IMG/VR virus record: IMGVR_UViG_3300034062_007170
Span: 1-33,920 of that record
DNA length: 33,920 bases
Origin: a virus
Direction: 5' to 3' (one strand)
The notes beneath the pieces were generated by a model, which ran no database searches, was not told the origin of the DNA, and worked only from the letters and a program-made list of their open reading frames with translations. Each line of letters opens with the position of its first letter. Position 1 is the first letter of the stretch. Both the position numbers and the translations under genes were made by a program. Below are positions 1-33,920 of the stretch, one piece after another.

Positions 1-37
1 GTTTAGTGTAGGTGGCCTTGCGGCTCCCCCACCACTT

Positions 38-541
38 TTATACAAGTTCGAGAAGAAACTGTTTCCGGTCCCACATCATTCCGATGGTTGAGTAGCCGGC
101 AATATCCAGCACGGTGTCACGAATCGGTTCGTTAGCTGCCTCATCTTTTCGACCAGCCAGATTCTCGAGTCGAGCAATCTTGTCGTGCACCCGGATAATC
201 AATCCGTCGCGGCCAAACATTGCGATGTTGTGATGGCCATAGTCCCGTTGTTTGCGCACGAGGGTTTCAATCAGCTCCTCCTGGGTGATGTCCCAGCCTT
301 CAAGCCGGCCCCATTTCAAAGCTTTCGCTCCCAGAATCAGCCATTGGCTGGTAGCTGTAGCCCCGCTTTTGTTGAAGAACTCTTCGACCATCCCGTCAAA
401 CCAGTCCCGTATCTGTGGGATAGAGGAGGTGAACGATGGGCTCAGTGCGAAAATTTCTTTTGATGCGTGGTCTGCTGCAGAGTTCCAGCTGCCGTGTTCA
501 ATGTTTTGGAAAAGCTTTACGGTGTCAATGTTTGTGGTCAT
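38..541 (-). CDS. Nmad1/DUF1599-like protein (nucleotide modification associated)
   Basis: 167 aa. The C-terminal half has the pattern KQRDYGHHNIAMFG, then RVHDKIARLENLAG, then NEPIRDTVLDIAGYSTIG (residues about 96-155). This matches my memory of the DUF1599 / nucleotide-modification-associated domain 1 family, an all-alpha fold seen in phages and related in design to MazG-like nucleotide pyrophosphatases. A role in trimming or handling modified nucleotides is inference. It is the last gene of a leftward operon. The start has no Shine-Dalgarno. TAAACA lies 6 bases upstream, with TTGACG 18 bases further up inside repeat copy 562-610, so it may also have its own leaderless promoter. Confidence 0.75.
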   Translation of the reverse strand: MTTNIDTVKLFQNIEHGSWNSAADHASKEIFALSPSFTSSIPQIRDWFDGMVEEFFNKSGATATSQWLILGAKALKWGRLEGWDITQEELIETLVRKQRDYGHHNIAMFGRDGLIIRVHDKIARLENLAGRKDEAANEPIRDTVLDIAGYSTIGMMWDRKQFLLELV

Positions 542-561
542 ACGACATGTTTATCACATGT

Positions 562-610
562 CATCCGCCACCGTCAATTGTTTAGGAAGAGGCGAAAGCT
601 TTCTTGGGAT
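562..610 (+). repeat. Interspersed repeat copy 1
   Basis: CATCCGCCACCGTCAA followed by a GGC-GAAA-GCT stem-loop. It overlaps the stop codon of the 52-aa gene on the minus strand. Read on the minus strand, the core supplies TTGACG, a possible -35 for the 38-541 gene. Confidence 0.75.
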
Positions 611-740
611 TCTTGGTGATGTCATCCATCGATGTGACTGCAGAGTGTTTAAACGAACATGTTGGAGCGCTGATGAGATTCACGTGCGTCGTTAGCGTGT
701 TGTTGCACTTCGGGCATTTCCAATGACGTGTCTTATTCAT
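582..740 (-). CDS. Small zinc-finger protein (52 aa)
   Basis: The reading frame encodes MNKTRHWKCPKCNNTLTTHV and continues to stop TAA. It has a CPKC knuckle at residues 9-12, a His at 19, and one further Cys, so it could bind zinc. The C-terminus is Lys/Ala/Ser rich. No Shine-Dalgarno is visible; TAAATA lies 7 bases before the ATG. It is on the same strand as and in line with the genes on either side, which supports it as an operon member. Function unknown. Confidence 0.55.
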   Translation of the reverse strand: MNKTRHWKCPKCNNTLTTHVNLISAPTCSFKHSAVTSMDDITKNPKKAFASS

Positions 741-754
741 ATTTAAATATTTAA

Positions 755-841
755 TCACAAACTGGCCACTATGAGAATCAGTACTAGTGCCGTCAGGAAA
801 CTTACAGCTTCGTTCACCAGGTTCTCCAGCTTCTTCCCCAC
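755..841 (-). CDS. Possible 28-aa membrane micropeptide
   Basis: GTG-initiated frame encoding a charged N-terminus (MGKKLENLVNEA) followed by a hydrophobic helix (VSFLTALVLILIVASL). The frame is closed by a TAG directly before the GTG. The design is that of a single-pass membrane microprotein. It overlaps the end of the 814-1038 frame by 28 bases and fills the gap to the next operon gene. No clear ribosome-binding site. Could be chance. Confidence 0.35.
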   Translation of the reverse strand: MGKKLENLVNEAVSFLTALVLILIVASL

Positions 842-1038
842 CTAGGGGAGGTTGACCTTAGGTAGCGTGCGACTCGAGGGAGAACGTTATCAATCAGCTC
901 GGGAATCATGATGTGTACAAGAACATCAAGGGACCGAATGAATTTGCATGGGGACCCGAGTCTGAATCGTGACACAGGAGTCGTAGCCGGCAAGCTGCGA
1001 AGAACTTCACCCAACGACATTTCTTTACTCAGAATCAT
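814..1038 (-). CDS. Hypothetical small basic protein
   Basis: 74 aa from an ATG that overlaps the previous gene by 14 bases, with AAAGG about 7 bases upstream. It begins MILSKEMSLGEVLRSL and ends in an Arg/Trp-rich tail (RYLRSTSPRWGRSWRTW). No family recognised. Its operon position and overlap favour a real gene; the unusual tail leaves doubt. Confidence 0.45.
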   Translation of the reverse strand: MILSKEMSLGEVLRSLPATTPVSRFRLGSPCKFIRSLDVLVHIMIPELIDNVLPRVARYLRSTSPRWGRSWRTW

Positions 1039-1366
1039 CGCTGAACCTTTCAATGATGTCGCGCATCGTATCTTTAATCAGATTGTTGATTTCTGCGCGC
1101 TTCTCAGGTGTTTCGTTTTCATAAATCACTTGCATGAGCTTGGTGAAAACTGTGGCACCCATCATGATGAACGAGCCGAGCTCCTGACCTTCTTCTTTCA
1201 TTAATTCAGAAACCTCAAGCTCGTTTCCAGCGGCAATGACTTGTTTCTGCTCCCAGGTAAGGCCGTCAATGTCCACAATCATGACATCAGGTGTTACTGG
1301 GAATCCTCTCTTTTCAATGCCATCCCATACGTAAAGCGAGTTAAGCGCTTGGTCTACATCGTCCAT
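1025..1366 (-). CDS. Hypothetical operon protein
   Basis: 113 aa, starting MDDVDQALNSLYVWDG. The start is set by AAGGAG 9 bases upstream of the ATG; a longer frame to 1390 would run into the preceding gene. It is separated from the upstream gene's stop by one base, so translation is probably coupled. Acidic, mostly helical, no recognised domain. Confidence 0.75.
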   Translation of the reverse strand: MDDVDQALNSLYVWDGIEKRGFPVTPDVMIVDIDGLTWEQKQVIAAGNELEVSELMKEEGQELGSFIMMGATVFTKLMQVIYENETPEKRAEINNLIKDTMRDIIERFSDDSE

Positions 1367-1367
1367 A

Positions 1368-1610
1368 TTAAATATCTCCTTGAAGAGCATCTACCTCAAT
1401 TTCAAGCGTCTCTTCGTTCATTTCGCTGTCTACTTCAGGCTCCGAAAATTCATCGGAAATAAAAGTCGCGTTTTCGTTAAGCCAAATGCCTTTGTCGTTC
1501 AATGGCCATTCGTCCCACTCGTGTGGAAGCGGTTTCTGCAGGTCGTACGTTACGTACCTGTTGACGAACTGGTTGCGGTCTTCTCTGTTTGTAACTCTGT
1601 AAATAGTCAT
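1368..1610 (-). CDS. Hypothetical acidic protein
   Basis: 80 aa. The start has a GGGGGAG Shine-Dalgarno that overlaps the end of the preceding gene. The C-terminal third is strongly acidic (SEPEVDSEMNEETLEIEVD). No family recognised. Spacing of 1-2 bases on both sides marks it as an operon member. Confidence 0.75.
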   Translation of the reverse strand: MTIYRVTNREDRNQFVNRYVTYDLQKPLPHEWDEWPLNDKGIWLNENATFISDEFSEPEVDSEMNEETLEIEVDALQGDI

Positions 1611-1612
1611 TG

Positions 1613-1921
1613 CTACTCCCCCTCAAATTGTGGAATCAAACTCATGAACCCATCATTAGGGTTTTTGTTGTCGGTCCAAACAGCGGATACGAATCGCAAG
1701 CCGCAGGACTCGTCCCACCACTCTTGGATTTTTTCAAACATCTCTTCTGGTGTTCCATGGAATGTTCGTTCGCCACCTTGGCCGGCGTAGTACTTCTCGT
1801 ACCAGACTGCTTGTTCAAGGTCCATGGCAAGATAAATCTTGTGGCACGAATCCCATGCGATGAGGTGAGCTGTCTTAAGCGACGCCTCAACGTCTTCCCA
1901 ACGGTCTTCAATAGTTTTCAT
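1613..1921 (-). CDS. Hypothetical protein, first gene after a promoter
   Basis: 102 aa, beginning MKTIEDRWEDVEASLKTAH and rich in Trp (WDESCGLRFVSAVWTDN near the C-terminus). No recognised domain. It lies about 37 bases downstream of a TTGACA-17-TAGCGT promoter and is followed tightly by the 80-aa gene. Confidence 0.75.
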   Translation of the reverse strand: MKTIEDRWEDVEASLKTAHLIAWDSCHKIYLAMDLEQAVWYEKYYAGQGGERTFHGTPEEMFEKIQEWWDESCGLRFVSAVWTDNKNPNDGFMSLIPQFEGE

Positions 1922-1947
1922 ACAAATACTTTCTACTCGTGTGTGTG

Positions 1948-1972
1948 TGTGGGGTGCACGCTACACCCCACA
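1948..1972. promoter_or_regulatory. Inverted repeat over a promoter -10
   Basis: Nine-base arms TGTGGGGTG and CACCCCACA flank a seven-base loop that contains the minus-strand -10 (1958-1963). This is the layout of an operator, or of a 5' leader hairpin. A short GT microsatellite adjoins it. Confidence 0.5.
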
Positions 1973-1986
1973 AGCGCTCTTGTCAA
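1958..1986 (-). promoter_or_regulatory. Promoter for the 1921-to-38 operon
   Basis: Minus-strand TTGACA (1981-1986), 17-base spacer, TAGCGT (1958-1963). It overlaps the stop codon of the 68-aa gene upstream. Confidence 0.7.
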
Positions 1987-2189
1987 CTTTTGATGATTTG
2001 GATACGGTGGTTCTCAACCCACTGTTCTCCTTGGCCGTCAACAGGTGTGACCAAAACATCAACATGTCCAAAGCGGGCACGGATGTCTTTCACTGTCACA
2101 TTGATGGTCATCTTCTCGACATCCATCTTTGCCACCATCCCTTTTTCGAATGGTTTTACTTTCGTGGCGTGTTCCATTGTCAGTTGCAT
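1983..2189 (-). CDS. Hypothetical protein
   Basis: 68 aa starting MQLTMEHATKVKPFEKGMVA. The start is chosen because AAAGGAG lies 7 bases upstream; the longer frame to 2210 runs through the ribosome-binding site. The sequence looks like a small beta-rich fold (KMTINVTVKDIRARFGHVDVLV). Function unknown. Confidence 0.75.
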   Translation of the reverse strand: MQLTMEHATKVKPFEKGMVAKMDVEKMTINVTVKDIRARFGHVDVLVTPVDGQGEQWVENHRIQIIKS

Positions 2190-2210
2190 ATTTCTCCTTT
2201 CATGCTGCAA

Positions 2211-2238
2211 TGTATAGCTGGCAGCTTACAGAAAACAA
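2211..2238 (-). promoter_or_regulatory. Promoter for the 68-aa gene
   Basis: Minus-strand TTGTTT (2233-2238), 16-base spacer, TATACA (2211-2216), about 20 bases before the AAAGGAG ribosome-binding site. Confidence 0.5.
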
Positions 2239-2258
2239 CCTGGCGGCCGGAAAATTAT

Positions 2259-2302
2259 CTTCCTCCACCGTCGCCCAATCTGGCGCTCCCACAAGCCCCG
2301 TA
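2259..2302 (+). repeat. Interspersed repeat copy 2
   Basis: CTTCCTCCACCGTCGC at the left end and AAGCCCCGTA at the right end. It sits between divergent genes. Confidence 0.7.
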
Positions 2303-2359
2303 TTTATTGCTGTTTAAAGCTTCCGCCAGAAAATATTTATTTGTATTAGCCTCTTGACT

Positions 2360-2749
2360 ATGAAGACATCTGATAAATGGGTAAGAAACATAAAGGCTCT
2401 TGAGCAGTTCGTTTCAGAGAATGGCCACGCACGAGTTCCGGCGGCAGCAAAAATAGAGGTCGAGGGTAATCGCATCGCTCTTGGCTCCTGGGTCAGCTAC
2501 CTTCGTGTCAAACACAAGAGCGGGACTCTAGCTGTTGAAAAGCGCGCACAGCTTGAATCATTTCCATCATGGACATGGGGCCCATGTAAGCCAGGTCCCC
2601 TAGGAGATGCAGCTCGAGACCAAGCAATGTTGCAAGCAAGAGAACAAGGCAGAAGCTTGCAATCAATAGCAGATGAATACGGACTCTCACGTCAGCGCGT
2701 TCATCAAATCCTTGAGCGAATCACCAAGAAAGAAAAGCAGCTTGCCTAA
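2360..2749 (+). CDS. Helicase-associated (HA) domain plus sigma-like HTH protein
   Basis: 129 aa. Residues about 4-75 (DKWVRNIKALEQFVSENGHARVP, then LGSWVSYLRVKHKSGTL) match the helicase-associated domain, a small helical nucleic-acid-binding module normally found appended to helicases. Residues about 85-125 (GRSLQSIADEYGLSRQRVHQILERI) are a helix-turn-helix of sigma-70 region 4 type. The pairing suggests a stand-alone DNA-binding or transcription factor. ATG is preferred over the upstream TTG. TAGCCT lies 7 bases upstream and there is no Shine-Dalgarno, so the mRNA is probably leaderless. Confidence 0.75.
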   Translation: MKTSDKWVRNIKALEQFVSENGHARVPAAAKIEVEGNRIALGSWVSYLRVKHKSGTLAVEKRAQLESFPSWTWGPCKPGPLGDAARDQAMLQAREQGRSLQSIADEYGLSRQRVHQILERITKKEKQLA

Positions 2750-2963
2750 TCAGAACAAGTCAGCTGGTTACCTCGCGCTAGCGGGGCTACTGGGATGGTT
2801 GTTCTCAAGCTCAGTTCTTGGCGTAAACCTTTGGGCTGGCCTTTTAGTTCTTCGACACTACGAAGTCATTGACACAATCATCCCTTACAGGGCGTGTTTC
2901 ATCTTGATGGCACTTGTTGTTTCAGCACGGCTTTACGACAAAGCTATAACAAAAGATAAGTAG
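2673..2963 (+). CDS. Small membrane protein
   Basis: Up to 96 aa with two hydrophobic segments (GYLALAGLLGWLFSSSVLG and IIPYRACFILMALVV). It overlaps the preceding gene by 77 bases if the ATG at 2673 is used. A TTG at 2742 would give only an 8-base overlap and remove a low-complexity N-terminus, and may be the true start. Function unknown. Confidence 0.6.
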   Translation: MNTDSHVSAFIKSLSESPRKKSSLPNQNKSAGYLALAGLLGWLFSSSVLGVNLWAGLLVLRHYEVIDTIIPYRACFILMALVVSARLYDKAITKDK

Positions 2964-2966
2964 CGT

Positions 2967-2998
2967 CTTCCGCCACCGTCAATAAGTTAGGACGACGG
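2967..2998 (+). repeat. Interspersed repeat copy 3
   Basis: CTTCCGCCACCGTCAATAAG, then a GACGACGG that can pair with the core CCGTC. It lies between convergent genes and overlaps the stop codon of the 44-aa gene, as copy 1 overlaps the 52-aa gene. Confidence 0.7.
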
Positions 2999-3121
2999 AA
3001 TTTCCAGTTTCAGGATTGCTGAGGCCACTGCGTGTAGAAGCGTTTCCGGGTCTCTGTTTTTGACTACTTCACGCATCTGTTCTTTTACTTGTTCAGCTTT
3101 TTGTGGTGTCATGTCATCCAT
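2987..3121 (-). CDS. 44-aa hypothetical protein
   Basis: Begins MDDMTPQKAEQVKEQMREVV and ends in KLEIPSS. AGGAG lies 8 bases before the ATG, and the start overlaps the previous gene by 8 bases. Amphipathic and helical. It is the last gene of the vWA/AAA+ operon. Function unknown. Confidence 0.65.
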   Translation of the reverse strand: MDDMTPQKAEQVKEQMREVVKNRDPETLLHAVASAILKLEIPSS

Positions 3122-3287
3122 TTTGCTTCTCCTCTAACAGCGTGATGAATTCGGTTTGCTCTGCAATATGACGCAAGCGAACACGGTGCGCAACTTTCTC
3201 ATGTTCTCTCAACACATACTTGATGAAAGACCAAATCAAAATCCATGTAGGGATTGCTACTAGCAGCACTTCTGCACTTGTATTCAT
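3114..3287 (-). CDS. 57-aa single-pass membrane protein
   Basis: Begins MNTSAEVLLVAIPTWILIWS, a hydrophobic anchor, followed by a basic cytoplasmic-type helix (EHEKVAHRVRLRHIAEQTEF). AAGGA lies just upstream of the ATG. It sits 9 bases after the vWA gene and overlaps the 44-aa gene by 8 bases, so it belongs to the same operon. Confidence 0.65.
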   Translation of the reverse strand: MNTSAEVLLVAIPTWILIWSFIKYVLREHEKVAHRVRLRHIAEQTEFITLLEEKQNG

Positions 3288-3296
3288 TTCATTCCT

Positions 3297-4781
3297 TTAC
3301 TTGAGATACAGGTCGTGTCCTGTGCGGTTCCAATATGCTTCTTGAAGCTGATAAGGGACTGTGCTTGTGACCTTTTTGCCTTTCTGAAGGTCTCGAAGCA
3401 TCTCAATAGCTGTGTCCACATCAGGCACAACAAAGATGCCGTTCTTTTTACAGATAGAGATACAAGACATGGTGAGTGATTGGTTGTATTCATCACCTTT
3501 ACCGGTCACGCCGCCATCGGAAACCCAAATGATTGGTTCTTTCAGGTTTTTACGTTGCGAGATAGCCCATTCCAAAGCCGGCCCATCCATACCATTTCCC
3601 ATATTGGGTTCTGGCAACCTATCCACCATTTTGCCTTTTTTGGCGATGACATAGAGATTGGGTCTTGTTCTGTCGCCACCCGAGTATTGAGCAACAATCG
3701 CATTCGGAGCGTTCACAACAATTTCTCGTACCTGATGGTCATAAAGTGACATCGAGCCACTTGTGTCAATCAAGACGACACCACCTTCACCTTTGCTTAC
3801 ACGGTCAAAGATACGTCGTTCTGGGTCTGAGTAAAGACGGGTGATGCGACGTGGATTTTTACCAGTGTGAGTTGCTTTTCGTTTTCTGCTAATCGCACCC
3901 ATCACACCTCGTGTGAGCATCGGTGTTGAAACTTTCAGCTTCTCCCACGCATCTTCAATGCCTTTATCAGAAGCAGTATTACCATTCCGACACTCAATGC
4001 TGGACAAAAGACCATCGGAAGCATCATTGATGCGAGTGACTGTCTTTTTTGATGATGCGTCGTCATGCTGGCTTTTTTGTAGCTCTGATGGTTTTTCTTC
4101 ACTGGCCTCAACGACTTCGTCAATCCACTGCGCGAGAGTTTCAGTGAAACCGAAACCATGTTTAGAAGCGCGAGTTTTATGCGTCTTCGTATATTCCTTT
4201 GCGATTTCAGTATTCAAGATTTGGTCAAAAAATCGCGCTGCCTCTGTGACGATTGGTCTGATGTTTTGACACCATTCTGGTCGCGCTTGACTGAGAGTGA
4301 AGAAGTATGGGTAGAACTCTGCTGTTCGAGCGTACTTCACTGCCTGGATGACAGCGTCCCTAAATGTTCCGTGTTCGCCGATGCGCTTTCCAACGAAAGC
4401 ACCACTGCCATCTTGGATATACATCTCTGGGTCAAACCCGATTGACATCATGTAAGAGTGAACACGTAACTCCTCGCAAGCAATAAGCGATTGAGTTGAT
4501 GCGTAACCTCGCTTCAACCACAAATCATTCATTTGCTTTTCGCTGGGAGAAAGCTTTGCGTGAACCATCTCATGGGTTTGGATATGTCTTGCCACTTCAT
4601 CTGAACCAACTGGAATGGAAAGAACTTTTTCATCAACAACAGCAAATGGACTACCCGAATAGATAGTCCACTTGCCTGATTGTTGGTCTTGGCGAGACAG
4701 AATTTCTGGCTCTGGTACGAGAAAGTTTTGCGTACTTACGCTTACCTTCTCGCCCGCATCAACACCCGAAATGATGTCCAT
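3297..4781 (-). CDS. vWA-domain protein with HExxH motif (CobT/VWA-metallopeptidase-like)
   Basis: 494 aa. Residues 66-80 read HIQTHEMVHAKLSPS: HEMVH is an HExxH zinc-metallopeptidase motif, with ACEELRVHSY (101-110) a plausible third-ligand helix. Residues 334-430 form a von Willebrand A domain with a MIDAS motif DTSGSMS (339-345) and a later WVSDGG. The region 230-330 is low complexity and basic. It is translationally coupled (TAATG, one-base overlap) to the AAA+ gene upstream, the standard arrangement of MoxR/vWA and CobS/CobT chaperone-type systems. The AAA+ protein probably remodels a target through the vWA protein. Whether the HExxH site is catalytic is open. Confidence 0.8.
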   Translation of the reverse strand: MDIISGVDAGEKVSVSTQNFLVPEPEILSRQDQQSGKWTIYSGSPFAVVDEKVLSIPVGSDEVARHIQTHEMVHAKLSPSEKQMNDLWLKRGYASTQSLIACEELRVHSYMMSIGFDPEMYIQDGSGAFVGKRIGEHGTFRDAVIQAVKYARTAEFYPYFFTLSQARPEWCQNIRPIVTEAARFFDQILNTEIAKEYTKTHKTRASKHGFGFTETLAQWIDEVVEASEEKPSELQKSQHDDASSKKTVTRINDASDGLLSSIECRNGNTASDKGIEDAWEKLKVSTPMLTRGVMGAISRKRKATHTGKNPRRITRLYSDPERRIFDRVSKGEGGVVLIDTSGSMSLYDHQVREIVVNAPNAIVAQYSGGDRTRPNLYVIAKKGKMVDRLPEPNMGNGMDGPALEWAISQRKNLKEPIIWVSDGGVTGKGDEYNQSLTMSCISICKKNGIFVVPDVDTAIEMLRDLQKGKKVTSTVPYQLQEAYWNRTGHDLYLK

Positions 4782-5509
4782 TACTTTCCTGCTTCAACCT
4801 TGAGAGCATCAAGAATGGACTTTGCTCGCGCGTTGAACACCATCTCAGCTGCTGTCTTTTCATCCAATGCTGAACGCAGCTTGTCAAACGCATACCAAGA
4901 GCGCAAAGAAACACGACGCTCGCCAGCATCACACATCTGCTTCGCTGGGTTACGCAAGTCCTCGCTCAAGCGCGCAAGCGCGTTGGGATGCGGTTCGTTG
5001 ATACGAATGCAAACAGGGAAACGGTCTTTCAGCGCGATTGGCAAATCTTCCATTCGTTCGATGTTCGTTGTCATGACGACACTGAAACCATCCAATGGGA
5101 TTACCTTTTCATTTGTTTCTGGGTTTTGCCATTCAGCACTTTCTGGGCTGTCTGTGATTGCAAGAAGCGCGGCAAAAACATCTCCACCAGCTTTGTCAAT
5201 CTCGTCTACAACCAGCCGGCCACCAACTGTTCCGTTTCCGCGCCATGCGAGAATTCCTGAGCCTTCGTTCCAAGAGAGGCTTCCGTCTTTCGTTGGCTTC
5301 CACATTCCAGTTACTTCTGCGGTAGTCATGTCGTCTGTGCAAGCAAGACGGTGCGCGCCACCTTCAATGTTTCCAAGCTTCATGCCTGCGTATGTTTTTC
5401 CAATTCCCGGCGCGCCGTACAGAACAACACGGTCAATCCCTGCGAGCAGAGCGTTTTCGAGTGTCTGCCAGCACTTTGGCAAGTTGGATGTTTTCTTTGT
5501 CTTAGTCAT
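4781..5509 (-). CDS. CobS/MoxR-like AAA+ ATPase
   Basis: 242 aa. Walker A GAPGIGKT (32-39), Walker B LVVDEID (99-105), sensor-1 region VVMTTN (144-149), and an arginine-finger-like ALKDRF (159-164). It is a single AAA+ core without extra domains, like phage CobS-type ATPases and MoxR proteins. The start has AAGGGGA upstream. It is the first gene of the leftward operon with the vWA protein. Cobaltochelatase subunit CobS is one possible relative; MoxR-type chaperones are the other. Confidence 0.85.
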   Translation of the reverse strand: MTKTKKTSNLPKCWQTLENALLAGIDRVVLYGAPGIGKTYAGMKLGNIEGGAHRLACTDDMTTAEVTGMWKPTKDGSLSWNEGSGILAWRGNGTVGGRLVVDEIDKAGGDVFAALLAITDSPESAEWQNPETNEKVIPLDGFSVVMTTNIERMEDLPIALKDRFPVCIRINEPHPNALARLSEDLRNPAKQMCDAGERRVSLRSWYAFDKLRSALDEKTAAEMVFNARAKSILDALKVEAGK

Positions 5510-5579
5510 TTTCGTCCCCTTATAGGTGTAGGTAATTTGATGTTAGTTACTTTTTAGATGAGTTACAAGTGAGGGCAGG

Positions 5580-5612
5580 CACTTCCCCTGCCCACCCTCA
5601 CAGGATTATCAG
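5580..5612 (-). terminator. Stem-loop after the 133-aa gene
   Basis: Minus-strand GGGCAGG and CCTGCCC arms around a 7-base loop, extended by GTGAG/CTCAC with a bulge. It lies at the end of the 5609-6010 gene. There is no U-run, so termination may be inefficient or factor-assisted. Confidence 0.5.
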
Positions 5613-6010
5613 GAAGCTTGAGCGACGCTCTGCTTCTTAGCTTTTGCCTCTGCTGAGATTGGTGTAACACGAACCTGCGAGTACGGAGTGACGGTAGCAA
5701 CCGTTGCGGCGACCTGCTCGTCAATAAGACCCATCTTGATTGCGCTATCCATCAAGTCATTTTCCACGACCAACTTAGTGACCTTCTTGAGGACTGTTGG
5801 CTTGACCATTTGGGCAAGTGTTTCTGCATCGTAGGAGACACGGGTTGCCTCTACGATTTTGATGAGAACACCATCAACGGTGAAGTTGTCAAGGCCAACT
5901 TGAGCGAGTTCCTGACGGAGTTCTGCTTCTGCGGCTTTCTTCGCCTTTGTGGCTTCTGCTTCTGCTTGTTTGAGTGCCAGATATTTCTGGGCGGTTGAGT
6001 GAAGTGCCAT
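5609..6010 (-). CDS. Hypothetical protein with Ala/Lys coiled coil
   Basis: 133 aa. The N-terminal 45 residues are an Ala/Glu/Lys coiled coil (QKYLALKQAEAEATKAKKAA); the rest is mixed (VDGVLIKIVEATRVSYDAE, then a Val/Thr-rich part). The start is set by AAGGA 7 bases upstream. It is transcribed from a strong TTGACA-17-TAGGTT promoter next to a 20-bp palindrome, so it is probably regulated. No family recognised. Confidence 0.75.
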   Translation of the reverse strand: MALHSTAQKYLALKQAEAEATKAKKAAEAELRQELAQVGLDNFTVDGVLIKIVEATRVSYDAETLAQMVKPTVLKKVTKLVVENDLMDSAIKMGLIDEQVAATVATVTPYSQVRVTPISAEAKAKKQSVAQAS

Positions 6011-6051
6011 CGGTTTTCCTTCTTTCTGTAGTGGTTGTGATTGGCACTTGT

Positions 6052-6080
6052 AACCTACAGGGGACACAATGGAATGTCAA
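6052..6080 (-). promoter_or_regulatory. Promoter for the 133-aa gene
   Basis: Minus-strand TTGACA (6075-6080), 17-base spacer, TAGGTT (6052-6057). A palindrome lies 6 bases upstream of the -35. Confidence 0.75.
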
Positions 6081-6083
6081 GCT

Positions 6084-6242
6084 TTATTCGGATAAATCTT
6101 TCCGAAATCTTTGTGGCGTTCGACACAAGTATTTGGCCGTCTGTTTACGCCTATCCATAAAGCGGGCAGCACGAAGACGGAAGCCATCAGCAAAAAGCTG
6201 AGCTTCCTCATCAGACCACCGGGCTCGAATTTTTCGTTTCAC
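6084..6242 (-). CDS. 52-aa basic protein, Myb/SANT-like start
   Basis: GTG-initiated frame beginning MKRKIRARWSDEEAQLFADG, then Arg-rich (FRLRAARFMDRRKQTAKYL). RARWSDEEAQLF resembles the first helix of Myb/SANT-type DNA-binding domains, but only one helix is clear. TAAACT lies exactly 6 bases before the GTG and no Shine-Dalgarno is present, which fits a leaderless mRNA. Its stop overlaps the palindrome that abuts the next promoter. Confidence 0.55.
   Translation of the reverse strand: MKRKIRARWSDEEAQLFADGFRLRAARFMDRRKQTAKYLCRTPQRFRKDLSE
6087..6106. promoter_or_regulatory. 20-bp palindrome, copy 1 (operator candidate)
   Basis: TTCGGATAAATCTTTCCGAA with perfect six-base arms. The same site recurs at 33690 and 33784. 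It adjoins the -35 of the 6052-6080 promoter. Confidence 0.6.
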
Positions 6243-6259
6243 GCAGCTAGTTTACTGCT

Positions 6260-6316
6260 CATCCACCACCGTCACAAGAAGAAGTCCCGTTTCCCGCGCT
6301 CGTGGCGGGGCTTCTG
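6260..6316 (+). repeat. Interspersed repeat copy 4
   Basis: CATCCACCACCGTCAC, then AGTCCCG and a closing GGCGGGGCTTCTGG that can pair with it. It lies between the divergent 6242 (minus) and 6498 (plus) genes. Confidence 0.7.
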
Positions 6317-6430
6317 GGTGGAAACAGCCGGCAGCTGCCGGGCTCGATGCCGCCGCTGGCATCAACTTCCTGAGACAAACCCACCTTCTCAGTCCGTGTA
6401 CCGTGTGTGACGCTTGACCGTCTAGGAAAC

Positions 6431-6459
6431 TTGACTTTCTCGTTTGCGACCTGTACCTT
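6431..6459 (+). promoter_or_regulatory. Promoter for the 6498 gene
   Basis: TTGACT, 17-base spacer, TACCTT. A second TTGACC lies 18 bases upstream. Confidence 0.7.
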
Positions 6460-6497
6460 GTACTTGTCACATACACCTATCCCGAAGGGGGACTGAA

Positions 6498-6956
6498 ATG
6501 ACCACATTGGTAGAGCAGGTTCGAGACCTGTTCATTACGATTGGCGCAGAGAGGGGCGACGAGAACAACAAACTCGGCAAAGCCCTTTTCTACTCAATCA
6601 AGAAAGACGGAACATACAGACTGGTTGCCGCCGCTGGAGATGTTTACGAAGGATTGGAAAATCTTCCGTTACACGTTTCATTGTCGGACACCGATGCGGC
6701 GATTGCCGTTGAGACAACTGGCTGGTGTGCGCCGATTGACAACAGCAAATCAGACGATGACCAAATCTTGCCTTCTGAACACCCTGAGCGTCGTCGTGTT
6801 CGTCTGATGTCACTCGTAACTCGCACTTACAAGAGTGCTAGTGCGATGGGCTTCGCAGATGAGGACGAAGTCATTACAGATGATGGTTCAGCTCGTGGAA
6901 CGCTCGCAGAAGCGTTGCTTGACACGATGAAAGTGCTGGTCAGCAAGACCAACTAG
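6498..6956 (+). CDS. Hypothetical cassette protein
   Basis: 152 aa, starting MTTLVEQVRDLFITIGAERG. The start is set by GGGGGA upstream; the longer frame to 6444 lies in the promoter. The protein has a beta-rich centre and a segment EHPERRRVRLMSLVTRTY. It faintly resembles the 194-aa protein at 8684 in layout (an acidic N-terminal helix, then a GVxxDG-type sheet), but this is weak. Flanked by its own promoter and terminator. Confidence 0.75.
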   Translation: MTTLVEQVRDLFITIGAERGDENNKLGKALFYSIKKDGTYRLVAAAGDVYEGLENLPLHVSLSDTDAAIAVETTGWCAPIDNSKSDDDQILPSEHPERRRVRLMSLVTRTYKSASAMGFADEDEVITDDGSARGTLAEALLDTMKVLVSKTN

Positions 6957-6981
6957 CCGCACAACTGAACGGCTTCAGAAA

Positions 6982-7012
6982 GACCCCTTGCCTTCGGGCA
7001 GGGGGTTTTTTT
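6982..7012 (+). terminator. Rho-independent terminator
   Basis: CCCCTTGCC and GGCAGGGGG arms around a TTCG loop, followed by seven T. Confidence 0.9.
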
Positions 7013-7028
7013 GTGTACCCACTCAGGT

Positions 7029-7080
7029 CTTCCGCCACCGTTACAACAAGACGCTTCGCGTCCGGGAATAGCCCCGTTGG
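7029..7080 (+). repeat. Interspersed repeat copy 5
   Basis: CTTCCGCCACCGTTACAACA, then hairpin GACGC-TTC-GCGTC, then CCGGGAATAGCCCCGTT. The most complete copy, between a terminator and a promoter. Confidence 0.85.
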
Positions 7081-7171
7081 GTTCTGTTCTAGCAGCTGCA
7101 TTCGATGCCGGGTCAAACCGGCCACGTATTTGCCGGCCTCAAAACTTTTTCAGATTTCTTGTGATTTGTAC

Positions 7172-7200
7172 TTGACAAGCACACGGCCACTATGTACACT
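7172..7200 (+). promoter_or_regulatory. Promoter for the 7232 gene
   Basis: Consensus TTGACA, 17-base spacer, TACACT. Confidence 0.8.
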
Positions 7201-7231
7201 AAACGGCACACACCTAGAGAAGGGAAAAACA

Positions 7232-7750
7232 ATGGGAATGGATGTGCTGGGAGTAAATCCCAAAAATGAAAAAGGGTCGTACTTCAGGAACAATGTCTGG
7301 TGGTGGAGGCCGCTTGCTGACTTCATCTTGGAGAACTACCCAGAGATTGCAGAAAACTGCGAATGCTGGCACACAAACGACGGAGATGGTCTTGACGAAA
7401 GTTTGTCAGCAACTCTCGCAACTCGAATCAAGCAAGACATCGCTCTTGGCTATATAGCAGAGTACGCAAAAACCTACAACGAATGGCGAGCATCGCTTCC
7501 CCGTGAGGCTTGCAACTTGTGTGAATGCACAGGTATTCGCACAGACGAAGTAGGCGTGGAAAACGGTATGCCCGAAAGAGAACTTGACGAAGAAACCAAA
7601 GTTCTTGTGGGACGTTCGCACGGCTTTTGTAATGGTTGCCGAGGCGTGGGCACAAAAGAAAGTTGGCTCGCTGGTTACCCATTTGACGAAGACAATGTTG
7701 CAGAGTTCGCAGAGTTCTTGGAGAACTGCGGCGGATTTCAGATTTGCTAG
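7232..7750 (+). CDS. Conserved phage protein with CxxC zinc ribbon
   Basis: 172 aa, beginning MGMDVLGVNPKNEKGSYFRN and then NVWWWRPLADFI. This opening is one I recognise as widespread in phages of many hosts, without a known function. Two CxxC pairs (CNLCECTG and CNGCRGVG, residues about 92-135) resemble half of a DnaJ-type zinc region. AAGGG lies before the start. It is the first gene of a rightward unit driven by a consensus promoter. Confidence 0.85.
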   Translation: MGMDVLGVNPKNEKGSYFRNNVWWWRPLADFILENYPEIAENCECWHTNDGDGLDESLSATLATRIKQDIALGYIAEYAKTYNEWRASLPREACNLCECTGIRTDEVGVENGMPERELDEETKVLVGRSHGFCNGCRGVGTKESWLAGYPFDEDNVAEFAEFLENCGGFQIC

Positions 7751-7779
7751 TTGTGTTTTCTAAACACGGCTAGTACCAT
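7751..7779 (+). promoter_or_regulatory. Promoter for the XRE gene
   Basis: TTGTGT, 17-base spacer, TACCAT, directly after the preceding stop codon. Confidence 0.5.
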
Positions 7780-7811
7780 AAAAACCCAACCAACATCCCT
7801 AAGGAGGGACG

Positions 7812-8024
7812 ATGAAAACTAGACAAGAAAAACTGGCAACCCGGCTCTACGAATACCGAGTGGAAGCAGGCCTGACCCAACAGCAGGTCGCCGACCTCGC
7901 TGGCATTGACCGAAAGACCGTGAACCGCATTGAGAACAACCGTTTCTCGCCAAGCGTGGACACCATCTTCCGTCTTTGTGTCACGTTCGCAAAGAAGCCA
8001 TCAGACGTGTTTGAGGGGATGTAA
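7812..8024 (+). CDS. XRE-family helix-turn-helix regulator
   Basis: 70 aa, essentially one Cro/C1-type HTH: RLYEYRVEAGLTQQQVADLAG, then IDRKTVNRIENNRFSPSVDTI. Strong AAGGAGG before the ATG. Compact single-domain XRE proteins bind short palindromic operators as dimers. It is a candidate ligand for the 20-bp palindromes in this window, which is inference. It is followed after 2 bases by the 143-aa gene. Confidence 0.9.
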   Translation: MKTRQEKLATRLYEYRVEAGLTQQQVADLAGIDRKTVNRIENNRFSPSVDTIFRLCVTFAKKPSDVFEGM

Positions 8025-8026
8025 AA

Positions 8027-8458
8027 ATGGCTACCCGTTCAATCGTCGCTGAAGTATCGGAAAGCGGCTGGCAAGGCCGTTACGTCCATTGGGACGGGCA
8101 TCCAAAGACAAAGTTAGACCAACTTTTGTTGCTGATTGCCCGTGATGGCCTGCAAACCGTCACTCAAACCATCATCCACGACAACTACTCGTGGTCTTCT
8201 ATTGACCCTTTCTCGAAGGCAGAGGAAGACAGCCAATGGAAGTTCGTAGAGGGTTACGGGTACGCACATAACGACATTGAAGAACCACGCCGATATATGT
8301 TCACGGAAGCAGACACGGACTTTGCTTGGGCGGAGTATCTGTATGTTCTTGGTGTGCGCGGCATTCAAGTTTGGACAGCATCAACCGACGTAGATGGCGT
8401 TGAAACTTGGGTCACATCCGAAGACCACTTCCACCCGTACACGGCTGTATTCGCTTAG
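8027..8458 (+). CDS. Conserved hypothetical protein
   Basis: 143 aa, MATRSIVAEVSESGWQGRYV followed by HWDGHPKTKLDQLLLLI. The GRYVHWDGxP opening is shared by a widespread family of small phage and bacterial proteins of unknown role. It is co-transcribed with the XRE regulator (2-base gap) and followed by a strong terminator. Confidence 0.8.
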   Translation: MATRSIVAEVSESGWQGRYVHWDGHPKTKLDQLLLLIARDGLQTVTQTIIHDNYSWSSIDPFSKAEEDSQWKFVEGYGYAHNDIEEPRRYMFTEADTDFAWAEYLYVLGVRGIQVWTASTDVDGVETWVTSEDHFHPYTAVFA

Positions 8459-8473
8459 CCAAACCAAAACATT

Positions 8474-8517
8474 TCCCCTCACCTGCAGTCACGCGCTGCG
8501 GGTGGGGGGATTTTTTT
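8474..8517 (+). terminator. Rho-independent terminator
   Basis: Fourteen-base-pair stem, CCCCTCACCTGCAG with CTGCGGGTGGGGGG, then seven T. Confidence 0.95.
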
Positions 8518-8530
8518 ATTCCCGGACACT

Positions 8531-8583
8531 CATACACCACCGTCGCAACAAGACGAATATGGCCGGGCAATAGCCCCGTACGG
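8531..8583 (+). repeat. Interspersed repeat copy 6
   Basis: CATACACCACCGTCGCAACA, AGACG, then GGGC-AATA-GCCC hairpin and CCGTA. It lies between a terminator and a promoter. Confidence 0.85.
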
Positions 8584-8626
8584 TTTTATGATGTTGTTCT
8601 GGCCTTGATGTATGCACGAGTCGAGC

Positions 8627-8655
8627 TTGACTTTTGGTTTGCTGCCTCTTATACT
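8627..8655 (+). promoter_or_regulatory. Promoter for the 8684 gene
   Basis: TTGACT, 17-base spacer, TATACT. Confidence 0.75.
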
Positions 8656-8683
8656 TGACACACCTACTAGTGAAGGAGAAGTA

Positions 8684-9268
8684 ATGAGTTTCGTAACCGA
8701 AGATATGAAGTCAGCCATTGAGGAGTTGATTGACAGCCTCAAAGAAGCATCGGACAAGTCCGGGCTTGAGGCAATGACACCTGTGGTCATCTTCAAGAAG
8801 AGCGAAGAAGACAAAAAAGCAAATGTCACCATGTTTGATGACAAAGAAGGTGACGAGTTTGAGGAAGCTTTGATTCGAACTTTCTACAAGATTTTTATGC
8901 ACGGCGTAGAGAAGGCTTGTTGGGTCGGAGTGGCGATGGAGGGATACGGCGTCCTCAAAGATGGGGTGCTGATTGAAAAGAGTGCAGAGGAACTCTCAGG
9001 TGATGCGCTTGAAAAGGATTTCAGGTACAACCCGTTCTCCAATGTGACAGAGGCATTCACTATTTTTCTCGCTAACGAAGACAATCAGAGCGAATTCATG
9101 TTTTACCCATACACTCGAGACGATAACGGCAAGCCTGTGCGCGGTGAACCAATCATTCGCAGTATTGACATGGGCGAAGACATCTCAGATGTTGAAAGCA
9201 TGTTGCTCCGGTTTCAAGAAGTGATGAAGTTGTCGCGCGATGGCGAGATTGACTGGGACGCAGACTGA
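8684..9268 (+). CDS. Hypothetical acidic cassette protein
   Basis: 194 aa starting MSFVTEDMKSAIEELIDSLK. The start is set by AAGGAG 6 bases upstream. Highly acidic throughout (EEDKKANVTMFDDKEGDEFEE). No recognised domain. Sits alone between a promoter and the next repeat copy; no clear terminator follows it. Confidence 0.75.
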   Translation: MSFVTEDMKSAIEELIDSLKEASDKSGLEAMTPVVIFKKSEEDKKANVTMFDDKEGDEFEEALIRTFYKIFMHGVEKACWVGVAMEGYGVLKDGVLIEKSAEELSGDALEKDFRYNPFSNVTEAFTIFLANEDNQSEFMFYPYTRDDNGKPVRGEPIIRSIDMGEDISDVESMLLRFQEVMKLSRDGEIDWDAD

Positions 9269-9272
9269 AGCT

Positions 9273-9325
9273 CATCCGCCGCCGTCGCTACAAGACGCTT
9301 TTAGCGCCGGAGGCGGGACTTCTGG
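9273..9325 (+). repeat. Interspersed repeat copy 7
   Basis: CATCCGCCGCCGTCGCTACA, CGCTTTTAGCG hairpin, closing GGCGGGACTTCTGG as in copy 4. Confidence 0.75.
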
Positions 9326-9421
9326 TTTGGATTGAGTTTTCATTGCCGGCCAGCTGCCTGGCTTTCGATTCGACCTGAGGTGGCCGACGCCGGCCAGAGA
9401 CAACGTTCACAATAAAATGAC

Positions 9422-9450
9422 TTGACTTTGGGGCGCGTATGGGTCATACT
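9422..9450 (+). promoter_or_regulatory. Promoter giving a probable leaderless mRNA
   Basis: TTGACT, 17-base spacer, CATACT. The ATG of the 134-aa gene follows 6 bases after the -10. Confidence 0.75.
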
Positions 9451-9456
9451 GTGTGC

Positions 9457-9861
9457 ATGATACCTACACACTATAAAGACATCAGTCAATGGGACGGAGA
9501 GTTGTCAAACTCTTGCGCCTGCAGCAGCTACAACGAGACAACTGGAGAATTCGACAACTCCGACATTTGCCATGGAGATTGTTGGGACGACCAACTGGAA
9601 GTCTTCGGAGAGTCCGTCAAAGAATTCTTCGACGGCAACGAAAACAAAGAATGGCAAGTAGACGGACTCCCATTGTGGGAGCGCAAAGTCTCCGGCCGAT
9701 TCAGTGCAACCAAAGTTTCCGACTTCGTACAGGGAATCACCGTTCGTGGAGATTGGCACTTGTTCTACAAGTTGGATGGCGACACTCTGCGAGTTCGTCT
9801 CTCTCACCACGACGTCCCAACCGGCGGCGTATTCACCGTGAGTTACGCCGAGGAAGAATAA
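9457..9861 (+). CDS. Cys-rich hypothetical protein
   Basis: 134 aa starting MIPTHYKDISQWDGELSNSC. A longer frame from 9439 would begin inside the -10 region, so 9457 is chosen. The N-terminal third has four Cys (NSCACSS, ICHGDCWDD) that could bind metal. The rest is beta-rich (DWHLFYKLDGDTLRVRLSHH). It is followed without a gap by the 66-aa gene. Confidence 0.75.
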   Translation: MIPTHYKDISQWDGELSNSCACSSYNETTGEFDNSDICHGDCWDDQLEVFGESVKEFFDGNENKEWQVDGLPLWERKVSGRFSATKVSDFVQGITVRGDWHLFYKLDGDTLRVRLSHHDVPTGGVFTVSYAEEE

Positions 9862-10062
9862 ATGGACACCTACACACTTACTGCAAGTGATAACGAAGGA
9901 ACAACCGTCATTCGTATCGTCGCAGAGAGCGAAGAAGAAGCAATCTTCGCAGGCATTGCCAAAACCCTTGACCGTGCAATCAAATCAGAGCGATGGGCTA
10001 AAGGCCGGATTACGCTCACCGACAGCAATGGCAAGCTGATTCAGGAAATGTCAGCCAAGTAA
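9862..10062 (+). CDS. Small hypothetical protein
   Basis: 66 aa, beta-alpha-beta pattern: TYTLTASDNEGTTVIRIVAE, a helix EEEAIFAGIAKTLDRAI, then GRITLTDSNGKLI. The ATG follows the previous stop codon directly, with GAGGAAG upstream, so translation is coupled. Function unknown. Confidence 0.75.
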   Translation: MDTYTLTASDNEGTTVIRIVAESEEEAIFAGIAKTLDRAIKSERWAKGRITLTDSNGKLIQEMSAK

Positions 10063-10075
10063 CAAACCAAGTTCG

Positions 10076-10119
10076 AGCCCGGCGTGTCTCTCCCCCGAGA
10101 TGCGCCGGGCTTTTTCTTT
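10076..10119 (+). terminator. Rho-independent terminator
   Basis: AGCCCGGCG and CGCCGGGCT arms followed by TTTTTCTTT. Confidence 0.9.
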
Positions 10120-10123
10120 GTCT

Positions 10124-10173
10124 CATCCGCCACCGCTGCCACAAGACGCTTGCGTCCGGGCGAAAGCCCCGTT
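10124..10173 (+). repeat. Interspersed repeat copy 8
   Basis: CATCCGCCACCGCTGCCACA, hairpin GACG-CTTG-CGTC, hairpin GGGC-GAAA-GCCC, then CCGTT. Here the repeat supplies the -35 (TTGCGT) of the next promoter. Confidence 0.85.
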
Positions 10174-10178
10174 ATATT
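10150..10178 (+). promoter_or_regulatory. Promoter built into repeat copy 8
   Basis: TTGCGT inside the repeat, 17-base spacer, TATATT; ATG follows after 6 bases. Confidence 0.6.
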
Positions 10179-10184
10179 GTTTTC

Positions 10185-10379
10185 ATGAACCTATTCCATT
10201 GCGTGTATTGCGGCGGCCCAGTAGACCCTGAACAATCTGGAACGGCACAGTTGGTGACCGCATGGGTACGACAGGGCAGAACCAGCATTATGCGCATCGC
10301 GGAAAAGCAATACCAGTATGCGCATGCAATCTGTGTTGAAAGCCCACCCAAGGTGGAGCAGACCGAATCGCTGTTCTAG
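10185..10379 (+). CDS. Small zinc-finger protein
   Basis: 64 aa beginning MNLFHCVYCGGPVDPEQSGT. CVYCG and a later HAIC (residues 46-49) make a four-ligand zinc site. The middle is basic (VRQGRTSIMRIAEKQY). It has no Shine-Dalgarno; TATATT ends 6 bases before the ATG. Plausibly a small DNA- or protein-binding factor. Confidence 0.75.
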   Translation: MNLFHCVYCGGPVDPEQSGTAQLVTAWVRQGRTSIMRIAEKQYQYAHAICVESPPKVEQTESLF

Positions 10380-10428
10380 AGAGAGAAAAGAATAAGCAAA
10401 AGTACGGAGGCTGTAAGAAAGCTCACCA

Positions 10429-10668
10429 TTATGACCTCGCCGCAAGAATGCTCAGCTGTTCAATCCCAATTTCTTTTGCGATTTTCCTGAGGTCGTCGTA
10501 AGTGAATTGCCAAGCCTGAAGCTTGTAGTCAAAACGCCGAGCGTTGATGTCCTCATAAAGTTTCATGAGCGCTTTGAACGGCGGTAAACCTTCAGAGAAG
10601 TAGTCGTCGTACAGAATCTCTTTGATGTCGGACTCCGTAAAGTCCCTCGGGTCGCTAAAGTCGCCCAT
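10429..10668 (-). CDS. Hypothetical protein
   Basis: 79 aa beginning MGDFSDPRDFTESDIKEILY. The start is set by AAAGGAGAG upstream; the longer frame to 10803 overlaps the LysM gene and is rejected. Helical, with a FKALMKLYEDI segment. It is the second gene of a two-gene leftward unit. Confidence 0.75.
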   Translation of the reverse strand: MGDFSDPRDFTESDIKEILYDDYFSEGLPPFKALMKLYEDINARRFDYKLQAWQFTYDDLRKIAKEIGIEQLSILAARS

Positions 10669-10678
10669 TATCTCTCCT

Positions 10679-11011
10679 TTATTTGCATTCTTCCATGATT
10701 TGACCGCCGTCTGTCCTGCGTAACTCACAACGGTTATAGGTAGGCAGATAGATGGTGTCGCCAATTGTAAGAGTGGTGCCGTAAAAAGCAACAACTTTGT
10801 CAAGTGCGTTCATGGTGTTTCCGTCACAGTGCGTGCGGGTAATCCAATAAAGAGTGTCTCCCTCTTTGATGGTGAGCGGAGTACCACTGCAGAAGAACTC
10901 GTTGTCCCTCGTGTGCTGTCTGTCTAGATAGGAGAAGCTCAAGAAGCTGCCTACGGTAACCGCAAAGGTTGCAAGGCCGGCCTTGAACGCTCGATAAGAG
11001 TTTTCGTTCAT
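10679..11011 (-). CDS. Membrane-anchored LysM-like protein
   Basis: 110 aa beginning MNENSYRAFKAGLATFAVTV, a basic N-terminus and hydrophobic segment (signal anchor). Then a LysM-like repeat: LTIKEGDTLYWITRTH, MNALDKVVAFYG, TLTIGDTIYLP. LysM domains bind peptidoglycan, so this may be displayed at the host envelope. ATG at 11011 is preferred over the longer frame because TACAGT lies 6 bases upstream. Confidence 0.7.
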   Translation of the reverse strand: MNENSYRAFKAGLATFAVTVGSFLSFSYLDRQHTRDNEFFCSGTPLTIKEGDTLYWITRTHCDGNTMNALDKVVAFYGTTLTIGDTIYLPTYNRCELRRTDGGQIMEECK

Positions 11012-11071
11012 GCATGCACTGTACAGAGCACATCGATGAAAAGCAAATATGCTGCAAATTTTCCTGGCCCT

Positions 11072-11117
11072 CATCCGCCACCGTCAATACAAGATGGTTT
11101 GCCCCAACGGGGCTATA
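11072..11117 (+). repeat. Interspersed repeat copy 9
   Basis: CATCCGCCACCGTCAATACA, then hairpin GCCCC-AAC-GGGGC. It lies between divergent genes. Confidence 0.75.
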
Positions 11118-11373
11118 AAGCTCTGGATGCAGCTGCCTCGAGCCCGGTCAGCGGCAGTTTCGACCCGGCCGGCAGCGCGTTTTGACCCGGCCAGCAGCTG
11201 CCATCGAAGAGAACCAGTCCGGCCAGAGCCCCGTAGCTTTTCAGCTACGAAGGGCGGGGCTCCAGAACGTGCACCAGATTTGAACTGCAGCTTTCCCAGG
11301 GTAGCCATCGACAACGCGCTGCGATTCGTCGAGCTTGCCGGCAAAGCGTGTCAATTCACCTGCTCGATGGTGC
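11118..11373. other. GC-rich intergenic region with imperfect repeats
   Basis: No convincing gene. It contains two imperfect copies of a TTTCGACCCGGCCGGCAGC-like unit (from about 11157 and 11179), GCAGCTGCC palindromes, and a strong hairpin at 11226-11262. Similar GCAGCTGC/CCGG motifs lie after repeat copies 4, 5, 7, 10 and 11. Confidence 0.6.
11226..11262 (+). repeat. Strong two-part hairpin
   Basis: Outer arms GAGCCCC/GGGGCTC, inner arms GTAGCT/AGCTAC around TTTC, with an asymmetric GAAGGGC bulge. Its ends match those of the structure at 12070-12146. Confidence 0.75.
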
Positions 11374-11402
11374 TTGACTTTCTCAAATGTCTCCTGTACC
11401 AT
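11374..11402 (+). promoter_or_regulatory. Promoter for the 11428 gene
   Basis: TTGACT, 17-base spacer, TACCAT. Confidence 0.75.
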
Positions 11403-11427
11403 TCAGGGAATATGAGAGGGGGTGAAA

Positions 11428-11787
11428 ATGAAACTGAAGTTCGGAAGCAGCACCGTAAACATTCTCAGCCTTGAGCGAGAAGGTCGTCATTGCGACATCG
11501 GACAAACGAACGCCCAAGTAGGAAGAATGAATATTCTCGCTATTTCAGGCGGTCGTGTTATCCCACTAAAAAACTCGCACGGCGAAACGGTCGGAGTTGC
11601 CTATCCCGTAGACGCAAGTCGTCGGGTTGAGGTAATCCTTGATTATGACGACACCTACACGGTTAGTCGCATTCGCTACATCACAAAAGGAAGCGAAGCA
11701 AACACCGAAATCGTAGAATATTCTACGTCAGGCATCTACTGCGATTATGTCGGAGAAGTTGCCTACTCGGCTAGTTGCTGGAAGTAA
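11428..11787 (+). CDS. Hypothetical beta-rich protein
   Basis: 119 aa starting MKLKFGSSTVNILSLEREGR. GAGGGGG lies upstream; a GTG two codons earlier is possible. Alternating beta strands (VEVILDYDDTYTVSRIRYI) and a C-terminal Cys pair (YCDYVGEVAYSASCWK). No known family. It has its own promoter and terminator. Confidence 0.75.
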   Translation: MKLKFGSSTVNILSLEREGRHCDIGQTNAQVGRMNILAISGGRVIPLKNSHGETVGVAYPVDASRRVEVILDYDDTYTVSRIRYITKGSEANTEIVEYSTSGIYCDYVGEVAYSASCWK

Positions 11788-11799
11788 ACCCGCAAACAA

Positions 11800-11836
11800 G
11801 ACCCCTAGTCCAACCCCCCGGGCTAGGGGTCTTTTG
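11800..11836 (+). terminator. Rho-independent terminator
   Basis: AAGACCCCTAG and CTAGGGGTCTT arms, then TTTT. Confidence 0.9.
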
Positions 11837-11847
11837 CCGTCCGGGGT

Positions 11848-11907
11848 CATCCGCCACCGTCGCAACAAGATGATTCAACACAAACCAGAAGCCCCGTATG
11901 GGCAAAT
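11848..11907 (+). repeat. Interspersed repeat copy 10
   Basis: CATCCGCCACCGTCGCAACA, AGATG, then AAGCCCCGTATGGGC. Confidence 0.8.
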
Positions 11908-12276
11908 CGACAGCCGCCGGGAGCTTTTCGACAGCCGCCGGGTCGAGCGGCAGCTTGCAACCGGGGCGCCCCAGCTGAAGACGGGACTATTGTCCCCCAA
12001 ACCGGGAGCGCACGAGTGACTGCAGCAGCTTCCGGAAGCTTTCGACCGGGGCGTTCCAGAATAAACCCTAGCCCCGTAGTGTTATTTTACGCACCTGAGC
12101 AATCATCAACATGCCTGCATGGTGGTGATTGCGAAGGGGCGGGGCTTTCAGCTCTAAAGAAGAAGAATCAGTTTAAGCGGCAGCTTTTGCGCGCCATGGA
12201 GCTGCTGCGCGACTTGGAGCTGACAGAATTCTGGTCTCGAGGTCATGGAAGTGTCGAAAGTCATATTCTCTGGTGC
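11908..12276. other. Intergenic region without a recognisable gene
   Basis: About 370 bases. Open frames cross it but look unlike protein. It holds a direct repeat CGACAGCCGCCGGG at about 11909 and 11932, several CCGGGGCG and GCAGCTT motifs, and the nested hairpin at 12070-12146. Confidence 0.55.
12070..12146 (+). repeat. Nested hairpin, possible structured RNA or recombination element
   Basis: Outer arms AGCCCC (12070-12075) and GGGGCT (12141-12146) enclose a hairpin at 12101-12130 whose 13-base arms pair at 12 positions around CCTG. The flanks AGCCCCGTA and CGAAGGGGCGGGGCT repeat those of 11226-11262. Confidence 0.6.
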
Positions 12277-12306
12277 TTGACACCTGCAGTGCTTGTTCTG
12301 TACAGT
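12277..12306 (+). promoter_or_regulatory. Promoter giving a probable leaderless mRNA
   Basis: TTGACA, 18-base spacer, TACAGT; ATG follows 7 bases later. Confidence 0.75.
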
Positions 12307-12313
12307 GCACGCA

Positions 12314-12505
12314 ATGAATCTTTTAGGTGTAGTAACAACAGCAAAATACAGAGGTACCTGCCTGAGGTGTGGCGAAGCAATTGAAAAAGATTTCGGTTGC
12401 GTCACTGTCCCCAGGCAAGGAATGATGCATATTGATGTCTACTGTGAACTTGAAAAAATTCAGAAAGTAAAAAACAATCATCCTTCAAGGAGTAGACGTG
12501 ATTGA
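12314..12505 (+). CDS. Small zinc-finger protein
   Basis: 63 aa beginning MNLLGVVTTAKYRGTCLRCG. CLRCGEAIEKDFGC and a later HIDVYC give a Cys/His zinc site; the C-terminus is basic (NNHPSRSRRD). The upstream ATG at 12293 lies inside the promoter and is rejected. Its last 8 bases overlap the 17-aa gene. Confidence 0.75.
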   Translation: MNLLGVVTTAKYRGTCLRCGEAIEKDFGCVTVPRQGMMHIDVYCELEKIQKVKNNHPSRSRRD

Positions 12506-12551
12506 AATGTTAACCGCACTCGTGTGCATCGCAATTCTGGCCGTGGCCTAG
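12498..12551 (+). CDS. 17-aa hydrophobic micropeptide, copy A
   Basis: GTG start with AAGGAG 6 bases upstream, encoding MIEMLTALVCIAILAVA. It overlaps the preceding zinc-finger gene by 8 bases, a normal coupling for this genome. It is nearly the same design as the 17-aa peptide at 13390, which is the main reason to believe both. Likely inserted in the membrane. Confidence 0.6.
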   Translation: MIEMLTALVCIAILAVA

Positions 12552-12573
12552 GGGAAACCTGCCACAGTCAAAC

Positions 12574-12628
12574 GTTCAAGCCGGCTAGGGTAACCACCCA
12601 CCCTTCGGGAGCTCTGGCCGGCTTTGAA
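12574..12628 (+). terminator. Stem-loop, possible terminator
   Basis: TTCAAGCCGGC and GCCGGCTTTGAA arms (one bulged base) with a CCC-TTC-GGG hairpin in the loop. No long T-run. Confidence 0.45.
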
Positions 12629-12630
12629 TG

Positions 12631-12659
12631 TTGCAATTAATACCTACAACATATAAGGT
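12631..12659 (+). promoter_or_regulatory. Promoter giving a probable leaderless mRNA
   Basis: TTGCAA, 17-base spacer, TAAGGT; ATG follows 6 bases later. Confidence 0.6.
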
Positions 12660-12665
12660 TTAAAC

Positions 12666-12875
12666 ATGACACAAAGAGAAGACTTCATGGACCAATGGTC
12701 CGCAGAGGATTACGAAATCTACGGGCAGTGGATGCGCACAGCGGAAAAACTTCGTCCATCACAAAACATCGTTGATATCCGTCAGTATTCAGCGATGCTG
12801 GAACGTCTCACACTCGTGTGGGAGAAAGAAATCCTCCCAACAAATATTGAGGAGCATCTTGCAGTCAAAAGCTGA
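12666..12875 (+). CDS. Hypothetical helical protein
   Basis: 69 aa beginning MTQREDFMDQWSAEDYEIYG. All-helical pattern, Trp- and Glu-rich; no family recognised. Probably leaderless. It overlaps the next gene by 17 bases. Confidence 0.75.
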   Translation: MTQREDFMDQWSAEDYEIYGQWMRTAEKLRPSQNIVDIRQYSAMLERLTLVWEKEILPTNIEEHLAVKS

Positions 12876-13209
12876 ATGCTCAGCATGCGAAAACACTTTA
12901 GCGCAGGCAATGAACATGCCTGGTTCAGGGTGGAGAGTTGACTGGGGAAACTTCGGTGGCTACGACATGTTTGATGATGTCATTGACGACGAAGAAGGGA
13001 CCAGAGTCTGGTACCTGTGTCATGACTGTGTTGTCAAATTTCTGACCCTCTTCCCGAAACTCGGGAAAGATATTCCTCGTGGGGCTCACCCGTCAATCAC
13101 TGATGAACCGTGCTGCGAATGGGCTTGGCGTATGGTCTGGGAAGACGGCGACCAAAGCGGAACCCTGTATCTACCTGAGGATGGGCGCTGGGTTAAGGCG
13201 TCCGGGTAG
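12859..13209 (+). CDS. Zinc-ribbon hypothetical protein
   Basis: About 116 aa from a TTG start with GAGGAG 4 bases upstream; the start is uncertain, since the frame stays open to 12772. CSACENT (near residue 7) and CHDCV (near 59) make a CxxC/CxxC ribbon, with DEPCCEWAW further on. A segment WRVDWGNFGGYDMFDD is notable. Co-transcribed with the 69-aa gene. Confidence 0.65.
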   Translation: MQSKAECSACENTLAQAMNMPGSGWRVDWGNFGGYDMFDDVIDDEEGTRVWYLCHDCVVKFLTLFPKLGKDIPRGAHPSITDEPCCEWAWRMVWEDGDQSGTLYLPEDGRWVKASG

Positions 13210-13211
13210 CT

Positions 13212-13266
13212 CTTCCGCCACCGTAACAACAAGATGAAAACAAACCCAATAGCCCCGTAGGGTTTT
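13212..13266 (+). repeat. Interspersed repeat copy 11
   Basis: CTTCCGCCACCGTAACAACA, AGATG, then AATAGCCCCGTAGGGTTTT. The rightmost copy. Confidence 0.8.
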
Positions 13267-13335
13267 ATTGATGTTTTTGAGAAACCTGCAGCTGCGAACC
13301 GCCCGGCCAGCGGCAAAAAATATTTCCTCAGGTGC

Positions 13336-13364
13336 TTGACACGGTCTGTGAAATAATGTACCTT
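13336..13364 (+). promoter_or_regulatory. Promoter for micropeptide B
   Basis: TTGACA, 17-base spacer, TACCTT, about 25 bases before the micropeptide start. Confidence 0.75.
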
Positions 13365-13389
13365 GACAGGCATCTGAAAGGGGGTAACT

Positions 13390-13443
13390 ATGATTGAAAT
13401 GGCTACAGCGCTAATCATCATCATCATTGCGGTTTCACTCTAA
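13390..13443 (+). CDS. 17-aa hydrophobic micropeptide, copy B
   Basis: ATG with AAAGGGGG upstream, encoding MIEMATALIIIIIAVSL. Same length and same MIEM-x-TAL start as the peptide at 12498. It has its own consensus promoter, and no other frame follows the promoter this closely. Likely a single membrane helix. Confidence 0.65.
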   Translation: MIEMATALIIIIIAVSL

Positions 13444-13472
13444 ACAAGACGCCACATAGATACACTAAAAGC

Positions 13473-15410
13473 GTGACATCACGCCTCTCGCTCGCAGACG
13501 ACCACCTCGTCTTGGACTTTCCATACGATGCAAATCAGGTCACCGAAATAAAAACCATTCAAGGTGCAAAATGGGACAAAGTTGCTAGGGTCTGGCGAGT
13601 TCCAATCTCAAGCATTGAACGCGTTCGGCACTTCGCCACGAACCATCAGTTCTCAATTGACCCAGAAGTAATGCTGTTCTACGTCCCCAGACCACTCAAC
13701 GAATCCAAAGGGATAAGCAAGAAGGGCGAATGGCTATACCTCAGCTTTTCGTACGACCCAGTAAAAGTTCGAGCAGCTAAATCTGTTCCCGGCATCACCT
13801 GGGACACGAAGACCAAAAGCTGGAGAGTCCCGCTTACATCAATCTCCCAAGCCATCGCATTTGGAGAAACGTTCGGTCTCGAGATACCCGAAGACATCAT
13901 CGCCGAAGCACACCTAATCAAAACCGTACGTGAAGAAACAATCATCGCATCAAAAGCCAAAGACGCAGAACTTGAAATACCCACCCTCAACGGCAAACTG
14001 CTCCCGTACCAAAAAGCTGGAATCAAGTATGCAACCAACGCACGCAGGTGCTTCATCGCAGATGACATGGGACTCGGAAAAACCATCCAAGCAATCGGAA
14101 CGCTCGAGCACTCAGCAGCTGCATATCCGGCTGTCATTGTTTGTCCGTCGGGACTCGTCCTCAACTGGAGAGATGAATATCATAAATGGCTGCCGCACCG
14201 GAAAGTCGCCGTCGTTACCAACCGGTCCCAATTCCCTGAAGAAGGAACATTTGATGTACTCGTCATCGGGTACCCAAACATCAGCCACTGGAACAAACTC
14301 CTGCTTGGCTACAACGGTTATGTATTTGATGAATCCCATTACGCAAAAAGCCCGACAGCACAAAGAACAAAAGCAGCAATCAAAATGGCGCGCTCAGCCC
14401 CCGACGGCGGAGTAGTTCTATGCCTGACTGGAACACCGATAACCAACCGACCCGCTGAATACGCATCCCAGCTTGACATCCTCGGACAACTAAACAGGTT
14501 CGGAGGCATGTGGGGTTTCTACCGAAGATACTGCGGAGCATTCAGAGACCGATTTGGCCAATGGCACATTGAAGGCGCAAGCAACCTTGACGAACTAAAC
14601 GAAACACTCCGCTCAATCTGCTACATCCGACGAACAAAAGACCAGGTACTTGATGAGCTGCCGCCAGTAAGACACTCCCGTCTGGTGGTAAGCGGGACTT
14701 CAACTGGCATGAAAGAGTACAACGAAGCCCAGGCGGACATCGTTGCATACATTGTTGCTCGAGCAGAAGAAATTGCCAGGGAACTCGGCAAATCACCAAG
14801 GTCAGCCGCTGTGGTCGCAAAAATCAAAGCAGAATCAAACGAACACCTCATGCGAATCTCCGTGCTTCGAAAGCTTGCAGCAAAAGCAAAAATGGAATCC
14901 GTATACGAATGGATTGACCAAAAGATTGGTGCAGGTGAAAAAGTTGTCGTAGCTGCACACCACAGAGAAGTCGTCGACGCAATCGCAAACCATTACTGCG
15001 GTCTCAAGATTCAAGGCGGCATGAACGTGGAAGACATCCAGGAAGCGAAGCTGAAGTTCCAAACCGGTTCAATTGATGAAGCCCCGATTATCTCACTTTC
15101 TATCCAGGCGGCTAAAACCGGACACACGCTCACCGCAGCTCAAGAAGTGCTCTTCGTTGAACTTCCATGGTCACCAGCAGATGTTGACCAGACCTACAGC
15201 CGATGCCACCGACTTGGCCAAAAGGGTTCCGTGATGGCCACATACATCCTCGCCTCAGGCACCATTGACGAGGAAATCTATGACCTGATTGCCTCAAAGC
15301 GGGCTGTTGTGAATGCTGCCACAGAAGGCAATTCAGTCGGAGAAGACATCCGAGGGGCTGAACAGATAGTAATGAACTTCCTTACGGCGGGTCTTGCAGA
15401 ATCAAACTGA
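13473..15410 (+). CDS. SNF2/SMARCAL1-type helicase with two HARP-like repeats
   Basis: 645 aa. Two N-terminal repeats (about 10-65 and 86-145) share the pattern FxYDxxxVxxxKxxxGxxWDxxxxxWRVP, as in the HARP domains of SMARCAL1-type annealing helicases. Motif I is DDMGLGKT (197-204), motif II DESH (286-289), then LTGTP, and QTYSRCHRLGQ as motif VI. The protein likely remodels or anneals branched DNA during replication or repair. The start is GTG with TACACT 6 bases upstream; no ribosome-binding site. Motif II is DESH rather than DEAH. Confidence 0.9.
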   Translation: MTSRLSLADDHLVLDFPYDANQVTEIKTIQGAKWDKVARVWRVPISSIERVRHFATNHQFSIDPEVMLFYVPRPLNESKGISKKGEWLYLSFSYDPVKVRAAKSVPGITWDTKTKSWRVPLTSISQAIAFGETFGLEIPEDIIAEAHLIKTVREETIIASKAKDAELEIPTLNGKLLPYQKAGIKYATNARRCFIADDMGLGKTIQAIGTLEHSAAAYPAVIVCPSGLVLNWRDEYHKWLPHRKVAVVTNRSQFPEEGTFDVLVIGYPNISHWNKLLLGYNGYVFDESHYAKSPTAQRTKAAIKMARSAPDGGVVLCLTGTPITNRPAEYASQLDILGQLNRFGGMWGFYRRYCGAFRDRFGQWHIEGASNLDELNETLRSICYIRRTKDQVLDELPPVRHSRLVVSGTSTGMKEYNEAQADIVAYIVARAEEIARELGKSPRSAAVVAKIKAESNEHLMRISVLRKLAAKAKMESVYEWIDQKIGAGEKVVVAAHHREVVDAIANHYCGLKIQGGMNVEDIQEAKLKFQTGSIDEAPIISLSIQAAKTGHTLTAAQEVLFVELPWSPADVDQTYSRCHRLGQKGSVMATYILASGTIDEEIYDLIASKRAVVNAATEGNSVGEDIRGAEQIVMNFLTAGLAESN

Positions 15411-15428
15411 CATGGTTATCATAAAAAC

Positions 15429-15581
15429 ATGACCAAAGATGACCTGATTGAAGAACTTGATTTGCTACTCGCAAACGGCCATATTGAAATCATTGAAGGC
15501 TTCGGCAAAGACGCCAAATATGTGATTACAGACAAGGGTCGTGAATACCTAGAATATCTAAAGGATGAGCAAAGTCAATAA
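15429..15581 (+). CDS. 50-aa winged-helix-like protein
   Basis: Begins MTKDDLIEELDLLLANGHIE and ends AKYVITDKGREYLEYLKDEQ. The pattern ending in V-ITDKGREYL is the wing and last helix typical of small winged-helix regulators. TATCAT lies 6 bases before the ATG (leaderless layout). It overlaps the next gene by 17 bases. Confidence 0.65.
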   Translation: MTKDDLIEELDLLLANGHIEIIEGFGKDAKYVITDKGREYLEYLKDEQSQ

Positions 15582-16023
15582 AAAACAAGCCCCACAACAA
15601 ACAGTTGTATCAATATCTAGATACGGCGAGTGGGGAAAAGTTGAATACGCACACAAACTTGAGTGCGGACACACCGAGATTAGAAAACGCGCATCCCGTG
15701 CACCACAAATAGCTTGCGAACAATGCGTCAAAGCAAACACCGCAAAACAAATGCTCTCAAAGTTCGTCCCAGTCAAGGTTGAAGAGGACTTCTCGTGGGA
15801 AGACGACATCGCTTCGTCAATTGCCAAAACTGAACAGGACATTGGTCGCCTCAGAGCTGGCATCGCAGCAAAGTTCAATATCGGCCCGGAATCAATTGAT
15901 GTTGTTACCGAGGAAACCGAAGATGGAGCCCTTGTTTCTTATGTGGTTATCGTTCTTGATGCCGAGCAGGCCTTGTTGCTAGCAAACAGCCCTAGGAGCT
16001 CCGAGTCTCAATCTGTTTCGTGA
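15565..16023 (+). CDS. Zinc-binding hypothetical protein
   Basis: 152 aa. ECGHTEI and ACEQCVKAN (residues about 33-54) form a CxH/CxxC site. A helical middle (SIAKTEQDIGRLRAGIAAKF) and a beta-rich end (GALVSYVVIVLD) follow. AAGGATGAG overlaps the start region. No known family. Confidence 0.7.
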   Translation: MSKVNKKQAPQQTVVSISRYGEWGKVEYAHKLECGHTEIRKRASRAPQIACEQCVKANTAKQMLSKFVPVKVEEDFSWEDDIASSIAKTEQDIGRLRAGIAAKFNIGPESIDVVTEETEDGALVSYVVIVLDAEQALLLANSPRSSESQSVS

Positions 16024-16038
16024 GCATCACGAAGCGGA

Positions 16039-16067
16039 TTGTAAGCGAGGAGCGGGGCTATTAAGAT
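16039..16067 (+). promoter_or_regulatory. Promoter for the tRNA pair
   Basis: TTGTAA, 17-base spacer, TAAGAT, ending 8 bases before tRNA-Arg. Confidence 0.6.
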
Positions 16068-16075
16068 GTGAGTAT

Positions 16076-16149
16076 GCGTCGGTAGCTCAATCGGATAGAG
16101 CAACAGACTTCTAATCTGTAGGTTGTAGGTTCGATTCCTACCCGACGCG
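16076..16149 (+). tRNA. tRNA-Arg (anticodon TCT)
   Basis: 74-base cloverleaf: acceptor GCGTCGG/CCGACGC, anticodon loop CTTCTAA on an ACAGA/TCTGT stem, T-loop GGTTCGATTCC. CCA is not encoded. It reads AGA. Confidence 0.95.
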
Positions 16150-16154
16150 CGCAA

Positions 16155-16230
16155 TGGCAAGTAGCTCAGTTGGCAGAGCAACGGACTGTTAATCCGTGGG
16201 TCGTAGGTTCGAGCCCTACCTTGCCAGCCA
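16155..16230 (+). tRNA. tRNA-Asn (anticodon GTT)
   Basis: Acceptor TGGCAAG/CTTGCCA, anticodon loop CTGTTAA on a CGGA/TCCG stem, T-loop GGTTCGAGCCC, and an encoded 3' CCA (unlike the other two tRNAs). Confidence 0.95.
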
Positions 16231-16240
16231 TTGAAGAGGG

Positions 16241-16834
16241 CTATTCCTCGTCTAAGAGTTGTTCTATATCTCTGCAGAGGTTTTCGTATTCTTGTTCTGG
16301 TGATTCGCAGTAGCCATCTCTGTGCGCCCACCAAAGAAGAACGCCGTTTGCTTTTCTGATTCTTTGATTTCCTTTTTTGTCTACAAGGAATTTTTCAAAG
16401 TTTCCGTTTATCGCAGCCTTTTCACCCTCTGGGTTTAGTCTTTTATACAGGTCGTGCACTTCTGGTTTTTGTTCTTCGCCATCACGTGTTTCGCGAGACA
16501 CAACTAACTCAGAGAATGGATATGTTACGTTCCAAGCTTCGCGCCCGTATTCCTCGGCGTCTTTAGCGCTCGCTATACCTTTTTCGTACTTACCATAAGT
16601 AACACCAGGGCCACAATAATCGTTTGTTGGAACAGCGATTACCTGAAAGCCTCTATCTTTGTATTTTTGGTAGACATCTTCAAGAATTTTGTATTGCTCG
16701 GCATTACCGCAATGGCCAGTAACGTTTGCGAAAAGGGTCACCTTGCCGGCTATGTCTTCTATTAGGTTGTTTGTGCCATCAGAGTCCATCAAAACCACGT
16801 CTTTTACTGACTTTGAGTTGTCTTCGGCTTGCAT
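16241..16834 (-). CDS. Glutathione-peroxidase-like thioredoxin-fold protein
   Basis: 197 aa. GKVTLFANVTGHCGNAEQY (30-48) matches the glutathione peroxidase active-site region, with Cys42 as peroxidatic Cys. YKDRGFQVIAVPTNDY and INGNFEKFLVDKKG match later family blocks. Two of the usual tetrad residues are changed: the Gln of PCNQF is not present in PTNDY, and the Trp of WNFEKFL is Gly in GNFEKFL. An extra Cys74 follows. The fold is clear; peroxidase activity is not assured. A start at 16834 is used because TATAAT lies 7 bases upstream. Confidence 0.8.
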   Translation of the reverse strand: MQAEDNSKSVKDVVLMDSDGTNNLIEDIAGKVTLFANVTGHCGNAEQYKILEDVYQKYKDRGFQVIAVPTNDYCGPGVTYGKYEKGIASAKDAEEYGREAWNVTYPFSELVVSRETRDGEEQKPEVHDLYKRLNPEGEKAAINGNFEKFLVDKKGNQRIRKANGVLLWWAHRDGYCESPEQEYENLCRDIEQLLDEE

Positions 16835-16911
16835 GTTTATGATTATACACAATCAATATCGGCTAATTAAAGGTGCGCCGCAGTTGCATCTCTTAGTTGT
16901 ATGCTGCTACC

Positions 16912-18243
16912 ATGACCCGCATGTCCACCAACCTCACATTTGGGAGCCTCTTTGCCGGCGTAGGCGGAATTGATGTCGGATTAGAAGGCGCTGGATGGAA
17001 ATGTGAATGGCAAGTTGAATGGGACCCAAACTGTCAAGAGACTTTGAAGTACCACTGGCCTGATGTTCCAAAATGGTTTGATGTAAGCGACGTAAAAGGC
17101 GCAGACCTCAAACCCGTAGACGTAATCACATTTGGAAGTCCATGCCAAGACCTCAGCGTTGCCGGCAAGCGCGCTGGGCTCGTAGCTGGAACACGTTCAA
17201 ATCTTTTCTTTGAAGCAACACGAATCATTAAGGAGATGCAAGATGCAACCAACGGAGCTTACCCAAAATGGGCAATCTGGGAAAACGTGGCAGGAGCCTT
17301 GTCAAGTGGAGCAGGTGACGATTTTGAGACAGTCCTCAAAGAAATGGTTGGGCTGGGGGCGTATATCTGCGAATGGTCATTGCTCGATGCACAGTTCTAC
17401 GGAGTCCCCCAGAGACGTCGCAGAATTTTCCTCGTCAGTTGCTTCTCTGCTTCAATCGCCGCAGGAAGTCCAGAGCAAATACTTACTGTCGGTGAAGGCA
17501 GCCGCAGGAATACTGCGAAGGTCAAATCGGCGCGGAAAAACAATTCCAGAGAAGCTGAAATCAGCATTGGAAGCGATTGCGTCTCGGGAGAAGTAGAACC
17601 AACTCTTTTCAGCCACACTCAAGGACTTGACATCCAAGCATCAACGATTGCTTCACCAACGCTTAGAAGTAATGGTCATGGAATGAGTGTCGCATACAGG
17701 ATGTTGAGTTACGGCCAATACACAGATGACGACACCAGCTCTACTGTTGCAGCGCGCGACTATAAGAGCGCTACAGACCTCGTAGTTACACCTTCTTACC
17801 CGTACACGACTTCAAGCCATGCCAAATACGTGGAAGGAGTCGGAACGCTACGTGCTAACGGTGGAGACATCGGCGGTGGTTCAGAGACCATTATTGTTCA
17901 ACCAATTGCGATTGACGGACGCAGAAACGATGACATCAGACTTGACGACTCTGGAATCATGAGAACGCTTGAAGCGCGCATGGGAACTGGTGGGAACAAC
18001 GTCCCATACATAGCGATGGACGATGTTGAACAGAACAACGATGAGATGATTGTCAGAAGACTTACCCCTATTGAATGCGAAAGACTCCAAGGATGGCCAG
18101 ATAACCACACCCTCTATAGGGCTGACGGAAAACTCAACAGCGACTCAGTTCGATATAAAATGTGTGGCAACGGAGTTGCTTCTCCAGTAGCTAAATGGAT
18201 TGCAGAACGAATTAACGATTGCTATCCAGCAACGCCCTTGTAG
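16912..18243 (+). CDS. DNA (cytosine-5) methyltransferase
   Basis: 443 aa. Motif I FGSLFAGVGGIDVGLEGAGW (10-29), motif IV GSPCQDLS with catalytic Cys78, motif VI ENVAG (124-128), motif VIII QRRRRIFLV, then a long target-recognition region, motif IX RRLTPIECERLQGWP and motif X MCGNGVASPVAKW. All core motifs are intact, so it is likely active. No cognate restriction enzyme is next to it; host-restriction evasion is the likely role. TATGCT lies 6 bases before the ATG. Its last codons and TAG stop lie inside tRNA-Thr. Confidence 0.95.
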   Translation: MTRMSTNLTFGSLFAGVGGIDVGLEGAGWKCEWQVEWDPNCQETLKYHWPDVPKWFDVSDVKGADLKPVDVITFGSPCQDLSVAGKRAGLVAGTRSNLFFEATRIIKEMQDATNGAYPKWAIWENVAGALSSGAGDDFETVLKEMVGLGAYICEWSLLDAQFYGVPQRRRRIFLVSCFSASIAAGSPEQILTVGEGSRRNTAKVKSARKNNSREAEISIGSDCVSGEVEPTLFSHTQGLDIQASTIASPTLRSNGHGMSVAYRMLSYGQYTDDDTSSTVAARDYKSATDLVVTPSYPYTTSSHAKYVEGVGTLRANGGDIGGGSETIIVQPIAIDGRRNDDIRLDDSGIMRTLEARMGTGGNNVPYIAMDDVEQNNDEMIVRRLTPIECERLQGWPDNHTLYRADGKLNSDSVRYKMCGNGVASPVAKWIAERINDCYPATPL

Positions 18244-18305
18244 CTCAGTGGCAGAGCAACCGCCTTGTAAGCGGTAGGTCGTCAGTTCAATCCTGACCGA
18301 GGGCT
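18234..18305 (+). tRNA. tRNA-Thr (anticodon TGT)
   Basis: 72-base cloverleaf: acceptor GCCCTTG/CGAGGGC, anticodon loop CTTGTAA on a CCGC/GCGG stem, T-arm GTCAGTTCAATCCTGAC. CCA is not encoded. The first 10 bases are also the end of the methyltransferase gene. Confidence 0.93.
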
Positions 18306-18306
18306 C

Positions 18307-18396
18307 TCATTCGTCAAAGTCGTCTGGTTTTTCACCACATACAGGCTTGCGTTTAATCACACGCTTCTTGATGCAACAGCAAATCGTTGCATTCAC
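18307..18396 (-). CDS. Possible 29-aa Cys-rich peptide
   Basis: GTG start overlapping the stop of the PP-loop gene by 4 bases, with GAGGAAG upstream. It encodes MNATICCCIKKRVIKRKPVC and an acidic tail. CCC plus a later Cys could bind metal. Its coupling to the upstream gene is the main support. Confidence 0.4.
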   Translation of the reverse strand: MNATICCCIKKRVIKRKPVCGEKPDDFDE

Positions 18397-19514
18397 AACG
18401 CTTCCTCTTCTTTTTGCATTGTGTATGCCCTTGTGCCAGGACCAATTGGGTTTACTGAAGTTACATGGAATTCATGAATCAGCAAGTTTCTTACGAGCCA
18501 GTGAAGCGGATATGAGTGTGCATCACGTGCATGCTTTTTCCTGAACTCGGCAGAGAACGCGTATGCGCGCTTGCGAAGACCCGGTGTAGCAATGTTTTCT
18601 TCAATGCAACGCTTTACCCCATCCCACCCATCTCTTGAGTACTGGAGAATTCTCTTGTCAAGGTCATAGTCTTTCCACCAACGGCGCTGTGCATCAATAT
18701 GTGGGAAGCATTCGTAGAGTCGGTCATAGAATTCTGGCTCGGTTTGAACAACATCACCAATTCTCCTGATTGCCACAGCATGTAAAGGAATTCCAACACG
18801 CGTGTTGCTCCCAGTAATCGCAGCAAGGTCGTAGTACTCGCAATATTCTGCACCATGTTCTTCGCTGATGAACTTCAGAACATCATCCGTTTCCCAGTCA
18901 TAGATGACCTTTGCAAAACGAAGTGGGATGTTTTTCTTCATTTTGTATGGAGTCACAATGTAGTTCTCATGCAGCTTTTGCACACAAGACCGGTAACGAA
19001 TCATTGACTCGTTTGCCCTAACGCCAGTGATAAATGCAACTCTCCCGGCTTTACCTTGCATTGTGTAATAGTCAACAGACTGCGGAAGAGCTTGATTTGG
19101 GTCAAGTCCGAAGCTTTCTGCTCGAATTGCCCATGGTGGCATCTCTCTGACTAAGCGGCCTTCTTTTGCTCGGTAAGGGGACCAGAGCAAACAGTACTCA
19201 CGCCTACCAAGAACCCAAATCTCTTGGCCTGCTGGAAGGCAATACCATTCCATGTCAACCCAGTCATAGTTACGAACTTTCTCAACGAAAGCAATAACTG
19301 TTGGGCTCACCATTTCTTCATCTCGGAATATTACTTTCACTGGTCCAAGACCACGCTCTTCATGAATCTCTTTTGCGAGATAAAGTACAGCCGTTGAGTC
19401 TTTGCCTCCAGAGAACTGTACGCACACAGTGTCAAAGGTGTCGTAGACATGGCGCATTCGCTCACGAGCTGCATCAACGCAGTTCATATCTAGAAAGAGG
19501 CGTTGACGTGTCAT
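18393..19514 (-). CDS. PAPS-reductase-like PP-loop ATPase
   Basis: 373 aa. SGGKDSTAVL (35-44) is the PP-loop motif of the PAPS reductase / adenine nucleotide alpha-hydrolase superfamily. The overall length, with FITGVRANESMIRYRS and a C-terminal RKRAYAFSAEFRKK, fits the DUF3440/IbrA-type branch rather than sulfate assimilation. Such proteins adenylate or transfer sulfur in nucleic-acid chemistry, and often occur with ParB-like partners; one lies at 27443. Next to the methyltransferase it may act in DNA or RNA modification (inference). Start ATG with TATACT 9 bases upstream. Confidence 0.85.
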   Translation of the reverse strand: MTRQRLFLDMNCVDAARERMRHVYDTFDTVCVQFSGGKDSTAVLYLAKEIHEERGLGPVKVIFRDEEMVSPTVIAFVEKVRNYDWVDMEWYCLPAGQEIWVLGRREYCLLWSPYRAKEGRLVREMPPWAIRAESFGLDPNQALPQSVDYYTMQGKAGRVAFITGVRANESMIRYRSCVQKLHENYIVTPYKMKKNIPLRFAKVIYDWETDDVLKFISEEHGAEYCEYYDLAAITGSNTRVGIPLHAVAIRRIGDVVQTEPEFYDRLYECFPHIDAQRRWWKDYDLDKRILQYSRDGWDGVKRCIEENIATPGLRKRAYAFSAEFRKKHARDAHSYPLHWLVRNLLIHEFHVTSVNPIGPGTRAYTMQKEEEAL

Positions 19515-19531
19515 AGGATGCTCAGTATAGT
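19503..19531 (+). promoter_or_regulatory. Rightward promoter of a divergent pair
   Basis: TTGACG, 17-base spacer, TATAGT. The -35 lies within the start of the minus-strand gene. Confidence 0.6.
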
Positions 19532-19551
19532 GAGCAGAGACCCAATGTCAA
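19524..19551 (-). promoter_or_regulatory. Leftward promoter of a divergent pair
   Basis: TTGACA (19546-19551), 16-base spacer, TATACT (19524-19529). The -10 boxes of both promoters overlap, so the two cannot fire together. Confidence 0.7.
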
Positions 19552-19564
19552 CCAAGGAGAAACT

Positions 19565-19816
19565 ATGCCAATCAGTACCTACTATGTTTTAGAGATTGAC
19601 CCAATAGGGGATGGAAGTCTCGTGTGGCAGGCTAGGTGGGATGGCGATAAGACTGTCAGTATTTATCGTGGAACTGTTTCAGAAGAAGAAATTGTTATTT
19701 CTCGATTGCAATCAATTCAAGTGACATCAACAAATAAAAAGATTAAACATGAACAGTTTGTGGCAATGGCAACAGAGTTTATTAATGAAATGATTAAAAA
19801 CAAAACTATTTATTAA
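19565..19816 (+). CDS. Hypothetical protein
   Basis: 83 aa beginning MPISTYYVLEIDPIGDGSLV. Strong AAGGAG before the ATG. Beta-rich first half (VWQARWDGDKTVSIYRGTV), helical AT-rich second half. Function unknown; divergent from the PP-loop gene. Confidence 0.75.
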   Translation: MPISTYYVLEIDPIGDGSLVWQARWDGDKTVSIYRGTVSEEEIVISRLQSIQVTSTNKKIKHEQFVAMATEFINEMIKNKTIY

Positions 19817-19820
19817 AATT

Positions 19821-19857
19821 GGGGGTGGCCTGAATATCGGGGAAACAAGCCACCCCC
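19821..19857. terminator. Stem-loop after the 83-aa gene
   Basis: Nine-base arms GGGGGTGGC and GCCACCCCC with a 19-base loop. Plus-strand exit has no T-run, so this is a weak terminator or an operator. Confidence 0.5.
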
Positions 19858-19954
19858 AGAACTGCGGAGGCATCTTCAAGTCCGGTCAGAGTAAAGATGT
19901 TCTTGCGCATTGGTCACATTCTACACACATGCTTCTACCTGATAGAGTGAACCT

Positions 19955-20980
19955 ATGGCGCATGAGTTAGAAATAGTTAATGGCAAAGCAAACATGGCTT
20001 ATGCCACTGGCGGGGATAGAAAGATTCCTTGGCATCGTTTAGGCACCCCGATGAAGGGCCTTCAGACGATGGATGCGATGCTCGAAGCCGCCAATGCAGA
20101 CTTTGATGTAGTTATTTCTAAAGTAGCTGCAGTTGACGCGGAGGGCAATTTGCTCAAGAACTCTGATGGCTCAATTGTCATCATTGAAGATAGCCGAGCA
20201 ACACTGCGTCATAACCCTGATGGCAGTTTTAACGCGCTAGCTACTGTAGGTACACGTTACGAAGTTCGTCAGAATCGTGAAGTGCTTGAAAGAGCTCTTG
20301 CTGTAGTTGGAGCATCGAGTGGTGATGCTGTTATGGATACGGTTGGGATATTAAAAGATGGACGTCGGTTCTTCGCTACGATTGAGCTTGACACGTTAAT
20401 CCTTGACCCAAGTGGCGTTAATGACAAGATTGCTAGATACTTGGTTGTTAGTTGCGGTCATGATGGTATCTGGCCAATCAGATATGCAAATACTGATGTG
20501 CGCGCAGTGTGCAATAACACTGTAGTGATGGGCTTGTCAAGCGCTCAACGCGTGTTTACTGCAAGGCACACACGCAACGTTGACACCGTTATGGAAGACG
20601 CACAGCGCGTACTAGAGATTTCAACAGCCTGGGGTCAGGCATTCTCTCGCGAAGCTGAACGAATGCTCTCAATCAACATCCCCAATGGCAGCTTGAAGAT
20701 TGACAAAGTCCTTGAGAAGGTTTTCCCAGCAGAATCAGGGGAAACAGCTAGACAAAAGAAAAATCGTGATGAAGTTCACACCATGATTCGCAGTCTTTAC
20801 CTGAATGACAAAAACGCTGGTAAATACGGGTTTAATGGATGGTCTCTTTACAATGCGATTGTTGAATACATTGACCACTATAGGTCTGATGACCCAACTG
20901 CTGGAGCGATAGCAGCAATGGACGAAAATTCATTTGGTACACAAAAAAAGATTGTTGCTCATAAAGCGGTGGTATCATGA
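19955..20980 (+). CDS. DUF932 / phage-plasmid-like protein (TIGR03299)
   Basis: 341 aa. Typical opening MAHELEIVNGKANMAYATGG with PWHRLGTPM soon after, and a later CNNTVVMGL block, as in the DUF932 family. The family is common in phages and plasmids; its role is not settled. TAGAGT lies 6 bases before the ATG, without a Shine-Dalgarno. It is followed after 4 bases by the next gene. Confidence 0.9.
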   Translation: MAHELEIVNGKANMAYATGGDRKIPWHRLGTPMKGLQTMDAMLEAANADFDVVISKVAAVDAEGNLLKNSDGSIVIIEDSRATLRHNPDGSFNALATVGTRYEVRQNREVLERALAVVGASSGDAVMDTVGILKDGRRFFATIELDTLILDPSGVNDKIARYLVVSCGHDGIWPIRYANTDVRAVCNNTVVMGLSSAQRVFTARHTRNVDTVMEDAQRVLEISTAWGQAFSREAERMLSINIPNGSLKIDKVLEKVFPAESGETARQKKNRDEVHTMIRSLYLNDKNAGKYGFNGWSLYNAIVEYIDHYRSDDPTAGAIAAMDENSFGTQKKIVAHKAVVS

Positions 20981-20984
20981 ATTC

Positions 20985-21452
20985 ATGTCCGATTCGATGA
21001 ACTCACCAGACTGGGATGACGACGAGCCGATATTCATTGACGACGAAGATTTTGAAGGTGATTCACTAAGTCTTGATGAGCTAAAAAAAGAAATATTCCA
21101 AGACAAGGTAATTCACGGTTTTGTGCAAGAAGCATTTCAATTTAATGGCCGCGAAGCAATTAATGAAATACTCAGTGAAATTGAACGTAAAATGGGCTGG
21201 AAGCTTGAAATCATTGCCACTCGTGGAAGCATTGAGGACGCAGTCCTTGAGCGCACAAACACTTTTGATGAAGACGCATGGATTAGATTTTTAATGTCTG
21301 ACGTGTATGACCGAATGTCATACAGGGTCATCTATGAAAGCGAACTAGCTGTTGATGAGTTCATGGATGATAGTTACGAGAGCCTTAGTTTGGGGGCTCG
21401 TGCCCGTAGATATATCAAGAAAACAGTCTGGAATCTTTTCCAAAATATCTAG
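20985..21452 (+). CDS. Acidic hypothetical protein
   Basis: 155 aa beginning MSDSMNSPDWDDDEPIFIDD. The N-terminal 35 residues are extremely acidic; the rest is helical. The longer frame to 20934 overlaps DUF932 and is rejected: TATCAT lies 6 bases before this ATG. The acidic N-terminus could mimic DNA, but there is no direct evidence. Confidence 0.75.
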   Translation: MSDSMNSPDWDDDEPIFIDDEDFEGDSLSLDELKKEIFQDKVIHGFVQEAFQFNGREAINEILSEIERKMGWKLEIIATRGSIEDAVLERTNTFDEDAWIRFLMSDVYDRMSYRVIYESELAVDEFMDDSYESLSLGARARRYIKKTVWNLFQNI

Positions 21453-21459
21453 TTGGTGG

Positions 21460-21488
21460 TTGACATCCCGACATGTGAAGTGTAGTTT
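21460..21488 (+). promoter_or_regulatory. Promoter for whiB and the primase-helicase
   Basis: TTGACA, 17-base spacer, TAGTTT, about 33 bases before the WhiB start. Confidence 0.7.
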
Positions 21489-21520
21489 GTAGAGAACGCA
21501 AAGGAGCCTTCGGGGGGCAC

Positions 21521-21868
21521 ATGTCAGATTACAGTGATGTTGATATTCCAATTGTTCCGAGGCTCAAAAGCTCATGCAAAGGAATGCCGGTTGAATGGTG
21601 GTTCCCGGAGCACCCACCAACATCAGAGCAGAGCTTCAATGCGGCTCGAGCGGTTGAAGTTTGTAAAACATGTGTTGATATTGAGGCGTGCGGAGAGTTT
21701 GCTATCCAGAACCCAAGGGTGATTGGTATTTGGGGTGGAATGTCTTGGAAGCAGAGACAGAGGATTCGTGTGGTGAGAGAGAGAAACGCTACTTTTAGCC
21801 GAATTGAAGAAGAGAAACAAAAGCAACGTGCAATCGCTAGTGAATTGAAAGTACGGCAGGCGCAATGA
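21521..21868 (+). CDS. whiB: WhiB-family transcription factor
   Basis: 115 aa. SCKGMPVEWWFPE at the front, then VCKTCVDIEACGEFA, then IGIWGGMSWKQRQRI. The four Cys (19, 48, 51, 57) that hold the 4Fe-4S cluster are in the standard spacing, and the GIWGG turn with the basic tail is intact. WhiB proteins bind the primary sigma factor and redirect transcription, and phage versions can override the host copy. GGGGGG lies before the start. It overlaps the primase-helicase gene by 4 bases (ATGA). Confidence 0.95.
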   Translation: MSDYSDVDIPIVPRLKSSCKGMPVEWWFPEHPPTSEQSFNAARAVEVCKTCVDIEACGEFAIQNPRVIGIWGGMSWKQRQRIRVVRERNATFSRIEEEKQKQRAIASELKVRQAQ

Positions 21869-23646
21869 TTTCTCGTGCTGTAGATGATTTTCTCGGTCGC
21901 CTTGATGGCGTGAAGCCTGCTGGTGATAATCAATGGTCTGCTCGTTGCCCGTGTAGAAACGATGACCAAAATCCTTCTCTTAGTATTTCTCAAGCCAAAG
22001 ACACTGGTGATGTGCTTGTTACTTGCCACAGGGGAAACGGTTGTGACACGAATCAAATTTGTGATGCGCTTGGAATGAAAGTTGGGAAGCTTTTCAATAA
22101 AGCTCACGAGGGTGGATGGAGCGACACGCCGAAGAAGTACAAGGAGAGCGTTTTGCCACAAGTGCAGAAAAAGTCCACGCGAAAGCTTGTTGCTACTTAT
22201 AAGTTCCGTGACGAAAACGGAACACTCATGTATGAGAAGTTGCGATATGTTGACGAAAATGGGAAGAAGTCTTTTGGCCATCGCCGTCCAGACCCAGACA
22301 TGCCTGGTGAATACATATATGACGCTAAAGGCGTACAAAAGATTCTTTACCGACTGCCAGAAGTATTAAAGGCTATTGAAGACGGTGAACCTGTATGGCT
22401 TGTTGAGGGTGAAAAAGACGTTGATACTCTCGTGGCTAAGTACGGCGTATGCGCGACAACAATGTCTAGCGGTGCTGGCCACTGGGAGTCAGAATATTCG
22501 CAAGTTCTTTCGGGGGCAACTGTTCTTGAGATTGTTGCAGACAATGACGATGCTGGTAAAACGCATGCAATGAGTGTTGCTGCCCAAGTACGTGCACTTG
22601 GCGGCAATGTCAACGTATGGGTTTCTCCTCATGGCAAGGACATCACAGACCACATTAATGCTGGATATCAGCCAGATGAACTTAGCGAACTTGATTACGA
22701 GATTCCGCAACAATCCGCAGAGCTTGAGTCAGAAGAGGAAGAGTCTGTCGGAGAAAGAATTCTTGATGTTGTAACTTCTGTTGTTTCTAATGGCGATTTG
22801 AGCCTTGAGCAAATGCTCAATCGTGTAAGCGTAATGCTTAGCTCGATGTCACAGAATTCTGACGATGACACTGGTCGTTTGTACAACTGGCAGAAGTTCT
22901 TAGAGGACTACAAGGACAGAGGATACGAGTGGATTATTCCGGGCTTGCTAGAGAAGCAGGAGCGCGTGATTGTTGTAGCAGCCGAAGGCGTCGGTAAAAC
23001 AATGCTCGCTAGGCAAGTGGCCATTTGCTCTGCTGCTGGAATCCACCCATTCACATTTCAGCCAATGGAACCAATCACAACCCTGATGATTGACCTTGAG
23101 AACCCAGAGCGCATTATTCAGAGAACATCTAATAACATCATGCGCGAAGCACTGAAGATGGGTAAGACAAAACAGTTAGACGCGCATCTTTACATCCAGC
23201 CAGCAGGTTTAGACCTGACTAGCTCTAAGGACAGAGCGCTTGTTGAGCGTTTGTGCCAAGAGATTAAACCGCAATTGATAGTCATGGGACCTTTGTATAA
23301 GGCTTATGTAGATAATGGCAATAAAACAAGCGAAGCTCTTGCTGTAGAGGTTGCAAAGTTCTTGGACAGAATTCGCGATGTGTACGGTTGCGCCTTGTGG
23401 CTTGAGCACCACGCTCCACTCGGTTCAACCTCATCAAGTCGCGAACTAAGGCCTTTTGGTTCATCTGTATGGTCACGTTGGCCAGAGTTTGGTATTTCTC
23501 TCACTCCAGACCCAATGGCTCTTGATGGGTACGTTTATCAAGTCAATCACTTCCGTGGTGCCCGCGATAACAGAGCATGGCCAATCAGAATGAAGAGAGC
23601 CGTAAGGTTCCCATTTGAGACATTAGAATTCATGAAAATGAACTAA
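21865..23646 (+). CDS. Bifunctional primase-helicase (zinc/TOPRIM plus RepA-like ATPase)
   Basis: 593 aa. N-terminal zinc-binding region with Cys28, Cys30, Cys54 and Cys60 (RCPCRNDDQNPSLSI, CHRGNGC). TOPRIM core: WLVEGEKDVDTL (about 176-187) and VADNDDAGKTHA. The C-terminal half is a RecA-like hexameric helicase/RepA domain with Walker A AAEGVGKT (about 372-379), MIDLENPER and LIVMGPLYK. It most likely primes and unwinds DNA at the phage fork. Co-transcribed with whiB. Confidence 0.92.
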   Translation: MISRAVDDFLGRLDGVKPAGDNQWSARCPCRNDDQNPSLSISQAKDTGDVLVTCHRGNGCDTNQICDALGMKVGKLFNKAHEGGWSDTPKKYKESVLPQVQKKSTRKLVATYKFRDENGTLMYEKLRYVDENGKKSFGHRRPDPDMPGEYIYDAKGVQKILYRLPEVLKAIEDGEPVWLVEGEKDVDTLVAKYGVCATTMSSGAGHWESEYSQVLSGATVLEIVADNDDAGKTHAMSVAAQVRALGGNVNVWVSPHGKDITDHINAGYQPDELSELDYEIPQQSAELESEEEESVGERILDVVTSVVSNGDLSLEQMLNRVSVMLSSMSQNSDDDTGRLYNWQKFLEDYKDRGYEWIIPGLLEKQERVIVVAAEGVGKTMLARQVAICSAAGIHPFTFQPMEPITTLMIDLENPERIIQRTSNNIMREALKMGKTKQLDAHLYIQPAGLDLTSSKDRALVERLCQEIKPQLIVMGPLYKAYVDNGNKTSEALAVEVAKFLDRIRDVYGCALWLEHHAPLGSTSSSRELRPFGSSVWSRWPEFGISLTPDPMALDGYVYQVNHFRGARDNRAWPIRMKRAVRFPFETLEFMKMN

Positions 23647-23655
23647 TCTAGAAGT

Positions 23656-24279
23656 ATGGCAGGTTCACAAAAACCGCTGACTAGAGAATTCCTAGCAGAG
23701 CGAGATTTACGTATTTTCAAGATGCGTCAAGCTGGCGTATCCGTTGGTGAGATTGCCAGACGTTTCAGTATCACGTCGGCAACGGTTGGCACTGCTGTCC
23801 GTAGACAACTTGAGAAGCTTAATAAAGAAGCGCTCATGGCGTATCCAGAAGTCTTGCGCATGGAGCTTGAAAGACTTGATGCTTTACAGACTGCAATTTG
23901 GCCTTTGACTCAACCACGCAAACAGACCCTGGATGATGGCACAGAAATCATTGCTGAACCAGACCTAAAGGCGATACAGCAGGTGTTGTCTATCATGGAC
24001 AGGCGTTCAAAGCTGCTTGGCATGGAGCAGAACAACGTAAACATCCAGATGGACGTTGGTTCAAGTGCTCCGATTAGAGCAACACTTGCAGGTGCAATAC
24101 CTACTACGGCGGCCGAACAGTTCAGTCCAGAGGCAGAGGCCAAGAAGCTATTGGCCATCATGGGTTCTTCTGGGGTAATCTCCAAAGAGTATGTTGATAA
24201 GCTCCTCGGTGAGGTTGGTGAATTAGCACCAATTGTGGATGCAGAAATAATTGAAGATGACGAAGAGCTTGATGACTGA
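23656..24279 (+). CDS. HTH DNA-binding protein (small-terminase-like)
   Basis: 207 aa. RIFKMRQAGVSVGEIARRF, then SITSATVGTAVRRQLEKL, is a helix-turn-helix. It is followed by a helical ELERLDALQTAIWP region and LSIMDRRSKLLGM, a layout seen in small terminase-type and related phage HTH proteins. The C-terminus is acidic. TAATCT, which overlaps the previous stop codon, ends 6 bases before the ATG. Confidence 0.75.
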   Translation: MAGSQKPLTREFLAERDLRIFKMRQAGVSVGEIARRFSITSATVGTAVRRQLEKLNKEALMAYPEVLRMELERLDALQTAIWPLTQPRKQTLDDGTEIIAEPDLKAIQQVLSIMDRRSKLLGMEQNNVNIQMDVGSSAPIRATLAGAIPTTAAEQFSPEAEAKKLLAIMGSSGVISKEYVDKLLGEVGELAPIVDAEIIEDDEELDD

Positions 24280-24454
24280 GATAGACATAATTGACTGGCT
24301 TGAAAGCAGGGTCCCAGCAAGTGACTCTGAGCTAAGGTTGCATTCAATGGCAGTTATAGAAATTGTGAAATTAAGGAAACGGGTGAATGAACTTGAACGA
24401 GAGCTGGAACAACGCAATACTGAAGGTAAAGGCATCTTTGTCGCATATGAATGA
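24272..24454 (+). CDS. Short coiled-coil protein
   Basis: 60 aa beginning MTEIDIIDWLESRVPASDSE. The C-terminal half is a coiled coil (VKLRKRVNELERELEQRN). It overlaps the preceding gene by 8 bases and the following gene by 8 or 68 bases depending on the start used there. Confidence 0.7.
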   Translation: MTEIDIIDWLESRVPASDSELRLHSMAVIEIVKLRKRVNELERELEQRNTEGKGIFVAYE

Positions 24455-24776
24455 GCAGAACGAAATGACGTCTGACAACATTGAAGCCGCAATGGATAAA
24501 GTCGCTGAGAACATCTCAATGGGCAGGCGCTCGAATACTGGCTCAAAACCTGGTGAACCAGCACAGAAACAGGTCATTGTCCGCACGTCTGAACGCAACC
24601 ATGACAGATGGAAGCAGGCAGCTGAAATTCAGGGTGTTTCCTTGGCTGAGTTCATTAGGGCATTAGCTGATGCAGAATCGGCTAGGCTGCTTGAATGTAC
24701 GCATCCAAAGCAGTTCATTGTTAGCTATCCATGGATGACAAAGTGCAAGAAGTGCGGAGAGCGCTTAGACCAGTAG
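24387..24776 (+). CDS. Ribbon-helix-helix and zinc-knuckle protein
   Basis: 129 aa from ATG 24387, which has AAGGA 9 bases upstream; ATG 24447 (109 aa) would shorten the overlap to 8 bases and is also likely. The segment QVIVRTSERNHDRWKQAAEI with GVSLAEFIRALADAE is a ribbon-helix-helix type. ECTHPKQF and CKKCGERL make a CxxH/CxxC zinc site at the end. Probably a DNA-binding regulator. Confidence 0.75.
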   Translation: MNLNESWNNAILKVKASLSHMNEQNEMTSDNIEAAMDKVAENISMGRRSNTGSKPGEPAQKQVIVRTSERNHDRWKQAAEIQGVSLAEFIRALADAESARLLECTHPKQFIVSYPWMTKCKKCGERLDQ

Positions 24777-24785
24777 ACTGCCGTC

Positions 24786-25013
24786 ATGATTATTGAATAC
24801 ATCTCGTTTAATGATTTCCTTGCAGACGCCAGCATTCAGTACAACAAGCTGTCGCAAGAAGATAAATCAATCAGGTACGGACAGGTTTACTTCAACCTGC
24901 TCAATGACTCTCGCCCAGATATTGCAGTAAAGCTAAGAGGCTCGGTTCTTGACCCGTTTCACAGGGACGAAGTGAAGACAGAGGTGCACGCTTTTGTGGA
25001 GTACTTGTGGTAA
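24786..25013 (+). CDS. Hypothetical protein
   Basis: 75 aa beginning MIIEYISFNDFLADASIQYN. Contains DKSIRYGQVYFNLLNDSRPD, a short block of helix and strand. TAGACT, overlapping the previous stop, lies 6 bases before the ATG. Its stop directly abuts the oxygenase start, so the two are coupled. Confidence 0.75.
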   Translation: MIIEYISFNDFLADASIQYNKLSQEDKSIRYGQVYFNLLNDSRPDIAVKLRGSVLDPFHRDEVKTEVHAFVEYLW

Positions 25014-25811
25014 ATGGCCATGCAATTAGATTCACTAGATACTCCACTCATACATAAGAACATCCCTATAGGCGATATTCCAAAAACACCCGCAACTCCA
25101 TACGGCGCTGAAGAGACAGAAGTCGCCGACCACATGTTGCTTTTAATATCCTCCTCAATCGGATATCCAATCTCATACAAGCAAGAGCAGGATGGCTTGC
25201 TGATTCAGAACATAGTTCCAGTTTTCAAGACAGAGTCACAACAGATTTCAACTTCATCCAAGGTTGTTCTTCAGCTTCACACCGAGACTGCTTTTCACCC
25301 GTATAAACCAGATTTCGTTTTACTCATGTGTTTACGTGGAGACGAAACCGCTTACACGACTTATGCTGACATATGCGACATAGTCGAGTGCCTGTCCCCA
25401 ACCGCGGTTGATGAGCTTAAGAAACCACAGTTCATAACAAAAGTGGATGACAGCTTCAGGATGCATGGCGAGCCAGACGTTGAGCTAACTAAAGCAATAC
25501 TTTCTGAAGACGAAGATGGGTTCCAGATTTGCTTTGACGAGTTTTTCATGAGAGGCAAAACACAGGCGGCCAATGATGCTCTTGATGAACTCATTATCGC
25601 TATAGCCAAATGCACCCAGAAGGTTGCGCTTGAAGCTGGCGATGTCATGGTTATAGACAATCGAAGAACTGTTCATGGCAGATTGCCATTTAGCCCTCGT
25701 TATGACGGCTATGACAGGTGGGTGAAGAGACTAATGGTGGTTTCCGAGCTTCCGCCAGACAATGAAAGAGACGGCTTTGTTGTGACTACGGAGTTCACAT
25801 CCTCCAGTTAG
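25014..25811 (+). CDS. Fe(II)/2-oxoglutarate oxygenase, AsnO/VioC (clavaminate-synthase-like) type
   Basis: 265 aa. LQLHTETAFHPYKPDFVLLM (86-105) supplies the HxE iron ligands His89 and Glu91 and matches the strongly conserved block of the L-asparagine/arginine beta-hydroxylase group. VIDNRRTVHGRLPFSPRYDG (213-232) supplies the distal His221; Arg239 is a likely 2-oxoglutarate ligand. The core is complete, so it is likely active. Substrates of relatives are free amino acids; here the substrate is unknown. It overlaps the lysozyme gene tail to tail by 17 bases. Confidence 0.88.
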   Translation: MAMQLDSLDTPLIHKNIPIGDIPKTPATPYGAEETEVADHMLLLISSSIGYPISYKQEQDGLLIQNIVPVFKTESQQISTSSKVVLQLHTETAFHPYKPDFVLLMCLRGDETAYTTYADICDIVECLSPTAVDELKKPQFITKVDDSFRMHGEPDVELTKAILSEDEDGFQICFDEFFMRGKTQAANDALDELIIAIAKCTQKVALEAGDVMVIDNRRTVHGRLPFSPRYDGYDRWVKRLMVVSELPPDNERDGFVVTTEFTSSS

Positions 25812-26406
25812 ACAACCCACCTGAACTATTTTCCATAATGTAACGAGCGACCATCAGGTTGCAGTGGAGGGTTTTGAGACCCTGCATCTTGTTCTCTACA
25901 GCGTCCTCTCCGCAAACCTTGGCCGTTACTGACCTCCACGAGGAGTTGATTTGGAGCAAGCCAGTATCGTATGAGCCGTTCTTGTTCAGGGCATAGGTCA
26001 TATTGCCATTGGCGTCCCATGTAGCGTTCTGGGCCTTAGGACGGCATCCAGACTCTCTCCAAGCGATGTAGGACCACGTTTGGATTGGATATAGCCCATA
26101 AGCCTCGAACACTGGTTCTAGGCGCGGACAACGCTTCTGAGGGTCTTCTGGAACAGCCTTACGGCGACCAGCGTGGTCGTTGCGGACTGGGGCCATTTGA
26201 GGAAGGTCTTTTTGTGCCCTAAAGGAAGCTTCGGATTCCCGAATTGCTTGGCCTTGACTAAGGACGACGTCGTCTGCCTCTACTGAGATTTCTGTAATTT
26301 CCACGGTCTGACCGGACTCGTGTGGAGCCTCAACCTTTTCTGCTGGGATTACCATCCCTGTTATGAAAAAGAGTAAAGAGATTCCATATCCGTGAATTGT
26401 GTGCAA
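25795..26406 (-). CDS. Membrane-anchored lysozyme / lytic transglycosylase-like
   Basis: 203 aa from a TTG start preceded by AAAGGAAAAGGAAA. N-terminal hydrophobic segment (GISLLFFITGMVIPAEKVEA) is a signal or anchor. Residues 30-95 are a charged linker. The C-terminal domain has YIAWRESGCRP with likely catalytic Glu118, and GSYDTGLLQINSSW, as in the SLT/lysozyme superfamily. Presumably degrades peptidoglycan outside the membrane at entry or lysis. It stands alone, away from any visible holin or structural genes. Confidence 0.85.
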   Translation of the reverse strand: MHTIHGYGISLLFFITGMVIPAEKVEAPHESGQTVEITEISVEADDVVLSQGQAIRESEASFRAQKDLPQMAPVRNDHAGRRKAVPEDPQKRCPRLEPVFEAYGLYPIQTWSYIAWRESGCRPKAQNATWDANGNMTYALNKNGSYDTGLLQINSSWRSVTAKVCGEDAVENKMQGLKTLHCNLMVARYIMENSSGGLSNWRM

Positions 26407-26489
26407 TTTCCTTTTCCTTTGTTTGGGGAATAAAGCGCGGGCGTAAACTGCAATGCCCTATGTGAGTTAGTGACTAATCTCCATACAAA

Positions 26490-26519
26490 ATTATACCCTT
26501 TGGTGTCGGGTAATCCCAA
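26490..26519 (-). promoter_or_regulatory. Promoter for the lysozyme gene
   Basis: Minus-strand TTGGGA, 18-base spacer, consensus TATAAT; a TTGACA lies a little further upstream. Confidence 0.55.
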
Positions 26520-26613
26520 CTTTTGTCAATCAATCAGGGCAAAACAACCTCGTATGGCCCTTGTGTTTATTGGGTTTCAAAAAAATATGAGATTTCTTGC
26601 CTATAAACGCCAA

Positions 26614-26658
26614 AAATCCCCTCTGAATGACGTTCCACAGAACACTCAGAGGGGATTT
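26614..26658. terminator. Bidirectional terminator
   Basis: AAATCCCCTCTGA and TCAGAGGGGATTT arms; on the minus strand five T follow. It serves the ssb gene. Confidence 0.9.
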
Positions 26659-26677
26659 GGTATCTCTTGTTAGAGAA

Positions 26678-27136
26678 CTAGAAAGGTTCTTCTTGGTTGT
26701 CTTGGCGCTTCATCTGAGGACGGTTCGCTGGTCGGCTTGCCGTTGCGGTCTTCTGCGCTGGGATTGAAGTCTGACCTTCTTTGGTTTGACGACGCTCGTA
26801 GCTTTCAATGTTTCGGAGAGCAAGAGCAACGTTGTCGGCAACAACAAGCACTTTTGAGCGCTTTTCGCCAGTTGTCTTGTCATCCCATGTCTGCTGCTCA
26901 AGGCGACCGTTCACGATGACGCTGTTGCCCTTTGAGAGGACGCGAGCAATGTCATCTGCGGAGTACGACCACGCAATTGCATCGAAGTAGCTGGTGACTT
27001 CCTTCTTTTCACCCGACTCATCTGTCCAACGACGGTTTACCGCCACAGAGAAAGAGACCTTAGTCTTTCCGCTGTCGAACACCATAAGTTCTGGGTCCTT
27101 TGTGAGATTCCCAATAAGGGTTACCTGTGCTGTCAT
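26678..27136 (-). CDS. ssb: Single-stranded DNA-binding protein
   Basis: 152 aa. OB-fold signature: MTAQVTLIGNLTKDPELMVF, TSYFDAIAWSYSADDIARVL, GNSVIVNGRLEQQTW. A Gln/Pro-rich linker and an acidic tip ending QEEPF follow, the usual protein-docking tail. AAAAGGA lies before the ATG. Has its own promoter and terminator. Confidence 0.97.
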   Translation of the reverse strand: MTAQVTLIGNLTKDPELMVFDSGKTKVSFSVAVNRRWTDESGEKKEVTSYFDAIAWSYSADDIARVLSKGNSVIVNGRLEQQTWDDKTTGEKRSKVLVVADNVALALRNIESYERRQTKEGQTSIPAQKTATASRPANRPQMKRQDNQEEPF

Positions 27137-27181
27137 GTATTTTCCTTTTCGTTAACGCATGCCCGTGGGCCTGGTGGTTAG

Positions 27182-27210
27182 AGCATAACAGGGCTGCTAC
27201 GCTATTGCAA
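27182..27210 (-). promoter_or_regulatory. Promoter for ssb
   Basis: Minus-strand TTGCAA (27205-27210), 17-base spacer, TATGCT (27182-27187). It overlaps the TACGCT (27198-27203) of the divergent 27210 gene. Confidence 0.65.
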
Positions 27211-27440
27211 TGCCTTCAGATAGCAGTAATTTCGCGGAAATCCACCTAAAAGTCTTGAACAACATCAAGGAAAGCCTGCTTGACATCACCTACAGGGACG
27301 ACATGACGGACTCTGAGGTAGGCGAGCTTGTCCAGCAAATGTCAAACATCTCCGAATACGTAGTTGAGCTTTTGGGTATTGAGATTCAGCGTGAGAATGA
27401 GGACGGCTCAATTAGTGCCCTTCTTCGCCTAAAGGACTGA
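27210..27440 (+). CDS. Hypothetical helical protein
   Basis: 76 aa beginning MPSDSSNFAEIHLKVLNNIK. Mostly helix, acidic. Leaderless layout (TACGCT ends 6 bases before ATG). Its stop is 2 bases from the ParB-like gene. Confidence 0.75.
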   Translation: MPSDSSNFAEIHLKVLNNIKESLLDITYRDDMTDSEVGELVQQMSNISEYVVELLGIEIQRENEDGSISALLRLKD

Positions 27441-27442
27441 CA

Positions 27443-28204
27443 GTGGAAATACACCCATCAATCAAAAAGCTCGCTAAGCCAGTTGATGTGCTGTTACCTC
27501 TTGAAGGCAATCCACGTCGTGGAGACATTGGAGCGATAACCGCCTCGTATAGAGAGTTCGGTCAAGTCAAACCGATTGTTGTTAAAGACAATGAGGATGG
27601 AACTTTTACGGTTATCGCCGGAAATCATCAACTTGAAGCAGCAAAGAAGCTGGGCTGGAAAGAGATTGCCGCAGTCGTTCTTGATGCAGATGATGACAGG
27701 GCGATTGCTTTTGCTTTGGCTGACAACAGAACGATGGAGCTCGGATACTCAGAGCAGTCTGATATTGCTGACATGCTTGGCCAGATAAGCGACGCGTACG
27801 GCGACTTACTCACCGACTTGCGTTGGGATGAGTTTGAGATGGCAGCTATAGAAGAGTGGACAGAACGAAACGTTGAGACAGAAGAAGAATCTGGGTATGT
27901 TGCTCCAGTGATGGTTAACCCGCCACTGAACGACAACATTCATGTTGAGCAAAACGAGGATGGCGAGAACGTCATCAAAGCTAAGCCAACAGTTGACGCT
28001 AGGGAAGTTGCTACCCGTGGAAGTACTGCTATTAACTCTGCTGGTTCTCAAGCAATAGTTCAATACACACTTGTATTTGATTCTCCAGAGCAACAAAAGC
28101 TTTGGTACGACTTCATCAGGTTCCTGCGTAGTTCTGCAGTTTACGAAGGGACTACAACTTCTGAGCGTCTAATGCAGTTTATTGAGGCTCACGCGGATTT
28201 CTGA
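27443..28204 (+). CDS. ParB/sulfiredoxin-like protein
   Basis: 253 aa from GTG. The N-terminal domain has LLPLEGNPRRGDIGAI, GQVKPIVVKDNEDGT and VIAGNHQLEAAKKLGW, the ParB/Srx nucleotide-binding core, with ADNRTMELG following. The C-terminal half is acidic then a separate domain (IVQYTLVFDSPEQQKLW), often seen in phage ParB-like proteins. These bind CTP or ATP and some cut or methylate-target DNA. With the PP-loop protein at 18393 it resembles IbrA/IbrB-type pairs, although 8 kb apart. Confidence 0.85.
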   Translation: MEIHPSIKKLAKPVDVLLPLEGNPRRGDIGAITASYREFGQVKPIVVKDNEDGTFTVIAGNHQLEAAKKLGWKEIAAVVLDADDDRAIAFALADNRTMELGYSEQSDIADMLGQISDAYGDLLTDLRWDEFEMAAIEEWTERNVETEEESGYVAPVMVNPPLNDNIHVEQNEDGENVIKAKPTVDAREVATRGSTAINSAGSQAIVQYTLVFDSPEQQKLWYDFIRFLRSSAVYEGTTTSERLMQFIEAHADF

Positions 28205-28280
28205 TTCGCATATAGACACGCACCGCGTATGAGACAAGTGCTCCGTGCACAAATCCAAGGACAAATCCAATTAAGTACAT
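28179..28280 (-). CDS. 33-aa single-pass membrane peptide
   Basis: MYLIGFVLGFVHGALVSYAV then basic VRVYMRIRNPREPQ: one membrane helix with a positive tail. Its ATG overlaps the stop of the dehydrogenase gene by one base (TAATG), the same coupling used by the AAA+/vWA pair, so it is very likely translated. It overlaps the ParB gene tail to tail by 26 bases. Confidence 0.6.
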   Translation of the reverse strand: MYLIGFVLGFVHGALVSYAVRVYMRIRNPREPQ

Positions 28281-28828
28281 TACTGTTGTGTGCTTGGCGT
28301 GTCTATGAGACGAACAATTTCTTTAGCAGAACGCTTGCAAACATTTACTGACCACATTCCATCAGTGAACATTGGAGCGATTCTTTCTGTATCATTTCCA
28401 TATAGGAACATTGTTCTTCCCCAGTTGGCTTCACCTAATGGCTGCCCTCTGAGAGCGCAATCAACGTAATTGATTCCAGCGCTAAGCAACTTTGAGGCCA
28501 AAGCCTGCTCTTCTGCTTCATTGGTAATTGAGTTTGCATCAACGTATACACCTTTGAACCCGTGCAAGATTGCCAGTTCAGCACCAACGTCATAAATACC
28601 GTTCGTCCCAATGCAGAAAATCACATCAGACTTATTGAACAGTCTTTCATTTGTTTCTGCATCCTGAAACCCAAGGTTCTCTGCATGCTTACGAGTCCCA
28701 TCAGAACGACCTTCGCTTGAATAAATCACACGATGTCCACTCTTACCAAGAGAACGGCCAATAGTCCTACCCATCTTCCCGGGTGAGAATATTCCTACTG
28801 TTTGTGCAGGCATATAAATACCGTGCAC
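28280..28828 (-). CDS. Truncated 6PGDH / 3-hydroxyisobutyrate dehydrogenase-like Rossmann protein
   Basis: 182 aa. TVGIFSPGKMGRTIGRSLGK is a Rossmann dinucleotide loop of the 6-phosphogluconate / 3-hydroxyisobutyrate dehydrogenase family (GxxxMG). DVIFCIGTNGIYDVGAEL, YVDANSITNEAEEQ and NYVDCALRGQP match later N-domain blocks. The family normally has a further helical C-terminal domain of about 110 residues, which is absent. GTG overlaps the thioredoxin stop by one base; ATG five codons on is an alternative. Substrate unknown. Confidence 0.75.
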   Translation of the reverse strand: MHGIYMPAQTVGIFSPGKMGRTIGRSLGKSGHRVIYSSEGRSDGTRKHAENLGFQDAETNERLFNKSDVIFCIGTNGIYDVGAELAILHGFKGVYVDANSITNEAEEQALASKLLSAGINYVDCALRGQPLGEANWGRTMFLYGNDTERIAPMFTDGMWSVNVCKRSAKEIVRLIDTPSTQQ

Positions 28829-29148
28829 TACTTCATGTACTCGGTGAGTTCACCCGCAAGCTTTTCTGCATTACGCGCACCAACAAGTGTCTTTACTACT
28901 TCCCCACCATCAAATACGAGAATCGTGGGGATGCTGAATACATTGAACACACCTGCAATTTCTGGGTATTCATCGACGTTTACTTTGCCAATTGCAAAGT
29001 GTTGAGAATGAGCCATATCAAAGGTTTCAAACTCTGGGGCCATGGTCTTGCATGGTCCACACCATGGCGCCCAGAAGTCAACGATTACGGTCTTCTCGGA
29101 GTCGTAGAGAAACGACTCAAGGTTCTTGTCTGTAATTTCAGCAATCAT
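28828..29148 (-). CDS. trxA: Thioredoxin
   Basis: 106 aa. VIVDFWAPWCGPCKTMAPEF holds active-site WCGPC (29-33), with FSIPTILVFDGGE containing the cis-Pro. Normal thioredoxin length. It is downstream of the class II reductase and likely re-reduces it. The frame is open to 29469, but TACGAT lies 6 bases before this ATG, so it can be transcribed alone. Confidence 0.95.
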   Translation of the reverse strand: MIAEITDKNLESFLYDSEKTVIVDFWAPWCGPCKTMAPEFETFDMAHSQHFAIGKVNVDEYPEIAGVFNVFSIPTILVFDGGEVVKTLVGARNAEKLAGELTEYMK

Positions 29149-29152
29149 GTTT

Positions 29153-31078
29153 CTATCGTACAGGACAAGCGCCCGTAGAGCAGTTGTCCAAATCAAGCAT
29201 GTCTGAAGGAGCTGAATGCATAGGCACCGAGAAGTCAATCTTGCCGAGAGTCTTCTGGTATTCCTCTTTAGTGATTTCCTCGTATGGAGGCAGTGGGAAG
29301 TTGTGGTCACTGTGGAGAAGGAACGACACAGACTTAACGCCCTTGTCGTAGTTCTTGGACAACCACTCACGAATTGAGTCAAGCTCTTCCTTCCGGTAGT
29401 AGACGGTAACAGAGACGGCGTTGTCTGCCCATACGGTCTGCATCTTCTTAACCCATTCAAGCTGGTCAACTGCAGTCATGTTGGCTGCAAGAACAGCGCC
29501 TTCTGGTGATTCGCATGGGAATTCAACTACATACTTGGTGTGGTCTTCACGGCCGTCAATTCCGATGTCCCAAACAACCTTGTAGCCACGTTTGCGACAA
29601 GCGTCAACAAGTGGGTCTGCTGCACCGAATCGCACCCGTCGGATGTAGTACTGAGCGAAGCCAGGATGGATGCCTGGTGTATTCCCTGGAAGCAATGCCA
29701 GCGTGCCTGAAGGCTGAACTGTCGTCAAACGAACCGATGTTGGCCAACCATTCTGCTTTGACCATTCTTCATCAAATTCGCGCAAGGACACATAAGCTGC
29801 ATCAAGCCATTCAATCTTTTCTGCTGGCACCTGCAAGATACCCGTGATGCTTTGACCGAGGCGAGCGTTCTTGCGAACAATGTTCGTGGTTTTTTCATAA
29901 GGGTAGTCAAGTCTGGTGATTTGTTTTTGAATCTTGTACAAAAGAATTGAGATTTCCTTTAGTTGTTCAAGTGACTCAACGTTAGGAAGGAAGATTGTTG
30001 AAAGGTTGCATGACTCTCCGTCTGCAAGCGCAATTTCTGCACAAGGGTTGAAGCCCTCAATGGTGTAGTCAGGGCGTCTGTCACCGAGACGACCGTATGT
30101 GCGTGCAAGCTTGCGGTTAACAAGACCGTATGGTTCGCCTGAGCCGTCGTAGCCCTTCCAGAGTTCTGTCATGATTTCTTCGTATGCATCTGCATAGATG
30201 GAGTTGTTGGAGTTGGCACGCCATGCTGGGACACTACCCGTGGACCAGTTCTTTGCTCGAATGAAAAGAACATCGTCTGGGTCGCCAATGGCAATCTGTG
30301 CTGAACGACGCGAAGAACCAGAGACAACGATGCGACCAATGATGTTGCAGATGTCAAGCACATCAATTGAGCGAAGCTTCTTGCCTTCACGATTCTGCAT
30401 TACCTTTGAAATATCTGCGATGCCTTCAATGAGTGCGCCTGGACCTGATGCGGTGCCACCGAATGTCTTGAGTGGTGCACCGAATTCGCGAATAAGAATC
30501 GTGGAGTATGAGAAAGACTTACCCGTGTCAAAGTATGACTTCAAAACTGCATGCAAGAGACGCTTCCAGCCTTGACGTGAGTCAGGGACAATGATGTCTG
30601 CATCGTTGGAACGTTCGTGTGTGATTGTGACTCCTGCTTTAACTTTTGGAAGTTCGTGAATCTTGGAGCGTTCAACAGAGAAGCCAACACCGCCACCAAG
30701 CATTAGGTATTCGAACAGCAGTTCAAAGTCTTCAATCTTTTCAATGTTGGTGAAGTAGCAGTTGTTCAATGATGTTGCGTTGAACTTCTTTACGAGTGGT
30801 GTTCCAAGCTGCCAAAGGGCACGACCTGAAAGCGAGCAGCGAAGGTTGAACATGTGGTCAAACAGCTTCTCTGCCTCTTCTTGTGTCAGGCATGTGCCGA
30901 TTTCTGCTGCGCCATTGATTGCCCGTGTGATGGTCTCGGTCCAAGTCTCGTTGCGACCGAGTTCTTCAATTGGACGGCTGTAGGTGCGTAGGTAAACAAC
31001 TTCGCCAAGTCCACCAAAACCCCAAGGTGTTTGTTTGTTTGCGTATGTTGCGATGAATTCCGGGGTAAGCAGTGCCAT
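29153..31078 (-). CDS. nrdJ: Class II (adenosylcobalamin) ribonucleoside-triphosphate reductase
   Basis: 641 aa, of the monomeric class II type. LNNCYF with Cys107 and SCNLS with Cys357 form the reducible pair; NPCAEI with Cys346 is the thiyl-radical loop. GRALWQLGT and LGGGVGFS match the family, and the C-terminal CSTGACPVR (Cys633, Cys638) is the shuttle pair that thioredoxin reduces. It makes dNTPs for phage replication and needs coenzyme B12. It heads the RNR-Trx-dehydrogenase block. Confidence 0.95.
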   Translation of the reverse strand: MALLTPEFIATYANKQTPWGFGGLGEVVYLRTYSRPIEELGRNETWTETITRAINGAAEIGTCLTQEEAEKLFDHMFNLRCSLSGRALWQLGTPLVKKFNATSLNNCYFTNIEKIEDFELLFEYLMLGGGVGFSVERSKIHELPKVKAGVTITHERSNDADIIVPDSRQGWKRLLHAVLKSYFDTGKSFSYSTILIREFGAPLKTFGGTASGPGALIEGIADISKVMQNREGKKLRSIDVLDICNIIGRIVVSGSSRRSAQIAIGDPDDVLFIRAKNWSTGSVPAWRANSNNSIYADAYEEIMTELWKGYDGSGEPYGLVNRKLARTYGRLGDRRPDYTIEGFNPCAEIALADGESCNLSTIFLPNVESLEQLKEISILLYKIQKQITRLDYPYEKTTNIVRKNARLGQSITGILQVPAEKIEWLDAAYVSLREFDEEWSKQNGWPTSVRLTTVQPSGTLALLPGNTPGIHPGFAQYYIRRVRFGAADPLVDACRKRGYKVVWDIGIDGREDHTKYVVEFPCESPEGAVLAANMTAVDQLEWVKKMQTVWADNAVSVTVYYRKEELDSIREWLSKNYDKGVKSVSFLLHSDHNFPLPPYEEITKEEYQKTLGKIDFSVPMHSAPSDMLDLDNCSTGACPVR

Positions 31079-31146
31079 GTTCGTTCTTTCTTGTTTGTAG
31101 GGATTATGGGAATGACAATTGTATCGATGTCAAAAAAACGATGCGT

Positions 31147-31452
31147 CTAGTTGATTCCTAGTTCGCTTGCTTTCTGGATTGATATGTATTGCCCCTTCTT
31201 GGCTGCAAGAACTCTTGCAGTTGCATATGGTGATATTTGCTTGTCAACATACACGTCTTCTTTGACTAACACAAGTTGAGTGGTGTCAACATTTTCAATA
31301 TTCGTGTCAGCGAAAGCTATGAACGGTTCTTCAACATGTTCTGGCTTACAGTCACCCGTAGTGTGTCCACAGACCAAGCATGGTTGTCTATCGGCTTTGA
31401 CTAAGCGATATTCGCCAAATAGGTAGTTATCTGAGCGAAATATATCTGACAT
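31147..31452 (-). CDS. Small zinc-binding protein
   Basis: 101 aa. QPCLVCGHTTGDCKPEHVEE (24-43) gives CxxC and a downstream C/H, a zinc knuckle. The rest is mixed (TTQLVLVKEDVYVDKQ). Leaderless layout: TACAAT 6 bases before ATG, with TTGCAA 16 bases upstream. Divergent from the winged-helix gene. Function unknown. Confidence 0.8.
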   Translation of the reverse strand: MSDIFRSDNYLFGEYRLVKADRQPCLVCGHTTGDCKPEHVEEPFIAFADTNIENVDTTQLVLVKEDVYVDKQISPYATARVLAAKKGQYISIQKASELGIN

Positions 31453-31458
31453 AAAGGA

Positions 31459-31486
31459 ATTGTATCAAAGTTGTCATTTTTTGCAA
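31459..31486 (-). promoter_or_regulatory. Leftward promoter of an overlapping divergent pair
   Basis: Minus-strand TTGCAA (31481-31486), 16-base spacer, TACAAT (31459-31464). Confidence 0.65.
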
Positions 31487-31499
31487 AGCTCGCTAGATT
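31471..31499 (+). promoter_or_regulatory. Rightward promoter of an overlapping divergent pair
   Basis: TTGTCA, 17-base spacer, TAGATT; ATG follows 6 bases later. It overlaps the leftward promoter by 16 bases. Confidence 0.7.
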
Positions 31500-31505
31500 G
31501 TTGAC

Positions 31506-31838
31506 ATGTCAAATTTCAGGATTAAAGATATATCTCGAATGAAAGAGTTTCAGTCGGTTTCCTTCATCAAGCGTGGTAGTACGCTGACTCGCTCAATCCT
31601 GTGTTACGCCAAGATGAAAAAGAAACCCATTGCACCCGTGAGCATTGTGAGGATGTTTAGTTCAAAGTGTCGCAGACCTTATGACGCAAGAGAGGTCATG
31701 AAGACGCTTGAGGGTAGGGGTATGCTGCGTCGTGTTGACGCTGACACTTGGGAGATTACTCCACTAGGTATTGAAGCCGTCTACTTGCTAGGCAAGAGAG
31801 ACGAAGAATACGTTGGCGGTGACTTCTCTAGTTTCTAA
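31506..31838 (+). CDS. Winged-helix-like protein
   Basis: 110 aa. SILCYAKMKKKPIAPVSIVR, then YDAREVMKTLEGRGMLRRVD and TWEITPLGIEAVYLL: helix-turn-helix followed by a wing and a last helix. Probably a DNA-binding regulator. Leaderless. Its end overlaps the histone-like gene by 11 bases, tail to tail. Confidence 0.8.
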   Translation: MSNFRIKDISRMKEFQSVSFIKRGSTLTRSILCYAKMKKKPIAPVSIVRMFSSKCRRPYDAREVMKTLEGRGMLRRVDADTWEITPLGIEAVYLLGKRDEEYVGGDFSSF

Positions 31839-32082
31839 ACCAAGCGAGAATTCGCTTGCGCAATGACTTGTTCTTCACGTCATTTGCGTACACAACAATA
31901 CCTGGAGCGTTGTCCTGTGGTGCTGATGTAGTTCCAACTGCAGAGACTTCTGTATCGATTGATACTTTGACTTGCTCTGTCTTTGGTGCAACCTTCTTAG
32001 GTGCAGCTTTCTTAGGGGCTGCCTTCTTTGGGGCTGCCTTCTTTGCTGAAGCTTTCTTAACTGGTTTCTTTTTCGTTGCCAT
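31828..32082 (-). CDS. Histone-H1-like Lys/Ala/Pro protein
   Basis: 84 aa. The first 35 residues are MATKKKPVKKASAKK followed by repeats of AAPKK, as in H1 C-terminal tails and bacterial nucleoid proteins. The rest is acidic to neutral with a basic end (NKSLRKRILAWFRN). It likely binds DNA without sequence specificity. The frame runs to 32268, but TAGTGT lies 7 bases before this ATG, which is taken as the start. Confidence 0.8.
   Translation of the reverse strand: MATKKKPVKKASAKKAAPKKAAPKKAAPKKVAPKTEQVKVSIDTEVSAVGTTSAPQDNAPGIVVYANDVKNKSLRKRILAWFRN
31988..32060 (-). repeat. Tandem 15-bp repeat encoding AAPKK
   Basis: About five imperfect 15-base units; the two central units are identical (GCTGCCTTCTTTGGG type). 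Such a tract can vary in copy number. Confidence 0.75.
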
Positions 32083-32146
32083 GCTTGACACACTAGTCCA
32101 CCCGTGTTGATTCTGGCGGAAGTAGTCAATCGAGATAGTGTTGCTT

Positions 32147-32773
32147 GTGGAGATATCCGACTTCAAAGAACGTATTGACAAGGTTGGATTGGCTCTGATG
32201 TCCACTGTTGAAGCCAAAGAACAGTCAGTCAAAGACGAAGGCATAGGCGAAGACCTGTCAATCAACATGTTCTGCTGGGAGCAAGACAGACTGGCGCTAA
32301 TGCTTCAAGCACGACCCTCTGTGCAGTATGCGAGCATAGACGAACGCTTTGACGCTATAACGAAGGTGGCCTGCATAGTGAGGCGAGGCTGGGGTATAAC
32401 AGCCTTCTCAATGGCATCTGAAGGGTACATAAGCCTCAAACCAGATGAGACAAAATGGTCAAGCCTAAAGCAAGCATTCATTGATGGCAAGGCAGTTAAA
32501 GAGTGTTTGACTGTCACACATGTTGAGAACAACAGAGTAACCATTGTTGCAAGGCCCTACTCTTACACAGTTCCAAGAAAAGTAGTTTGGGATGACGACA
32601 TCTACTATCCAGGCAGAACACTAGTAAGAGACCAAGATGGCATGTATGCCAACATGTTTGACAGAGTGCTTACATCAGTTGATGCAGAGGAACCACCTGA
32701 AGACTACAACACGTTCTATGACGAAATAAGTAGTGGTGTATTAGAGCTAGGGTTCTATATACAACAGTTCTAG
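32147..32773 (+). CDS. Hypothetical protein
   Basis: 208 aa if GTG 32147 is the start (TAGTGT ends 5 bases upstream); GTG 32138 gives 211 aa. The protein contains MFCWEQDRLALMLQARPSVQ, AFSMASEGYISLKP and ARPYSYTVPRKVVWDDD. No recognised family. Divergent from the histone-like gene. Confidence 0.75.
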   Translation: MEISDFKERIDKVGLALMSTVEAKEQSVKDEGIGEDLSINMFCWEQDRLALMLQARPSVQYASIDERFDAITKVACIVRRGWGITAFSMASEGYISLKPDETKWSSLKQAFIDGKAVKECLTVTHVENNRVTIVARPYSYTVPRKVVWDDDIYYPGRTLVRDQDGMYANMFDRVLTSVDAEEPPEDYNTFYDEISSGVLELGFYIQQF

Positions 32774-32991
32774 TTACCCGTGGAGCTCCAACGCAAATTC
32801 TTCGCTCTGCGAATAGCGTTACGTTCAAGCCTTTGAGAACGTTCTGGTTCAGGTAACTGAAGGATAGCCTCAACACGTTTACGGTTCTTGCGTTCACGTT
32901 CATACTCTCTACGATGAGCTCTCTTAGCAGGAGTGTCCTCGCGATGAGCACGTTGCCACTCTCTCTGTGCTTCAGGGTTCTTGTATGGCAT
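32770..32991 (-). CDS. Small very basic protein
   Basis: 73 aa beginning MPYKNPEAQREWQRAHREDT, then long Arg/Lys helices (RREYERERKNRKRVEAI). The MPYK(N/D)PE opening is common at the front of phage HNH-type proteins, but no HNH motif follows. TACTAT lies 6 bases before the ATG; the longer frame to 33180 is rejected. Confidence 0.7.
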   Translation of the reverse strand: MPYKNPEAQREWQRAHREDTPAKRAHRREYERERKNRKRVEAILQLPEPERSQRLERNAIRRAKNLRWSSTGN

Positions 32992-33013
32992 ACCTAGATA
33001 GTAGTCACCCGTA

Positions 33014-33454
33014 TCACCCGTGGCCACGTGGTGAGTAAAACTCCAACGGAATCCGGATATCATTCTTATCGAAGTAGCTAACATCAGTGATGGCTGACGC
33101 TGGTATATGACGAGGGTATGTAAACGAACTACAGAACCAAGGGAACACACCTGCTCGAGACTGTTGCTTGTCATAGTCATTCATCACTAACGACTCAACA
33201 TCAATCTGATTCTGGTCAATATGAAACACACTGATACGGTCAAAGAAACTCTGAATGAAATGCGGCTCAGACTGCGTCACACGAACCCCCTCAAGACGAG
33301 AACAACCAAACATGTTCACATAACCTGCTGCATGAGAAGCAAAGCCTGACAGGTTGACAAGACCTTGATGATTCAGCAAGATACCTTCAGAAACAATACG
33401 AGCTTCAACATCAGGTAATGAAGCATGAAATAGGTTATCTGTATGAGTGAGCAT
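33014..33454 (-). CDS. ADP-ribosyltransferase-like candidate
   Basis: 146 aa. DNLFHASLPDVEARIVSEGI, then LVNLSGFASHAAGYVNMFG, then VFHIDQNQIDVESLVMND, and YPRHIPASAITDV. This order (LxHaT, I..eGL, vyl....A, then xIPxxxI) resembles KptA/DarT-like ADP-ribosyltransferase folds. The match is by pattern only; catalytic residues are not certain. CAAGG lies 5 bases before the ATG. Confidence 0.65.
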   Translation of the reverse strand: MLTHTDNLFHASLPDVEARIVSEGILLNHQGLVNLSGFASHAAGYVNMFGCSRLEGVRVTQSEPHFIQSFFDRISVFHIDQNQIDVESLVMNDYDKQQSRAGVFPWFCSSFTYPRHIPASAITDVSYFDKNDIRIPLEFYSPRGHG

Positions 33455-33533
33455 AAAACCTTGAAATGGTTAAGATGACAGGGCAAACGAATACTACACG
33501 ACACTTGACATGTGTTGTGAGTAATACACAGGG

Positions 33534-33542
33534 TTATACACA
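33534..33542 (+). promoter_or_regulatory. DnaA-box match
   Basis: TTATACACA fits the TTATNCACA consensus. A single copy, so this is only suggestive. Confidence 0.35.
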
Positions 33543-33689
33543 GCTCAATCACTGCAAGGTCAGGACACTGTCCTCTGGAAGCAGACAAAGAGAGCGTGTG
33601 GGGTCTCCCCAGAATTGGTCTAACGGGACTTTTTAGTGAACGGCGCGGGTGTGTGGGGGGACGTGTGGACTTTTTTCTGACTGACCTAT

Positions 33690-33709
33690 TTCGGATAGAT
33701 TTATCTGAA
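33690..33709. promoter_or_regulatory. 20-bp palindrome, copy 2
   Basis: TTCGGATAGATTTATCTGAA, near-perfect dyad, matching the site at 6087. Confidence 0.6.
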
Positions 33710-33783
33710 CTGGTTTTTTGTGGTGTTCTTTTTTGTGGTGTTGGTGGTGTGGTTCTGGCATTATTATGATGGCTGAGCTGTTG

Positions 33784-33801
33784 TTGGATAAATTTATCTG
33801 A
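33784..33801. promoter_or_regulatory. 20-bp palindrome, copy 3
   Basis: TTGGATAAATTTATCTGA, with a GATAAATTTATC core, 18 bases before the start codon of the right-edge gene and just upstream of its ribosome-binding site. Confidence 0.6.
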
Positions 33802-33818
33802 TTTTTTTGGAGGGTTTT

Positions 33819-33920
33819 GTGTTCGGTTTGTTTCGTGACCGTGGGGTTTCTTCGGAGGTTCTTCGGCTTAATGCGGAGTTGGTTCGTGAGCGTCAGGTTT
33901 CTGATTTTTTGTATTCTGCA
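33819..33920 (+). CDS. Partial gene at the right edge
   Basis: GTG start with GGAGGG 5 bases upstream. The frame stays open to the end: MFGLFRDRGVSSEVLRLNAE and on. Codons are T-rich (TTG, CGT, TCT, GTT) unlike the genes to the left, so this may begin another gene block. Function cannot be read from 34 codons. Confidence 0.55.
   Translation, partial: MFGLFRDRGVSSEVLRLNAELVRERQVSDFLYSA

Follow-up and report, generated by a model that had tools for sequence, protein, structure and literature searches.

The window analysed here, a stretch of 33,920 bases, is the full length of IMG/VR record IMGVR_UViG_3300034062_007170. A nucleotide search against deposited phages returned matches in its tRNA genes only and otherwise no near relatives. 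Its genes include an SNF2-type helicase, a C5 methyltransferase, a PAPS-reductase-like protein, a DUF932 protein, a primase/helicase, ParB, a class II ribonucleotide reductase, SSB, thioredoxin and, at 21521, a WhiB-like regulator. Because related contigs reach 128-160 kb, the window is probably a piece of a larger phage. WhiB was present in 20/20 related records and in one of 14 control genomes (Corynebacterium glutamicum), which is strong, if indirect, evidence for an actinobacterial host of the phage group. A scan with the ribonucleotide reductase also returned relatives L057 (54% identity) and L058 (76%) on contigs labelled TM6 and Alphaproteobacteria; L058, at 3.3 kb, may be misbinned phage DNA.

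The original prediction held that more than 20 genes of the window carry a TANNNT hexamer ending 5 to 7 bases, and mostly exactly 6, before an ATG or GTG. Inspected individually, 21 of the 22 listed sites bore this out, 16 of them with a spacing of 6, four with 7 (2360, 12314 and, on the minus strand, 16834 and 32082) and one with 5 (32147). The other site, 9457, had been listed as CATACT, correctly, and hence is not TANNNT. The sites are as follows.

2347..2352, plus strand: TAGCCT, 7 bases to ATG 2360; TANNNT at 6 in two distant orthologues
9445..9450, plus strand: CATACT (not TANNNT), 6 bases to ATG 9457; not kept in orthologues
10173..10178, plus strand: TATATT, 6 bases to ATG 10185
12301..12306, plus strand: TACAGT, 7 bases to ATG 12314
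12654..12659, plus strand: TAAGGT, 6 bases to ATG 12666
13461..13466, plus strand: TACACT, 6 bases to GTG 13473 of the SNF2-type helicase; TANNNT at 5-7 in 12/19 distinct orthologue upstreams
15417..15422, plus strand: TATCAT, 6 bases to ATG 15429; orthologues 3/3
16900..16905, plus strand: TATGCT, 6 bases to ATG 16912 of the C5 cytosine methyltransferase; orthologues 4/4, two with a GTG start
19943..19948, plus strand: TAGAGT, 6 bases to ATG 19955 of the DUF932 protein; 13/30 orthologue upstreams, the others gaining an SD-bearing short leader
20970..20978, plus strand: TGGTATCAT, extended -10 formed by the last DUF932 codons and the T of the TGA stop, 6 bases to ATG 20985
23644..23649, plus strand: TAATCT, its TAA being the primase/helicase stop, 6 bases to ATG 23656
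24774..24779, plus strand: TAGACT, whose TAG ends the preceding gene, 6 bases to ATG 24786
27198..27203, plus strand: TACGCT, 6 bases to ATG 27210; orthologues 6/7, down to 31% identity
31494..31499, plus strand: TAGATT, 6 bases to ATG 31506; 7/8 at 5-7
32136..32141, plus strand: TAGTGT, 5 bases to GTG 32147; 20/22 orthologue upstreams at 5-7
6249..6254, minus strand: TAAACT, 6 bases to GTG 6242 of a 52-aa ORF that is weak or doubtful as a gene
11018..11023, minus strand: TACAGT, 6 bases to ATG 11011
16842..16847, minus strand: TATAAT, 7 bases to ATG 16834, glutathione-peroxidase-like
29155..29160, minus strand: TACGAT, its last T being the T of the ribonucleotide reductase TAG stop, 6 bases to ATG 29148 of thioredoxin
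31459..31464, minus strand: TACAAT, 6 bases to ATG 31452; 14/17 distinct orthologue upstreams at exactly 6
32090..32095, minus strand: TAGTGT, 7 bases to ATG 32082
32998..33003, minus strand: TACTAT, 6 bases to ATG 32991

The boxes at 11018-11023 (minus) and 12301-12306 (plus) are contained in a near-palindrome, TGTACAGTGCA, that might be an operator. The minus-strand gene starting at 32082 contains four 15-base tandem units at 31980-32059.

To avoid circularity in the choice of start codons, genes were called blind to promoters, from codon usage alone, giving 49 starts in the window. TANNNT preceded 8 of these at a spacing of 6 and 12 at spacings of 5 to 7, with almost none elsewhere. Dinucleotide shuffles of the same upstream regions yielded a mean of 0.74 and a maximum of 5 in 2000 at spacing 6, and a mean of 2.2 and a maximum of 9 in 2000 at 5 to 7. 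Other ATG and GTG triplets, used as decoys (n=2209), had TANNNT at spacing 6 in 0.9% of cases. Chance or base composition as the source of the motif was rejected on the strength of the shuffles, the decoy triplets and the other spacings. We also computed a background-corrected net share, for which alternative starts were allowed and the same search at decoy spacings was subtracted; this came to 27% of the genes in the window. An artefact of start choice was likewise rejected, given the codon-usage-only caller and the 27% that remains after subtraction. An SD-like sequence was found at about 17 of the 49 starts instead, chiefly within 6.4-9.9 kb. The layout is thus common in the window and not universal, and its original description as genome-wide was too strong.

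We then measured the same spacing in about 100 related contigs, drawn by scans with the DUF932 and primase proteins. Among their 717 non-redundant starts, TANNNT occurred 104 times at spacing 6, 29 times at 7 and about 9 times at each other spacing; the peak at 6 has a P of about 1e-72, although the starts are homologous and so not fully independent. Further viral contigs bearing WhiB, from which starts already counted were left out, gave 61 at spacing 6 and 16 at 7 among 418 starts, against about 5 at background. The net share ranged over 9-46% for the window together with the contigs that the DUF932 scan had brought in; for more distant contigs, obtained through the primase alone, it was 4-18%. 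Nine cultured phages (six of Actinobacteria, P23-45, a Salinibacter phage and T4) reached a net share of 6% or less by the same measure. Two of these, Racecar (6/62) and Gaia (4/83), show small peaks at spacing 6, so the mode extends beyond this phage group.

Aligning the spacing-6 set on the start codon allowed us to describe the element beyond T(-12), A(-11) and T(-7), the only positions imposed by the way the set was chosen. An A stands at -8 in 53% of the set and a G at -14 in 47%. TG at -15/-14 was found in 23%, versus 4-6% of other starts, and a pyrimidine at -1 in 75%, versus 37-46% in others. At least 4/6 matches to a -35 (TTGACA) were seen at 35% of spacing-6 sites and at 12-14% of other starts, a weak signal peaking at 17 bp. 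Both TG and a -35 match of at least 4/6 were absent from 53 of the 104 sites. To describe the promoters as -10-only is partly an overstatement, given the 35% with a -35 match. Compensation between the TG and -35 signals was looked for in vain, and the idea was rejected. The predicted lack of a Shine-Dalgarno sequence at boxed starts proved close to a mutual exclusion: in the relatives, 6 of 133 box-bearing starts have an SD-like sequence, compared with 220 of the other 584. Boxes were also missing from TTG starts: none of the 66 TTG starts in the 717-start set carries one, and none of the 61 spacing-6 starts in the WhiB-bearing set is a TTG. The motif, its spacing, the upstream G or TG, the -35 signal, the -1 pyrimidine, the SD exclusion and the absence of TTG are marks of a sigma-70-type promoter whose +1 would fall on the start codon. 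They include what characterises leaderless sigma-A genes in Actinobacteria, namely TANNNT at a fixed distance above background, no SD, and ATG or GTG only.

Comparison of orthologous starts showed TANNNT kept at the same distance while the flanks diverged. At 20985 the box was found at 5-7 in 15/15 distinct orthologue upstreams; at 9457 and in several other orthologue sets the element was not kept. In some orthologues of 19955 and 23656 a short SD leader has replaced the box, which indicates that leaderless and SD modes interchange, as has been reported among related bacteria (PMC3160421). At the start of the DUF932 gene in L009, L011 and L056, orthologues of 19955, a TAGAGT-like box is kept and a short AAGGAG leader precedes the start, an apparent switch from leaderless to SD-led initiation.

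The original prediction also stated that several boxes overlap the stop codon of the previous gene, which holds for four listed sites (20985, 23656, 24786 and, on the minus strand, 29148), and that genes within a co-directional run thereby gain private promoters, for which the support is strongest at 20985. There the box, TG-n-TA-nnn-T, consists of the last three DUF932 codons and the T of the stop. In relatives the DUF932 gene ends in GTG followed by GTA, CTA, ATA or TTA, one codon that varies and a TGA, TAG or TAA stop, and TGnTAnnnT at the junction with the next gene is the same in 35 distinct relatives. A Val codon tolerates any third base, yet this one reads GTG in 35/35 of these relatives, which had been kept by the motif before the codons were counted, with five left out; among the other 70 conserved fourfold columns of DUF932, the most uniform reaches 0.69 and the median is 0.43. 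All five omitted relatives differ at the C-terminus and lack a gene start within the next few bases, which means that a synonymous change at the Val position was in no case the reason for omission. In two of them (L042 and L046) the comparable Val-Leu pair has CTC or GTT and the motif is broken. Selection on promoter bases inside coding sequence, as looked for in a promoter of the recX/recA type, was found at the DUF932 junction, the one site that this comparison covered.

In a second register the box opens with the TAA or TAG stop of the upstream gene, which stands 9 bases ahead of the following ATG (23656, 24786). Non-redundant spacing-6 junctions, excluding the DUF932 type, numbered 10 at distance 9, and no other distance between 0 and 20 had more than 4; the choice of starts in this set was tilted towards the motif. 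When starts were called blind, the box was present at 6 of 9 junctions of distance 9. Registers 4 and 9 are jointly enriched in the motif-leaning set (P = 0.0003), mostly owing to 9. Our literature searches, which covered open-access papers, turned up no report of stop-codon sharing by promoters.

We consider it highly probable that these hexamers serve as -10 elements in promoters read by host sigma-A and that the resulting messages are leaderless. The motif and its spacing, the SD exclusion, the restriction to ATG and GTG with no TTG, and the conservation in orthologues are present in the DNA itself; together with the -1 pyrimidine and the TG and -35 signals they support this reading, which the original prediction had advanced, and from them we infer the transcription start sites, the use of host sigma-A and the translation of leaderless messages. 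The -10 would be positioned to make the A of ATG or the initial G of GTG the first transcribed base, and such promoters would serve between about a quarter and a third of the genes in the window, with many others relying on Shine-Dalgarno sequences. Since no leader would be needed, there would be room for the promoter at the end of the preceding gene, in its final codons or its stop codon, and some genes inside co-directional runs could then be transcribed on their own. Points against the reading are the orthologue sets, that of 9457 among them, in which the element is lost, the turn to SD leaders in some orthologues of 19955 and 23656, and the lack of compensation between TG and -35. A sigma factor of the phage's own, as expected of phage sigma-factor-directed promoters, was provisionally rejected as driver: Sigma70_r2 had no match in 20 records, four of 128-160 kb included, though the records may be fragments.

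If the genes were co-transcribed from upstream promoters and their translation coupled (termination-reinitiation), TANNNT would be incidental, arising from stop codons and from the AT richness of junctions. TAA and TAG stops do supply a TA, and 43 of the 104 starts with a box at spacing 6 follow a co-directional gene at a distance of no more than 40 bases; however, 40 of the 104 have no such gene directly upstream, others are far from one, and stop codons leave the -1 pyrimidine, the -35 and the TG unexplained. The synonymous sites (GTG, NTA) fixed at the DUF932 junction also argue against a by-product, as does the lack of the junction motif in relatives with a different C-terminus and no nearby downstream start. 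Co-transcription with coupled translation may add to expression at close junctions, but as an account of the boxes we regard it as very improbable. We give similarly little credence to true -10 boxes whose usual transcription start lies a few bases ahead of the start codon, producing very short leaders without SD. Spacing 7 is indeed present (29 of 717 starts) and the choice of start site may shift by a base or two, but the peak at 6 is sharp, TTG starts are missing and the -1 pyrimidine/+1 purine signature sits at the start codon itself. Sequence alone cannot separate initiation a base or two upstream from exact leaderless initiation.

A phage factor, such as the WhiB-like protein at 21521, might redirect host RNA polymerase to -10-only sites as one temporal class, which would add to leaderless sigma-A promoters and not replace them. 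WhiB in 20/20 records with a sigma factor in none, the 53/104 sites that lack both TG and a -35 match of at least 4/6, and the sparing of extended -10 promoters by gp39 of P23-45 (PMC7403470) are all consistent with such a factor. It is nevertheless unlikely: host promoters in Actinobacteria are active with TANNNT in the absence of a -35 (PMC3898074) and require no such factor.

Leaderless genes with TANNNT are established in Actinobacteria and Deinococcus-Thermus (Zheng 2011 PMC3160421; Cortes 2013 PMC3898074; Shell 2015 PMC4633059; PMC12340547), and those described here resemble them in the distance of about 6 bases from the start, the weak or missing -35, the use of ATG and GTG only, the lack of SD and the -1 pyrimidine; they differ in belonging to a phage group. 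In mycobacteria, leaderless initiation occurs only with ATG or GTG at +1, and C is preferred at -1 (PMC4633059). TANNNT promoters without a -35 consensus are known in M. tuberculosis (PMC3898074), where 7% carry the TG extension, in contrast to 23% of our spacing-6 sites. The recX promoter inside recA of M. tuberculosis likewise lies in the end of the upstream gene, with +1 at the A of the next ATG (PMC3062782). However, that is a single case not kept in all mycobacteria, whereas the junction here is kept to about 63% identity and its -10 includes a stop-codon base. Among actinophages, Cluster O mycobacteriophages (Corndog, for example) have predicted SigA-like promoters with +1 on the start codon (PMC4351075), three per genome as opposed to about 20 in 34 kb here, repeated across relatives. 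The middle and late (extended -10) promoters of Thermus phage P23-45 also use the host polymerase with little need of a -35 (PMC7403470), but by positional count the start-adjacent layout is not the same there, the 50 kb examined showing no such peak (2/75 at spacing 6-7).

The leaderless mechanism (Mycobacterium, Streptomyces, Deinococcus) and the recX-in-recA promoter are thus already known; new here are the density in this phage group (net 4-46%) and the repeated sharing of stop codons. These findings extend the actinobacterial leaderless mode to a large phage group, in which it is denser than in the cultured phages tested. They also provide an easy way to correct gene starts in many contigs of uncultivated actinophages, as SD-based callers will miss leaderless starts, and the gene-end promoters offer a clean natural test of single-gene transcription within a run. 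More speculatively, and rather improbably in our view, gene order in this aquatic actinophage lineage may evolve by units, each with its own leaderless promoter whose box is fused to the prior stop in one of two fixed registers (last T, or TA), so that the genes of a run would be expressed independently, with the phage WhiB perhaps tuning the host polymerase to the boxes.

Possibly the most unusual feature of the window is a repeat, TCATCCGCCACCGTCrCAACAAGA, often followed by AGCCCCGTA. It has ten intergenic copies, all on the plus strand, at 564, 2969, 6262, 7031, 8533, 9275, 10126, 11074, 11850 and 13214. Its 11-base core is exact in 39 of 176 fetched loci, many of them overlapping, and again on the plus strand only.
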